64,000 nucleotides of DNA. It comes from Nereocystis luetkeana (taxonomy: Eukaryota > Sar > Phaeophyceae > Laminariales > Laminariaceae). Positions 1 through 64,000 of this stretch are shown piece by piece. The position numbers and the translations under genes were made by a program. Under the pieces are notes generated by a model that was not told the origin of the DNA, made no database searches, and saw only the letters and a program-made list of their open reading frames with translations. Within the stretch, counting starts at the first letter, position 1. Every line of letters starts with the position of its first letter. The stretch lies in assembly GCA_031213475.1 (NCBI GenBank), contig JARUPZ010000034.1, forward strand, positions 4,776,940 to 4,840,939. Direction: 5' to 3'.

Positions 1-144
1 TTTCATCAACATGGTCCTTTTCTTTGGGGACACAGCTCTATCCCGAAATATAAGGACATTTTGTAAACTAATATTTAATCAACACGGTCCTTATATTTGG
101 GGACAAGAGTCCCTGAACACGAGGATATTTTGTATACATACGTA
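1..144. repeat. Foldback repeat family I, partial units
   Basis: Two successive units carry the phrase CGGTCCTTATATTTGGGGAC and its inverse (AAATATAAGGACATTTTGTA). The same phrases return at 2253-2372, 34351-34428, 47094-47300 and 55364-55446, where the ends read CCACTCTG...CGGAAATATAAGGA. It is a short non-coding foldback element. Its right part is interrupted by the LINE that starts at 145. Confidence 0.6.
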
Positions 145-2246
145 ATTTTGTTGTTGTTGTTTGTTGTTGTTGTTCTCACATTAACTCACAATACAATGCA
201 GTCCGTGGTCGCAGGACAGGCTCCAATAACTCTGGAGTGGAAGAAATACCTCAAGTAAAACAGAGGCAAAAACAAAAACAAGCATACGCACTCCACCACT
301 GCGGACACCAGGGAAGCAAAAAGGAGACTATTAATAGCAGACAAAAACCTAAAAAAGAAGATGAAGCGAGGCAAAAAAAACAAAACAAAACAAAAACAAA
401 AGCAGATAGCAAAACGCAAAAAAAGGCAAAACGGACCATATTAACAAAGACACAAAGAGGTACAAACGGGAATGAAAGAAGAATGAAAAAAAGAAGGGAC
501 AAAAAAAAAGCGATAATCACGGGCGGGGGGGAAAGAAAATACGAAAGGCAGGCACTGGAGCATACAGACACGCAAAGTTGCCCAGGTGGCACCATGCTAG
601 TTACTTGGGTCCCAAAGAAGGGAGTGCATCATGACGATGATGGCCGTAACCAGGCTTCAGTCTGTTGGGCAGACCGCCTCCCCCCCCCTCCCCCCCCCAT
701 TCCCCCTCGTCCCCCTTTCGCCCCCCCCCTCTTCCTTGCCATTCTGCGCACTCGCGTTGGCGTCAACGGCTGTGGTCGTGGTTGCAGCTATTCTATGCCG
801 TTCTGCCGATGCCTCCTTCTCATCTGTATGCCATTTCCCCATGAAGGCCTCCGCCCCTTCCTCGACCCGTCGACCCCATCTGCCGGCTTTCTGTGCTGCA
901 TCGCGCCACCCTTCGAGCTTGATGCCGAACTCCTTGAGGTCCTCCTCAAGGTACCTCATCCAGTCCCACTCCTGTTCTCCGGAGTAACCCTTACCCCCAA
1001 CCATCTCCCCAAACATCACCCTCTTCGCCAGACGCTCCTCTCCCATGCGTGTCACAAAGCCCGCAAACAAGAGCCTACGTCTGCGTACCGTCGTCTCAAC
1101 GCTTTCAGATTTTGTCCTGAGAAGCGCGCTAGCATAGGATAGAATGTTGTCTTCGCGCTTTCGTTTTCGCCAGCCGATGCATCGGGGGAGCATCCTGTGG
1201 TGGACCTCCCGTAGCCTACCGTCATCAGTCTTGCTCGGGCTCCAAGTAACGCAACCGTAGAGCAACGTTTCGATCACCTCGGCTCTCAGCATTCGCACCT
1301 TCAGGCGTAGGCGCACACCCGGGCGGTCATAAATTTCCATCTTATACCGTCCGAAGCATGCCCATGCCCTCTGGAGTCGACGCGTTACCTCGACACTTCT
1401 GCCCGTCCAATCTGCGCTGATAGCCCCGCCCAGATACACAAACTCGGTCGTTTGTTTGTACACTTGGCCGGCGGCGGTGACGGTGAACGGCACGTTCCCC
1501 CCATCTTTCGTTTGCAGACACATTATCTCCGTCTTGGCCTCCGAGACCGTCAGGCCGAAAGCGGCACATGCAGACACGATCACCGTCATCATCCTCTCCA
1601 GGCCGTTGGGTGATCTCGAGACTATGCCCGCATCGTCAGCATAGAGCGTAGCCCACAGTGTCTGGGCCTCTTTATCATTTCCCCTGTCCGTCGGCGTGCC
1701 CGGCCCGTGCCTTCCCCCTCTTCTTTTTCTTCTTCTCCTGCTTTTGTTGGAGTTGCACCAAGCTGTCCGTGATGGCTTTATCAGCAGCGAAACGTTTCTC
1801 CGCCACACGCAGCACCGCTGTAAAAAACATGTTGAACAGCAATGGCGCGAGCACACACCCTTGCCGTAGGCCCTGTTTCACGTCGAACATATCTGAGCAC
1901 TCGCCGTCATCCAGCCGCACGCATGCTCGCATGCCGTCGTGGAATTGGCGGATAACGGTCAGCATTCTAGGTGGCACGCCAAAGCGAGCCAAGACAGCCC
2001 ACAGTAGGGTTCGGTCGACGGAGTCATAGGCTTTGATGAGGTCGACGGAGTCATAGGCTTTGATGAGGTCGACAAAGCACATGAACTCCGTCCTGTCTTT
2101 CTTCTTGTGCAGCACCTTAATCGTTGCGTCCTTCCATTGCTGCGGCACGACCCCTCCCCTCCACACAGCGACGATAATCTCGTAGAAGCTTCCCAAGGTG
2201 TCCGAGACTCCCTCGTCGGCCAGGACCTTCAGAAGTTCAGACCCGG
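145..2246 (-). mobile_element. Non-LTR retrotransposon (LINE) copy 1, 5'-truncated and rearranged
   Basis: On the minus strand this carries the C-terminal half of a reverse transcriptase, a post-RT region and a 3' UTR that ends in a (CAACAA)n tail (145-180). TACGTA occurs at both edges (139-144 and 2247-2252) and is a candidate target-site duplication. No endonuclease domain is present, so the copy is 5'-truncated. The 3' 1.33 kb is almost identical to the inverted copy at 52493-53827. The right edge abuts a repeat-I unit and so does the left, which suggests insertion into a pre-existing repeat-I array. Calling it a LINE rests on the RT motifs, the simple-repeat tail and the absence of LTRs. 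Confidence 0.85.
657..2196 (-). pseudogene. LINE reverse transcriptase remnant
   Basis: Two overlapping minus-strand frames together give an RT. The upstream one (2196-1675) has [21 protein letters not shown], then [11 protein letters not shown], the loop [17 protein letters not shown], and then loses frame near the A/T-rich 1718-1740 run. The downstream one (1856-657) holds the catalytic YADD box (LWATLYADDAGIV) and the post-RT part (FVYLGGAIS, LLYGCVTWSPSKTDD). The protein is broken in three ways: a frameshift between the two frames; a 27-bp tandem duplication that repeats VDLIKAYDS (about 2014-2070); and a join of KKKDRTE directly to FMCFVDL, which in related RTs are separated by several tens of residues, so an internal deletion is inferred. 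It is inactive. Confidence 0.85.
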
Positions 2247-2252
2247 TACGTA

Positions 2253-2372
2253 CCTGGTACTATTTAATCAAAAGGTTCCTTATATTTAGGGACAAATATC
2301 TCTCCCTAAATACAAGGGCCTTCTGTATACTAATATTCCATCAACACCATCCTTATATTTAGGGACATAGTG
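2253..2372. repeat. Foldback repeat family I
   Basis: TTCCTTATATTTAGGGACAA and its inverted partner CCCTAAATACAAGGGCCTTC, followed by a second unit (CCATCCTTATATTTAGGGAC). It resembles 1-144, on the other side of LINE copy 1. Confidence 0.55.
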
Positions 2373-2393
2373 GTATTCATATGCGCATTAGGA

Positions 2394-2575
2394 AGCGACC
2401 GCCGGGTTAGGGGACCGCCAGTTTTTTCCATGGCCGCGAGACCGCCGGGTTGGAGGTCCGCCAACGCCATTTGGGGAGCAGGACCGGGATGTTAGGGAAC
2501 CACCAATGGAACTTGGGCAGCGGAACCGCCAAGTTAGAGGACCGCCGATGGAACTTAGGCAGCGGGACCGCCGAT
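2394..2575. repeat. Degenerate minisatellite, GACCGCC-TTAGG type
   Basis: Five or so imperfect units of about 35 bases repeat the words GACCGCC and GTTAG(A/G)GG with GGAACTTGGGCAGCGG spacers. Open frames across it are repeat-driven. No gene is recognised from 2373 to about 3200. Confidence 0.6.
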
Positions 2576-3446
2576 TCTGTAAAGAGCCTGAAAGCGTCGT
2601 GGTCAGCGCTACTGCTGTACTCGTCGGCATGGATTCTTGGACTTGAGGCTTGAGGCAAGATGCCGACAGCGTGGCAGAGGCGTGGTAGAGGTTAGAATCA
2701 AAGTGAGGCGGGCAAGAGTGTCACAACCGCGCATGTACGACCGAGCCTATACCAGGTACCAGGTATACTGCAGGAGTTGTATCCACCTCGAACATGATCA
2801 TGATCATGACATCAACACAGAACAGCAGCAGCAGCAGCTCGGCAGTAGAAGCAACAACAGCTCATGTTCTCACGTTCTTGTAAGTTCACCATCATGTGAG
2901 TTCAGTTTGTAGCACTGACCGTAAATTTAAGGCTCGTACACATATTAATACCAGTATTAAAATATCGTTACATTTTCGAACAGGGTGGTGGATTTATAGT
3001 CTTGGCCTGACCTGTTTGAACGTTAGGATCGCCGGATCTTCGGCTGCGCAGAGCACCACCGACACTTCTCGCCGGATACTGCTCAAGGACGGCCGGGGAA
3101 TCTCCACCGACGCCATGCCGACAAGCAGTTTCCGCTCTCAAACAACTTCTGTAGGTCCGATCGCGGTGGCAACAGGGGCTGCTCGGCCGTAAATCTGTTT
3201 ACCAACATGCTTCCACATCTATAGAAACCCTTGCGATCAAGAACGAAGAAGGGTTGCTTTGTGGCTTTGAAAGCACTTTTGCACAGAAGAAGAACCATGA
3301 CTGGTGTTCCCCAAGGGCCGGTTTTCGATCACCTTCAAGGCTCAGACGCTTCGCCGCAATGTTCTACCGGGGGTGGTTTTCCCCGTTCTCGCGAAGAGCC
3401 TAGGCTCTCGGTGGACAGCAGCAGCAGCAGGGATGACCTGGCAAAG

Positions 3447-3820
3447 ATGCCGTCCGGGGCACCAATTTCCGCCGCGTTTCTGTCCAGCTTGTTGGCTGCT
3501 TCCACAAGTGGTGCTGCTGGTGCTGCTGCTGCCGTGACCAACTTCCGGGTGGACCCACCCTCCGTGATCGAAGGGCGGCACTCTACGACGTTCAGGCTCT
3601 TGCTGAATCCGCCGTCCCGCGCACGATGTTCGAAGGCTGGGAGCAGAGCCGAGGGGATCCTTAGCAGCACCGAGAACACCACCAGTAGCAGCACTACTCG
3701 CGGCGCTGATGCTGGTGCTGATGCTGGTGGTGCTGGTGCTGGTGCTGCCATCCCTTCTTCTGTGTTCGTCAAGAGGATCGTGTGCAAGGAGCTTCCGGCT
3801 CGGTCGCTGAGCAAGTGGAG
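3447..3820 (+). CDS. Gene 1 exon 1: N-lobe of kinase
   Basis: ATG at 3447 gives MPSGAPISAAFLSSLL, which resembles the usual N-terminal helix of this family; in-frame ATGs at 3298 and 3231 are alternatives. It is followed by VEGRHSTTFRLLL-like strands (IEGRHSTTFRLLLNP) and an Ala/Gly-rich loop. The exon ends with the Lys-bearing strand SVFVKRIVCKELPARSLSKW and donor AG|GTGAGA after 3820, phase 2. Confidence 0.7.
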
Positions 3821-6800
3821 GTGAGAGGTGGGCGATCTGGCCTGCCGGCTGGCCACAAACGGCGGTGCTCCATGCGGCCCCTTCGCCGGAAAACATGCGC
3901 AGTTTCTGTTCTATCACCATATGTGTACCACTATGCAGTATGTCTGTGTACGTCGTTTGAACGACGGTTTCATATACCTGGTACTCGTAGACGCATCGGG
4001 TACCAGGTATTTATACACACCATATCCCATATGGTAGCGTTGTGCCGATTGCTGTTTTTGCCCTCTCGTCTCTCGTCCCTGTATTGTGGTGTGATCCTGC
4101 TGTACGAGAAGGAACATCTCTCGGGGCGGTTGTCCACATGGCTCAAGAAGGTTCACAGTGTATGGTATCATATGTATGTAACAGGTCTTGTACTTAATAT
4201 GTACCACAAGCTCTACGGATAGCACAAGTACCCAGTCTGTACGCATGATAGGGTATAAAAAGAGCTCAATTACTACCAGGTACCTGGTATACATTTGTGG
4301 CTTCATGCATGTAGGAGCATCACACCCCCCTCTTGCTAACGCCTCCACCAAACGCAGGACAAGCGTCGCCTCCTACCGCGCAGAAGCAACTTTCTTTCAG
4401 ACCCTCGCCGACTCGGATGCTCTCGGCGCCATCGCACCGCGCGTCCTCTGGGTCCATGTTGACGACCGCCGATATGGTTGCCTCCAGTCCAACGGAAGCG
4501 GAGTGCCCAGTGGGGGAGGGGAGGCGGAGCCGGGGGTGGAGGGGGGAGGGGGGTTTGAGGGGAGGGAGGGGAGGGGGAGCGGGGAAGAAGAAGAGATAGA
4601 GGCGTTGCGAGAGTCCTCTTTCATGATGATCACCGGTGGGTGGACACGTTGGTAGCGTATGCAGTGTTGAAAATTGTCGACGCTGGGCATACGATATTGA
4701 GGCGTTTGGGGAGGTGGGAACAGGGGGCGGGGGACAAAGGAAGAGGTGCAGGCGCTGCGAGAGTCTTCCTGCGCGATGACTCTCTTTCCTGTGGGTGAAA
4801 TCGCTGGGAACACGGAAAGATGGGGCCACGCCCTCATCGAGCAGATGAATCACACAGATCTACATTACCTACACGGTAGATCCCATATTTGGCCGTCCTG
4901 AGATGGCGCGCAAGATAAGAAGAGCCTTGTCATACTGTATCATACGGATTCTACGGGGCAAACGTGTGTGCGCGCAACACCCGTCTCATACAGCAGTTCC
5001 CACCCGGAAAAAAACACTATTATTTCCTACTTCTAGGCAGTAGCTCTTGCAGACCTCATATACGAACATATCAGGAATTCATCTGCTCCGAAGGACCTAG
5101 ATCGTGAAGGGAGGATCTGATATTGATCTGATACGATCTGTGCCCTCCACGAGTGGAAAAGGGAAGGAACCATGCACATCCCGTCGCTCGGCGGCGCAAG
5201 GCTCAGCTTGTTTTGGGGTGTACGTAAGAAGAGCGGTCGAGCTTTTTGGCTTCGTACCGCTCATTCGATAAAATGGTGGGATTTCGGTTCTGAAAAATGG
5301 TTGAGATATCACCACTGCTGTTCTGTACGAGACGAAGGGACTACATACAGTAGTGCACAGTACGTACGAGCAGGGCTAGCCAATGGTTGGTTGACTGAGT
5401 CGGATTGGTTTAGGGTTAGCCATAGGTGTTGGTATGTTCGTCTCGTACGCAGTGAGCCTCAACCATTTTTCCCGAATACGGGGAGTGAGTGGAAATCTAC
5501 CCCTCTGTTACGTATGAGAGGGAGTTGTTCCCTGTTGCACTTCTTAACATTTTTATAACCGCAGTCCCGCTTTGGGGACAAACCACTCATATTCTAAGTA
5601 GTTTGTCCCCAAAACGGGACTGCAGCACTAAAAGGGACGAATTTTACGGTATCGGCTTGAAAACCCTTCTGGGACTGCAGTCCGGTTTCGGTGGCAAAGT
5701 AGCCGACAAACTACTACGGGGGGCCATAGTAAATAGGACCAGATATTGTTAGGAAAAATAGCTAAATAGACAGGTTTTTGTGTGTACCACAGGTCCTATT
5801 TACTATGGTCCACCCGTAATAGTAGTTAGAATTTGAGTGCTTTGTCCCCTGAAATGAGATTGCGGTCCTAAACGGGACAAGCAAGTTAGCCTAGAAATCT
5901 GGAAAAAAGTACCAGGTAAGAAAGTGTGTACGCATGTAGCCTACTGCAGGCGATCGCCGTCTGTATAGGAATTTGTAGGAAATGTACCCCTTTCTCGATC
6001 CGCCAGAAATAAGGATGCTAGCCCAACATCTGATGTCAGATTGAGGATGTTAGCCTAACATCTGATTTCAGAATGAGGATGTTTTCCGTGACATCTGCTT
6101 TCAGATTAAGGATGTCAGCCTAACATCTGATTTCAGGTTGAGGATGGTGGCCTAACATCAGATGACAGGTATCTTACGAGAGGGATAATGTTGCTTGTAT
6201 TTGTCGTCGTGGTTTTCGGTTTGTGTTGTTGTTGGTGATGGTGTTGCGTTGTTGTTGGTTGTTGTGGTTGCTGTTGTTGCTGTTGTCGCTGTTGCTGGCG
6301 GTGTTGTTTTTGTTGCTGCTGCCGTTTCGCTGTTGTTTGCATGTTAGTGTGTTTGCCTGTATTGCATACCTGGTACCTGGTATATGTTTGCGATTGTGCC
6401 CTCCAGGTGGCGCAAGCACCACATGCTGTTGTGACGCGAGTACCTGTGTTGCGCTCCGGCCTATCGGCCTGGGCTACGACTTGTAACTGCAAAGAAAGTA
6501 CGCAAACGTGCTGTCTAGGATAAAACGATTTTTACTACGAAGCTATCACCAGTACGTCAGCTGTGTGCTCGACGGATAAGGCGCATTCTTGTCGGAGAGC
6601 GTTTTTTCCAGAAATTCCAAAGTTTGGAAATAATTGGAGATACGTATCAATATACGGAGGCGTTCTGTCGCTATTCGTGAAATTCTCCAGAAGCAAAAAT
6701 ATCAAGTTCGTTAACATTCCAACATTTGGAAAAAAAAAAAAACAGGAAAATATGGAAGATTGAAAAATTGCGCGAAAAAAATGTCGAAAAATTGGAAAAA

Positions 6801-9114
6801 AAAAACTCTCCGATAAGAATGACCCTAAGTGTTTGATACTCAGCTTTGTGCGAGCTGCGTGATCGATACGTCGGCCGGTCGCGAGTGCTCTGTATCCATG
6901 TGAATGCTATGTCGAACGAACTGCGTCACGGATGATGCACGGTAGGCACAGCTGTTGCAGCGTCTCAACTGTTTCGCACTGCGAAAAATATCGAACCCTG
7001 GTTCCAAGTTTGACCCTTCCCAAACATGCGTGCGATTGCAGAGGAGTCGAGGTCGACGTGCTCTACGAGCAGAAATAACGGATCACAAGAAAAATAAAAA
7101 AGTATTTTTCAGTAATGCACCCGGACAACATATTACGAGGGACCATAGTAAATAGGACCAAATATTGAGAGTAAAAAAAGGTAAATATAGGTTTTTGTGT
7201 AGACCATAGGTCCTACCAGGTATTAACTATGGTCCCCCGTAATAGTACGAGCGTGAGATTTGAAACAGCTGGACTGTCAGAACATGGTGCGAAAGGGCCG
7301 CCCAAGAAATTGGGCGCGCATTCATGCACGAACATCTCACCCCCGATGTCATGCGACCCCGCACAAACTTATCCTCCCCTCCTCCCTCTCCCCTGTCTCC
7401 CTCTCTTCCTCGCCCACCCCCTTCCCCTCCACCCCCCTCCTCACCGCCTTCTCCCGTCCCCCCCCCGTCTTCCCCTCCCCTTCTCCCCCTTCTCCCCCTC
7501 CCCTCCCCCCCCCCCTCCCCCGGCCTCCCCACTTCCCACGGCCGCTCCCCCTCTCGGTGGTACACCTCCTCTCAGAGGACCTCGGAGCAGAGCCCCGGCG
7601 ATACGAGTCCGGCGTGAGAGAAAAGGGATGCATAGAAGGGTCTGAAAACACAGCCTGGGAACAGGTTAGAGACCACTCTCAAAAGGGTTTGCGTATGGGT
7701 TGGGTTTGGGTACAGGGTTGGGTAGGGTATGTGACTGAGTTGGGTTGGGTTAGGCTGGGTTAGGCTGGATTGGGCTGGGTTGGATTTCTTTGGGTTGGAC
7801 TTCGGGGTTGGCGTGGAATTGGGTTTGGAATGGATTGGGTTTGGGCCTGAGTTGAGTTGGATTGCCTTGGCTTTGGGTCACAGGGTGGATTGGGGTTGGT
7901 GTTGGTTTTTGCTTGATTTCCGTTCGAGTCGGCTAGGTCTGGGTTGGGGTGGATCGGGTTTTGTTTTAGTCGAACTCAGATTTGGTTTGAGTCGGCTTGG
8001 TATGGTTCGCGGTTGGGTTGGTTGGGGTCGTGTTCGATGCCGATCGGCTAGGTTTGGTTCTAATTGGGTTTGTTTTTGGTTCGTGTTTGGTTCGGGTCGG
8101 CTTGGTTTGGGTTGGGTTGGATTTGGGTTGGGTCTGGGCTAGGTTTGGGCTGGATGCGGGCGGGACCTAAGCGGGAGGGGGGTTGCGCCGCCGCTTGTGC
8201 TGCGAACGCATGCAGCACCCGTTCACTAGTTGAGCATACGGCGGCCATTGTACGGGGGCTTTTCGTGTCGCAGGAGAAGGGGGAGGCGGGGGGGGGGGGG
8301 AGGGGGGGCTCGTTCGAGTTTATTGCCGCAATTGCTTGGCTAGGCCGTCACTCCCCCCCCGCCCTCTATATATTGTCACAGTCACGCTGCCACCCCGTCA
8401 CGGTCGTGATCACCATCTTTATTCGATCTCCCGCCGCTCACGAGGAAGTTACATACCAGGTAGTATACCCATTGCTATCCCTGAAAGTGGCCACACCGGA
8501 AAGCAGTGAATTCACCCAGCCCTGTCGTCCATTGCAAGAAAGTACGCACAAAGGTGTCGAAACCCGCATCGCAGGCCGTTCTTGGCAGGATGAAGCTCAC
8601 CCTTCATGCGACTCCCCTAACACCTGACCGCGCTTCGCGCTTGGGGCAACCAATGCTTATGCGGGGTCGGTGAAAGCCCGGCGTGCTCCGTCCCGGCGTT
8701 GTAGGGATGCGAAGGTCTATGGATATATGCTAACATATGGCTATATGCGGTCATGAATGATATTGAGTACATCCCCCCCCCCGCTACATCTCTCCTATCG
8801 AGTACACCTCCCCCCCCCCCCCCCGCCTCATGTTATCATGGTCGCGCTCCATCACTCTCGTGATCATCATCATCATCATCATCATAATCATTTGACCCCT
8901 CTTCCCCCCCGCGTCATGCCTTGGCTGTCAATGACGCCCCCCCCCTAAAAAAAAGGTGGGTGCTTTGGACGTGGAGCGAGCCAAGGCCGCCCTCTCTGCA
9001 GCAGCGCACCTACACGCCTCCTTCTGGCCAGCGCCGCCAACATCGCCGCCACCACCATCAGCACCAGCACCAGCAGCTGCAGTAGCATCGACCGCAGGGG
9101 AAGCAACAGCAGCA

Positions 9115-9163
<49 letters not shown>

Positions 9164-9321
9164 GAGCAGGGGAAGCAGAAGAAGCAGCAGTAGCAACGAC
9201 AGCGGTGGGAGCAGGAGCAGGAGCAGCAGCAGCAGCAGCAGAAGCAGCGGAAGCAGCAGCAACAACGACAGCAGCACAATCAACAGCAGCGACTGTAGTA
9301 GCAGCGGCAGCATGCGATGGG

Positions 9322-9370
<49 letters not shown>

Positions 9371-12300
9371 GCAACAACAGCGGGGGAGGGCGCTACCCGG
9401 GGGGGCTTCACGAGCAGGGCACTTTCTGGTCCCTGGAAAAGAGAGACTCTGGCGACCTCGCGGGGCTCGAAGGGGAATATCGGGAGCTCTTGAGGCGGTT
9501 CCGGCCACTGCTACCCTCAGCCTGGTTCGATAAGGAGGAGTGCCTGGGGAAGGGGGACGAGGAGGGGCAGGGGAATGGAAAAGGGAGGGAGAAGGGAGGG
9601 GTAGAGGGCGGGGAGGAATACCTGAAGGAGGGTGGGGGTGGAGGGAGGAAGGAGAATGGGAAGGGGAGTACGGGGGTGGCATCGCTTGGCCGTCGCATCG
9701 CCGAACGAGCTCGGGAGTTGGATGCAGCGGCACACGCAGGCGTTTTTGTTCCACCCCGCGGGAAGGGGGGAAACGGAGCGCGGTTTTCCCCGGCGGAAGC
9801 AAGATCAAAGGGCGAGAGGGGGCGCGCGCAGATTTCATGCGGGAGGGGAAGGACCCTCGTTCATGGAGACCTCAAGACCTGGAACGCGTTTTTCGAGCGA
9901 AAATGCGGTGGTAAGGAGGGGCGGGGGGGGGCAGCGGCGGCTGCCGCAACTTCTGTGGGCGGACGGGTGAAATTCATCGACTGGCAGGTGAGGAGGTGTG
10001 GAGAGGGAAATAAACGATAGAAGTGTGTTGGGCGCGTGGGTGGGCGAGGAGAGCCGATGTGGTGCGATGTGGATCGCTTCCGTTCCATTCCACTCGTTTC
10101 GTTCGTGTTTTTGTTTCAGTTTGGTTCGGTTTTTGGGTTTGGTTTTCTGTTCGGTTTTTCTGTTCGGTTCGGCTCGGCTCGGCTCGGTTCGGTTCGGTGG
10201 GAGGCGGAGTCGAATCGCCCTTGACCGCGCCGAGCCTCCTTTTGTATTCAACGTGCTTTAGTTTTTTCAGTGGTGCGGAAAAGGGCTTGCCGCGGAAGAA
10301 GTTGCTACGCCAACCCCCCCCGCCTCTTCCCCCCTAGAAATCCACGTACGTCTGTAAAAACAAATTCCCGCAGAATCCAATCGACGGGGGGAGTCGCGCT
10401 ATACTTTCGTTTCTGTTTCCTTTAGAACTGCTGCCAGTCGCACGGAGAAGGGCTTACCGCGGCAGAAATTGCCCACGTACCTCATTACCCCCCACTCCCC
10501 CTCCTGCGAGAAACCCAACCATCGCAAGTTAGCAGGTTTATTGTTTTTGCCTGCTTTTTTTTTTGTTATCACATTAACTCATCGCCCAAAAATCCAGTCC
10601 GTGGCCACAGCTACAGGACAGGCTCCAATAACTCTGAAATAGGAGAACATTACTTCAGGAAGGAAAAAAGGATACTTGAGCAATGCACACCATAAAAAAA
10701 CTGAAGCACCTCGTACAACCTCAGACACTACAGTTTATGTGTTAATGGGTGAAGACAGCCCATGTGTCATGTAATATGCACCAGATTCATACTGTACATT
10801 GTACGCACAGAACGACCCCGGAAGCCTGTAAATGTGACCTCAGCGCACGTACGCGCCAGGTACATACGATGCATTGTGCCTAGCGACACGCCGGAATCCA
10901 ATTGATGCGGCTGAGCGAGGGCACACGGGAAAAAAAAAAACTCCAAAAACGCCACCCTACGTACGTATTATTGGTTTTTACTCCGAGACTGGAGAGGAGA
11001 GAGGGGGGGGGGGGGCGAACTCATTTGTTGCTTGCCTTATGGTGAGCGGGGGGGGGGGGGGCTGGTGTACTCATCATTATCATGCACGGCCGTGGTCGTA
11101 TGACAGCAGAGGGGGGGGGGGGGGGGGTACACTAAATGAACTCAAGTAAACAAAAACTGACAGAAAAACATGTTTTTATTTCATTTCTGATGAAAATCCC
11201 CAACCCGCTATTACGGGGGACCATAGTTAATAGGACCTATGGTATACATAAAAACCTATATATTTAACCATTTTTACTAACAATATTTGGTCCTATTAAC
11301 TATGGTCCCCCGTAATAGTTTACTTTCACCTACGACGTGGTGGCGAGTGTGGCTTTTTTTGTGGGCTGCGGGCCTCCTTTTTTTTCTCCTTTTTTTATTT
11401 TTTTCTCATTTTTTTTATTTTTTCTCATTTTTTATTTTATTTTTTCTTCTTCTTTTATTTTTTTTAATTCTTTTTGCCCCCCAGTGGTGCGGGGAAGGGC
11501 TTGCCGCGGCGGATGTGGCCTACGTCATCTGCACGAGCCTCGAACCGTCCGCCTTGGCCTCCGAAGCGGAACTGCTGGCGCACTACCACGCCGAACTCTC
11601 AGCGGGCCTGGAGAGACGCTTCTTGGGCCCGAAAGCTGTCCCTGCTCCCACGTCTCCAGATGGTGGTGTTGGTGTTGGTGTTGGTGTTGGTGGTGATGCT
11701 GATGATGATTGTGATGACGGTGGTGGTGCCGAAGGCGCGTGTTTCTACACGTTTGAGCAATTCTTGGACGACTACCGAGTGTCTTTCCTGGACTACATGA
11801 GGTGCGAGGCTCACGAAGCGGAGGCGTTTTTTTTTCATGTTGGGGGGGGGGGGGGGGGGGCGGAGGGGGGCGGGAGGGATAGTGGGTGGAAAAGGGAGGT
11901 GGTGGATGGGGGGGGGGGGTTGGAGTGGGTGGGTGGGACGGGAGGTTGGCGGTGGGATGGGAAGAAGGGGAAGGGTGGGGGGAGGGTGCTCGATCTCATG
12001 TATGGCCGTAGTCGTATGACCATAGACCCTGGCATCCCTACAATGCAAGGGACGGAGCACGCCGGGTTTTCACCGACCAGGCGGGTTGGGAGGGGAGGGA
12101 TGTCCTCATCTGTTGTATGCCCTTAGTAATTTGACCATTGACCACGCATCCCTTTCGGGACGGAACGGGGTTGGGAGGGGGAAATGGGTTGAGGGAGAGG
12201 GGGAGGGGGGGTACCTAGACCCTTTTCGTTTTTGTTTTATTTGCTCTGAAATATGAACTACCTTTTATCTGCTTGTGGCGTGTGACTCTTGCTTGTCGTG

Positions 12301-13441
12301 CCTGCCGTAAGGCTGGTCGCGCCTCAATTCTGGTCACGCCGCGCCCCGCCCCGCGCCTCGTTTTGTTTTCCAATTTCGCAAAAAGAGATGTTTTGTGTGC
12401 GTTGTATTTTTACCTGAAAAAAAAAGGTGTGTGCTGGGCACTTTATGGAAGGGCCAGTCGCCCGAAAAGATGGAGAGGAATCGTCGCGCGGGACCTGGTG
12501 AGTGGTGTCACCGTAACCGTCGTTCTGGTGTAACCGTCGTTCTGGTGTAACCGTCGTTTGGTGTAACCGTTGTTTGGTGTTGGCCGTTGTTTGGTGAAAT
12601 CGCCGTTTGGCCGATTAGTCGGTCCCGTTTGGTGTACTACTGCCACTGCTATTACTGCTGTTACTACTACGACTACTACTACCGCTACTACTACTACTAT
12701 TACTACTACTACTACTGCTGCTACTACTATTACGGGGGACCATAGTTAGTAGGACCTATGGTATACATAAAAACCTATATATTTAACCATTTTTACTCAC
12801 AATATTTGGTCCTACTAACTATGGTCCCCCGTTATACTACTACCACTACTACTACTTCTACTATTTACGGTGGACCATAGTAAATAGGGCCAACTATGGC
12901 TATTAAAGATAGTAAAAATAGGAAATATATACTCAGTAGTTTTTTGTGTGTACCGCAGGTCCCATTCACTATGATCCCCCGTAATACTACCACTACTACT
13001 ATTACGGGGGACCATAGTTAACAGGACCTATGGTACACATAAAAACCTATATGTTTAACCATTTCTACTAACAACATTTGGTCCTGGTAACTATGGCCCC
13101 CCCCGGTAATAGTACAATACTGCACTACAGTACTGTTAACCCTTTTAGGACTGCAGTATCGTTTTGGGGACAGTTGGGGAAAACATACTTGGAGGTTGAG
13201 TGGATTGTCCCCAAAACGGGACTGGAGTTCTAAAGGGGTTAATAATACTCCTACTGCCAATACTATCGCTGCCGATGCGCTACGGACTGATTTATTTCCC
13301 ATCCGCGTCGACCGTCCCCAAGGTATGAGCCTCATAAACCGCTCGGTACATCACCTGCAGTGGATGATCGCCAAAGCAACCGACCTCTTGGACGAGCTGG
13401 ACGAGCTGGATAAGCTGAAAATAACTGAAAAAGCTGGATGA
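3447..13441 (+). CDS. Gene 1: APH-fold (EcKinase/choline-kinase-like) kinase, multi-exon, incomplete model
   Basis: Five exons were found by their similarity to the aminoglycoside phosphotransferase/choline kinase superfamily, in the order expected for that fold. Exon 1 has IPSSVFVKRIVCKELP (ATP-binding Lys region) and exon 2 has SYRAEATFFQTL (the conserved Glu helix) and APRVLWV. Exon 4 has LHASFW, then the Brenner-type catalytic loop LVHGDLKTWNAFF and the metal motif VKFIDWQ. Exon 5 has GLAAADVAYVICTS, and the last exon has NRSVHHLQWMIAKATDLL. Exon 1 to exon 2 joins in phase to give KWR-TSVASYR, and exon 4 to exon 5 joins in phase 0 to give IDWQ-WCGEGL. Missing are a short exon between 4635 and 8956 and one between 11801 and 13323. 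The substrate cannot be read from sequence; it is probably a small hydroxyl or amino metabolite. Phosphotransfer using ATP is the family role. Repeats fill the introns. Confidence 0.75.
4358..4635 (+). CDS. Gene 1 exon 2
   Basis: Acceptor AACGCAG|GACAAG. It adds one base to complete the Arg codon from exon 1, then reads TSVASYRAEATFFQTLADS and APRVLWVHVDDRRYG. A Gly/Glu-rich linker follows, then EALRESSFMMITG, matching the strand that leads to the hinge of the family. The proposed donor is ACCG|GTGGGT; the 3' boundary is less certain than the 5' one. Confidence 0.65.
4737..4800 (+). pseudogene. Duplicated tail of gene 1 exon 2
   Basis: GAAGAGGTGCAGGCGCTGCG and the following bases repeat the exon 2 tail at 4590-4640. 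The translation is EEVQALRESSCAMT against EEIEALRESSFMMIT. It lies in the following intron, after a G-rich tract. It is either a decayed partial exon duplication or an alternative exon. Confidence 0.5.
5544..5636. mobile_element. MITE-B copy 1
   Basis: Foldback with arms CGCAGTCCCGCTTTGGGGAC and GTCCCCAAAACGGGACTGC around a short centre (ACCACTCATATTCTAAGTAG). It is about 93 bases and non-coding. Confidence 0.8.
5658..5880. mobile_element. MITE-B copy 2, split by a MITE-A
   Basis: The left arm (5658-5711, GGGACTGCAGTCCGG...GACAAAC) and right arm (5823-5880, TTAGAATTTGAGTG...GCGGTCCTAAACGGG) are halves of one MITE-B. The MITE-A at 5714-5822 sits between them. Confidence 0.8.
5714..5822. mobile_element. 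MITE-A copy, nested in MITE-B
   Basis: TIRs TACGGGGGGCCATAGTAAATAGG and the inverse ending CCACCCGTAATA. The interior has the family phrase AGATATTGTTAG and AGGTTTTTGTGTGTACCA. Confidence 0.9.
6012..6172. repeat. Minisatellite, ~37-bp unit
   Basis: Four to five units of AGGATGTTAGCCTAACATCTGATTTCAGATTG-like sequence, diverged from each other at a few positions. The core TAGCCTAACATC is common to most. Intron of gene 1. Confidence 0.8.
6583..6821. mobile_element. Foldback element family F, copy 1
   Basis: Left end CATTCTTGTCGGAGAGC and right end CTCTCCGATAAGAATG are inverted repeats of about 27 bases with A-run extensions. The interior is AT-rich with TTCCAGAAATTCC. Relatives are at 44760-45058 and 59357-59611. 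Confidence 0.7.
7131..7245. mobile_element. MITE-A copy with CCAGG insertion
   Basis: Ends TATTACGAGGGACC and GGTCCCCCGTAATA. The right arm reads GGTCCTACCAGGTATTAAC where other copies read GGTCCTATTAAC. This is CCAGG plus a duplicated TA. Confidence 0.9.
7360..7560. repeat. Pyrimidine tract (CCCTCCC-rich)
   Basis: About 200 bases of almost pure C/T on the plus strand, in intron sequence of gene 1. Open frames here (Pro/Ser one way, Gly/Glu the other) follow from composition only. Confidence 0.7.
7680..8160. repeat. Degenerate GGGTTG/GGGTTTG repeat
   Basis: Roughly 480 bases of G/T-rich sequence built from GGGTTGG, GGGTTTGG and GGCTTGG words. It is telomere-like in composition but without a fixed 6- or 7-base unit. 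It lies in the intron before exon 4. Confidence 0.6.
8440..8830 (+). repeat. Repeat family C, copy 1 (right end)
   Basis: GTGGCCACACCGGAAAGCAG..., GATGAAGCTCACCCTTCATG, GCGCTTCGCGCTTGG, CGTGCTCCGTCCCGGCGTTG and the terminal CTCCTATCGAGTACACC parallel 26520-26835 step by step. One difference is TACATACCAGGTAGTA here against TACATAGTA in the other copy: a CCAGG insertion. Confidence 0.75.
8956..9987 (+). CDS. Gene 1 exon 4: catalytic loop of kinase
   Basis: Acceptor AAAAG|GTGGGTGC. It begins VGALDVERAKAALSAAAHLHASFWP, the helix that ends in the family's LHA-W signature. A long Ala run then a Ser run (CAG/GCA repeats 9112-9372) form an insertion. After a conserved stretch (LEGEYRELLRRF) and a second Gly-rich insertion come RTLVHGDLKTWNAFF (catalytic Asp in HGD, Asn five residues later) and GGRVKFIDWQ (metal-binding Asp). 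Donor CAG|GTGAGG after 9987, phase 0. Homopolymers make the exon about twice the usual length for this part. Confidence 0.8.
9112..9372. repeat. CAG/GCA trinucleotide arrays inside exon 4
   Basis: Two main runs, 9112-9170 and 9322-9372, with interrupted GCA/AGC between. They are read as poly-Ala and poly-Ser. The frame stays open through both, which supports translation. Confidence 0.85.
10268..10315 (+). pseudogene. Decayed copy of gene 1 exon 5 start (a)
   Basis: TTTCAG|TGGTGCGGAAAAGGG... matches the true exon 5 start, CAG|TGGTGCGGGGAAGGG. Translation WCGKGLAAEEVATP against WCGEGLAAADVAYV. After about 45 bases it runs into C-rich intron sequence. It retains an acceptor but no usable exon body. 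Confidence 0.7.
10436..10488 (+). pseudogene. Decayed copy of gene 1 exon 5 start (b)
   Basis: GCCAG|TCGCACGGAGAAGGG... translates SHGEGLTAAEIAHVPHY, a third version of WCGEGLAAADVAYVICT. It is followed by CCCC-rich sequence, as in copy a. With the real exon at 11485, it makes three tandem versions about 170 and 1050 bases apart. Confidence 0.65.
10556..10650 (-). mobile_element. LINE 3'-end fragment
   Basis: CACATTAACTCA, AGTCCGTGGCCACAG and ACAGGCTCCAATAACTCTG match the 3' end of LINE copy 1 (178-237), with an A/T run outside it. It is diverged, so it is an old or subfamily copy, or a SINE sharing the LINE tail. Confidence 0.65.
11209..11318. mobile_element. MITE-A copy, intact
   Basis: TATTACGGGGGACCATAG at left and CTATGGTCCCCCGTAATA at right, nearly perfect TIRs. 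The interior is in the orientation GGACCTATGGTATACAT...CAATATTTGGTCC. It lies in the gene 1 intron before exon 5. Confidence 0.95.
11485..11801 (+). CDS. Gene 1 exon 5
   Basis: Acceptor CCCCCAG|TGGTGC. Continues from IDWQ as WCGEGLAAADVAYVICTSLEP, the conserved helix after the metal site. Then LAHYHAELSAGLERRF, a Gly/Val/Asp low-complexity insertion, and YTFEQFLDDYRVSFLDYMR. The proposed donor is AG|GTGCGA; a G-run follows directly, as after other donors in this window. Confidence 0.7.
11985..12175 (-). repeat. Repeat family C terminus, inverted orientation
   Basis: GTGCTCGATCTCATG...GGCCGTAGTCGTATGACC...GGGTTTTCACCGACCAGG is the reverse complement of the end of copies at 8.7 and 26.8 kb. 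It is followed by a related end (TTTGACCATTGACCACGCATCCCTTT) also seen at 19755-19815 and 63750-63820. Confidence 0.65.
12728..12836. mobile_element. MITE-A copy in (TAC)n
   Basis: TATTACGGGGGACCATAG...CTATGGTCCCCCGTTATA, flanked on both sides by CTACTAC. Confidence 0.95.
12863..12986. mobile_element. MITE-A copy in (TAC)n, diverged
   Basis: TATTTACGGTGGACCATAG...CTATGATCCCCCGTAATA. The interior has extra bases (GGCTATTAAAGATAG), making it longer than its neighbours. Confidence 0.85.
13000..13112. mobile_element. MITE-A copy in (TAC)n
   Basis: TATTACGGGGGACCATAG...CTATGGCCCCCCCCGGTAATA. Third member of the array, same interior orientation as the first. Confidence 0.9.
13137..13242. mobile_element. 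MITE-B copy 3
   Basis: TTAACCCTTTTAGGACTGC...TTCTAAAGGGGTTAA, with arms ATCGTTTTGGGGACA and TGTCCCCAAAACGGGACTGG. It lies immediately before the last gene 1 exon. Confidence 0.85.
13323..13441 (+). CDS. Gene 1 candidate last exon
   Basis: Acceptor GTCCCCAAG|GTATGAGC. It reads MSLINRSVHHLQWMIAKATDLLDELDEL, like the C-terminal NRS-helix of EcKinase-like proteins, and then runs into an AGCTG minisatellite with a TGA at 13439-13441. Its phase requires a preceding exon that was not located, so membership in gene 1 is inferred from similarity and position. Confidence 0.45.
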
Positions 13442-13556
13442 GCTGAAAAGAGCTGTAAAAGCTGGACGAGCTGCACGACCTGAAAAGAGCTGGACGAGAG
13501 TTATGAGCTGAAAAGAGCTGGACGAGCTGAAACAGCTGGATGAGCTGAATGAGCTC
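13375..13556. repeat. AGCTGGACG/AGCTGAAAAG minisatellite
   Basis: Repeats of GAGCTGGACGAGCTG and AAAGAGCTG with unit lengths of 9-19 bases. They overlap the end of the candidate last exon of gene 1. Confidence 0.75.
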
Positions 13557-14094
13557 AATACTCTAAACGCCCGACCAAGACGTTAGAGAGCTGACCACGT
13601 GTAGTGGTTCTGCCGTGCACGTATATCTGGCAGTTTTCAGGCATGGTTGTCACGACTGAAAAATTTGCGAACAAAAATATTGGAAGGCGTTAATCCAGGG
13701 GATGGACCACTATCACCCCCGGTCCGGGGAAAAAAATGGGGTTGTTTCATTTATATACAGAGTCATTTCCCACCAGGGACTATTTTTTTTTTAATTTCGC
13801 GAACGGCAAGCATTTTTGCGATCGGCGTGCGGATTTTGCGAGCGCGAGCGTAGTACGTACGTACGGTGCGTGTTACGCGTAACGCGCATCCCTGGTTGTT
13901 ATCGCTTTGGGACGTGCCCGGAAACCGTTTTCGCGCGGTCTTAACGGAGGGAAAAAGGTGACGATAAAAAATAAAAATAAAAATCCCCGGGCGGTTGTCA
14001 CCACGACTCCTAGTCCTCTAGGGGGGTCGTTGGGTCAGGTCAACATCCTCACGCCCCCGAGGTAGGAGCAGCAGCAGCTATTACGCGGGACCAT

Positions 14095-14208
14095 GTTACG
14101 GGGGACCATAGTAAATAGGACCTAATATTGTCGGTAACAATAGCGAAGTATATAGGTTTTCGTGTGTACCGCAGGCCCTATTCACTATCATGGTCTCCCC
14201 GTAATAGT
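14095..14208. mobile_element. MITE-A copy with doubled left end
   Basis: TTACGCGGGACCATG is directly followed by a second TTACGGGGGACCATAG start. The right end is ATGGTCTCCCCGTAATA. The duplicated end suggests two insertions at the same place or a partial gain. Confidence 0.85.
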
Positions 14209-14304
14209 AAAATAGGACCAAAATATTGGCAGGGAAACATACCAGGTACAGGCTTTTGTGTGTACCGCAGGCCCTGTTCACTATCATGGTCTCCCCGTAT
14301 TAAT
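14203..14304. mobile_element. MITE-A copy sharing an end with its neighbour
   Basis: Begins in the GTAATAG end of the previous copy (AATAGTAAAATAGGACC) and ends ATGGTCTCCCCGTATTAATA. CATACCAGGTACAGG replaces CATACAGG: a CCAGG plus TA insertion at about 14250-14262. Confidence 0.8.
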
Positions 14305-16020
14305 AGGTCTGCTGTTTGCAGCGGGAACGACGGTTTAAATGGGCACGCGCCACTTTTTTTTTGTACGTGGAAGTGTGGTGGCCTTGACCCTTTTTTTTTT
14401 CGGGGGGGGGGGGAGGGTAAACTACAATCCTGTTTTGGGGTTAAAACTAGAACAGGTAGGTAGAATTTGAGTGGGTTTGTCCCCAGAAACGAGACTGCCG
14501 TCCTAAGAGGGCTATAAGTTTGGCTTTTGGTTTTTTACCAATCCGCCGGGGGACGAAACTTTTTTTTTTCCTATTCGCATCAGGATAAATAAAGCTCTTG
14601 TCAATCCACCGGAGGATGAGGCAGGATAAAATGAAATGGATGAAAAAAAACGATGTTTTCACGGCATCTTCCGGCCACAGGAATAATAAGAGACGGAGCG
14701 CGGGGGCCTGCTGAGTTTTTTTTCGGGGGGATGATTCGTTTTTCGCCATTTATACTTCAGCGTTGATAAGTTGCGGTAGATTAATTGTACGAACAAACCC
14801 CACCGCGCGGCATTATTGACCACTCTGTGTCCGGTAATATATTACCCATTTGGTATCTGACATGAGAGTGAAGCGTTTTTTGTATGCTCGGCCATAGTGG
14901 TGCGTTATACGGCTTACACCCTGATCCGAGGATTGAGCCCCATCCCTCCCGGGTGCGGCAGAACCTCGATATTACCCCAGCCAATATTACCCCAGCCAAT
15001 CAGCGATGGGTATTCGATCGTATTTTTTTTTCACCTTGGTATGCAGCTGAGTACCACTTTGTCCCGATATATAATATGATCGTTTGCATGAAGCGCTCCA
15101 CCTCCGCTCCACATCCGATGTTGAATCAGAATTCACGAAATAACTGATCAAGAAATCACGAATACCTGGCCCAGCGAGCGACCGCTGTCCAGGTGCAAGC
15201 CACGGGCCCTGTCTGTTCGCGTGTTCTACCGGTCTGCCAGAACCGTTCCGTGCGGTATCCACTTTGCAGTCCCACAAGCGCGATCAACCAAACAGTGCCC
15301 GCTGCTGCTGTCGAAGTAAACTACGTACTACCGATATGTACTCAGCCGAAGAATGTGAACCATAACGCCTAATTAATTCTCTCTACAACAACAAACTCCA
15401 GATTATTACAATATCGGTTCCCGATCTCTAATAACCTTTTCCATTGTACACTATTTTTTTTCAACAGAACGCCCCTGATATACAAGGACAGACTGGTATA
15501 GGTGGGTGGTACCTTTACAGCAGGCTGTATAGGTCGCCTGTGAGTCCCGGTCGGGCAATCAATGGGGGCTAGTACTACTGAGTCGTTCGTGCGGGCTATT
15601 TTTTTTCTAGATATTTTTCTCTTTTGGTCAGTGCTTTATCCGACGCGGGGGTCGATGACGATCAAGGGGGGGGGGGGGGGGGAAGGCCGGGGGGAGGCTG
15701 GCATGTACGAGTAGCTATATACCGTGTGACAAAGACGACAAATATTAGCATACGCCCCCGCCCCCCTCAGACGATTTCCAACGCTTTCGGTTTTTTTTAA
15801 AACGGGTAGATCAGAGTGTAAACGCCGAGCGACGTGTCTATAATATCTGATCTGTGGAAAGAGGCGTGTGCTGTGCGCTGCGATAGAGAGGGGTAAGCAA
15901 GTGTAGCACTTCTTCTTTTTTTGTTTGCCTTCGGAGGCAATATTTCGGACGGACGGGGGCGCTCCTTGAGGGCACCGAGGGTCTTGCCCGGTGTGTCGTT
16001 CGCGTTGCACAATAGGTTCG
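14305..16020. other. Intergenic stretch without recognised gene
   Basis: A MITE-B right half is at 14461-14515 (TAGAATTTGAGTG...GCCGTCCTAAGAGGG). Homopolymer C and G runs occur at 14390-14415 and 15667-15690. No open frame has recognisable protein similarity, and no splice-consistent series was found. Confidence 0.6.
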
Positions 16021-16027
16021 TTCGCAC

Positions 16028-16060
<33 letters not shown>

Positions 16061-16190
16061 TTACGGGGGACCATAGTTAACAGGACCTATGGTACACATA
16101 AAAAACTATATGTTTACCCATTTTTACTAACAATATTTGGTCCTGTTAACTATGGCCCCCCGTAATACTACTACTACTACTACTACTGTT
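16021..16190. repeat. (CTA)n array with MITE-A inside
   Basis: CTACTACTACTACTAC at 16028-16068 and again from 16168. The element at 16069-16168 interrupts it with a TA duplication. Confidence 0.85.
16069..16168. mobile_element. MITE-A copy in (CTA)n
   Basis: TATTACGGGGGACCATAG...TATGGCCCCCCGTAATA. The flanks on both sides are CTACTACTA, so the insertion point and TA duplication can be read directly. Confidence 0.95.
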
Positions 16191-16236
16191 GTACCAGTAC
16201 GTAGGCCTGTGGGAGCTTTCGTCGGGTGGCGCCCAC

Positions 16237-16349
16237 TATTACGGGGGACCATAGTTTATAGGACCAACTATTGTTGGTAATAATGGTCAAGTATATTGGT
16301 TTTTATGTATACCATAGGTCCTATTAACTATGATCCCCCGTAAGAATAG
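16237..16349. mobile_element. MITE-A copy
   Basis: TATTACGGGGGACCATAG...CTATGATCCCCCGTAAGAATA. The interior is in the AACTATTGTTGG...TATACCATAGGTCC orientation. Confidence 0.9.
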
Positions 16350-17230
16350 TAGAGTCCCACTGTGGCGACGAAACACTTGGAAATTATGACCAGATATAGG
16401 TGTAGGTACAGTCGACTGCAGTTGCGCCACTAAAAAGGGGGTGATGAGACTCAATCCCGCATCACCAACCCCAGTTTTGCTTCGTGCCAGGTATATACCA
16501 ACTACTGCTGAAGTGCGTTCATTCTTGTACACATTGATTTGTTTTGGGTCTGCTTAATTTTTTTCTCTTATTTTTTCTTTCACACCTAAAATTGTGCCTG
16601 TAAATAAATACCGGCAATTGCTGTTGTGACATCCATCCTCCCCCCCCCCCCCCGTCCACCGAACGAAGGTTCGGGCAAGCCGACCGAACAAGTCCGATTT
16701 TCTTAAATTTTCTTTCGAACGGAAAATCTTGTCTATTGAGTCATACCGGCATCTAATCCCGCTATCCTCAGACGCGCCCGCCCCCACCCACCCACCCACC
16801 CATCCAACCACCCGCCCGATGTTGAAGATTGCCGATTAGCGTGTGTGCCGACTAGGGGGTGGCTGGTGTGTACTGCTTAGACTCGATTGCCGATGGCCGA
16901 ACAATACATAATGACAGGTAACCGTCTACCAGGTATGAATTTTGGTTGGCAAGCGCAATTCACGAGGAGGTGGGCCTGCGCGAGAAGCTTCAACAGAAGA
17001 GAAGAGAAGACGATGATGAGATGGTGGTGTTACAGCAGGGTACAGCTCTCAGACTCTAAAAAGGGCCCGCGCTCGTTATATCTCTGAGGCCGACTGACCT
17101 GCTGGTTAGGAGTTCGAGAAGCGCCTTCGTGCAGTAATGATCGGGTCACGCATAAAGTGAACCGATGCCATGCAGTATGTAGTAGTTGCAAGCAGCCAGA
17201 GTGAGCAACGGAACAGGCACCACAGACACG
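16350..17230. other. Intergenic stretch without recognised gene
   Basis: Contains a C-run (16640-16655) and CCCACCCA repeats (16780-16805). Nothing else is supported. Confidence 0.5.
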
Positions 17231-17231
17231 A

Positions 17232-17449
17232 TCTCCAGCCCCTTTTTTTATTTTATTATTTTTGCTCATCCCATTATTTATTATCTTCGCACATCCTCTT
17301 ATCTCTCTCCTTCCAACTCGTAACTCAGATCCGGGGTCACATAGCAGGCTCTTCTACCCCCTTTCCGCTATGGTACGTGCCTTCATTTTTATCGCGAGAA
17401 GATTTCAGCCTTTTCTTCCCTCGTCGACTCGCATCGAATTGTGCCTACC
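17232..17449 (-). mobile_element. tRNA-headed SINE, family S, copy 1 (head missing)
   Basis: The body is CTTCGCACATC, AACTCGTAACTCAGATCCGG, GGTACGTGCCTTCATTTTTAT and CGACTCGCATCGAATTGTG, shared with 44129-44484, but the tRNA-like head is absent. A T-rich tail (minus-strand A tail) is on the left. The 5' end is truncated at 17449. Confidence 0.8.
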
Positions 17450-17628
17450 CACCCTTGGGCCCTGGGGGGGGTGGTGACCCCAGGCCACCATTATTAGTCG
17501 AATTTCCTTCGACTTTCCCTCTCGTCAGAAAATCTTGTCTGTTGGGGATCCTCATATCGGCACCATCCGATGAGGCTGCTGTGCCCATCTATTTTCTCGG
17601 CGTTGCCTCTGATAGAAAAACCGCGTCT

Positions 17629-17867
<239 letters not shown>

Positions 17868-18161
17868 AACCATGCCGGCATCTGATCTATATCTGCGCCC
17901 GTTCAGTCAACACCTCGGTGCGTTTCTGTTGAGGCACCCCGCCCGATTGAGTCTGTGATACTTTTTGTAAAGGAGTCGTTCAAACATCGAACCGCGTCTG
18001 TCTGTTGTGATGACTCTCGTCCCACTGCATGCATGTATGGTAGTAAGTAGGCTGCTCTTTTTTTGGATCAACATTTTCTGACCGGCTCGTCTCCTCTAGA
18101 GAGCAACTATACCGGTTGCGATATTTTGAAAAGCAGATGCATATACACTTTAGAACTACAC

Positions 18162-18272
18162 TATTACGGGGGACCATAGTATCTAGGACCAAATATTGTC
18201 AGTAAAAGTAGGTAAATATATGGGTTTTGGTGTGCACCATAGGCCCTATTTACTATGGTCCCCCCGTAATAC
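18162..18272. mobile_element. MITE-A copy
   Basis: TATTACGGGGGACCATAG...CTATGGTCCCCCCGTAATA, with TATCTAGGACC in the left arm. Confidence 0.92.
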
Positions 18273-18275
18273 ATA

Positions 18276-18800
18276 TTAGAGGTGGTACCCTTTTGCCAAA
18301 TACCCTGGTGCTCGCGAGTATTACCTGGCTTGCAAATACCCGTCATAGGTACGAGTAGCACTTCATACTAGCCGAGTATTTGGGACCTGGTTACCCGGGT
18401 ACTCGGGTACCCGGTTGAAATGAGTACCCGGGTACCCGCTGATGTACCTTGGAAATCCCGAAGATGGCAACTTATCCTGCCCTAAATCACGTCCCTGGGT
18501 AGTATTGTTACATAATCTCGAGGAAACCCTTTTCATACTAAAAATGCTGCGTCATGCCTCACATATCGCACCATACTATTGATAAGAGGTGTTGCCTTTT
18601 TGCCAAGTACCCGGGTACTCGCGAGTACTACCCGGCTTGCTATTAAACAATATCCGTCACGGGCACGCGTAATACTTCGTACTCGCCGAGTATTTGTGGG
18701 CCCGTGCACTCGGGTACCCGGCTGTTGGCACTCGGGTGCAGTAGGGGTAGCCGCCGTCTAAACGGGTACTCGGGCACCCGCCAACATAGCCGTAAATACC
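18276..18800. repeat. Duplicated segment rich in GGGTACCC palindromes
   Basis: 18276-18440 and 18583-18790 are diverged copies: GGTGGTACCCTTTTGCCAA against GGTGTTGCCTTTTTGCCAAG, then CTCGCGAGTA, CGGCTTGC, CGAGTATTTG. Both end in runs of CTCGGGTACCCGG, a palindrome able to form hairpins. Confidence 0.7.
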
Positions 18801-19311
18801 CGAAAGCTACCCTGGTATTTTCTTCCCGAAGTTGGCGGACACCCCCGTTCAAGACGTAATCGTCGGGTAGCACCTCCAACACTACGTGTATACATACATA
18901 GCGCACGGAAATGTTGTGGGTCGGGTTTTGCGCGCGAGCAAACTTCTTCCGCGTCATGCTTCGGGTGAGATAGACAGGAAGTATTGAGCTAGTTCCTCAA
19001 GTGAAGAGCTCCAGAAAATAAGCCACCGCCCCCATAGGGGCATTTGCTCTTGTATATATTGTAATGCCGGCATCTATAGTACATGCTGGCGCTATATATA
19101 TCACGGCACTAGGGAGGAGGGGGGGGGCATCGGGGCCCTTGAAGGTCCCCCCCCTGGGCATTCCATCCCGCTCGGCCGCCGCCGCTGCTGATGAAACACT
19201 TGTTCTCGTTTTCTGTTCCTCTTACTGATACTATAGTGACAGCGAGAGCCTAGCCGAGGCCTTCCATCACAAACCCGACCCCGGGGTATCAACACAGCCC
19301 TTCTCCATCCA

Positions 19312-19980
19312 CCCTTACGTGAAAGGGAAAACATCAAAAAGCCATCTACTCAAGGGTTGTGGGCGAGGGGGGGGGGGGTTCCCCCCCAATCCCCCCACAC
19401 CCACCTGCGCCTTACGTGAAGAAATACACAGACAGTACCATCTGCTCCGGGGGGGGGGAGGGGGGTCGCCCACACTCCACCCCCCTCCACCCGCCTTTAC
19501 GTGAACAAAAACTACACCATAACCATCTACTGCGGGATAGGGGGGGGGGGGGGGGGGGGGATCCCACAGCCAGCCAGCCACCAACCCCCCCTCCACCCGC
19601 CCGCTTTACGTGCAGAAGAGACAAAAAGAACCATAATTCACTCCAAGGAGGGGGGGGGGGACTATACCCAACCCCCCCCCCCCTCTCCATCGGTCCTTGC
19701 GTGAAGAAAGTACTAAAACAACATGCTACTTACTTACTCTGGGGGCGTACGTACTCGTACGTTGCTCCGTCTCGAAAGGGGTGCGTGGTCAATGGTCAAA
19801 TGACTTAAGAGAAGCAACAAATGAGTAGCCCCTCCCCCCACCCCCCCCCCCCCCCCCCCTCTCCATCGGTCCCTTGCGTGAAGAAAGTACTAAAACAACC
19901 AGCTACTTACTTACTCTGGGGGCATACGTACTCGTTCGTTGCTTGCCTCGGGTAATTTTTGACCATATTCGGCCACGCAT
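19312..19980. repeat. Tandem repeat with TTACGTGAA starts and G-run/C-run centre
   Basis: Units start near 19315, 19413, 19497, 19607, 19696 and 19875. Each has T(T/A)(A/G)CGTGAAGAAA-ACA--ACC, then CATCTACT-, then a G-run and usually a C-run before the next unit. The last two units carry an end similar to repeat C (GCGTGGTCAATGGTCAAATG). Confidence 0.7.
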
Positions 19981-20224
19981 CCCTTTCTCTTTCGAGAAGG
20001 AGGAAGACCACCGTTCCTACTCTTGCCAGAGACACCTGCAACATATGGACGCTCTTCTACTTCGGGAGGGGGGAGGGGGGGGGGGGGGGGGGGGGGGAGG
20101 GGGGGGCGGGGAAGGCATCCTCCCAACCCCCCCCCCCCGCCCACCTACCCGCTTTCTGCGAAAACAAAAACATGAAAAAAAAACATGTGTGTAAGAGTAG
20201 TAGGGATCTACTGCCGAGTGTGGT

Positions 20225-20620
20225 GCTACCTGGGTACCATGCCTGGGTATGTTGGTCATACTGTATGTACCCCAGCAGATACTCGGGGGTACCTCTACTC
20301 TTGTGTAACCTGGGCACCATACCTGGTTACGGGTGGTCATACCCGAGTAGGCACCCGGGTACACGTCTACTCCGGGGTACCCTCTCGCCCGAGTACCATC
20401 GAACGTGGTCATGTTTGTCGTACCGAGTACCATCGAACATGGTCATGTTGGTCATACCGAGTACATCAAACCTGGTCATGTTCGGTCATACCGAGTGCAT
20501 CAAACCTGGTCATGTTGGTCATACCGAGTACATCAAACCTGGTCATGTTTGGTCATACCGAGTACATCAAGGGTTTAACGTAACGCCTGCTCTGGGGTAC
20601 CCCAAGGATCAAATATGGTT
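20225..20620. repeat. Minisatellite, GTCATACCGAGTACATCAAACCTGG type
   Basis: Five or more units of about 33-36 bases (20405-20575) with the core GTCATACCGAGTA and AACCTGGTCATGTT. They are preceded by more degenerate GGGTACC-containing versions. Confidence 0.75.
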
Positions 20621-20699
20621 ACGTTGTGTGGTCACACCCAAGCAGTATCCCGGTGAATCCAGAGTGTACGATACGTGTACAGATATATATATACCATAA

Positions 20700-21345
20700 G
20701 GAACAAAAACCTTCCCCCCTTGGTCACCCCTCCCACGAATCAATCTGCTGGTTCTAAAAAACCTGGCATATCGTATCTCGACTCACCCGACAAGAACTGG
20801 AACCATACCTACGGTGCGCGATACCGTCTATGGTTATTTAATCTCTCATGCTACTCATACCGCAACGGTAGACGTACGTACGCTCTACGAGTACCTACCT
20901 CCTACTTCCTACCTGCCTAGAACAAAGCAGCCATTGATTGATTGATCACAGAAAAAAAAATGATGAAACGGGACAATGATTGGTTGCAAAAATATGTAAA
21001 AAAAAATCCGCACGCCCTCTCGACCCCTTCCCTCCCTCCCCCCCCCCCGCCCCACGACAGCGATTGGCTAAAACAAAAATAGCGATGACCGGTTGGTCTA
21101 AACTCGAATCGAGTCCGCCCGCGCCAATTATCGATCTTTGTCTCGCCGAAAACCACCGAACAACGACTGCTCCGTACCATTTTTTTTACGGAAGTAAGCC
21201 GGCGATTTTTTTTTTCGTCGGACAGACGGTACTGACTACTGCTGTGGTAGGTAGAGTAGGTGGGTCCTTCCGCTTTATTCAACCCCCCCCCCCCCCCCCG
21301 CCCCCCCGACCCCCCCCCCGAAGAAGAACGCCCATCACGTTTTTC
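20700..21345. other. Intergenic stretch without recognised gene
   Basis: Mostly unique-looking sequence with a C-run (21280-21320). No gene supported. Confidence 0.5.
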
Positions 21346-21349
21346 CTGC

Positions 21350-21660
21350 TCCTACGTACGTACGTACGTACACTGTGCCCGTACTGTTGTCGCACGCACC
21401 TACACCAAGCAGTACTTGACGCTTTTCTCGCATACAGGTCGTACTCGAAAAAATAATCTCGCAAAACATGTCGCACGTACGTACACGCAACAACGCACGT
21501 ACGTACGTACTTATATTTTTACAAGAACAAAATCGCGATAAAACAGACTAGTCATCGCGAAGCAGGTCGTGTATGTATATCGTAGATATATACTACTAGT
21601 ACTATCGGTATGCTACTGTTTGCTGTCGCACGTACGTACGTACGTACTGTACGTACGACT
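21350..21660. repeat. Cluster of (TACG)n arrays
   Basis: ACGTACGTACGTAC blocks at 21353-21372, 21472-21512 and 21628-21655. They are self-complementary and can extrude as cruciforms. Confidence 0.8.
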
Positions 21661-21777
21661 GGCTTATTCCGTGTATGTTTCATACATATTAATACGCATA
21701 CTTTGTGTCGTAGATCGTTCTTTAATTTGTGCAGTGAACGCGAAACAGCGCACGGGAAACACACACACACCTCAATA

Positions 21778-21810
21778 CACTCATCCCTCTCTCCCTCTTC
21801 CCCCCCCCCC

Positions 21811-21841
<31 letters not shown>

Positions 21842-21860
21842 CCCTCTCTCCCTCTCCCAT
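21778..21860. repeat. CT-rich microsatellite
   Basis: TCTCTCTCCCTCTCTCTCTC run. (TCC)n follows further on at 22120-22192. Confidence 0.85.
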
Positions 21861-22119
21861 CAAGACAGGCAGGCAAGGCTACTTACTTACTGTACGTTTT
21901 TTTTTTTTTTTTCCCTCGAGTGTGACAGGGATTGTTTGTTTGTTTGTTGTGCGACCAATCACCCACTTTACCCACCACGACCAAACACCACGTGTCAGCT
22001 CAAGAACGTCACACAACACATACGAGGACGGCACACAACACACAGCACGCACCGCACGCCGCAAGAGCGCACGACGACCATATACGGGACGGTACGACCG
22101 CTGCACATCCATGGAACCA

Positions 22120-22192
22120 CCACCTCCCCCTCCCCCTCCCTCCTCCCTCCTCCCTCCTCCCTCCTCCCTCCTCCCTCCTCCCTCCCGGAAAA
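22120..22192. repeat. (CTCC)n/(TCC)n array
   Basis: CTCCTCCCTCCTCCCTCC repeated about ten times. Reading frames through it are compositional. Confidence 0.85.
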
Positions 22193-22392
22193 CCCGTCGC
22201 AACAACATACATACGTATACCCTGGTATGGTTTAACGTCTACGATATGCTGAGAGAAAGAAAGGTACACTACGCCACGCTTGGCTTCTGGATTTATTGTG
22301 AATTGATACTTGGTACTGCTACTGTAGTATATAATTAGCTAGCCTCACGAACGAGCGAGCGCAGAAAGAAGCGAGCCTGGGCTAGGTATTAA

Positions 22393-22502
22393 TATTACGG
22401 GGGGCCATAGTTAATAGGACCTACGGTGCACACAAAAAACCTCCATATTTCGCTATTTTTGCTAACAATATTTGGTCCTATTAACTATGGTCCCCCGTAA
22501 TA
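22393..22502. mobile_element. MITE-A copy next to assembly gap
   Basis: TATTACGGGGGGCCATAG...CTATGGTCCCCCGTAATA, ending six bases before the N run. A repeat of this copy number may have stopped the assembly. Confidence 0.92.
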
Positions 22503-22507
22503 GGAAG

Positions 22508-22607
22508 NNNNNNNNNNNNNNNNNNNNNNNNNNNNNNNNNNNNNNNNNNNNNNNNNNNNNNNNNNNNNNNNNNNNNNNNNNNNNNNNNNNNNNNNNNNNN
22601 NNNNNNN
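22508..22607. other. Assembly gap, 100 N
   Basis: Exactly 100 undetermined bases, a conventional gap of unknown size. Order and orientation across it depend on scaffolding. Confidence 0.99.
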
Positions 22608-22794
22608 AAGGCCACCGGGGGTGTGGGGGGCGGGGGGTGCATGCAAGCAAGCCGCCGAAGGGAAGCATAGACACGAGATACGGTAAACATCAATATATGT
22701 ATACGCATGGATGCTCCCAGCCCCCTCCTTCCTCCAACTCCCCGAGGTTAGGTAGGGCAAGGGTTTACGTGTACCGTGATTTACCCTTTCCTAA

Positions 22795-23040
22795 CCAGCG
22801 GGGACACCCCTAATTGCAGACACGATCTGCAAACAGGGTCTGCACCTAATTGCAGACACGACCTGCAAACAGGGTCTGCACACTCCCCCTCCACATCCGC
22901 ATCAAGATATGCCAGAATTGGTTGTAGTTTTAGTTTAGTGGCTTATTGATGTATCCATCGTCCCCAGCGGTGACACCTTACTAATTAGTTGCAGACTGGG
23001 TCTGCAAACGTGTCTCTGCACGCTTCCCTCCCTCCCTCCC
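22795..23040. repeat. Minisatellite with AATTGCAGAC-CTGCAAAC core
   Basis: Units at 22810-22850, 22850-22885 and 22985-23025 share ATTGCAGAC...CTGCAAACAGGGTCTGCAC. A (CCCT)n run follows. Confidence 0.7.
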
Positions 23041-23227
23041 TCCCTCCCTCCCGCATGCCTCCCAAGGTGTCATCACCATGTATTATCTAGCGTGTTCGAG
23101 TGGTTTGGCAGGGCTTGGTTCAGGCACCCCCACCCTACCTTCCCGATATTCCCGCTATAAAAACCGTACCCCCCAAGATGTATTGGTTTTAGGAGTCTTG
23201 CGCAGTTTCAGGGTCACGTAGGTTTCA

Positions 23228-23300
23228 GGGTAGTAGGTACCCTACCCTACCCTACCCCTACCCCTACCCCCTACCCCCCCGCCCCCCCCCTCTCCCCCCC
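23228..23300. repeat. (CCCTA)n / (CCCCTA)n tract
   Basis: CCCTACCCTACCCTACC shifting to CCCCTACCCC then pure C. It is similar to the longer tract at 24664-25066. Confidence 0.8.
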
Positions 23301-23417
23301 CCGCCAATCCGTCACCATCCCACTTTTTACTCCATAAAACCACTCCACCCATCGCTGCTGACTGCACCGCCTGCACTCCCTTCCCAAAAACCACCACCCT
23401 CCCCATTTTTCTTGTTT

Positions 23418-23753
23418 TCACTCCATCCAAAGCGAACAGTCACCACCACCACCCTGAAGGACTTCATCGTAGTCGGACGAGTGTTGCCCCGCTTTCGCGG
23501 CTACCGCCACCACGGCCGCCGCAACGGCAGCAGCCGCCGCCGCGTCGGACGCTTCCGACACTGCTGCCGCCATGGCCGCCGCTGCTGCCGCCGCTGTAGA
23601 CCTGGCGTTCCAGGCTTGCTCGGCGGCGGACTCGGCGTTGATGGCTTCCGCCTCGGCCGTTGCCGCGGCGTCGGCCGCGCGCAGAGCGGCTGCCGCGGCT
23701 GCGTCGGCTGCCGCTGCTGCTGCTGTTACTTCGGCTTGCTGCTGCTGTTCCTT

Positions 23754-23785
<32 letters not shown>

Positions 23786-24491
23786 CCTCCGCTTGCCGGC
23801 GCTTCTCCGTTTGCCGACGCTCCTCCGTTTGCCGACGCTCCTCCTCCTCCGCCTGCTGCTGCTGCAGCTTCGCCTGCTGCTGCTCCCGCTTCAGCTGGTC
23901 GTTGTACTCCTGCTCCGCCTCCCGCCTTTCAGCGATCGGCGGGCAACAACCACCCCCCCCCCCCACCCGCCCCGCCCCACCTGCCGGAGATAATGACGCC
24001 AGCCTCGACGGCAACTCCAACGATGACGACCTCACAACCATTGTCCTAGACGATGGCGCTGATGGCCATGATGATGACGGTGGTGGTGATGATGATGATG
24101 GTGGTGGTGACGACGATGGTGAGCGTCGGTTGTGTCGTCGAGCGGAGGAAGAGGAGCCCCCTCCCCCCGTCACTCGCGAAAATGATGTCGGGGACAGCGA
24201 CGAAGACCGCCGGTGCTGGCGGCGGCGAGCAGCAGCGGCAACAGCTGCAGAAAAGGGCGCGGAACTCGAAGCCTTTGTGAAAGAAGAAGAAGAAGAAGAA
24301 GATGAGGAGGAGGCGCTCATCGGAGAGGGGGAAGGGGAGGAGAGCGGGGGCGTCAGGGCCCTGGGCGACCTCTTCCCGAAAATCTTCTTGTGCAGGTCGA
24401 AGGCCGTGATGAGCGGCACTCGGACATCCGGCACGCGGGCAATGTGCTTCAGGAGGGTGAAGGACACACTCAGCCCGGAGTCCTTCGCCTC
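23418..24491 (-). CDS. Gene 2 exon 6: end of domain and C-terminal tail
   Basis: Acceptor CTCCCCAG|GAGGCG. EAKDSGLSVSFTLLKHIARVPDVRVPLITAFDLHKKIFGKR completes the domain. It is followed by a Ser/Pro tail, a charged Glu/Gln/Arg stretch likely to be coiled coil (EERRQTEERRQTEKRRQAEE), a long Ala-rich helix-like tail, and the end DYDEVLQGGGGDCSLWME with TGA at 23418-23420. Confidence 0.8.
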
Positions 24492-27400
24492 CTGGGGAGG
24501 GGAGGGGAGGGGAGGGAAGTTGGGGGGGGGGGGGGAAGGGGAAGGTGGTGTAAGTGTTATATAGATAAGACCTGTGTAAGAGATAGACGAGAGAGGATAA
24601 AAGAGAATATACCGCGCGCGGCATACAAACTTGGAAAATTGTGAACCAACCCAGCCCACACACCAGACCCACATTCTATCCTATCCTATCCCCCCCCCAC
24701 CTCATCCCACCCTACACCACCCACCCCAACCTACTACCCAACCCACCCCAACCTACTACCCAACCCTACCCTACCCGAAACACCCCCACCTACCCCATGT
24801 AGCACACCAAACACAACTACCTACCCTACCCTCTCCTACCCAAACCATGCCGAACTTACCTACCCTACCCTCTCTACCCCCGAGACCTACCTACCCTACC
24901 CTACCATGCCGAACTTACCTACCCTACCCTACCCTACCCCCCGAGACCTGCCTACCCTACCCTGCCCAACGCACACCAACCTACCCAAACCACCCCGAAC
25001 CGAACCTACCTGCCCTACCCTACCCTACCCAACACACACCCCCGCCCACCCACCCAACCCTACCCACCTCACACCCAGTCCACGGAGAGATAGGCACGCC
25101 GTTGTCCAAGTTGAGGCCGAAGCTGTAGACGTAGTTATCCATCAGGAGGACCGTGTTCATCGGCCGGCCCAGGCGACGCAGGTCCTTGACGCACAGGCCG
25201 CGGTGGCGCAGACAGGCCTCGCGGTACAGGCGCTTGGCGAAGAGGGTTCCTGTGGGGTCGAGCAGGTCGAGGATGGCATCGGCGTAAGCCTGCCCAGAAG
25301 CCGTCCAAATCACGAGCTTGGGTGATAAAAAAGAGAAAAAGGTGTGGGGGGGAGGGAGGGGGGAGCGTGGGGTAGATAAGGGTGAAGGTGGGGAAAGGGG
25401 GGGAGGGGGTGGGGGGAAGGGGGAAGAGGAGGGGGAGAGGGGAAGGGGGAGGGAGCGCATGGGGGGGGTAAGGTTGGACGTGGGGAGTTTGGGTGGAAGG
25501 AACCCGAGGGGCTGTAGGGTAATAACTAAAGATGTCACGTAACAAACGTTACACGAATTTAAGGCTCATAATATACCACCGGTAAAAGCTCGATTTCCAC
25601 CCCATTTGTCCCTCACAAAACCTGACTTATCTCCCCGATGAGACTCTTGATTTTGACTATCCGAGTTTTACCTCCGACTTTTCGGTACTGGACTTTAGTA
25701 TGCAATGATCGCATTGCTTGTCATCGTTCCTTCCTGGGTGTTTTCTAAGTTTCTATGTGAGTTAGTTTTACAGGTTCTTATCTTGACCATGAGGTCTTCC
25801 CCTTTTTTTTTTTTCTTTTTTTCGGGGGATGAAGGCGAGAATCGAACAACGGACTTCGCTTTTCATAGTCTCACGTCCTGCCTGCCACGCTATTGTACGG
25901 AAATGTAGACTAAGAATGCTACGTAACAAACGCTACACGAATTTAAGGCTTATAAAATCGATTTCCACCACAGGGCGGGTGGGAGTTTGGTGGGAAAAAG
26001 GTGAGGAGGAATTTGAAGGGGGGGGTGTACTCGATATCATGCATAGCCGTAGTCGTATGACCATAGACCCTCGCACCCCTACAATGCGGGACGGAGCATG
26101 GTCGGGTTTTCAGAGCGGGGGGGGGGGGGGGGGGGGGAAAGGGGCGTTAAAAACAGACGCAATTGTGGCGGTGCGCGCGTAGTTGAGTGAAGGCGTGTTG
26201 AAGTGGGGGGGGGGGGGAGGGGGGCAGGCGAGCATGGTAAGTAAGAAGGCTCGTTTCAAAAATCTCCCCCCCCCACCAACCACCCCTATTTTTTATAGGT
26301 TGGGTTGGTGTCGGTTGGCAACGACGCTGTAAAACATGCCGCTCACTACGTGCGCTAGGCAACCTGGGTACCGTTTTCTTTTTTTCTTTTTTTCTTTTTC
26401 TGTTTTTGGCGGTCGCCCACAGCTGGTTGTCGAGTTAGATCATTTTGTGCGAGGTAAAGAACTTTTACTCCGCACAATTGGGAATGACCGCATAACGTAG
26501 TGTTCAAGGTAAGGCACCCAAGAGGCAGTTACATAGTACTCCCGTTGCTGCCTCTGGAAATGCCTACACCGGAAGTTAAATCAACTCATTGAAGCTGTCA
26601 TCCATATGCAAGTCCGCCTCAAAAGCGGTTCTTAGTAGGATGCAGCTCACCCTTCATGCGACTCGCCAGACACCTCACAGCGCTTCGCGCTTGGTGCAAG
26701 CAATGTCTGCCTGGTCGGTGAAAACCCGACATGCTCCGTCCCGGCATTGTAGGGATGCGAGGGTCTATGGTCATACGACTACGGCCATGCATGAGATCGA
26801 GTACATCTCTCCTATCGAGTACACCCCCCCACCAATCACCCTGGGCTACAAAAAACATCCCTGGGCTACAAAAAACATGCCTCCTCCTGTCTTGCCTGCC
26901 TAAAAACACTTGTCTTCTCTCTTTTTACCGGTTACCGCATATGAGGTGGCATAAACAAGAAAATGAAAAACTCTTTCCCCCCCACGAGTATTGAGCCAGA
27001 AGAAACAACACGTACCGGTATTCATTTGTGTACTGATTTTATTCCATACACCTCCCGCTCCGCCTCGTACGAGTACCATGTTTTGTTTCCCCCATAACTC
27101 CTGTCGTAACACATTTCCACCGTACCATCTGTACCTCTCGTATACCAACGTCTGTAAATTTAGACAAGAGACCGCTTGGTTAAAATACTAAATACACACT
27201 ACAAGCGGTCTTCTGTATCTCAACATGGTCTCTCTCCCCCATGCCTCCTTCTGGTTGTATACATACCAGTCTTGTCCGAAAATACAGAGCTCGATTTTTC
27301 TTCAAAACTTCAATACTCGAAGGAAAGCGCTCCAAACAATCGCTCCAAACAATCCAATTAACTGCGGTCAGAGCGGTCGGTGTACCTGGTACATCGTTTT

Positions 27401-30135
27401 CTCCCTCATACCCCCATCCGCTGCCCCCCCCCCCCCCCCCCCCCACCCCCTTCCCCTCTCCCTCCCGTCTTACCTCGTACAAAACCGCGACGTCCTGGAG
27501 AAACTGGGCCAGACCGGGTCGAAGCTTCACGTAGTAGTGGACCTCCTCGTGCGTTTCTTCTTCTTCGATCTCCTCCTGCTCCTCCCCCTGCTCCTCCTGC
27601 TCCTCCCCCTGCTCCTTGTTCTTGTTCTTGTTGCGCTTGCCCTTGTTGCCCTTGTTGCCCTTGTTGCCCTTGTTCTTCTTTTTGTCGCTCTTGGCGCTGC
27701 TGCTGTCGCTGCTGTTGCCGTTGCCGTCGCTCGGCTCCTCCGTGTAGTGGATCTTGAACACGATCTGAGATTAAAATTAGAAAAACAAAAAACAAAACAA
27801 AATAGGGAAGGGAAGGGAAGGGAAGGGAAGGGAAGGGAAGGGAAGGGAAAAAAAAGAAAAGAAAAGAAAAGAGGACGGGAGAGAAAAAAAGAAGCTTTAG
27901 CTTTTTTCTACAAACAAACAAAAAACACTCTCGAAAAAAAAAGGGAAACTTTTTTTTTGATTTCCGGGTTTAATGATATTATTATAGTATTAACCCAATC
28001 CGAGATAAGATAAAAAAAGAGAAAATAAATGGAAAAAAAGGAAGATCATACATACTTTAGACGAAAACACGAATCTTCACGACTTCTGGTGAACCCTTTT
28101 AGAATACCAGTCCCGTTTTGGGGACAAACCACTCAAATTCCAAGTAATTTGTCCCAAATTGTCCCCAAAACGAGACTGCAGTCCTAACAGGGTTATAAAT
28201 TAAAAGCACGGTCTGAGAAAATATGAGATAAAAATATGAGCGAAAAAGGGAAACAAGACAATCTACTTACTGACTGTAGACGAAAGTCGTTCTTTTTTTG
28301 GTTGAGCTAAAACAATCTTCGATCCATGACCCACCAACCCTCTAGGGATCCCACACACAAACAACGACCGAAACAACAATGGTTGGTAACTTTGGTATAA
28401 TGGTTGATATCTTTGATAATTTCGGTGCAATGGTTGGTTGGTAAATGTGGTATGATGGGTGATTGGCAACTGGTTGATTGGTAACTTTGATACAATGATT
28501 GGTTGGTAACTACCAGGTATGGTACAATGGTTGGTAACTTCGGTACAATGGTTGGTTGGTGACTTCGGTACGATGGGTGGTTGGTTGGTAGCATTGGTGT
28601 TGCTACCAACCATCTGTGTTGCTACCAACCATCTGTGAGCGCCCAGCAGCATGGGCAGAGAGAGAGGGTTATCATGTTGCTCGCGCCCCGTGCCGTACGT
28701 ACAACTCCTCCTTGCATTGTAATAATACCCCCCCCCGCACACCGCAAGCGGTATGGTACGAAGTATACCAGGTATATTATATCATCCCTCGATCACGCAG
28801 TGAGTGAGAGTGGCGCCGTCGTTTTAATCGACACTTGAAAAAAACACACACAGGTTGCAGTCCCCCCCCCCCCCTCCCCCCCGCTGGAGTCGCCGTCCCA
28901 AGAGGTTTAACTTATTTTATATATGTACCAAGACGGGAATACATCAACCACCCATCACAATAAATATAGTCTCAAGGAAAAATATCTCCACAGAGCCAAG
29001 CCATGTTGTATAAAAAAAAAGGCGGGGGAAAAAGAATTCGCCACGATAAAAAGGCTCAATAATCAGCAAATCTCACCACGCGCATGGTGCAATTTTCGAC
29101 ACGCGCATGGTGCAATTTTCGAGTGTGTCTTTTTTATCCCTCCTTCCACGTATACCTACCGGTCTATGATATATACATATATGCACATGTAGATAGTGTA
29201 CCTGGTTATCGTTTATGACGGGGGACCATAGGACCTACGGTACACACAAACACCTGTATGTTTTCCTGTTTTTATTAAACAATAGTTGATCCTATTTACT
29301 ATGGTCCCCCGTAATAGTTTTAAGTAGATTCGAGAGTCGTCACCCCCCCCCCCCCCCCCCCTCTCCCCCACCCGCCTCTCCTGCCAAAAACGTGCAACAA
29401 AAAATGATCTTGTACCATTTATTTACTCGTACTTATTTATCCCCCAAAAAACATGGGGTGAGATATTTCAAGTAAGGGGTTGAACAAATAAAAAAGCCTA
29501 CTTTTCGAGCAAACTCCCCCAACTATGGCCATCGTACAATCGACGAATTGGTCATATAGTATTATAATACACGACTGCGGCCTATATATAAGATGGCACG
29601 ACTACCACCCCCCCCCCGCCCCCCCCCCCTCCCCCCGCTCCCGGAACAACCCACCCACCTTATAATCGCAGGGCCCAGGGTTCCGGGTGCTCGAGACGAG
29701 GGTCTCATCCAAGTCGAGCACGAGGGTCTTCTTGTGGCCCATGGGTACCACCACCGGCCCCGCGCCCCCCCTCTCCTTGTCCGTGCCGTAAGGCGCAGCC
29801 AGGGGGAGGTACATGCGGGGGCGTCGGATGCGACCCAGGAGAGGGGGGCCTAGGGCAGCAGCAGCAGCAGCAGCAGCAGCGGCAGCAGCAGCAGCCGCCG
29901 CCGCCGCCGTAGTGGTGGTGGTGGTGGTGGTGGTGGTGGTGAGGGTGGTTGTTGGGGTTGAAGGGGAGGGGAGTCCGCTGTTGTTGCTGTTGCTGCTGCA
30001 GCCGGCTCCGGCGGCGGCGGCGGCGGCGGCGGCGGGAGCGGAGGGGAGGGGTTGCTTTTCGTAGTCGACCTCGGCTAGTGAACGGATGAATTCTTTCTCC
30101 ATCCCGTGTACTGCGGTCATCTGCAAGGGTTGGGG

Positions 30136-30169
<34 letters not shown>

Positions 30170-31413
30170 GGAGACGGGGGGGGGAGGAGCGGAGGGGAAT
30201 TCAGAGGACGTTGGCAAAATGCTGTTAATAGATGGCGTAAGTATGGTCATGGAGTGATTAGATTGATTGTTGCTTCGGACCTTTTTGAGTCTATTTTGCG
30301 TGTGTCTTTGTGGACTTTTGGTTGGGCTCTGAAATTTTGAACGGACGCGGCAAACGCGGCAAACAAAGTGTAAGGACCCAGTAGCCAAGTAGCCCCCCAG
30401 GCAGACAGAGAGACGCAAGACAAGGTAAGCACAGAAGAAAAAGACAAACAAAAGCAGGTACAGACAAACAAAAGCAGGTACAGACAAGCACAGGAAGACA
30501 ACCAGCAGGTACCAGACAGGTACGCACGCACGCACGCACGCAACACACAACACAACTGACAACAGACAGCACACACACACACACACACAACACACACATC
30601 CCCCCGTTCGATATGATACATCGAAAGTTGATTCGACATATACTATCGAAAGTTGATTCGATATCGTATACCGAAAGTTTGACATTCCATACATCGAAAG
30701 TTTGATATTTCTCACTTACTTCGACAAATCGAAAAACGTGATAGTTCGTACCAGGTAAAAACATACCGGGTATTCGAAACATGCGATACTATACCCAACA
30801 CCCCAACACACCTGTTTCCTGCGAGAGGGCCTGCCCCCAGAAGAACACCCCTCGACCATCTGCTGCTGCTGCTGCCGCTGCTCCTCCTCCGCCTCTAGCT
30901 GCTGCTGCTGCTGCTGCTGCTGTTCCTGCCGCTGCTGCTGCTCCTGCCGCTGCCGCTGCTGCAGCTCCTGGGCCGAGCGCATGATCGCGGTGTCGGCGGC
31001 CGAAAGATGGTGACCGCTGCCAATGCGCGGCGCCTCATCGTAGTAACCGTCGTCCGAATCTGCCAGCGACAAAGGAATCCCCCTCACACCACCGTAAGGA
31101 GACGCTGCCGCCGCCGCGGCGGTGGCTTTCGCAGCTGGGTTAGTGGTGGAAGCACTACCCCCACCCCTACCCGCCTCGCCCCGATTAAGGATGTGCCTGG
31201 CCTTGCTGTTGTTACCCTTGTTGCGGCTGTTTTTGATGTCCTTCGGTGCCGCCGCCGCCGCTGCTACTCCTGGTGTTGGTGTCTTCTGCGCGAATGCAGG
31301 ACGGTAGATGGACTCGTAGGAAGGAGGGGTTTCTTGTTTCTCGGCATCCCCACCTCCGCCACCACCACCGCCAGGACCGCGGCGGTCGTAGCCGCTGAAA
31401 CCATCGACATCGG

Positions 31414-31446
<33 letters not shown>

Positions 31447-31950
31447 CGTTACCGCTGCCACTGCCGCTTCCGTCGCTGCTGGCGGTGGTGGTACTGCTGT
31501 TGCTGATGCAGTGGCCGTGGAACGCGTTACCGGCGTCAGCGCTCCTGATGTTGCTGCTGCTGTTGCTGCTGCTGCTGTTGCTGCTGATGCTGTTGCTCTT
31601 CTTCACCATGCTCATGCTGCTGCCGCCGCCGCGGCTCGAGGCGCTGCTGCTGGGGAGGGCGGTAGTAGTAGTAGCAGTATCACCCCGCCCCCTTCTCCTC
31701 GCACCATTGCTGCTGCCGCTGCTGCCGCTGCTGCTGCCGCTGCTGCTGCCGCTGCTGCTGCTGCTGGCGCTGGCGCCGCCACCGCGAATCGCCCCCCTCC
31801 CCATCTCCCCATCGGAAAAGAAAGGGGAAGGGGAAGGAGAGGAGGCGGAGGGAGGAGGAGACGCATCCACCGTGTCGGTACGCACGATGGAGTTGCTGTT
31901 GTTGTTGTTGTTGTTGTTGTTCATGGACTTTTCACCACCGGCGGAGCCGG

Positions 31951-31985
<35 letters not shown>

Positions 31986-32386
31986 TCTGCTGCCGCTGCC
32001 ACCGCCGCCGCCGGTGTGGCGGGGCAAGAAGAAGAGGAGCCCGATCCGCTGCGAGAGATGCCGGTGGCGCCGGAGAAGAAGCTTGCTTCGCTCGAGGGGG
32101 TGCCGTTGTCTTGCCGGTCACCGCCGCCGTTGCCGCCGCCGTTGCCGCCGCCGTTGCCGCCACCGCCGCTGCTACCATCGCCGCCGTTGGCAGATGGTTT
32201 TTTGGCGTCCGTGGCCGGTTCCAGATGGTGGAACGTTTTGTTTGGCGACCTTAGTTATCGTAGGTAGCAGTAAAAAACATAATACCAGGTAAGGTACATG
32301 AAAGCAAAAAAGGGAAGAAGGGGCAGCAGCAGCAAGCAGAAGAAGAAAAAACAGCAGCAGCAGCAGCAGCAGCAGCAAGCAGCAAA

Positions 32387-32418
<32 letters not shown>

Positions 32419-34009
32419 ACAACAACAAGAAGCAGGGGAAGAAAGGCAGGCAAGGCGGGGCGGGCAGGCAGGCAGGCAGGCAGAAGGATGTTTTCTTATC
32501 AAGTTGGGCTGTTTTAAGTTCTTTCCCGTAATCGTGTGGTGTTGTTTTTTTTTCACTATACAATTGCTTAAACTTACACTTTACCAGGAGGTATATACTT
32601 CACGGTCGGGCCCGGCCCGGCCGGTCGGTCGGTCGATCGCCCAAAATATGTTAATTATAGATATTAGGGGAGAGGGGAGGGAGGCAGATATATTTATAAT
32701 ATATATATATATATATATATATGTTTTCAAGTAATTGAGTTGGATTCGTTTTCGTTTGTTTGCTTCTGACTTGCTTTTTTTTTTCACAGAGAGCTGGGTG
32801 AGGTCGTCCCCCGCCCGGAAAACCTCCGTTTTTTTGTGTTCATGCCTTCTTCTATGCCCATCTCCGTTTCTCGTACTGATTGGTGTCTTCTTCTAAAAGC
32901 CCGCACACAGCAGCAGACGACAATTACATAAAACATAATTAAGCACATACCTGGTATAATATATACATACATACCTGGTACGCAATTTGACGCGCGTCGA
33001 CGAGGAAACAAACGGCCGAATTCGAGTCTTCTAGGGACAAAAAAAGCGAAAGGCACGTATATACATGTATGAATGCGCTGCGTAACCCTTATCTACTACC
33101 ACTACTATTACGGGGGGCCATAGTTAATTAAGACCTGTGGTATACATAAAAACCTAGATATTTAACAATTTCTACTAACAACGTCTGGTCTAACTATGAT
33201 CCCCCCGTAATACTGTTGATTGCATATCAACATTTATACGTAGGAAGAACAAGAGAGATGGGCGGAGAAGACAGATAGGATACGATAGGATACGATAGGA
33301 TAGGAGAAAAAATAGTAGAAAACAATCGAAAACGAAAACGGTGCTCGCGTTTTTAGAACTGCAGTCCCGTTATGGGGACAAACTACTTGGAATTTGAGTG
33401 GGCTGTCCCCAAAACGGGACTGCGGCTCTAAAAAAAGGGTCAAGGCATGCATGCCCTGCCCTTTTTCGTCCCCTGTGTCTGTAATTTTGCTGTCTTCCTC
33501 TTTGCACGAGCAGGAGGAGATTGATGAATAAAGCCAACTTCCTGACTTAGTTTAGGGATCATTTCTGGATGGCAATACTATTATAGTAGTGATGATGATT
33601 TCTGACATTATTGATAGCTTTTACTACCCCTGAAACCCATCTCATCCTGACTGTGGCCACAAAACAGGCTTGAAACAAAAATGCATCTCGAAGGGAGAAA
33701 ATTCATACCCGGCAATAAACTAAGACTGTTAAGACCGCGTGGACATGCAAAGAGTGCCTTCAGGGAATACTCACTTGTATGTAATTTGTGTGGGATGCTT
33801 TTTACAAGAAATAATGTGAGGTCTAACCAGGACTACCAGGTGTATGGTCCTCATTACTGCTGTAGAGTGGGATGTTTTTTTTTGCGGTGCTAGTCCGGTC
33901 TAGACTGCTTGGAATTAGTACTTTTTGCGGTGCTATTAACGGGTTACCATAGTAAATAGGACCAAATATTGTTAGTAAAATTATCGAAATATTCAAGTTT
34001 TGTCCGTAG

Positions 34010-34040
<31 letters not shown>

Positions 34041-36868
34041 CCATCCCATTCATTATCTTCGCACATCTTCTTCTCTCTCTCCTTCCAACTCGTAACTCAG
34101 ATCCGGGGTCACATAGCAGGCTCTTCTCCCCCCTTCCCGCTACGGTACGTGCCTTCATTTTTATCGCGAGAAGATTTCAGCCTTTTCTTCCCTCGTCGAC
34201 TCGCATCGAATTGCATAGGTCCTATTTAATATGTAGCATAGGTCCTATTTAATATGGTCCCCCGTAAGGAGTCTGGTCAAAACTGCTTGGAATTAGTGAG
34301 GAGTTAAGTGGTTATATATATGAGGTACTCGTACAGCAGTAGAAGTACTCTCGACGGAAATATAAGGAACGCTTGGTATTCACATTATCGCCATAACGAT
34401 CCTTACATTTCCACCCAGAGTGGTATATACCAGGCAGGTATAGTATACTATAGATAGTACCAAGGTATACTACAGTATACTATAGATAGTATACTACAGT
34501 ATACTATAGATAGTATACTACAGTATATACTATAGTATACAACAGTGTACTATAGTCAGTATACTATCAGTATAGTACAGTATACTATAATATATATATA
34601 GTATTTAGTTATGTAGAACAAGAGCAACAATTAACTACTTGGGTCCAGGGTAGGGTATTTTTGCAGGGGCAAAACAAAAAAAAAACGAGCAACATAATAA
34701 GAGAGGTGGTTCGGCCACATCAATGTTGTTCTCACATTACCACAATGGGGTAGGGTAGTCCGTGGTTACAGGGCAGGCCCCAATAACTCTCTCGGGTGGG
34801 TCACGTATCACTAATGCCTTGGGAGGAAAAAATATAGATCATGTGTGCGTAGTTATTATGTACATCGTTCGGTATTCGTACATATTCGTTCGTATTCTCG
34901 GGGACAAACTCGTATATAACCATACTGGGTCCGGGATAATTTTCGTGGTATTTATTGAGTGTATTGTACGTATTGGTATGTAGTTATGATACCTCTATAA
35001 AATGATTGTGCAAGCGAAACATACTTGAAATTGAAGTTGGATGAAAGTATTTTTTTGGCGTGTTTTTTGGTAGCTTCAAGGGTCCATCCAGTCCACGCAC
35101 CACAAGGGTCCACGCACCACCACCACCGCTAGGGCACGCGCGGCTAGCTAGCCTAACAAGCACCCCAACCTCTCCTCCCGTTTGCAGCAAACATCCTGCA
35201 TACCTCACCAGCCCACCTTCCTATTTAAAATTGTACGAGTACCATGTCCTATTGACATGACACACCACAGAACTACACCGGTGCAGGACATGTATTCGGT
35301 ACCATAGCAGTAAAAACACAGCAGTAAAAAACAGGAAACTGACCGAGGACAGCTGGTCCAAGGCTGGATTTCTTACTGTCGTTCAGAACGGATGTGCTAC
35401 GCCCTACACTAAGCTCCAGTAGGTCGATTCCTCCGTTTCTTGTCTTGGTTCTCCTCTCAAGATCATCTCTCTTTCTCTCGCAGCGTTTGCTCCTGGGTGC
35501 TGTTTTCTCAGGAAGGCATATATTTTATACCAGGTACGACGTATGGTGTGCGTGTGTGTGGTCACCTATCAGGGCTGCAGTCCCGTTTTGGGGACAAACG
35601 ACTCAAATTTTAAGTAGTTTGTCCCCAAAACGGGACTGCAAGCAGTACTGAATAAAAATAAAAACTAAAAGGGCGGACACTGCTGGACACCGTCCTTCCT
35701 GCGAGTATTTTAAAGCATTCGTCTGCTATTACATGCCTGTCGACATCCAGCACACCAGTCAGTGTGTCCGTGTTGATTCTTCACCTCTAGAGAGATAGGT
35801 CTACCCGTATAGAGAGCTCTGTTGCCACAAAACTAAACTGCAACACAGATATTATTGTACTGGTATACCGGTATACTACTGCTGCACTGAATGCTATCGA
35901 CAACAGGTACGAATAATATTATCGTACACTTACATTGCTACCATTAATACAGCATTAATTACAGCAGTATTTATACTACAAACCTGCCTGGTGCTGGTAG
36001 GTATATATATGTACATCGTTGAGATGCAGTTAGGCTTCGTAGAAAAGCACTCACGCTCGGCTACGTAACGAGGATATATATCTATCACATGCCGTTATAT
36101 ATCGATGTACCAGGTATCTACTGACTGCTGTATCTACTGACTACTGCTGTACCGCATATCGGGGTCATCATGGGAGAGCATCATCACATACATCATGGAT
36201 GAGTCTCGCTCGTGGAGGGGTCGCCGGGGTTTGTCGCTGTCGCCGGTGTGGGTGTGGCGTGCAAACACCACCCTGCATGCCATCCCTAGGCCATACTTCG
36301 TCCGCACTCGGAGGAGAGACAGATGCTGCTGCACCCTCTTCGCACAGCCCACCAGCGAATGATGCTCGAAAAATACTTGAAGAGAAAGTTATTAAGTAGC
36401 AGAAACCACTAGAAGGCTTCCTGAAAATTACTTGAAAATAATACCGCGAGAAACAATATCTCCCAATCACACAAAATCTTTATGGTCTCTCTCCCACCTC
36501 TTGTTTCCACCTCGCACGAAGGACCACAAAGCTCCGAACACCTTGGTGCCGCCCCCACCCCCGCCGCCAGCCCCTCCGCTCTTGGTGCGGGTGATACCAC
36601 CCCCTCCGCCACCGCCACCGTCCGCAGGAGGAGGGTCCTCGTCGAGACGCTTGGCCTTCTTCTTTCTCGTCTGCTGCTGCTGCTGCTGCTGCTGCTGCTT
36701 CTGATGGTGCTGCCGCTGCTGGTGCGCAGCTCGGGCCATGTTTTTATGATCTGATGCCGCTGCTGCTGTTGATGCCGCTGCCGCTTGCTGTGTATGTTCG
36801 CTGAATGACACAGCGAAAATCAGAATGCTCGGTTGTTCTTTCCTTTCTTTGGTCACAACGTCGACCAC
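23418..36868 (-). CDS. Gene 2: NIF/FCP1-type HAD phosphatase, six exons
   Basis: Six minus-strand exons (36868-36498, 32249-30812, 30120-29659, 27764-27474, 25316-25068, 24491-23418) join with compatible phases into about 1,294 codons (1,251 if the ATG at 36739 is used). The NLI-interacting-factor/FCP1 domain is spread over exons 3-6. It has motif I KKTLVLDLDETLVSS (nucleophile Asp and general acid Asp in DLDET), YYVKLRPGLAQFLQDVAVLYE, motif II LVIWTASGQAYADAILDLLDP, FAKRLYREAC (the motif III Lys), and motif IV VLLMDNYVYSF. Family members dephosphorylate Ser/Thr, notably in the RNA polymerase II C-terminal repeat or in SMAD/lipin-type targets; the substrate here is unknown. No membrane segment was seen. 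Introns are packed with MITE-A/B, SINE and G/C-run DNA. Confidence 0.88.
24664..25066. repeat. (CCTACC)n/(CCCTA)n intronic tract
   Basis: About 400 bases of CTACCCTACC, CCTACCTACC and CCCAACC words. On the minus strand it is the G-rich intron following the donor of gene 2 exon 5 (GTGGGTAGGGTTGGG). Confidence 0.85.
25068..25316 (-). CDS. Gene 2 exon 5: core of phosphatase domain
   Basis: Acceptor CACCCAAG|CTCGTG. Reads LVIWTASGQAYADAILDLLDPTGTLFAKRLYREAC, CLRHRGLCVKDLRRLGR and NTVLLMDNYVYSFGLNLDNGVPISPWTGCE. It contains motifs II to IV. Donor GAG|GTGGGT, phase 0; a nearer GT at 25074 would break the frame. Confidence 0.88.
26024..26835. mobile_element. Family C element with ~90-bp terminal inverted repeats
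   Basis: The left end (26024-26112: TGTACTCGAT, CATAGCCGTAGTCGTATGACC, GACGGAGCATG) is the near-exact reverse complement of the right end (26715-26830). G-runs and C-runs lie outside. The interior at 26400-26700 is shared with 8440-8650 and 63890-64000. No transposase frame, so it is a non-autonomous DNA element. It is in the gene 2 intron. Confidence 0.7.
27474..27764 (-). CDS. Gene 2 exon 4
   Basis: Acceptor ATCTCAG|ATCGTG. Reads IVFKIHYTEEPSDG, an insertion of about 55 residues made of Lys/Asn/Gly then Glu/Gln (KGNKGNKGNKG, EQGEEQEEQGEEQEE), then THEEVHYYVKLRPGLAQFLQDVAVLYE. The insertion sits in a loop between two conserved strands of the phosphatase fold. Donor GAG|GTAAGA, phase 0. Confidence 0.85.
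27800..27870. repeat. (GGGAA)n array
   Basis: GGGAAGGGAAGGGAAGGG repeated nine times, then GAAAA repeats. In the gene 2 intron between exons 3 and 4. Confidence 0.9.
28092..28195. mobile_element. MITE-B copy 5
   Basis: AACCCTTTTAGAATACCAGTC...CTGCAGTCCTAACAGGGTT, with an extra TTGTCCCAAA duplicated in the right arm. Confidence 0.85.
28370..28640. repeat. Minisatellite, GGTACAATGGTTGGTAACTT unit
   Basis: Eight or more units of 20-27 bases. One has AACTACCAGGTATGGTAC where sisters have AACTTTGGTAC or AACTTCGGTAC, a CCAGG/TA insertion. Confidence 0.8.
29217..29317. mobile_element. MITE-A copy with short left arm
   Basis: ACGGGGGACCATAGGACC lacks the GTTAATA seen in most left arms. The right end is CTATGGTCCCCCGTAATA. 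Confidence 0.88.
29659..30120 (-). CDS. Gene 2 exon 3: start of FCP1 domain
   Basis: Acceptor CCCTTGCAG|ATGACC. Reads MTAVHGMEKEFIRSLAEVDYEKQPL, an Ala/Ser/Thr/Ala homopolymer block (GCC, GGT and CTG repeats 29860-30040), then RPRMYLPL and GHKKTLVLDLDETLVSSTRNPGPCDYK. The DLDET motif holds the catalytic aspartates. Donor AAG|GTGGGT, phase 0. Confidence 0.85.
29855..30045. repeat. Trinucleotide runs inside exon 3
   Basis: GCA, GCC, GGT and GGC runs encode Ala, Thr and Ala blocks on the minus strand. The frame is maintained. Confidence 0.8.
30605..30720. repeat. ATCGAAAGTTGATTCG repeats
   Basis: Four ATCGAAAGTT(T)GA units. The same word recurs at 50785-50840 and 51480-51500. Confidence 0.65.
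30812..32249 (-). CDS. Gene 2 exon 2: low-complexity N-terminal region
   Basis: Proposed acceptor ACTAAG|GTCGCC. About 479 codons rich in Gly/Asn, Ala, Ser and Gln, with islands of ordinary composition: FHHLEPATDAKKPS, QETPPSYESIYRPAFAQKTPTPG, PLSLADSDDGYYDEAPRIGSGHHLSAADTAIMRSAQELQQ. Asn (AAC), Ser (AGC) and Gln (CAG) runs come from trinucleotide repeats. Donor CAG|GTGTGT, phase 0. The region is probably disordered. Confidence 0.7.
32325..32435. repeat. CAG/CAA array
   Basis: AGCAGCAGCAGCAGCAGC with CAACAACAAC, just upstream of gene 2 exon 2, in intron sequence. Confidence 0.8.
33106..33212. mobile_element. MITE-A copy next to (CTA)n
   Basis: TATTACGGGGGGCCATAG...AACTATGATCCCCCCGTAATA. The left flank is CTACCACTAC. 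Confidence 0.9.
33347..33442. mobile_element. MITE-B copy 6
   Basis: TTTTTAGAACTGCAGTCCCG...CGGGACTGCGGCTCTAAAAA, arms around AACTACTTGGAATTTGAGTG. Confidence 0.88.
33944..34268. mobile_element. MITE-A copy split by a SINE
   Basis: The left part (33944-34016) has ACCATAGTAAATAGGACC and runs to CCGTAGCAT. The right part (34214-34268) resumes at GCATAGGTCCTATTTAATATG and ends GGTCCCCCGTAA. A 23-base piece of the right arm is repeated. GCAT on both sides is a candidate target duplication. Confidence 0.85.
34017..34213 (-). mobile_element. SINE family S, copy 2 (head missing)
   Basis: A T-run of about 27 bases (minus-strand A tail), then CATTATCTTCGCACATC ... CGACTCGCATCGAATTG. It is 5'-truncated at the same region as copy 1 and inserted into a MITE-A. 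Confidence 0.85.
34351..34428. mobile_element. Foldback family I, short complete copy
   Basis: GACGGAAATATAAGGA at left and TCCTTACATTTCCACCCAGAGTGG at right. Confidence 0.65.
34436..34605. repeat. Palindromic TATACTATAGATAGTATACTACAG satellite
   Basis: About six units of 24-26 bases, each with the inverted pair TATACTAT-ATAGTATA. Strong hairpin potential. It lies within gene 2 intron 1. Confidence 0.85.
34725..34812 (-). mobile_element. LINE 3'-end fragment
   Basis: TTGTTCTCACATTA, AGTCCGTGGTTACAGGGCAGG and CCCCAATAACTCT match the LINE 3' end at 168-232. It is diverged and about 90 bases. Confidence 0.65.
35570..35642. mobile_element. MITE-B copy 7
   Basis: GGGCTGCAGTCCCGTTTTGG and CCCCAAAACGGGACTGCA arms are perfect, but the outer CCCTTTTA ends are missing. 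Confidence 0.88.
36498..36868 (-). CDS. Gene 2 exon 1 (N-terminus)
   Basis: ATG at 36868 (MVDVVTKERKEQP) or 36739 (MARAAHQQRQ). It has a Gln run from CAG repeats, a basic patch TRKKKAKRLDEDPPPAD, a Gly-rich loop and TKVFGALWSFVRGGNK. Donor AAGAG|GTGGGA, phase 2, fits the one-base start of the next exon to give NKR-SPNKTF. Assignment to gene 2 rests on that phase match and on the absence of another gene between. Confidence 0.6.
36660..36785. repeat. CTG runs in exon 1
   Basis: CTGCTGCTGCTGCTGCTG gives the Gln run, with more CTG/CCG beyond. A further CTG run at 37046-37080 is outside any supported exon. Confidence 0.8.
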
Positions 36869-39380
36869 GACGACTGATGGTGCTGGGGATATCTTTCTTC
36901 CCTCTCAGCTAGCTTGGATGGATAAGAGACCCCGCCCGCGCACACTTGGTTGATGGTGGTCTGTATATCTCTCTCTGCTGTCGTCCCAGGCAAGCACTTG
37001 CTAGGGATTGATTGAAGCGAGACGGACGAGCCGAGGATTTCTCGGCGCTGCTGCTGCTGCTGCTGCTGTTGCTGCTGCTGTGCTGTTTGTTCTTCGCTGC
37101 CTCAAACTTTCTCTGTCTTGCGTCGGTGGTCACAAGGATTCGACGCGGGATCAGGGTCACAGGCGAGGTAGCGAGGTGCAGTGAGAGGAGAAGGAGTAAG
37201 CCATCACGCGCGGGAGGAGGAAGAGAGGCAACAAAAACATATCGCAGATGTTCTTCGAGGACCCTGCTGTGTCATGCCGCCTCGAGAGAGAACGGGGTCC
37301 TCCACTAAAAATTAGATAAAAAATCATCAAATCCAGGACCCCGCGATTTTATAATCTCGCCGCATTTATGTAATTCCGCCGCGTTTTGCGGCTCTCAGCG
37401 CTCATCATCGCTGCCACTTCACGGCCAATTGTCAACCGCCATCTAGCCACTGCCATAACCTCCCTAGGTGACGGACACCCACGTCCTTCTTCGGTGATAG
37501 ACGGCGATCAGCGCATGTATGGGTGATCGAGGGCGTGCCTTCGACGAGCGAGCGGAGATGTTAGGTGATGGGACTCCCTACTTTCCGGCCATGGTTGCTC
37601 AAAAATACTTGCTGCTTGCTTCTTTCCTCTGTTCTTGGTTCTGTGCTGCAGTGGCTACCAACGCTACGAGTATGTAGATTCTCTATGCAGGTAACAGCAG
37701 TAAGAAGTACATAGGCGACGATCCTATTATGTATACCTGGTGCACTCGCAGGCAGGCAGGACAAGTCGAAGAGGGGTGGATTCACGACGGAGCGAACATA
37801 TATAGACCACGCGGCCGACGCGCCACGCAGCTTGCAGAGAGACTAATCACTTATCAAGTAAATCGGCCGAACTTGGCGGACCATACGATATACAGCAGGA
37901 ATTCCGTGTGCCAGACAGAGGTAACAGCACCACCAGGTATGTATGGTACCAGGTACTACTCGTACTCGTACGAAGTGGGGAGCGAGTTAGGACGAAGAGT
38001 CGGGTGTTCTGATATGGTGGTGTTCTCCACCAACACGGCAGTAGCACCGGCAGCAGTTGCAGTAGCGGTGCCACAGCAAGTGCAGGGACGTCTATTCAAA
38101 CCTCGGACGAACAGTCGTGTACGACCGTATGTACATGGTTTACACCAACCACAGCACAGCAGTACATACGTACGTACAAATTAAACATCTCTTTTATATC
38201 GTAGTATCATTCGGATGGTGAAACAAATAAATAAGGGGAGTTTAAATGGTCAGACAGACTGGCATAATAAACTCACTCGTAGCTCGTACTGGTATACACC
38301 TGGTTACATTATGTATGCCCGCGAATAAGGAACAACACAATAAGAACCGAAGGCTCATTTTTCAGGGGGCGTTAAGAACTTCAGATCAAGATATCGTGCG
38401 CAGCGGCGAACGAACGCTACACTAAACATTGATACCTACCTGTCTATTAATTAATACCAGGTACTGATACGGTTTAAGCAGAACACACACAAGTCCATAC
38501 AACGTACCAGGTACGTAAACACTCAAGGTTTTGGTGTCACAGCCGTGTACCAGGTAGCAAGTAGTCGCTTGGTCATATTACGTACCGTACGTACCAGCAG
38601 TAGGCGTTTCTTGGTGGCGGGGGGGTCCATGCTACTACTGCTTCATTCAGTTGTCCTTCAAGCAAACACCAATCAATCATCAGCCTATCTATGGCGTAGT
38701 AAGACAGATACCGTGTCACACGTGGTTGGGTGTGTGCAGTCTTCTCACATCTAAAGGTTGTTTCCTCCAGTCGACAGACAGCTAGCTACCTGGTAGTCTA
38801 CATACAGCGACGGCACACCCAGCGGTCCGTCCGTCCGTACGAGAGTTCAATATCGATTTTTGATCCTAGAAGTTGCGCGTGCCAGGTACGTACTGCTGTA
38901 CATGTACATACGTACGTAGAGAGCTATTGTTAGCGCCTTTGCGGCACCGATATATATATCGACCGAAGGAAGCAATGATAAAATAAACTTTTAGCGTTAT
39001 CAGCCGTCTACGAGCGCGTGAGGGCCATGCCGCTACCTACCTACGCCCGCGCCGTGCGACTCCTTCCTTGCGTTTCAACCATTGCAACTCGGGCACCAAT
39101 TTGTATCACCCCCCAAAATCACAAAAGACAGGTGGCGTTACTGACATCCGTCACTTTTTTATCGGTAACTTTTCCCCACCGAAGAATTTAATAAATTAAA
39201 ATATCAATGGCACCTGGTGGGAGTATTGAGTGAAAATAAGTACCAGGTAGGAGGTACCTCGTGGTAAGTGGAGTACCCTAACCTGGTAGCACGTTGTGTG
39301 TGCCCTGAGAAGACGAAACATCGAACGAGGTCGGTCGATATTCTCGCCTGGGTTTCTTTCTTCTATGCGGATAGGATACA
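36869..39380. other. Upstream of gene 2, no recognised gene
   Basis: May hold the 5' UTR and promoter of gene 2 (minus strand). No TATA box can be claimed. CCAGG/CCTGG footprints are frequent here (37945, 38456, 38504, 38547, 38789, 39240). Confidence 0.5.
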
Positions 39381-39404
39381 CAGCCTGCTACACAGGGTGG
39401 CATA

Positions 39405-39446
39405 CAAACGCACGCACGCATGCATGCATGCATAGGCATGCATGCA
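39405..39446. repeat. GCATGCATGCAT array
   Basis: ACGCACGCACGCATGCATGCATGC and a second block after a short break. Confidence 0.85.
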
Positions 39447-39669
39447 TCGGCGTCCGGGCCTGGTTCTCATCCATGCTGCATGCTTGCTTGCAGGAGAGGC
39501 GGACTTTGTTGTTGCGCTCCCACTCACTATTTATAACAGACTTACGAAGATAAATAGATACCTGGTATATCATGCGCGTGCTGTTGCCGTGCGTATCATA
39601 CATCATTCGCATCGTTAGCATGCGCCCAGACAAATGACGGCGGGTCTAGATGGATGCATGGATGCACAC

Positions 39670-39710
39670 AAAACAACAACAACAACAACAACTACATCAA
39701 CAACAACACA
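39670..39710. repeat. (CAA)n
   Basis: AACAACAACAACAACAAC array. Confidence 0.85.
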
Positions 39711-40321
39711 AGTGGGGCCGGTGGGACAAGGGGGGACGAGGAAGTCAGAGGCGCCGGTCACGCGCAGATACAGGACGCATATTATTGCACATACAAAGGC
39801 AAAAACCCAAACCCATGAAAAAAAGGGCGGGGTTTGGATGAGAGGAAGAGAAAGGAAGCCAGGAAGCCATCATGCCACGCGCTATAATATAAGCAAGCCA
39901 AGAGGGGAGCCGAGGGGAGCCAATTTGGCTTTTCGCCGTTGGCTTTATTCGTACAGTAGTTTTTTCGGAATATGAATCCTTCCAGCGGATAGAGCGAAAG
40001 TAGAAAATAGGGGACAGGAAGGGAGGTGGACCGGGGGTAAATTGGTGGACCGGGGGTAACTTTTCCCCGACATATTGTTGGAGTTCTGAAAGCATACCTG
40101 AGGGTATGTATAGTGTATATATATGTATAGCACATATATATAAGAAGCGCCGGCACGTCGTATGCATGCATCATGTGATATCATACGATACGAACGAACA
40201 TGGACGAAATACCTTTCATTTTTTTTCCACGGTTTTTTTTTGCACGAGACGTCAATCAAGCGAGGAGAAAGTGAACCGGTGAATGAACGAACCAAACCGC
40301 AATCGACAGGTGCATCGGACC

Positions 40322-40370
40322 ACTACTACTACTAATACTGCTTTGTTGCTACTACTACTACTACTATTAA

Positions 40371-40441
<71 letters not shown>

Positions 40442-40446
40442 CTACT
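40322..40446. repeat. (CTA)n array
   Basis: About 25 perfect CTA units from 40366 plus shorter tracts before. It has no MITE-A in it, unlike the arrays at 12.7 and 16.0 kb. Confidence 0.95.
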
Positions 40447-40449
40447 ACC

Positions 40450-42135
40450 GGTGGGTTCGGGTCGCACTTCAACTTCCGAATGCGCGGGAAGCGTACGTTG
40501 ATTTTTTCACAGGGGAATATGATTTACTCTGCTGCTGTGAACGAGACACATATTATATAAAATACATGAAAGTTGATCGTTGGTTGCCTGCCTGTATAAA
40601 TAAATATGGCCAACAACGTCGAATAAAAATCATTTCGACTCGTACGAGTAGAGCAAATATGAACGTAAAAAACACCGTCGTTCAAAACTATCAACACGAA
40701 CGTGACGCAGCGTACCGGTAACGGTAAGTCTTCCTCTCACCTTCTTCCCTCTTCCTCGCCTTATACACATTTTTTTTTGTGTCGCGGTTCTGCGTGGTTT
40801 TTCGTACCACGGGAAAAAAATATGGTGTTCAAAGTATTTCATGTGGGCATGAAGACCTACCGGTACATGTTTACTAACTAACCCACGTGCTGGTCAACGT
40901 CGAGTAAAAATCCTTTCAGTCGCGACTTCTGTTCCCCAAAAAAAAGAACACGCGCTACGACTCGTACTCGTCATCTGACTGGCTATGAATAGAGTAGTAG
41001 CGTTTCTCACCTCTTTCTGCGGGTCGCTTGCTGCTCCTGGTTCGTACTATTGCGCTTGCTTGTTCGTGCTCTTGTCTTGCGAAAACCTGCCTGCCTTTCC
41101 GTGCGGGGGGAGGGAGGGTGGCGCAGATAGATACCGTCACCTCAGTATTTTCGCGGGAACGGCACCACCAAGTCAGTCGCCTTTCGTTCGTTCGTTCCTC
41201 CCTTCCTTCCTTCCTTCGTTCGTTCGTGCCTAGATAGGTCGGACTCTCTCGTTCTCTGTGTCCGGGTCTTTGGATGCGCTGCCTCGATCCACGGCTAGTC
41301 AGAAGAAAAAAATGCCTGATCCTTCTGGCCGACAGACAACACGGTGTGTGTAATATGCGTGTGTGTATCCAACAAGCTCGGCGCGTGTGCGGAGGAGGAG
41401 ACAGTTGTTGGACCCTGTGATCGACGCAACGCGCGGGAAAGGGATGTAGGGGCACAAACCGAACAAACCAAAGCCAGGGAGGGGTGGTGGAGTTGAAGGG
41501 GCCCCAGTCGAAGAAGAAAGCCAGGGAGAGGTAGGGAGGGTGGAATGGCGTGGAGAGGTAAGGAGGCCTGCTTTTTCTGTTGCTGTCTGGTCGTTTTTGT
41601 TAGGTCGGCCCCGCCCGGCCCGTGTACGAAGGGGAGACTTACGGTCTAGATAGAGGGGGGGGATATTCATGCCACAGCGAAACAAACAGACGAAAAATAA
41701 GAACATGGATGGGTCGCTGCTTGACAATTGTATGTTTTTCGCCTTAAGGTGAAGAGCAAACTATGTAAGAAGCCCTATACATATGACATTATAATAACAA
41801 CTGCTGTATTCTCGCTATTAGTATATGGGTGGGGTCGCAGTCTATTCCATGTTTGTTTGAAGTGAAACTCCAAACCTATTGTATTATATTATTTGTATCA
41901 AGTACCAGGTATTAATTAATATATACCTGGTACTTCGTATACCAGTATATATTACATGGTACTCAGCGTATGGTCTAAAATATTTGTTTTGGCATTCGTA
42001 GTGAGCAGAGAGAGCCGTAGACGGGGCAGGGTCGAGGGAAACACCGTCCTACTGCCGTGCAGCAGCTCGTCGCCCATTTATGTCACAGCCCGCCACAACA
42101 ATGACAAGCAACAACGCAACCAGTTGCAAGATCGG
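40450..42135. other. Intergenic stretch without recognised gene
   Basis: Contains TTCC/TTCG runs (41180-41228) and an inverted pair of CCAGG motifs (41903-41930). Nothing else could be supported. Confidence 0.5.
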
Positions 42136-42139
42136 TCGA

Positions 42140-42439
42140 CTTCACGGCTGACCGACAATATTTTGCCATATTTACCTGGTATTGTTCAACAAAATTAAAC
42201 ATGAACCACAAGAAAAAAAAGTGACACCTGAACATGATAGCAAGTCTGTGAATCTACCGGGGCAGCCTAATAGAGGAAGCTCTGCCGACTTCACGGCTGA
42301 CCGACAATATTTTGCCATAATATTTACCTGGTATTGTTCAACAAAATTAAACATGAACCACAAGAAAAAAAAGTGACACCTGAACATAATAACAAGTCTA
42401 TGAATCTACGGGGGCAGCCTAATAGAAGAAGCTCTGCCC
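42140..42439. repeat. Tandem duplication, ~148-bp unit
   Basis: Two copies, with TTCACGGCTGACCGACAATA starts at 42140 and 42290. Both carry TTTACCTGGTATTGTTC, so this CCTGG site predates the duplication. The copies differ by a few bases. Confidence 0.85.
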
Positions 42440-43364
42440 CGCTCCGCCCGGCCCCGCCCGGCCCCGCTCCCCCCCCCGCCCCAATCGGTGAATCCTCATT
42501 ATGAAACCATCCATCTGGATTCTGGATAGGCAACAATATACCACTTTGTTCCTGAATATTTTGTTCCTGAATATAGATAGGTACTGTTTTTGTACTACTA
42601 TTAATAATACTGTTTAAACAAAACGGTCCTGGCATCTTGGGACAGAGTGTTTGGTGATGTGTAGCCGGCCCCTCCCGCCTTCCCCGCCCAATTGATGAAT
42701 TGATGAGTTGGCGAGTTAATCAAGAGTCAAAATATATGTTTTGGTGCGATTGTTTGTTTTTTTTGTTTGTACTTTACATATATATACTGCACGCAGCCTA
42801 TGAATACCGTACACCGCGAAGTTTTTTTTTTTTTTTTTTGCCTTTTCAAAAGTTGCTATTTTTTTGTCAGACTGGTGTACATACTGACTGTACAGCAGTA
42901 CCTCACTGCTGTACAGCAGTCAGTCAGTACCTTGACATGATCGCTTCGAAAAGTTCCCAGCTCCCTCCACCTTACGTTTATTGGTTAGTGTACTTCGTAT
43001 CTGTCTACGCTCTCACGTGTTTGCACCTACCAGTATTTCATTACCGCGCTTCCCCCCCCCAAAAAGAACCGTTTGGATTCAATATTAGAATGCAAATGGT
43101 TGTTATATCTTCGGACAGAGTGGTAAGTGGACGACACCGATCTTCTGGGCAAAAAAAAAGCAAATCCCGGGCGCGGTTTGGGGTGTCTTTGTTTTCCCTC
43201 CTCCGCTCTCCCCATACCGTTCGTATGAATTCACAACGGGCGATATTATCGAGATAATATAACACCCCCTGGAACAAATTTCAAAATTCATCATTTTTGC
43301 TCCGAGCCTAGGGGGGAAGGGGGGGGGGCGCGCGCGCGCCCACGCAACACACACAGCACAATAA

Positions 43365-43570
43365 TTTGGCGGCGTCGGGAACATCTCGTCGAGATAGATC
43401 TCTCTCCATAGACAAGACAGACGCATCTCTCGGCGTTGTTGGCACCCTCTGCCTTTGCTCATGGATACAGCACAGCACCACCATGGATTTGGGGGCGTTG
43501 GGCACATCTCGTCGAAATCTCTCTCCATAGACAGACAAGACACATCGCCCGGCGTTGTTGGCAGGCACCC
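43365..43570. repeat. Tandem duplication, ~120-bp unit
   Basis: GGGAACATCTCGTCGAGATAG...CGGCGTTGTTGGCACC and GGGCACATCTCGTCGAAATC...CGGCGTTGTTGGCAGG are two versions of one unit. Confidence 0.8.
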
Positions 43571-43754
43571 TTTAAAAACCAGCGCGGGAATCGTTCGCCC
43601 ACGGGGTGTGCCGTGTGTGCTGTGCGCTGCTGTCCTTTCTTGCGTGTTCTATATCTCGGTACACGTGCGTGTATCAAATCACATTTTATGCACGGCAGTA
43701 CATATTCAGACAGCATCCTTTGATTTTGATGCGTGCAAAAAGATTCCTTTCCTC

Positions 43755-43810
43755 CGTCCCTTCCTTCCTTCCTTCCTTCCTTCTTTCTTCCCTTCCTTTC
43801 CTTTCTTGGG
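43755..43810. repeat. (TTCC)n
   Basis: TTCCTTCCTTCCTTCCTTCC with decay on both sides. Confidence 0.85.
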
Positions 43811-44128
43811 CATTTCCGACTGCTCCTCGAAGATCATCACCACTGCTTTATATACCATACCAGCAAATAAATGCCGTGAAAAAAAAACACGCAAGATGTC
43901 TTCTTAATAATATCTGTCTGTACGTATGTATGTACGTACATACATACACCCCCACGAACAAACTATTAATAGCTTCGAAGATAATCCCCCTCCCCCGAAC
44001 GGATGGGGTCCAAACAAACGCCGAGCGACGCGTGCGTCTAGTCTGTCTTTATGGAAATAGCTCGACGGGATGTTTGTTCCCTTTCCGTGTCCTACCAATC
44101 TTGGTTGTATGCGCGCACTGCACCTTTT

Positions 44129-44484
44129 TCTTTTTTTTTTTTGCTCCTCCCATTCATTATCTTCGCACATCTTCTTCTTCTTTCTCTCTCTCCCTTCCAA
44201 CTCGTAACTCAGATCCGGGGTCACATAGCAGGCTCTTCTTCTCCCCCCTTCCCGCTACGGTACGTGCCTTCCTTTTGTATCGCGAGAATATTTCAGCCTT
44301 TTCTTCACCTCGTCGACTCGCATCGAAATTGTGTCTACCATACCCACGCTGCAAGGCGCTCTCAACAATTGAATCCTTTTTTATTTTTGCAAATAAAGTC
44401 AAAGTCCGACCCACCTGGGGCTCGAACCCAGGACTCAAACAAGTAGAATTCGAGGTTAACCACTTGAACCACCGGGGCGACCGG
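44129..44484 (-). mobile_element. SINE family S, copy 3, with tRNA-like head
   Basis: The minus strand starts GCCGGTCGCCCCGG. Pol III box A is TGGTTCAAGTGG and box B is GGTTCGAGCCCC, about 35 bases apart, with a T-arm stem CTGGG/CCCAG. The body holds GACTTTATTTGC, GAGAGCGCCTTGCAGC and CACATAGC; the end is GAATGGGAGGAGC plus an A-run. It is the longest copy in the window and no protein is encoded. Confidence 0.88.
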
Positions 44485-44599
44485 CACTGCACACAACTAA
44501 CTGCCTTGTTCTGGAGAAATCGGCTCGGAAATTAGCATCGAGGGGGGGGGGGGGGGGGGGCGTTGACTTAGTTGCGTGTTAGGGCCGTTCAGTTACTAT

Positions 44600-44745
44600 C
44601 ATATCACAAGCCTAAAGTTGGCGCAGAAGGGAGGGAGGTAGACTTGGTGCATGGGTTTCCTTTTGTTTCCGAGGTTTTCTTCTTTCGGGAAGGTTATGAG
44701 TGATCAATGTTGAAAGATCATGCTACACATTGTCGGATGGCAAGG
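44600..44745 (+). repeat. Repeat family G body
   Basis: GGCGCAGAAGGGAGGGAGGTAGACTTGGTGC, TTCCTTTTGTTTCC, TTTCGGGAAGGTTATGAGTG and CATTGTCGGATGGCAAG match 62985-63120 (+) and 55050-55215 (-). Confidence 0.75.
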
Positions 44746-44759
44746 GAAATAATAGTAAT

Positions 44760-45058
44760 ATACTATCGGAGAGCGTGTTGTCCAGAATTTCCAGATTTTG
44801 TGACGGATTTCTTGCGCACGTTTTCTTTTTCTTGGTTATCCTCCAGATTTTCCTGTTTGGTTTGTTTGTTTGTTTTGTTTCCCCCCTTCCAATTAGGTGG
44901 AAATTCACTTTCCTGATACATTTTTTTTTGCCCTTTGTTAATTTTCACAAATTATGACAGAACGAACGCCTCCGTATCTTTCTTGATACATCAGAATAAA
45001 AAAAACACACACACACACAAATCTGTGAATTCTGGAAAAACATCTCCTCCGATAATAA
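44760..45058. mobile_element. Foldback family F, copy 3
   Basis: ACTATCGGAGAGCGTGTTGTCC at left, GGAAAAACATCTCCTCCGATA at right. It lies next to a family G segment. Confidence 0.55.
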
Positions 45059-45449
45059 AAGTAACGCCCCTTATCTGTCTTATGTGTACGGTGTTTGTAA
45101 CAATAATGATGGTTTGATAAATGGCAATGTGCAGCAGCAGACAGCATGAGCTCCAACGCTGATGTGATGACTCAAAAACATCCCGAAAAAGAAGAAAAGA
45201 AAGAAAACCAAGGGAATGCCAATAATAAAAACACGGAGGCGTGTGTGTATCAGCCGGGGAAGATTGATTGCTTCGCTTGTTTTGTGTTCGTAGGGGCGTA
45301 CCGTGGAGTGACAATCGCTCGACCTTTCAACAATATCTTGGACTTCGCTGAGGCCGTGGATTGAATCGAAATAAATGGCAGGTGCGGGGGAGGACAAACC
45401 AATAGTAGAGGAAGGGACGTGTGGGATCCTGAAAAAAACTCAAATCAAC

Positions 45450-45558
45450 TATTACGGGGGGACCGTATTAAATAGGACCAAATATTGGTGGTAAAAATAG
45501 GGAAATATATAGGTTTTTGTGTGCACCGTAGGTCCTATTTACTATGTTCCCCCGTAGT
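45450..45558. mobile_element. MITE-A copy
   Basis: TATTACGGGGGGACCGTATTAAATAGG...CTATGTTCCCCCGTAG. The right terminus has lost the last AATA. Confidence 0.9.
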
Positions 45559-45604
45559 GTTGTCGTTGATGCAGTGATTAATGGTGCTGGGGGCACTTGA
45601 GCAA

Positions 45605-45619
45605 TCGCTAGCTGCTGCT

Positions 45620-45662
<43 letters not shown>
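45605..45662. repeat. CAG/CTG array
   Basis: GCAGCAGCAGCAGCAGCAGC, about 15 units, in no recognised gene. Confidence 0.9.
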
Positions 45663-45837
45663 TGCATGTAGCTCCGCGATCATGAAATAAATAGCCTCAG
45701 GATAAGAAGAACGGGAGTAGTAGGGCGCGCGCTCACTCTTTCTGGTGCCGGACGCTGGGCTAGGCTTACAAAATTGGAGAAAGAAAAATCCTGCTAAGCG
45801 GCAAGCGCGACGACACGACTTCCAGCTTATTACTGCC

Positions 45838-45838
45838 C

Positions 45839-45887
<49 letters not shown>

Positions 45888-46040
45888 CCTGGTGCAATAA
45901 TATAAGAGCCTACAGCAGTATAGGCCCGCCAGCAAAAGAGTGCCCAAGAAAGAACGATATATATATATATAACCTGGTGCAATAATATAGGAGCCTACAG
46001 CAGGTCCCGCCAGCAAAAAAGTGCCCAAGAAAGAACGTCG
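45838..46040. repeat. (TA)n array and ~85-bp tandem duplication
   Basis: (TA)22 at 45842-45886, then TAACCTGGTGCAATAATATA...GAAAGAACG twice (45886 and 45970 starts). Each unit is preceded by a TA run. Confidence 0.85.
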
Positions 46041-46586
46041 TGCTCGCTTTTGGGTCGAAGGTAGAAGAAAATTAGGTTGAGATAAACAAACAAACGGCTC
46101 AGTGGTGAACCCTACACTAAATCCTATATAATACTAGCCTATACTCAAGGTTTTTGGAAGATTTCGCCCCCGTAAGAATCTCAGGCTTGCCCAGATTTGG
46201 CATTTCTTGTTGGGGGGGGGGGCATACTGCAGTATGCAGAATCATGGCTGTTCAATATCAAGGATGACGTGTGTCACACTAACAAGGCTCTAAGGTTTGC
46301 TCATGGTAGTAATGTACCAGGTAAGTAAGTAAGCAAGCACACCATGGATCTGTGTTTTGTGGTTGGGCGGCCCGGCCGGCCCTTGCCGCTGTTCCACCCA
46401 TGATACCTCCGTGGGGACTCCCGAGATATCGACCTACCCAATGGTTGACATTTTTCTGGGGGGGTGTTACGAACCGTCTACATATGTACGAGCGGCAGGA
46501 GCGAACAAACAGCAAGCAGGGAGTATGTACTGCGAGAGCATTAACTATCTATCACGTCGAGCCTGTGCCGTGTACTGCTGTGTATA

Positions 46587-46696
46587 TATTACGGGGGGCC
46601 ACAGTTAATAGGATCAAATATTGTTAGTAAAAATGGTCCAATATATAGGTTTTTGTGTATACCGTAGGTCCTATTGACTACGGTCCCCCGTAATAG
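46587..46696. mobile_element. MITE-A copy
   Basis: TATTACGGGGGGCCACAG...CTACGGTCCCCCGTAATA. Confidence 0.92.
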
Positions 46697-46976
46697 AAAC
46701 CAACTACTTGGATCGTCCATCCACGAATCAATCACGCACGCAGTCAGTGGATGTTGCTGCAGGTAAGTCCACCATCACTTTTTTCTTTCTTTTTTTTGGT
46801 CGTCGTCGTCAATTTTTCCCTCCGAAGAAGCAAGCACCAAGAGGCGTAGCGTAATACATAGACAGATAGCCAGCCTATATGTGCTCAATCAAAGTCATTC
46901 CAAGGATGGTGTCACATCACAATAAGGCTCCTAAGGGTTGCTCATGCGTTACGTATATACTACAGTACCTGGTATG

Positions 46977-47086
46977 TATTACGGGGGACCATAGTAAATA
47001 GGACCAAATATTTTGAGTAAAAATTGGGAAATATATAGGTTTTTGTGCGTCCCGTAGGTCCTATTTACTATGGCCCCCTGGAATAG
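46977..47086. mobile_element. MITE-A copy
   Basis: TATTACGGGGGACCATAG...CTATGGCCCCCTGGAATA. It lies directly beside a TACCTGGTA motif at 46965-46973. Confidence 0.92.
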
Positions 47087-47093
47087 TAGCACA

Positions 47094-47300
47094 TACCACT
47101 CTGGACGGAAATATAAGGACCATTTAGGCATCAATATGAAGATCAAGCGGCTCTTATAGTTACGCCCATATGTGATAAGTATTTTCTTGTTGCCGGGTCG
47201 GCCCACCATGCTGCTGCTGCGCACCCCTCTGACCGGGAATATAATCACCATTTGGAATATTATCTGAATATCAAACGGGGATTACTTTCCCGGTCAGATC
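47094..47300. repeat. Foldback family I, two adjacent units
   Basis: CCACTCTGGACGGAAATATAAGG (47097) and CCCTCTGACCGGGAATATAA...ATTACTTTCCCGGTCAG (47224-47300). The second has its own inverted ends. Confidence 0.6.
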
Positions 47301-47488
47301 GATGTGAGCCTCGAGTTCCATCGTGTACCGTTGACATCCATGTACTTACTCCACCTGCTGCCATTGATCCATCCGCCCTTCTCTCATCTGACCCCCTCTC
47401 CTTAAGATCCTAAGCCACGTCCAGGCTCTGTGGGTCTGTCACACACCCCGCTGCCCCCCCCCCCCCCCCCCCCCCAACCCCCCCGCCC

Positions 47489-47524
47489 CCGATCGAGTAC
47501 ATCTCTCCTATCGAGTACACCCCC
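47489..47524. repeat. Family C end remnant
   Basis: GATCGAGTACATCTCTCC and TATCGAGTACACCCC only, next to a C-run. The rest of family C is missing. Confidence 0.6.
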
Positions 47525-47722
47525 CCCCCGCCCGCCGCTGCGGTTCTCCCATTGAAGCTTGACAGACACTCGTTGACGTTGCGCCGTTTCGCCAGCCAAA
47601 GTATTGATTTTGCGCTCTCAGCGATCCGCGCAGATTTTTTGCGATTTTTAAAGCCTGACTCGTATCCTATCCCAAGCATGTAATGCAACAAGTAGCACTG
47701 TGTTGACTGATTGACCCGCTAC

Positions 47723-47830
47723 TATTACGGGGAACCATATTAAACAGGACCTACGGTACACACAAAACCCATATATTTCGCAATTTTTACGTACAATATT
47801 CGGTCCTATTTACTATGGCCCCCCGTAATA
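47723..47830. mobile_element. MITE-A copy
   Basis: TATTACGGGGAACCATATTAAACAGG...CTATGGCCCCCCGTAATA. Confidence 0.92.
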
Positions 47831-47864
47831 ACGCTTTTAGCAGTGCAGTGTACATACACAAAAT

Positions 47865-47926
47865 ATTGCCTCTAATTCCAAGTGTTTTCCCCCCCCAATG
47901 GGAGTGCAGTCCTAAACGGGTCAACT
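47865..47926. mobile_element. MITE-B right half
   Basis: CTAATTCCAAGTGTTTTCCCC...GTGCAGTCCTAAACGGGTCAA without a left arm. Confidence 0.65.
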
Positions 47927-47933
47927 GCAATCC

Positions 47934-47950
47934 TATTACGGGGGACCATA
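47934..47950. mobile_element. MITE-A end fragment
   Basis: TATTACGGGGGACCATA only; the SINE head begins immediately after. No right arm was found downstream. Confidence 0.7.
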
Positions 47951-48273
47951 AGCCGGTCGCCCCGGTGGTTCAAGTGGTTAACCTCGAATTCTACTTGTTT
48001 GAGTCCTGGGTTCGAGCCCCAGGAGGGTCGGACTTTGACTTTATTTGCAAAAATTAAAAAAGATTCAGTTGTTGAGAGCGCCTTGCAGCGTGGGTAGGCA
48101 CAATTCGATGCGAGTCGACGAGGGAAGAAAAGGCTGAAATCTTCTCGCGATACAAAATGAAGGCACGTACCGTAGCGGGAAGGGCGGAGAAGAGCCTGCT
48201 ATGTGACCCCGGATCTGAGTTACGAGTTGGAAGGAGAGAGAGAAGAAGATGTGCGAAGATAATGTCATTAAGT
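47951..48273 (+). mobile_element. SINE family S, copy 4
   Basis: Head GCCGGTCGCCCCGG, box A TGGTTCAAGTGG, box B GGTTCGAGCCCC, then the body to GTGCGAAGATAATG, where it stops short of the usual GGGAGGAG-A tail. Its 5' junction lies after GGGGACCATA of a MITE-A fragment. Confidence 0.88.
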
Positions 48274-48279
48274 TTCTTG

Positions 48280-49130
48280 ACTTGATTTTATTTTGATTGG
48301 CATGACCACTCCTGTGGTATTTTTCTGATGATACTTGTGATTTAGGTTTTTGACAAGGCTGAAGTGAGACTAGGAAGCGCCTGGGGGCGTGTGCGGTCCA
48401 CATGAAAATGTTTTCCGACGAGGGAAGGTCTGGATAGTATTCGGAAATTGAGAGAGGTCGGTAGGACTGAAGAGACACTGATATATTTGAATCAATTCCG
48501 CGGAAAATGCCGTTTTACCTGGCTGAATCCGAGAAGAATGCCGTTTTACCTGGCATTGGATTTCGGTATTTTTATATGTTTGCAATGGAACAGAGAGGCT
48601 TTGGATTTGATCGTTGAACAATGATATGAGGATTTGAGTGTTGATTCGAGGATTTGATTTTTGAGTTGCAGATTGAATTTTTGAGTTTCTGAGTTTGGTA
48701 TGAGGTGAATTGGATATTGCGATATATCAACCCTGCTATTTCGTGCCTTGTCATGCACCGGAACAGGGGGGACATTGGTAGGGTCGTGTACAGTGTTACC
48801 GACCTGGGGGGATATTGGAGTATGGTCGTGTATAGTGAGCAGGGGGGATGTTGACTGTGCTCAAGAACACGATCCGTAAGATCCATCGTAGATTGAGGAG
48901 TTCCATGCTGAACAGGGATTCTGGTGGTAGGGTATTGGGATGTCGGGGTAACGTGTACCCCACCAATACCACTCGTTAGATGTAGCTCCATAGGAGACGA
49001 GTCAGCTCGACAGCTCGGATGTATAATATAAGATGAGTTCCGTGTTATTGTCTGGAGCAACCACGCGTTCCCGTGCCAGCTGCGTCTATACCTTTGGAGA
49101 TCAATCAATGAATGGGATGAGAAGAAAAAA
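48280..49130. other. No recognised gene
   Basis: Unique-looking sequence with small internal repeats (GATTTGAGTGTTGATTCGAGG; CCGTTTTACCTGGC twice at 48510 and 48543). Open frames are short and unfamiliar. Confidence 0.5.
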
Positions 49131-49137
49131 ATAAATA

Positions 49138-49232
49138 ATAGTAAATGGGACCAAATAATGTTAGTAAAAATAGGTAAATGTCTAGGCTTTTGTGTGTTCC
49201 GTAGGTCCTGTTTAATATGGTCCCCCGTAGTA
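49138..49232. mobile_element. MITE-A copy lacking left terminus
   Basis: Starts at GTAAATGGGACCAAATAATG and ends AATATGGTCCCCCGTAGTAA. Confidence 0.85.
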
Positions 49233-49870
49233 AGTAATGTGTTCTATGTGTCCCCGCATCCTGAGTGCAAGCATACCTGGTAGTTATAAAGGGGGATACG
49301 ATACCCTTTCATATTGATACCTACATCGGACAGACAGACAGATAAATAGATCATGATCTGTAGATCAATACGTAACATCGACTCCTAGTGTGTTCGCCGT
49401 TTTTTATTTGAGATGGGTGAGAAACGAAAGGCCCGTATATCGACCAGATGCATCCCACCCGGCAACACAAATATGTGCTCGCAAGAGCTGTGCGTCATAC
49501 AGATAGATAGATCCTGCTCGGCCTAAACAAATAAACAGCCCTCGTTAAGATCGACCCTATAAGCGGCACTTCTTTTTCGTCAACTTTGCCCGAGAGGGGT
49601 CAGCACAAGCTACAAGCTACGTGGTATTGCAAGCAGGACGTAGCCTCCGCTACCCCGCGTACCAGGCCTATACAGGACCGTTGACGCCAAACGAACGACC
49701 CGCTGGTGTACCGTCCTCCTTCCCATCCCCCGGTGCACCATCAGCGTCGACTAACTGCCTTACCTTGGGCATTCTGCTACCGGCTTTCGGTGGCCGGTTC
49801 GGTTCGCCCACAAGCCGACTTTCTCCTTCCCGCTATAAATAGCCACTGAACGACCTCGGCCCCATCTAAC

Positions 49871-49966
49871 TTAACCCCTCTAGAGCCGCAGTCCCGTTTT
49901 GGGGACAAACTACTTGAAATTAGACTGGTTTGTCCCCAGAACGGGACTGCGGTTCTAAAAGGGTGA
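49871..49966. mobile_element. MITE-B copy 9
   Basis: TTAACCCCTCTAGAGCCGC...GCGGTTCTAAAAGGGTGAA, arms nearly perfect. Confidence 0.9.
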
Positions 49967-50020
49967 ACGCCCACCACTTGCAGGAGGGGTAAAAAAACTT
50001 CGTGCAATACAATAGTATCA

Positions 50021-50142
50021 TATTACGGGGGATAATAAATACCCTGGTAGTAAATAAGATCAAATATGGTGGGTAAAAAATAGCTGAATATATGGGCTTA
50101 TGGGAGTACCGTAGGCCCTATTTAATATGGTCCCCCGTCATA
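50021..50142. mobile_element. MITE-A array member 1
   Basis: TATTACGGGGGATAATAAATACCCTGGTAGTAAATAAG at left: the ACCATAG segment is altered and carries CCTGG. Right end AATATGGTCCCCCGTCATA. Confidence 0.85.
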
Positions 50143-50147
50143 TTAAT

Positions 50148-50254
50148 ATCATGGGGGGCCATAGTTAATAGGACCTATGTTATACATAAAAAACTATATA
50201 CTTGACCATTTTTACCAACAATATTTCGTCCTACTAACGATGGTCCCCCGTAAT
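50148..50254. mobile_element. MITE-A array member 2
   Basis: ATCATGGGGGGCCATAG...CGATGGTCCCCCGTAAT, interior in the opposite orientation to members 1 and 3. Confidence 0.88.
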
Positions 50255-50362
50255 GTTACGGGGGGCCATAGTTAACAGGACCAGATATTGTTAGTAAAAA
50301 TGTTAAACATATAGGTTTTTATGTATACCATAGGTGCTGTTAACTATGGTCCCCCGTAATAG
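50254..50362. mobile_element. MITE-A array member 3
   Basis: GTTACGGGGGGCCATAG...CTATGGTCCCCCGTAATA, sharing its left boundary with the right end of member 2. Confidence 0.9.
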
Positions 50363-51139
50363 TAAGTTTTCGGTTTTTGTGTTGTGAGTGGGGTTTTTTT
50401 CCCTTTGTTGTTATTATTGAGTCGGAGAACGTTGACGAGTGATGGGCGTCAAATCTACCGTAGTCCAACAGGCTACTGCTTGTATTCCAGTAGGCTACTG
50501 CAATAATAGGCTACTACTGCTGTACGACGTAGTTCAGTTTGGGGGACTGTATGTATGTGGTCCAGTAGGTTTGCCTTTGTTGGGCTTTCCCTTCGGTTTT
50601 CTTCTTTCGTCGGGGCATGTTTTTTTTTGTTGATCAACGTTGATGAAGGTCATGCATGTCCTGCGCTTTTATCGGAAGGCAAACGCCGTGAGTAATTACA
50701 ATTCACAATTAATAATAATAACGGATATATAAACCCGAACGAAAACAACCGTCCGTTCGGTTCACCCCTTTTGGTCGGATAAAATATCGAAAGTTTCGAT
50801 GAATCGCAACATCAGAACCTTCGATATATCGTATATATGCATCGAGCGTGTCTTATTTGCCTTTCCCTCCCCTGGCATCCCCGTGTTTTTTTCTGCAGAT
50901 AGATACCGTACGTAACGAAAGCTTCGATGTGTATACCAACATCAACTATCGAAATCGTCTCGATTACCTGGTACCTTTTTTGTGTATCGTATATCGGACT
51001 CGATTCCTATATCGATACGCCATCACTCGTGAAATGGATACATTCACAATCCGCTTGGACAAGTACCATCATGGGTGTGTCCGGGATGTGTCGTAGGATG
51101 CAAACGGCGGATTAATGTGGAGACAGTGCGGCACACAAC

Positions 51140-51320
51140 AATACCAACAGCAGCAGCAGCTACAGGACAAACAACAAACATAAAAGAACACTGCGTACGA
51201 GTAGCAACAAAAACAACAATTGGTTTAATTTAACACAAACAATCAACGACAGCAAGCAACAACATCATCGACTTCAACAGCAACAGCAGCAACAAACAAC
51301 AACAGCAGCAACATCAACCA
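51140..51320. repeat. CAG/CAA-rich tract
   Basis: AACAACAGCAGCAACATC words over 180 bases. Not in a supported exon. Confidence 0.65.
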
Positions 51321-51697
51321 CCTCCATTTTCTACTTTCCGATATTTTATCATGTTTTTGGTGTGCTGCTGCAGTGTGTTCGTAATATCTAAAAACAACTG
51401 GTAAAGTTGTACCGGCATTTTATTTATACTCGTGATGTGCCTATGCCTAGCCTATACACGTGTAATTGTGGTTGGACATCGTGTCGAAATTTTCGATGAA
51501 TCGGAATCGTATCCAACTTAGTTTTTTGCCCTCCCTCCCTCCTCCCTTCTAATAACTGCTGTCTGTACGTACACCCTCATGTTTTGTTTTTTCCTTTCCT
51601 TTTGGCAGATGTACACGACTGAACGCAAGCTTCGACCTATATGTACAGGTATATATATATATATACCACGAACATCGAAATCGTATCGAGTACGATT

Positions 51698-51745
51698 TCG
51701 ATGTTGTTGTTGTTGTTTTTGTTGTTGTTGTTGTTGTTGTTGTTC

Positions 51746-51795
<50 letters not shown>

Positions 51796-51797
51796 GG
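51698..51797. repeat. (GTT)n array
   Basis: TGTTGTTGTTGTTGTTGTTG with two TTT interruptions, flanked by an inverted ATCGAAATCGTATCGA / GTATCGAGATCGATTCC pair. Confidence 0.92.
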
Positions 51798-51842
51798 TAT
51801 CGTATCGAGATCGATTCCGATGTCGATATCCCGAAGCTACTA

Positions 51843-51940
51843 TTAACCCCTTTAGTACCGCAGTCCCGATTTGGGGGCAGACCGGTCTAATTCCAAGTGG
51901 TTTGTCTCCAAAGCGGGACTGGGGTCCTAAAAGGGTCAAT
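51843..51940. mobile_element. MITE-B copy 10
   Basis: TTAACCCCTTTAGTACCGC...GGGGTCCTAAAAGGGTCAA. Confidence 0.88.
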
Positions 51941-51971
51941 ACCCGTTTGTAGTCCCTATAATATAGCTATG

Positions 51972-52380
51972 GTAAGCCGGCGTCCCCGGTGGCTTAGTAT
52001 TTATTAATAGGTGGTCCGCGTGCTTTACTAAGATCAATGTCGTGGGATCAAGCCTCACCGAGTGCATGCATACTCCCGGTGGCTTGGTGGGTGGTCCGCG
52101 TGCTTGCTATTTAAGATCAACGTCGTGCGTTCAAGCCTCACCGAGTGCACGCATACTCACTCGTAAGGGCTTTTTCCTGCGTAAAATTAAACTAACGGAA
52201 AGCGCGAGGGAGAGCCTGAGTATGCAACACCGGATGAAAATCGACGAGCGGTGGGAATGCTGAGAATCATATGCGCGACAAAAATGAAAGCTTGAACCGG
52301 GGGGGGGAAAGGAGAAGAAGGGACGACATCTACCTGTGACCACGGCTTGTCCAGAAGATCGCTGAGGGCAAAACCTCCTA
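51972..52380 (+). mobile_element. SINE-like element with doubled tRNA-like head
   Basis: The phrase CCCGGTGGCTTAGT...GGTGGTCCGCGTGCTT...TTCAAGCCTCACCGAGTGCA occurs twice (51977-52069 and 52073-52160). It resembles box A (TGGCTTAGTGG-like) and box B (GTTCAAGCC). A body with CGACGAGCGGTGGGAATGC and GACAAAAATGAAAGC follows, reminiscent of family S. The Pol III assignment is tentative. Confidence 0.5.
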
Positions 52381-52492
52381 CGAGTCAAGCCGGGAAGGGA
52401 AAGGGATGATAATACACAGCAGTCAGTGGTGGCCCCTCTATGTACTGCACTATACATAGCGGCCACCCGCACTACTATTACAGGGGACCATA

Positions 52493-53827
52493 CGCCGGCC
52501 AAGTGTACAAACAAACGACCGAGTTTGTGTATCTGGGCGGGGCTATCAGCGCAGATTGGACGGGCAGAAGTGTCGAGGTAACGCGTCGACTCCAGAGGGC
52601 ATGGGCATGCTTCGGACGGTATAAGATGGAAATTTATGACCGCCCGGGTGTGCGCCTACGCCTGAAGGTGCGAATGCTGAGAGCCGAGGTGATCGAAACG
52701 TTGCTCTACGGTTGCGTTACTTGGAGCCCGAGCAAGACTGATGACGGTAGGCTACGGGAGGTCCACCACAGGATGCTCCCCCGATGCATCGGCTGGCGAA
52801 AACGAAAGCGCGAAGACAACATTCTATCCTATGCTAGCGCGCTTCTCAGGACAAAATCTGAAAGCGTTGAGACGACGGTACGCAGACGTAGGCTCTTGTT
52901 TGCGGGCTTTGTGACACGCATGGGAGAGGAGCGTCTGGCGAAGAGGGTGATGTTTGGGGAGATGGTTGGGGGTAAGGGTTACTCCGGAGAACAGGAGTGG
53001 GACTGGATGAGGTACCTTGAGGAGGACCTCAAGGAGTTCGGCATCAAGCTCGAAGGGTGGCGCGATGCAGCACAGAAAGCCGGCAGATGGGGTCGACGGG
53101 TCGAGGAAGGGGCGGAGGCCTTCATGGGGAAATGGCATACAGATGAGAAGGAGGCATCGGCAGAACGGCATAGAATAGCTGCAACCACGACCACAGCCGT
53201 TGACGCCAACGCGAGTGTGCAGAATGGCAGGGAAGAGGGGGGGGGCGAAAGGGGGACGAGGGGGAATGGGGGGGGGGAGGGGGGGGGAGGCGGTCTGCCC
53301 AACAGACTGAAGCCTGGTTACGGCCATCATCGTCATGATGCACTCCCTTCTTTGGGACCCAAGTAACTAGCATGGTGCCACCTGGGCAACTTTGCGTGTC
53401 TGTATGCTCCAGTGCCTGCCTTTCGTATTTTCTTTCCCCCCCGCCCGTGATTATCGCTTTTTTGTCCCTTCTTTTTTTTTCCTTTTTTTTTTTTTTCATT
53501 TTTCCTTCATTCCCGTTTGTTTGTACCTCTTTGTGTCTTTGTTAGTATGGTCCGTTTTGCCTTTTTTTTTGCGTTTTGCTATCTGTTTTTGTTTTGTTTT
53601 GTTTTTTTTGCTTAGCTTCATCTTCTTTTTTAGGTTTTTTTCTGCTATTAATAGTCTCCTTTTTGCTTCCCTGGTGTCCGCAGTGAGTGGTGGAGTGCGT
53701 ATGCTTGTTCTTTGTTTTTGCCTCTGTTTTTACTTGAGGTATTTCTTCCACTCCAGAGTTATTGGAGCCTGTCCTGCGACCACGGACTGCATTGAATTGT
53801 GAGTTAATGTGAGAACAACAACAACAA
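52493..53827 (+). mobile_element. LINE copy 2, 5'-truncated
   Basis: Starts CGCCGGCCAAGTG, corresponding to position 1473 of copy 1, and runs to the GAGAACAACAACAACAA tail. It is an inverted, nearly identical repeat of 145-1473. Differences seen include the length of G-runs and a few substitutions (GTGTGCAGAATGGCAGGG against the copy 1 equivalent). Confidence 0.92.
52501..53366 (+). pseudogene. LINE RT C-terminal remnant
   Basis: Open for 288 codons: QVYKQTTEFVYLGGAISADW, VIETLLYGCVTWSPSKTDD, LREVHHRMLPRCIGWRKRKR, DWMRYLEEDLKEFGIKLEGW. It lacks the polymerase palm, including YADD, so it cannot be active. The apparent start ATG at 52440 belongs to flanking and MITE-A sequence. Its intact frame suggests the insertion is recent. 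Confidence 0.88.
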
Positions 53828-54375
53828 GTAAATAGGGCCAAATATTGTTAGTATAAATACCGAAATATATAGGTTTTTGTATGCACCGTAGGTCCTATTT
53901 ACTATGGCCCCCCGTAATAGCTTTGTCAAGCGGTTCCACGCTACGTATAGGGGGAATTCGGCACTACTGCTGTAGAGGGATCCTTCTACTGTTTATTATT
54001 AATATTGTACCAGGTATTTATCTTTTTTTTTTTTACGTACGTACACCAGGTAGCCTAAAAATACAGGACCCAGTCCGAGTTGAATCGAATATCCTCTTAA
54101 ATACCGCAGCCTCAGCAGCAGTGCGAGGAAGAAGAGTCCTCTCTTTGTTACGCATCAGTCTTCCATTATTGAATAAAGGCTCACAATCTACGCCTCCCTC
54201 CCTCCCGCCACTTGACAACCCTCGTTTATCGACTCGACCTCATGCGCAGGAGCGTCCTGCACAAAAAGAAAACGCGGGTATTTATTTCGGCCACCCCGCG
54301 TATTTTTGACGCCTCCAAAACACGCGGCGGAGCCACGTGACTTACTGCCCCTGCAGACCTCGATCCCCCCAAATG

Positions 54376-54440
54376 GTTGGGGTTAGGGTTAGGGTTAGGG
54401 TTAAGGTTTAGGGTTAGGGTTTTCTTTAGGGTTGGTCTGG
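54376..54440. repeat. Interstitial TTAGGG tract 1
   Basis: GGTTAGGGTTAGGGTTAGGG, then TTAAGGTTTAGGGTTAGGG, with one TTTAGGG. It is short and internal. Confidence 0.9.
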
Positions 54441-54888
54441 GCCGACGTGCAAGGTTAAAATTGACGACACACGGCCTCGTTTGGTTCTACAAGCTACGAG
54501 CAGCACACCTCAGGCAGAGAAGATCATTCCCGGCTGGTGATCTACAGTACCAGGTAGATATTTTCAGGGCAGATCTAGTCCCTTGGATCTGCATGATCTG
54601 TATGATCTGTATGATCTAGCTCGTGTCGACGCGTGGGAGCCGTACATATAATATGTATGATCTACAGCGATGTACAGCGCATGCTTCCTGCGCTGGACCC
54701 GTGCTTTGACGGTGGCCCATAACCTGATATACAGTACTGCTATGAAGGTCTTATTAATATTAATAGTTCGTTGGGCTACTGGTGAAAAAATTAACCAAAT
54801 ACCGACGTACCCGATCTAAGCCTTGTAACCCCCCCCCCCCTCGTATGGGGCCGTGCGTCCTACTAATAGCCCGCTGCTCTCGACAATC

Positions 54889-54913
54889 TCTGGGTTAGGG
54901 TTAGGGTTAGGGA
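54889..54913. repeat. Interstitial TTAGGG tract 2
   Basis: GGGTTAGGGTTAGGGTTAGGG, 450 bases from tract 1 and in the same orientation. Confidence 0.9.
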
Positions 54914-54984
54914 CTCGGGAAGAGTGCTTTATCAGATTCTTGACATGAAAAAATACTTTTCTTTTAAGCGTTTTCATGGTGGAC

Positions 54985-54999
54985 GTGAGATTATTATTA

Positions 55000-55034
<35 letters not shown>

Positions 55035-55375
55035 TCTCTTGCCATCCGACAATGTGCAGCATGATCTTCAACATTGATCGCTCATAACTTTCCCGAAAGA
55101 AGAAAACCTCGGAAACAGAAGGAAACCCATGCACCAAGTCTACCTACCTTCTGTGCCAACTTTCGGCTTGTCTACTCCATTTGCTGTCCTTGCTCCTTAT
55201 TATTATTATTACGCTTGCCTTCCGACAATATAGCGCAGATGCCGTTCCAATATAGATTCGAACTCACGACCAACGAACGAAGAGATCCATATTCTGTCGA
55301 CGGAGCTACTGCAGGTACAAGCAAGGTTGACCACCGACGAGTACCCAATCTAAGCCTTATGTGAATGCCACTCTG
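54985..55375 (-). mobile_element. tRNA-headed repeat, family G (SINE-like)
   Basis: On the minus strand, box A GTAGCTCCGTCGACAG (55313-55297 region) and box B GTGAGTTCGAATC (55270-55254 region) lie about 45 bases apart, in tRNA order. The family G body follows (TTGTCGGA, TTCTTTCGGGAAAG, CTTCTGTGCC inverse). (ATT)n runs at 54992-55035 and 55197-55212 flank parts of it. Confidence 0.6.
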
Positions 55376-55446
55376 CCCCGGAAAATATGGAACTTTCATA
55401 ATATTTTTTTATATACAAACGATTCTTATATTTCGAAACGGAGTGG
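55364..55446. mobile_element. Foldback family I copy
   Basis: CCACTCTGCCCCGGAAAATATGG and ATTCTTATATTTCGAAACGGAGTGG. Confidence 0.65.
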
Positions 55447-55645
55447 CAGGCCCAAAACGGGGGGAGAGAGGCTTCCCAATGAATTCCTGAATAATGCTCA
55501 TCATGTAGTATCGATGGAAAGAAAGAAGGCCTACAGTATCATTGACCGTGTATTCTACACACGAGACAACATGACAGTATCATCATCATCAACCGCATTT
55601 TTAACACACGAGACAACATTTTCGATTCACGCACTTCTTGATGTA

Positions 55646-55754
55646 TCACGGGAGGACCATAGTTAATAGGACCTACGGCACACACAAAAATCTAGATGTT
55701 TCCGTATTTTTACTAACAATATTTGGTCTTATTTATTATGGTCCCCCGTAATAG
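55646..55754. mobile_element. MITE-A copy
   Basis: TATCACGGGAGGACCATAG...TTATGGTCCCCCGTAATA. Confidence 0.9.
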
Positions 55755-56021
55755 TACGAGTACACGCCCCAACGTGGGCTGTTTGGGGTTTCCTTATGTA
55801 TGACGGGCATGCTTGTTTACTATAATATGGGCGGACCTCTCACAAACGGCAGGTGAGGAACTAGATTACTACTAAATAACCCCTGAGATTTTCATCGGGT
55901 AACGGGTTCGTACAAATATTTTTTTCTTCCCAGAATCGGCTTTTTTGGGTAAAGATACGTACGTACAGCGCTCCCACGTGCGGAAAAGGAAAAAAAAAAC
56001 AGGTTTCGACGGTGGCTCAAT

Positions 56022-56360
56022 GTTCGCCCCGGTGGTTCAAGTGGTTAACCTCGAATTCTACTTGTTTGAGTCCTGGGTTCGAGCCCCAGGGGGGTCGGAC
56101 TTTGACTTTATTTGCAAAAAAAAAAAAAAAAAAAAGGGATTCAATTGTTGAGAGCGCCTTGCAGCGTGGGTAGGCACAATTCGATGCGAGTCGACGAGGG
56201 AAGAAAAGGCTGAAATCTTCTCGCGATGAAAAGGAAGGCACGTACCGTAGCGGGAAGGGGGGAGAAGAGCCTGCTATGTGACCCCGGATCTGAGTGACGA
56301 GTGGGAAGGAGAGGAAGAAGAAGATGTGCGAAGATAATGAATGGGAGGAGAAGATGTTTG
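56022..56360 (+). mobile_element. SINE family S, copy 5
   Basis: Head TTCGCCCCGGTGGTTC, boxes A and B as in copy 4, an internal A-run (56117-56135), body through GAAGGCACGTACCGTAGC, and GAATGGGAGGAG end. Almost identical to copy 4, so recently amplified. Confidence 0.9.
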
Positions 56361-56419
56361 CTGTTGTTGTTGTTGTTGTTTTTGTTGGGCGCGTTCTGCG
56401 AGAGAGGTACGAAGCACAT

Positions 56420-56712
56420 TTGCAAATGTTTTCTGAATGGCAGGGTCCAAAATCGTGGGAATGCCAATCTTGTTTCGAAAAATGACGTTTCTGTTTACGT
56501 GGGCCATGGGATTATTCATCGGGGCGTAGTTTGATTTTTGCTGAAGTCAGGGGTTGGGTGAGGTATTGAGCCCCTTTTGACCCTTTTAGGACTGCATTCC
56601 CGTTGTGCGGACAATCCACTCAAATTCCAAGTAGTTTGTCCCCAAAACGGGACTGCGGTCCTAAAAGGGTCAAGTGAGGAGCCTCATAATTTTTTGCGTT
56701 AACCTGACCTGA
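56420..56712 (+). repeat. Repeat family E, copy 1, with MITE-B inside
   Basis: TTTTCTGAATGGCAGGGTCC, TTGTTTCGAAAAATGACGTTT, GGGCCATGGGATTATTCATCG and GTGAGGAGCCTCAT are shared with 58245-58445 (+) and 60003-60200 (-). The MITE-B at 56578-56672 interrupts it just before GTGAGGAGCC. Confidence 0.75.
56578..56672. mobile_element. MITE-B copy 11, nested in repeat E
   Basis: GACCCTTTTAGGACTGC...GCGGTCCTAAAAGGGTCAA. Confidence 0.9.
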
Positions 56713-56788
56713 TCCCGTTCGGCACCCGAGGCACCCCACGGTAGGGGTTGCACTTTGTGTGACAAAGGTTTCTGACCAATTGAGTTCC

Positions 56789-56885
56789 TTAACACCTTTA
56801 GAACCGCAGTCCCGTTTTGGGGGCAAACTGCTTGAAATTGACTGGTTTGTCCCCAAAAACGGAACTGCGGTTCTAAAGGGGTCAA
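56789..56885. mobile_element. MITE-B copy 12
   Basis: TTAACACCTTTAGAACCGC...GCGGTTCTAAAGGGGTCAA. Confidence 0.9.
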
Positions 56886-56941
56886 GGGAGGAACTACCAG
56901 TAGTGAGGATGAAAAATTTACTCCTATATTCGTTTTAGGAC

Positions 56942-57050
56942 TATTACGGGGGTCCATAGTTAACAGGAACAAATATTGTTAGTAAAAATGCTTAAATATA
57001 TAGGTTTTTATGTACACCATAGGTCCTGTTAACTAGGGTCCCCCGTAATA
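56942..57050. mobile_element. MITE-A copy
   Basis: TATTACGGGGGTCCATAG...CTAGGGTCCCCCGTAATA. Confidence 0.92.
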
Positions 57051-57324
57051 AATAGCGCATACATGTGCCGGTCGGGTGGCACGAACGATTGTTTTCTAAG
57101 TACTTTATCGGGTGAGATATTGAGCTCCTAATCTTAGGGGTTGCAGGAACTTCTGGAGCACCCCTACTGTGGGATGGCTCACCCACCCCTCCTACCTGCT
57201 CCCACTTAGTGCGGGCCCAATGGATGCAACGCAGCCCTCCCTCCCTCCCGCAGGAGCCACCGGAGAGGCCGAGAGCGCAAAGCGCGAACCGTAGGAACCG
57301 CTTTTTTTTTACCTTTTCAGGGCT

Positions 57325-57582
57325 GACCGACTGCAGTCAGTCCCCTTTTGGGCACAAATTACTTAGAATTAGACTGGTTTGTCCCCACGTGACTGGCTAT
57401 ATATATATATTGGGGACAAACCGGTCGGATTCTATTCCGGGGGGCCGTAGTAAAGATCAAATATTGTTAGTAAAAATAGGGAAACACGCACGATTTGGTG
57501 TGGAACGTAGGTCCTATTTACTATGGTCCCCCGCAGAAAGTAATTTGTGCCCAAAACGGGACTGCCACGTCCTGAAAGGGGT
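57325..57582. mobile_element. Two MITE-B copies, the second split by MITE-A
   Basis: The first (57325-57395) has TCAGTCCCCTTTTGGGCAC...GTTTGTCCCCACGTGACTGG. The second has a left part at 57409-57433 (TTGGGGACAAACCGGTCGGA) and a right part at 57536-57582 (AGTAATTTGTGCCCAAAACGG...GGGGTAA). Confidence 0.75.
57432..57535. mobile_element. MITE-A copy nested in MITE-B
   Basis: TATTCCGGGGGGCCGTAGTAAAGATC...CTATGGTCCCCCGCAG. Its left arm is shortened. Confidence 0.85.
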
Positions 57583-57777
57583 AATATAGTATTATACCGT
57601 ATATTATGAATGCTACAATTCCTCCATGGACTGATTGCGAATACTGTAGTCGCGCCCTACCTTTCCTTTTGAGGCGTTTAATTAGGTCCCGAAAAAGGAC
57701 GTTTTGCAGTGTAATAAATATCAAATCAAAACGATCAATACACATTTTGAAACTTCAGTGTTATTCAACCAAAAAAA

Positions 57778-57935
57778 TAGAAAAAATATTGTTAGGGGAT
57801 CGGGAACCGGTATGATGTTTGTTAACAACCTGTAGTTTGTTGCCATATAACACCAAAAAAAGAAAAAGTATTGTTAGGGGATCGGGAACCGGTATGATGC
57901 TTGTTAACAACCTGTAGTTTGTTGCCATAAAACAG
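57778..57935. repeat. Tandem duplication, ~80-bp unit
   Basis: ATTGTTAGGGGATCGGGAACC...GTTAACAACCTGTAGTTTGT twice, with AAAAAAAG-type spacers. Confidence 0.88.
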
Positions 57936-58244
57936 AGTGAATTCGACGGTATGTATGGTTCATATTCTTCGGCTGTGTACGTACGTATTAACAGCACGTG
58001 GCTCAGTTTGACAGCAGCAACTGGCATTGTTTGGTTGGTCTCGCGCTTGTGGGAGCGGATACATATAGCAGACTGGTAGGACACCGGAACAGACGGGGCT
58101 GTTGCTTGCAGCTGGACAGCGATCGCTCGCCGGCCCAAGCCTTATTTCGTGGTTTTTGACTCATCGCTAGGCGGCGAATCGGCGAATTTGGCGAGAGCGA
58201 AAGGCGCGTCCTACGCTAGAGGTAGCGCATCTGCACTACTACTG

Positions 58245-58445
58245 TAAAACGTTTTCTGAATGACGGGGTTCCTGAACCCAAAATCGTCGTAATAATGCCT
58301 ATCTTGTTTCGAAAAATGACATTTTTGTATACGTGGGTCATGGGATTACCCATCGGGGTGCATTTTTATTTTTACTGAAGTCAGTTGTCGGGTGAGGTAT
58401 GGAGCGAGCTCCTTGAGTGAGGAGCCTCAGTTTTTTTTTGCGTGA
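58245..58445 (+). repeat. Repeat family E, copy 2
   Basis: CGTTTTCTGAATGACGGGG, TTGTTTCGAAAAATGACATTT, GGGTCATGGGATTACCCATCG, GAGTGAGGAGCCTCAG, uninterrupted by MITE-B. Confidence 0.75.
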
Positions 58446-58730
58446 ACCTTTATCGTAGAACACCTCAAGCAGCAACATCAAGGGTGCTGAGCGATTCATT
58501 CGTGGCACAGGCAGCGAGCGCGGGGGAGATTTTTTTTTTGCGTCAACCTTTATCGTAGAACGCCTCAAGCAGCAACATCGAAGGTGCTGAGCGATTCATA
58601 CGTGGCACAGGCGGCGAGCGCGGGGGAGATTTTTTTTTGCGTCAACCTTTATCGTAGAACGCCTCAAGCAGCAACATCGAAGGTGCTGAGCGATTCATAC
58701 GTGGCACAGGCAGCGAGCGCGGGGGAGCGT
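58431..58730. repeat. Tandem repeat, three ~99-bp units
   Basis: Each unit has a T-run, GCGT(G/C)AACCTTTATCGTAG, CCTCAAGCAGCAACATC, GTGCTGAGCGATTCAT and GGCACAGGC-GCGAGCGCGG. Units 2 and 3 differ by only a few bases. A repeat E copy leads into unit 1. Confidence 0.9.
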
Positions 58731-58813
58731 TGCCATTTTTCCGGACATAGCGGTAGTTACCAGTAGTGGTCCCTCTAGTATATGCATGCGCCAGCCAACT
58801 ATACCGGCACTAT

Positions 58814-58932
58814 ATATTACGGGGGACCATAGTTATTAGGGCCTACTATTGTGTTAGTAAAAATGGTTAAATATCTGCCTGGTAGGTTTTTATGTATACC
58901 ATAGGTCCTACTAACTATGGTCCCCCGTAATA
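58814..58932. mobile_element. MITE-A copy with CCTGG insertion
   Basis: TATTACGGGGGACCATAG...CTATGGTCCCCCGTAATA. The interior AAATATCTGCCTGGTAGGTTTTT replaces AAATATATAGGTTTTT. Confidence 0.92.
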
Positions 58933-59356
58933 GTGGCAGCCGGCACTATTCCGTGCACTGCCACACCATTAATAGTTGATGAATCCCATCTGTCCGGGCC
59001 GAGCGATTTCACCGGTCCCACAGCGGACACCCGGCAATATTATAGTCAACCGGGAGTGTAACGGGACCCCTACTGTTCTGTAGTAGCCATCTACTTTGCC
59101 GATCGATTTAACCGGGACCATACCGGGCAACCGGCGATATATATAAAGAGGGGCCGGCACTGCTCCTACTGTATCAAAAAAAAGAAGAAACCGCTGGGCG
59201 AGAGGGGAGAGAGAGATGAGAGTGGGAAGACAACATCCTACTGACAGATGATTTTGAAGAAAAAAAAAAAGAAAAAAAAAACATTCGTGACATACTACAG
59301 TAGATATTCCCAATCTATCCGTTCGATCTGCAGCAGTAACTTATTTTATATAGACC

Positions 59357-59611
59357 GTCCTTATCGGACGGCATTCTTTCCAGAACTTCCCGAGTCTAGA
59401 ACTAGTTGGACACATGTATCAGGATACGGAGAGTTTTCGGCAAAAAAAGAAGAAGGTGAAATTCTTCAGAAAAACAAAAAAAAAACAGGAAAGTTAGGTT
59501 TTCACCTATTTTGGGGAAAAAATCGATCTGCAAAAAAATCTGGAAGATCACAGAAAAACGAACGAAAAAAATGCAAATTAATGGGAAAAAAGCTCTCCCC
59601 TAAGAATGGCC
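59357..59611. mobile_element. Foldback family F, copy 2
   Basis: CTTATCGGACGGCATTCTTTCCAG at left; AAAAAAGCTCTCCCCTAAGAATGG at right; interior TATCAGGATACGGAGAG parallels TATCAATATACGGAGGC in copy 1. Confidence 0.7.
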
Positions 59612-60002
59612 CTATTAGTAGCTCATGTTGCCGGGTGGGAGGGAGCCGTGCATGGTACTCTGCATGACCGATAATCGCTCTTCCCCTACTAGATTTTATC
59701 TGTAAGCACACAGCTATACAGATCCTGCACTGCACCTCATGGCGGCAGGTTAGGTTCTATTAATAGATTACCCCCGGGTATCTATCTATCTGTAGATCAT
59801 GATGATATGTTCGAGGTGCGCATGGGTGCAGTGCAGGCAGGCAGCACCGCACGCATGAGGGACAGACAGATCGGATCAGACAGACAGACCACCCTTTATT
59901 TATTTCATGATCGACGCGCGCTGTGTACGATAACACGTATCACTATTTAGCGCTTTTTTTTTTGCCCGCACTAACAACGAGACGTTCTACGCTAGAGGTT
60001 CA

Positions 60003-60200
60003 CCCCATTGTTTGCTGAGGCTCCTCACATAAGGAGCTCCATACCTCACCCGAAAGCTGAGATCAGCAAAAACTCAAATTGCATCCCGATGCATAACGCC
60101 ATGGCCCAATTGTATTAAAACGCCATTTTTCGAAACAAAATTGGCATTCCGACGATTTTGGGTTAAGGAGCCCCGTTATTCAGAAAATATTTTAGCGGGA
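60003..60200 (-). repeat. Repeat family E, copy 3
   Basis: Reverse complement of the 58.3-kb copy: GAGGCTCCTCACATAAGGAGC, TACCTCACCCGA, CATTTTTCGAAACAAAATTGGC, CGACGATTTTGGGTT. Confidence 0.75.
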
Positions 60201-61021
60201 AATGTGCTCCCTCTATCTATCGTAGAACGAGTCCAACACTACCCAACAATTACGTCAAAACATCATTTTGTATTTTCAGTTTTTTTTCGGACAACACCCA
60301 CCCACGATATAGGCCGAGGTTACAAGCGTCCGTTTTCTTTTTTTGTTCTTGCTTGTCAAAATCAGTTTTCGGGAGAGATGCGGAGTTTCTCAAGCTGTTA
60401 ATAGCAGCCTCAGACGGCAAAAATCGGGGCCGCCTGCACCGTAGGGCACGACACGTCTTCTGTTTCTACTGTAGATATTTCCGAACTAAACAGACAGACA
60501 GGCAGGCAGACAGACCCCTGATTTTATACTCGTACAAATGACGGGGTTCTCCCGTACAGTAGGTGTGGGTGGCACTTTTCGGCCCCCAAAAAACTTTTCT
60601 GATTTTGTTTACTGTTGACACTCTTCTTAGCTGAGCTATTGACCTAATCGTTCGAACCAGGAATATAAGTACTGCTTTGACCTTGATACCAACATCGAAC
60701 GGAACTTATGTTATCCATCAGCGTGGTACCCAAAATCATCTGTTTTTCACGACACCGTTTCGTTTCAGACCTACCTGGTAGTAGTAGCTACGGTAGCTGT
60801 TAATAGTCATGGGGCCTTTGATTGCTCGTCGTGTCATCCGGTTGAAAAAAAATAAAAAGTGTGCGTTTTTTTTCTTTTTGCAAGCCCTCCTCATCAAGTG
60901 AACATTTTTTTTTCTTCTTGATGCACCCACCGCTACCGTGCGTGTATACTAGGTTCTTCTTCTTCATCCCCGCTTTCTTATTTTTTTTTCTCGCCCTCCT
61001 CCATTATCTATGTAGATACAG

Positions 61022-61131
61022 TACTACGGGGGGCCATAGTAAATAGGACCAAATATTGTCAGTAAAAATAGGGAAATATATAGGTGTTTGTCTGTACCGT
61101 AGGTCCTATTTACTATGGCCCTCCGTGACAG
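61022..61131. mobile_element. MITE-A copy
   Basis: TACTACGGGGGGCCATAG...CTATGGCCCTCCGTGACA. A SINE fragment abuts its right end. Confidence 0.9.
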
Positions 61132-61282
61132 TAGTCGTAACTCAGATCCGGGGTCACATAAAGCAGTCTCCCCTCCCCCCTCCCCCCTCCCGCCTCCCCC
61201 CCCCCCCCCCCTACTACGGTTCTTTTTAACGCGAGAGGAAATTTCATCCCTTTTTTTCTGCCCTCGTCGGCTCGCGTCTTAA
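61132..61282 (-). mobile_element. SINE family S, copy 6 (diverged fragment)
   Basis: GTCGTAACTCAGATCCGGGG, then a C-rich run, then TTTTTAACGCGAGAGGAAATTTC and CCTCGTCGGCTCGCGTC. It lacks both head and A tail. Confidence 0.7.
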
Positions 61283-61404
61283 GTGTCGCGTCCAATCGGC
61301 GCGGTGGGTTTATATTACATTCACTGCAGAGCAAGCAGACAAGAGCCAACGATATGCGTTGCTCTGATGTTCCCTGGGGTATCACCCAGGCACTGCGTGC
61401 GTGC

Positions 61405-61475
61405 GTGCAAGGCGATCGGGGGTGGTGGTGGCGGGGGCGGCGGCGGTGGGGGTGGTGGTGGTGGTGGTGGTGATC
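61405..61475. repeat. GGT/GGC trinucleotide run
   Basis: GGGGTGGTGGTGGCGGGGGCGG and onward. Gly or His reading is compositional. Confidence 0.8.
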
Positions 61476-61539
61476 GGTCTTAGCCTCAAGGCCAGGAGTT
61501 CGATTGGGCACTCTTCCAGCCAGCCCGAACAGAAGCAAC

Positions 61540-61652
61540 CGTTGTAGGACTGCAGTCCCGTTTTGGGCAACAAATTTCTTAGAATTTTACATGTTTCGTC
61601 CCCAAAAAATCTTGGATTTTTTTTTTTTTCTCTGGTTTCGTCCCCCTGAAAG
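61540..61652. mobile_element. MITE-B copy 14, decayed
   Basis: TAGGACTGCAGTCCCGTTTTG intact at left. The right side has GTTTCGTCCCC twice and a T-run, with CTGAAAGGG at the end. Confidence 0.7.
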
Positions 61653-62900
61653 GGCCAACTGACGAACCTATCAGATTTTGGTTTTTGTTTGACCCACTTC
61701 CTGTCCAGATGCGGTGTCGGGATTGTTTTTGTTTTGTTTTTCGTGGGGGCATCAGAAACACCCGAACGATTGCAGAAACACCCAGAAGAGGCGGTAGAAG
61801 ACACTGGGAAGAGGGCAGTAACTTCACCGACCAGCTGGCAGCTAGTGTCGTTGGGGGGGGGGGGGGGGGAGGGAGGGGGGGTCGATGGGAAGGAAAGGGG
61901 TGGCCAAGGAAGGCCTGCTCCAAATCGTCTCGGTGACTACGCAGGTCGCCATTTCCAGGAGAGGGTGTGTCGTGGTTCAAACTCCAGGTCGACGGGAATC
62001 TAGAAGGAGCAGGGGGGGGGGACGGGATGACAGACCCACACCGATGGCGTGGGGATGGAGCTTGGATGCGGCTTAGGGTTTAAGAATAGAAAGTAACGAG
62101 CACACATTTTGAGATGAAGGAGGGAGCCAAGACAACAAACAGAGTATCGTAGATAAAAACACACTGTAGAAGGAAGTAGGCATGGAAGGTAGAAGGTAGA
62201 TAGACGTTGCGCATGCGTAGGCGTCCTTCGTTTCCGCGGATTTCTTCCGAGGGATCAGCGTGGAAGCTCATGCTGCACATTGTCGGATGGCAAGCCTGAC
62301 AGTAGTAACCCACCAGGAAACGGAAGGTGATAGCACACGTAAAGAAGGTAAGGCGGACCCGGTGAACTTCAGTTAAACGTAACGAGAAGATGGATTACCG
62401 ATCTGTACGTACCTTGGCGTAAGAGCAAGAGATCTCAAAAGACTGCTCTTGGGATACACACATAGCGAAATAAATAGGAAAAGGTAAAAGCACACGTAGG
62501 CAAACAAAGATGGGTGCGATCCCATCAGACTCGCGTCTTGACACTATTAACAGGATTAAGAGAGAGATGTATCCTGATGGATGATGTAGTTACCAAAGCT
62601 AGAACAAGCAGGAGAAGCGCGGGAAGGGAACGCGAAGTTCGTAAAACAGTCGGAAACAGTAGAGCTGACAGCAGCTGAAAAAAAATGTTTACATGCTCAA
62701 GTACGACTAATAATAGTAAAACAGTATTAAAAGTAGGTACGAGGAATGCACCCACTCAAGACAAATAGAGGCATGAGATGTTGAAATGGCAGAACAAAGT
62801 AAGTAAGAAACGTGCCAAAAAAGAGGTTGCCAGCCATAGTTGATAGAGCTGTATGGGAGAAAGTAACCAAAGGGCGAGCTGGAATAAGGTAGGATAGCGT
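61653..62900. other. No recognised gene; pieces of repeat G
   Basis: GCTTGGATGCGGCTTAGGG...AAGAATAGAA (62068-62095) and ATGCTGCACATTGTCGGATGGC (62268-62292) belong to family G. The rest is unassigned. Confidence 0.5.
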
Positions 62901-62909
62901 GGTTGAAAA

Positions 62910-63130
62910 AGCTTGGATGCAGCTTAGGATTTAAGAATAGAACGTAATGAGAAGGAAGGAGCAAGGACAGAGCATGGAGTAGACAAGCCTACAGTTGGCA
63001 CAGAAGGTAGGTAGACTCGGTGCGTGGGTTTCCTTTTGGTTTCCAAGGTTTTCTTCTTTCGGGAAAGTTATGAGTGATAAATGTTGAAGATCATGCTGCA
63101 CGTTGTCGGATGTCAAGGTAAATGATAATA
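62910..63130 (+). repeat. Repeat family G, copy
   Basis: GCTTGGATGCAGCTTAGGATTT, AGGACAGAGCATGGAGTAGAC, GGCACAGAAGGTAGGTAGACT, TTCGGGAAAGTTATGAGTG, CACGTTGTCGGATGTCAAGG. Confidence 0.75.
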
Positions 63131-63734
63131 TATAGGAGGAAACCATGAAGAGATGCCGCCCGAAGAGAAGTTTGGGAGTCACAAGGCAGTAGTAAAAGAA
63201 ATGATGGAAATAAGGGAAAGGCTAGCGCTGAAAAAACGTTGAAATCGGAGAAACACTTGGGAGAAGGGACAGACAGGGGTGGAAAAGTATTTGCACGGCC
63301 CAACGGACTTCGCGAAAACCCTGAAACGGCGATTTCGCGTAGGGGGCCTACCTGGACCTGCCAGAAAGGAAAGAAAGAGGTATACCAGTAGCCGGGAGGG
63401 GGAGGAAATAGATGCACATATGTGCCCGTGAGTAGAACTCACACAGAGTAGTAGGAGAATGTAAGATAGATGTAGAAGGACGGCGTGTGTTGGGAGAGGA
63501 GGCGAGGGGAATGGACGAGTGAGGCATGCAAGAGTTTGATAGCACTATTATCAGATAGCAGAAAAGAAAATGATCGCTATCCTAGGAGATAGATGGAGAT
63601 AGGTGCTGGCCACAGGCGGCGAAACAGGTAGGGGATTTAAGATTACCAAGAAGAAAAAAAAAAAACACCAGGTGTGTATTACATGGGAACACTGTATTGA
63701 GCGCCCAATTGTTGGATCGTGCCCCTATTATGGG

Positions 63735-64000
63735 GGAGGGGAACGGTGCTCCGTCTCGAGAGGATGCGTGGTCAATGGTCCATTGACGAAAAGGCAAGCG
63801 GCAAATGAGTATCCTCCCCCCCGCCGGTCCACGTGTCGCTCACTGCTTGAGCTAGACAATCCGGACACCGCTTCTTTTTTTTTTTTCGGCGGTCGGTCAC
63901 AGCTGGTTGTCGAGTCAGATAATTTGTGCGAGGCGAACAACCTTTTTTTCTGCGCACAAGTGGGAAGTATCGTAACACGTAGTGTTTATGGCAAGGCACC
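63735..64000 (+). repeat. Repeat family C/D copy running out of the window
   Basis: GTGCTCCGTCTCGAGAGGATGCGTGGTCAATGG (as at 19755), then CAGCTGGTTGTCGAGTCAG, GTGCGAGG, GTAACACGTAGTGTTTATGGC matching 26420-26515. The remainder continues beyond 64000. Confidence 0.7.

What the first reader, a model, noticed from the sequence alone, without database searches (positions are those of the whole stretch)
2246..60785. TACCAGGTA/TACCTGGTA: a dispersed 5-bp insertion with TA duplication
By eye I count about 40 exact TACC(A/T)GGTA sites (for example 2248, 2752, 3977, 6367, 8454, 14258, 16928, 28509, 32948, 36109, 38456, 38504, 38547, 41903, 46964, 50978, 54007, 60772). Random expectation is about 0.5 in 64 kb. 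Occupied and empty repeat copies inside the window show the mechanism. Repeat C has TACATAGTA at 26531 but TACATACCAGGTAGTA at 8452. MITE-A has CCTATTAAC normally but CCTACCAGGTATTAAC at 7216. MITE-A copies at 14258 and 58874 and the minisatellite unit at 28509 show the same change. So CC(A/T)GG enters at TA and duplicates TA. The central base is only A or T. Inferred mechanism: excision of a mariner-like element with ends CCA...TGG, leaving 3-nt overhangs that meet at one A-A mismatch, would give exactly CCAGG or CCTGG. I know of no description of this in such genomes.
Basis: partly seen in the sequence, partly recalled or inferred. Interest (0 to 1): 0.9.

Follow-up and report, generated by a model that had tools for sequence, protein, structure and literature searches.

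The report
Countless five-base scars of vanished transposons
A brown-alga genome carries an enormous number of copies of one nine-base palindrome that look like the repair scars left when a cut-and-paste transposon jumped out, although no such transposon was found in the parts examined.

Summary
The window holds 41 exact TACCWGGTA (about 1 expected); its 465-Mb assembly holds 182,395, against 1,744 for the reversed word. Repeat copies with and without the motif show that CCWGG enters at TA and duplicates TA. The emptied sites share a palindromic target signature: T at +1, +3 and +6 and A/T at +7 on both sides. Variant joints (6-bp CCAGGG/CCCTGG; 4-bp CCAG, CCGG) carry the signature too, the 4-bp ones more weakly. 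Most are products expected if 4-5-nt overhangs CCAG(G), not 3-nt CCA, anneal in or one step out of register, though some enriched 6-bp words are not predicted. Best reading: excision footprints of a TA-targeting, Tc1/mariner-like element with tips near CCAGG...CCTGG. No source element was found in about 330 kb of window and samples, nor at eight sites read at one MITE position. Excision footprints are known; a uniform 5-bp scar at this density was not seen in the paper listings and passages consulted. Comparison with relatives was not possible.

The parts
2251..2259 (.). footprint TACCTGGTA
2750..2765 (.). nested double footprint TACCAGGTACCAGGTA
3975..3983 (.). footprint TACCTGGTA
4001..4009 (.). 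footprint TACCAGGTA
4274..4289 (.). nested double footprint TACCAGGTACCTGGTA
5910..5918 (.). footprint TACCAGGTA
6367..6382 (.). nested double footprint TACCTGGTACCTGGTA
7214..7222 (.). footprint TACCAGGTA inside a MITE-A copy; other copies read CCTATTAAC or close variants
   Evidence: aligned MITE-A copies lack the 7 bases
8454..8462 (.). footprint TACCAGGTA in repeat C
   Evidence: copy without it at 26530-26538; another genome copy (L025:9132) has the insert at a different TA
14240..14248 (.). footprint TACCAGGTA in a MITE-A copy
   Evidence: fits with one substitution
16927..16935 (.). footprint TACCAGGTA
26530..26538 (.). empty site TACATAGTA of repeat C
27383..27391 (.). footprint TACCTGGTA, probably in an intron of the NIF-phosphatase gene
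   Evidence: the intron is inferred from the ORFs
28511..28519 (.). footprint TACCAGGTA in a minisatellite unit
   Evidence: suggestive only
28766..28774 (.). footprint TACCAGGTA
30749..30757 (.). footprint TACCAGGTA
32283..32291 (.). footprint TACCAGGTA
32948..32956 (.). footprint TACCTGGTA
32972..32980 (.). footprint TACCTGGTA
35528..35536 (.). footprint TACCAGGTA
36108..36116 (.). footprint TACCAGGTA
37947..37955 (.). footprint TACCAGGTA
38455..38463 (.). footprint TACCAGGTA
38505..38513 (.). footprint TACCAGGTA
38548..38556 (.). footprint TACCAGGTA
38787..38795 (.). footprint TACCTGGTA
39241..39249 (.). footprint TACCAGGTA
39559..39567 (.). footprint TACCTGGTA
41903..41911 (.). footprint TACCAGGTA
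41924..41932 (.). footprint TACCTGGTA
42173..42181 (.). footprint TACCTGGTA, unit 1 of a 152-bp tandem duplication
42325..42333 (.). footprint TACCTGGTA, unit 2 of the same duplication (copied, not counted as an independent event)
46315..46323 (.). footprint TACCAGGTA
46966..46974 (.). footprint TACCTGGTA next to a MITE-A copy (46977-47086)
49274..49282 (.). footprint TACCTGGTA
50965..50973 (.). footprint TACCTGGTA
54008..54016 (.). footprint TACCAGGTA
54548..54556 (.). footprint TACCAGGTA
60772..60780 (.). footprint TACCTGGTA
18808..18817 (.). probable 6-bp variant footprint TACCCTGGTA
22218..22227 (.). probable 6-bp variant footprint TACCCTGGTA
50040..50049 (.). probable 6-bp variant footprint TACCCTGGTA

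Best explanation
The sites are excision footprints of a cut-and-paste DNA transposon that targets TA, works like Tc1/mariner elements, and has inverted tips beginning CCAG, most likely CCAGG (TA|CCAGG...CCTGG|TA). Shown: CCWGG plus a TA duplication is an insertion relative to paralogous copies; the host site has a two-fold symmetric target signature; 6-bp and 4-bp variants share that signature, and the 6-bp one has the same duplication. Inferred: insertion duplicates TA; the transposase later cuts the flanks with a 4-5-nt stagger, leaving cohesive ends; full annealing pairs the C and G bases around one A-A (or T-T) mismatch, and repair makes it A or T, giving CCAGG or CCTGG. Annealing one step out of register gives CC(A/C)(G/T)GG (6 bp) or C(C/T)(A/G)G (4 bp). 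The element is rare or gone in this assembly while its scars number about 180,000.
For: 182,395 sites against 1,744 reversed control; 78 in 266,141 readable bases of sampled stretches, 24 of 28 stretches, expectation 1.65. Empty paralogs: of 111 sites tested, 18 had a paralog aligned across the junction at E<=1e-4, and 12 of those 18 had at least one that aligned without a gap there once the insert was taken out; the better ones are window 7214, 8454, 14240, L026:1198 and L025:9132. In repeat C two copies carry the insert at two different TAs 3 bp apart and two copies have none. 6 of 6 CCAGGG cases read are TA-CCAGGG-TA inside MITE-A at the same TA as window 7214. Target signature from 110 site clusters: T+1 50% (background 29), T+3 40 (27), T+6 49 (24), A/T+7 82 (53), nothing clear beyond +8; T+6 on both sides 29 of 110 against 6.3% of 18,152 TAs; 0 of 1000 random TA sets reach the window's value. 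TACCMKGGTA, the four predicted 6-bp words, 18,845 against 1,198, the other 12 dinucleotides 10,000 against 3,720. Among 93 listed places CCAGGG+CCCTGG: CCATGG: CCCGGG is 27: 13: 14, as independent repair of two mismatches predicts. Of ten 4-bp C..G cores only the predicted CCAG (34, expected 10.0) and CCGG (11, 4.9) combine excess with a signature above z 3. Reported target preference of Tc1-like elements is the palindrome ATATATAT (passage of PMC7913693).
Against: No element with CCAG(G) tips in the window plus 28 stretches nor among 8 sites read at one MITE-A TA. Those scans see only elements up to 7-9 kb lying whole in one stretch, and tips reading CCAGGTA would be hidden among the scars. 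DDE_3 and Transposase_1 gave 0 matches (in 72 the controls were silent too); DDE_1 gave 28, of which the two read have no inverted ends. 39 of the 93 listed 6-bp places are not predicted words, CCGAGG/CCTCGG being 16, and the 12 unpredicted words are 2.7-fold over control; CCCGGG places cluster locally, so part of that class may be repeats. The third predicted 4-bp core CTAG shows no signature (5 against 2.8, z 0.4), and unpredicted CGAG (57 against 11.0) and CAAG (20 against 10.6) are in excess without it. The matched control TACCKMGGTA did not complete. A 5-bp footprint lies outside the 2-4 bp given for Tc1/mariner in PMC7913693. In rice only 8 of 94 excisions left a clean duplication (PMC4423477), so such uniformity is unusual.
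Confidence: 0.76

Rival explanations
1. Same class, but with 3-nt 3' overhangs from element tips CCA...TGG, the two A bases meeting unpaired.
For: CCA as a 3-bp core is in excess (66 against 43.3) and carries the target signature (z 3.8); CCATGG, its full fill-in product, is 13 of 93 listed 6-bp places while CCTAGG is 1.
Against: It does not give CCAGGG or CCCTGG, which together number 27 of the 93. A join held by one mismatched base would hardly be this uniform (inference). A 3-bp CCA also follows from trimming a longer overhang.
Confidence: 0.1
2. Programmed elimination: germline elements of this kind are removed in the sequenced life stage, as ciliate internal eliminated sequences are, so the assembly shows scars and no elements.
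For: Scars far outnumber elements: none found in about 330 kb.
Against: The sampled stretches hold decayed scars: one-mismatch words 100 against 45.1 expected, with the target signature (z 5.5), so many scars are probably old and inherited. No such process is known to me in brown algae (recalled, not searched for).
Confidence: 0.08
3. The 5 bases are added by an enzyme at broken TA sites (abortive cutting by a transposase or nuclease with non-templated addition), with no element ever present.
For: No element found; two-fold symmetric target.
Against: The fixed CC..GG and the 4-, 5- and 6-bp product sets need a defined sequence on both ends.
Confidence: 0.04
4. A functional palindromic protein-binding site kept by selection.
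For: It is palindromic and abundant; in the window one-mismatch neighbours are near background (17 against 13.6).
Against: It is an insertion with target duplication inside MITE copies, occurs in several lengths, and decays in the sampled stretches.
Confidence: 0.02

Closest known systems
Sleeping Beauty (Tc1/mariner) excision footprint TAC(A/T)GTA
   Same: TA duplication and a palindromic scar with a central A or T (footprint in passages of PMC3432063, PMC4378557 and PMC3878927); repair of 3-nt 3' overhangs by NHEJ (passages of PMC7827188); palindromic AT target of Tc1-like elements (passage of PMC7913693)
   Different: 3 bp between the TAs, not 5; the element is known; described from experiments
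mariner (Mos1-like) footprints
   Same: tips beginning CCA and TA target (recalled)
   Different: recalled footprints are 3 bp (TACCATA/TATGGTA); here 3-bp CCA is a small excess
mariner/Stowaway-type excision scars in rice
   Same: TA elements leaving scars after excision (PMC4423477, passages)
   Different: heterogeneous: 8 of 94 excisions of all superfamilies clean; here one uniform product dominates
Mariner-Tc1 families of Ectocarpus
   Same: a brown alga with 17 families and 11,912 copies (PMC12477816, passages)
   Different: the passages shown give no footprint and no terminal-repeat letters; far fewer copies than scars here

Membership tests
Tc1/mariner superfamily | TA target duplication | tested here: met
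Tc1/mariner superfamily | palindromic AT-type target preference | tested here: met
   compared with a passage of PMC7913693
Tc1/mariner superfamily | footprint made of the tip overhangs, 2-4 bp | tested here: inconclusive
   variant joints fit cohesive tip overhangs, but the main footprint is 5 bp, outside the 2-4 bp of PMC7913693, and the tips themselves were not seen
Tc1/mariner superfamily | terminal inverted repeats of a resident element matching the scar | tested here: inconclusive
   none found in about 330 kb or at 8 sites read; most of the genome was not read
Tc1/mariner superfamily | DDE/D transposase gene tied to these tips | tested here: inconclusive
   PF13358 0, PF01359 0 (controls silent), PF03184 28 matches; 2 of 28 read, no tips
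Ciliate-type internal eliminated sequences | removal in each generation in one life stage | not testable with these tools
   one assembly only; decayed scars speak against

The most novel reading that the evidence does not exclude
A TA-targeting transposase with an unusually long, 5-nt cohesive stagger has excised on the order of 10^5 times in one lineage. Its repair is so uniform that the genome records scars of single jumps far in excess of surviving copies: either a hit-and-run element that almost never stays, or a host-run elimination system.
Probability: 0.3. Interest if true: 0.93.

Novelty: new variant of a known kind. Interest (0 to 1): 0.8.

Why it matters
Scars of single excision events are usually few and varied. 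Here one 465-Mb genome offers about 180,000 plus thousands of variant joints: a natural record of how a eukaryote's end joining resolves a defined cohesive break, a history of transposon activity that can be dated by decay, and a source of 7-bp insertions (canonical sites alone amount to about 0.27% of the genome, 182,395 x 7 bp over 465,085,209). It also raises a testable question: where did the element go?

Tried and rejected
Exact-word literature search listed 20 of 217 papers, by title and abstract unrelated. Double-site search in viral contigs gave 9 stretches; eight hold only the double and one a further site, so I take them as chance. A 2.7-kb inverted-repeat candidate at L012:6410-9154 was rejected because its arms run on outward past the TACC. 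The strongest inverted pairs in L012, L033, L028 and at window 44341-48096 were not accepted because their tips are CCG or CCC. Weak pairs beginning CCT (L019:7696-7754, L038:5765-5914) were not followed up. One search left out starts that are themselves exact scars; searches kept them and list scar pairs that match for 17-22 of 24-26 bases, nine of them from the motif itself, which I took as chance without a formal test. DDE_1 genes L039 and L040: no inverted ends. TACCNNNGGTA is 2.8-fold over control but its listing is dominated by CCTGGGG/CCCCAGG, which in sampled stretches looks like a repeat family, so it was not read as footprints. TACAGTA/TACTGTA is in excess (113 against 46.2) but lacks the target signature. 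Viral-contig relatives of the RT and NIF proteins: none. Rfam: none. Tips CCTGG instead of CCAGG would predict CCTGGG, CCCAGG and CCTAGG, which are 4, together, and 1 of the 93 listed places.

Unanswered: the counts of TACYRGTA, TAGGTCCTACCWGGTA (116, 120, 122, 124, 127, 132, 133), the one-mismatch count (66) and the matched control TACCKMGGTA (80, not repeated) never came; two searches of the cap were left. Rows dropped: seven of eight members of one tandem array in the tally; the duplicated site 42325 and second members of doubles in the flank statistics. Genome listings show only the first 100 rows, all early on contig 1 for the short patterns.
Full report
OBSERVATION. The window holds 41 exact TACCWGGTA. 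Markov models of order 1 to 4 expect 0.55 to 1.6 for both words together. The word is the most enriched TA-N5-TA word and the top 9-mer once low-complexity words are left out. The assembly the window lies in has 465,085,209 bases in 1,987 contigs, and the window is contig 34, 4776940-4840939. It holds 182,395 sites against 1,744 for the reversed pattern. In 29 sampled stretches, one of them all N, 78 sites lie in 266,141 readable bases, expectation 1.65, and 24 of 28 readable stretches have at least one.

ORGANISM. A gene in the window encodes a NIF-type phosphatase. Its two best relatives are partial proteins named from Ectocarpus species, at 55% and 73% identity over 73% and 55% of the query.

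IT IS AN INSERTION. MITE-A is a ~110-bp inverted-repeat element; one search finds it in 30 places of the window (60 rows, nearly all places matched on both strands). The copy at 7131-7245 reads GGTCC-TACCAGGTA-TTAAC where others read GGTCC-TA-TTAAC or close variants. In the combined data 111 sites were tested: 18 had a paralog spanning the junction at E<=1e-4, and for 12 of these at least one paralog aligned without gap there once the insert was taken out. Several of the 12 are poor alignments or lack the TA. The better ones are window 7214, 8454 and 14240, L026:1198 and L025:9132. In repeat C the copies at window 8454 and L025:9132 carry the insert at two different TAs, while window 26530 and L025:9246 have none (the latter has GA at one of the TAs), so the events are independent. 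The reads (below) show the duplication again.

TARGET SIGNATURE. Around the emptied TA the two sides read the same outward: T at +1 50% (background TA 29%), T at +3 40% (27%), T at +6 49% (24%), A or T at +7 82% (53%), fading at +8 and not clear beyond. T at +6 on both sides occurs in 29 of 110 clusters against 6.3% of 18,152 other TAs. In the window alone, 0 of 1000 random TA sets matched the deviation. Such a two-fold symmetric target is what a transposase dimer would leave (inference). Tc1-like elements are reported to prefer the palindrome ATATATAT (PMC7913693, passage).

VARIANT JOINTS AND THE OVERHANG. If both flanks end in CCAGG after excision, full annealing gives four C-G pairs and one A-A mismatch, hence CCAGG or CCTGG. 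Slipping by one outward gives CC(A/C)(G/T)GG; slipping by one inward gives C(C/T)(A/G)G. TACCNNGGTA has 28,845 sites against 4,918 reversed. The four predicted words have 18,845 against 1,198, that is 4,711 per word against 833 for the other twelve, controls 300 and 310. In the first 100 listed places, one tandem array collapsed, 54 of 93 are predicted words in the proportion 27: 13: 14, against 2: 1: 1 expected if the two mismatches are settled independently. Against this: 39 of 93 are not predicted, CCGAGG/CCTCGG being 16, the twelve unpredicted words are 2.7-fold over control, and CCCGGG places cluster locally. In the local data CCAGGG has the highest target-signature score of the 6-bp cores with six or more cases. 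Among ten 4-bp cores, CCAG and CCGG alone combine excess with a signature above z 3; the third predicted core, CTAG, does not, and CGAG and CAAG are in excess without signature. At one MITE-A TA, TAGGTCCTACCAGGV has 102 matches, control 0; eight were read: six of six CCAGGG cases are TA-CCAGGG-TA followed by MITE-A sequence, one is compound, one altered. Full fill-in joints CCAGCTGG or CCAGGCCTGG were not among the 50 places listed of 7,928. A 4-nt overhang CCAG predicts the same 4- and 6-bp words, so I conclude 4 to 5 nt and prefer 5 because of the uniformity. The data cannot tell 3' from 5' overhangs.

NESTING AND AGE. Doubles TACCWGGTACCWGGTA number 15,917 against 2 in the control, 13 times what equal use of all TAs would give. 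A scar itself supplies T at +6 and A at +7 to its neighbour TA, which may explain this (inference). Among the 59 doubles listed the centres are AA or TT in 40, AT in 14, TA in 5, which departs from 2:1:1 (p 0.006), so some may be tandem duplications. Scars decay: one-mismatch words in the sample are 100 against 45.1 expected, and they carry the target signature (95 cases, z 5.5); the reversed word has 36 one-mismatch neighbours there. In the window they are 17 against 13.6, with 12 for the reversed word, so its scars look younger; why is not known.

WHERE IS THE ELEMENT? No inverted pair with CCAG tips was found in the window and 28 stretches, about 330 kb. The scans see only elements up to 7-9 kb lying whole in one stretch, and a tip CCAGGTA would be hidden among scars. 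Zero there means fewer than roughly 4,200 copies genome-wide at 95%, if copies are such and spread evenly (inference), so scars would exceed elements at least forty-fold. Pfam DDE_3 gave no match, Transposase_1 none with silent controls, DDE_1 28. The two DDE_1 loci read have no inverted ends.

KNOWN WORK. Passages seen, not whole papers: PMC3432063, PMC4378557 and PMC3878927 give the Sleeping Beauty footprint TAC(A/T)GTA; PMC7827188 and PMC4378557 its origin from three tip nucleotides; PMC3878927 gives 2-3 bp overhangs for Tc1/mariner and PMC7913693 2-4 bp footprints; PMC4423477 gives 8 clean cases in 94 rice excisions; PMC12477816 lists 17 Mariner-Tc1 families with 11,912 copies in Ectocarpus; PMC3770610, PMC9976928 and PMC3627910 were looked at for footprints or TA elements. 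The listings of searches in the open PubMed Central library showed no title or abstract start describing genome-wide footprints of this kind; that is a limited search.

VERDICT. Excision footprints with a 4-5-nt CCAG(G) stagger explain the insertion, the duplication, the central A/T, the target symmetry and most of the variant joints. The missing element, the unpredicted 6-bp words and the absence of any comparison with relatives keep the confidence near three in four.

Noticed in passing
window, 30 places, e.g. 11208-11318: MITE-A, a ~110-bp inverted-repeat element with ends TATTACGGGGGACCATAG, very dense in this window; copies aligned are roughly 72-84% identical, gaps included.
   Followed up: partly
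window 44193-44485 and 47952-48234: Long inverted repeat, arms of 145 nt at 97% about 3.5 kb apart; its tip words recur in several sampled stretches.
   Followed up: no
window 657-2196 (-) and 52440-53366 (+): Two copies of a LINE-type reverse transcriptase; a third in L012 is split by a 2.8-kb inverted-repeat insertion (6395-9169).
   Followed up: partly
L039:1-4001, L040:1-4001: Open DDE_1 (pogo-type) transposase frames without inverted ends, perhaps host genes, with scars around them.
   Followed up: partly
window 1-64000 against L010-L038: Decayed scars are scarce in the window (17 against 13.6) and common elsewhere (100 against 45.1); the local age of scars seems to differ.
   Followed up: partly
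L011:6862 (-), L012:2279 (+): Similar sequences with TACCCTACCTGGGG(T/C)ATGTA, probably a repeat that explains the excess of TACCTGGGGTA.
   Followed up: no
window 18392, 18425, 18608: Three TACCCGGGTA close together; similar clusters occur on contig 1, perhaps a repeat rather than scars.
   Followed up: no
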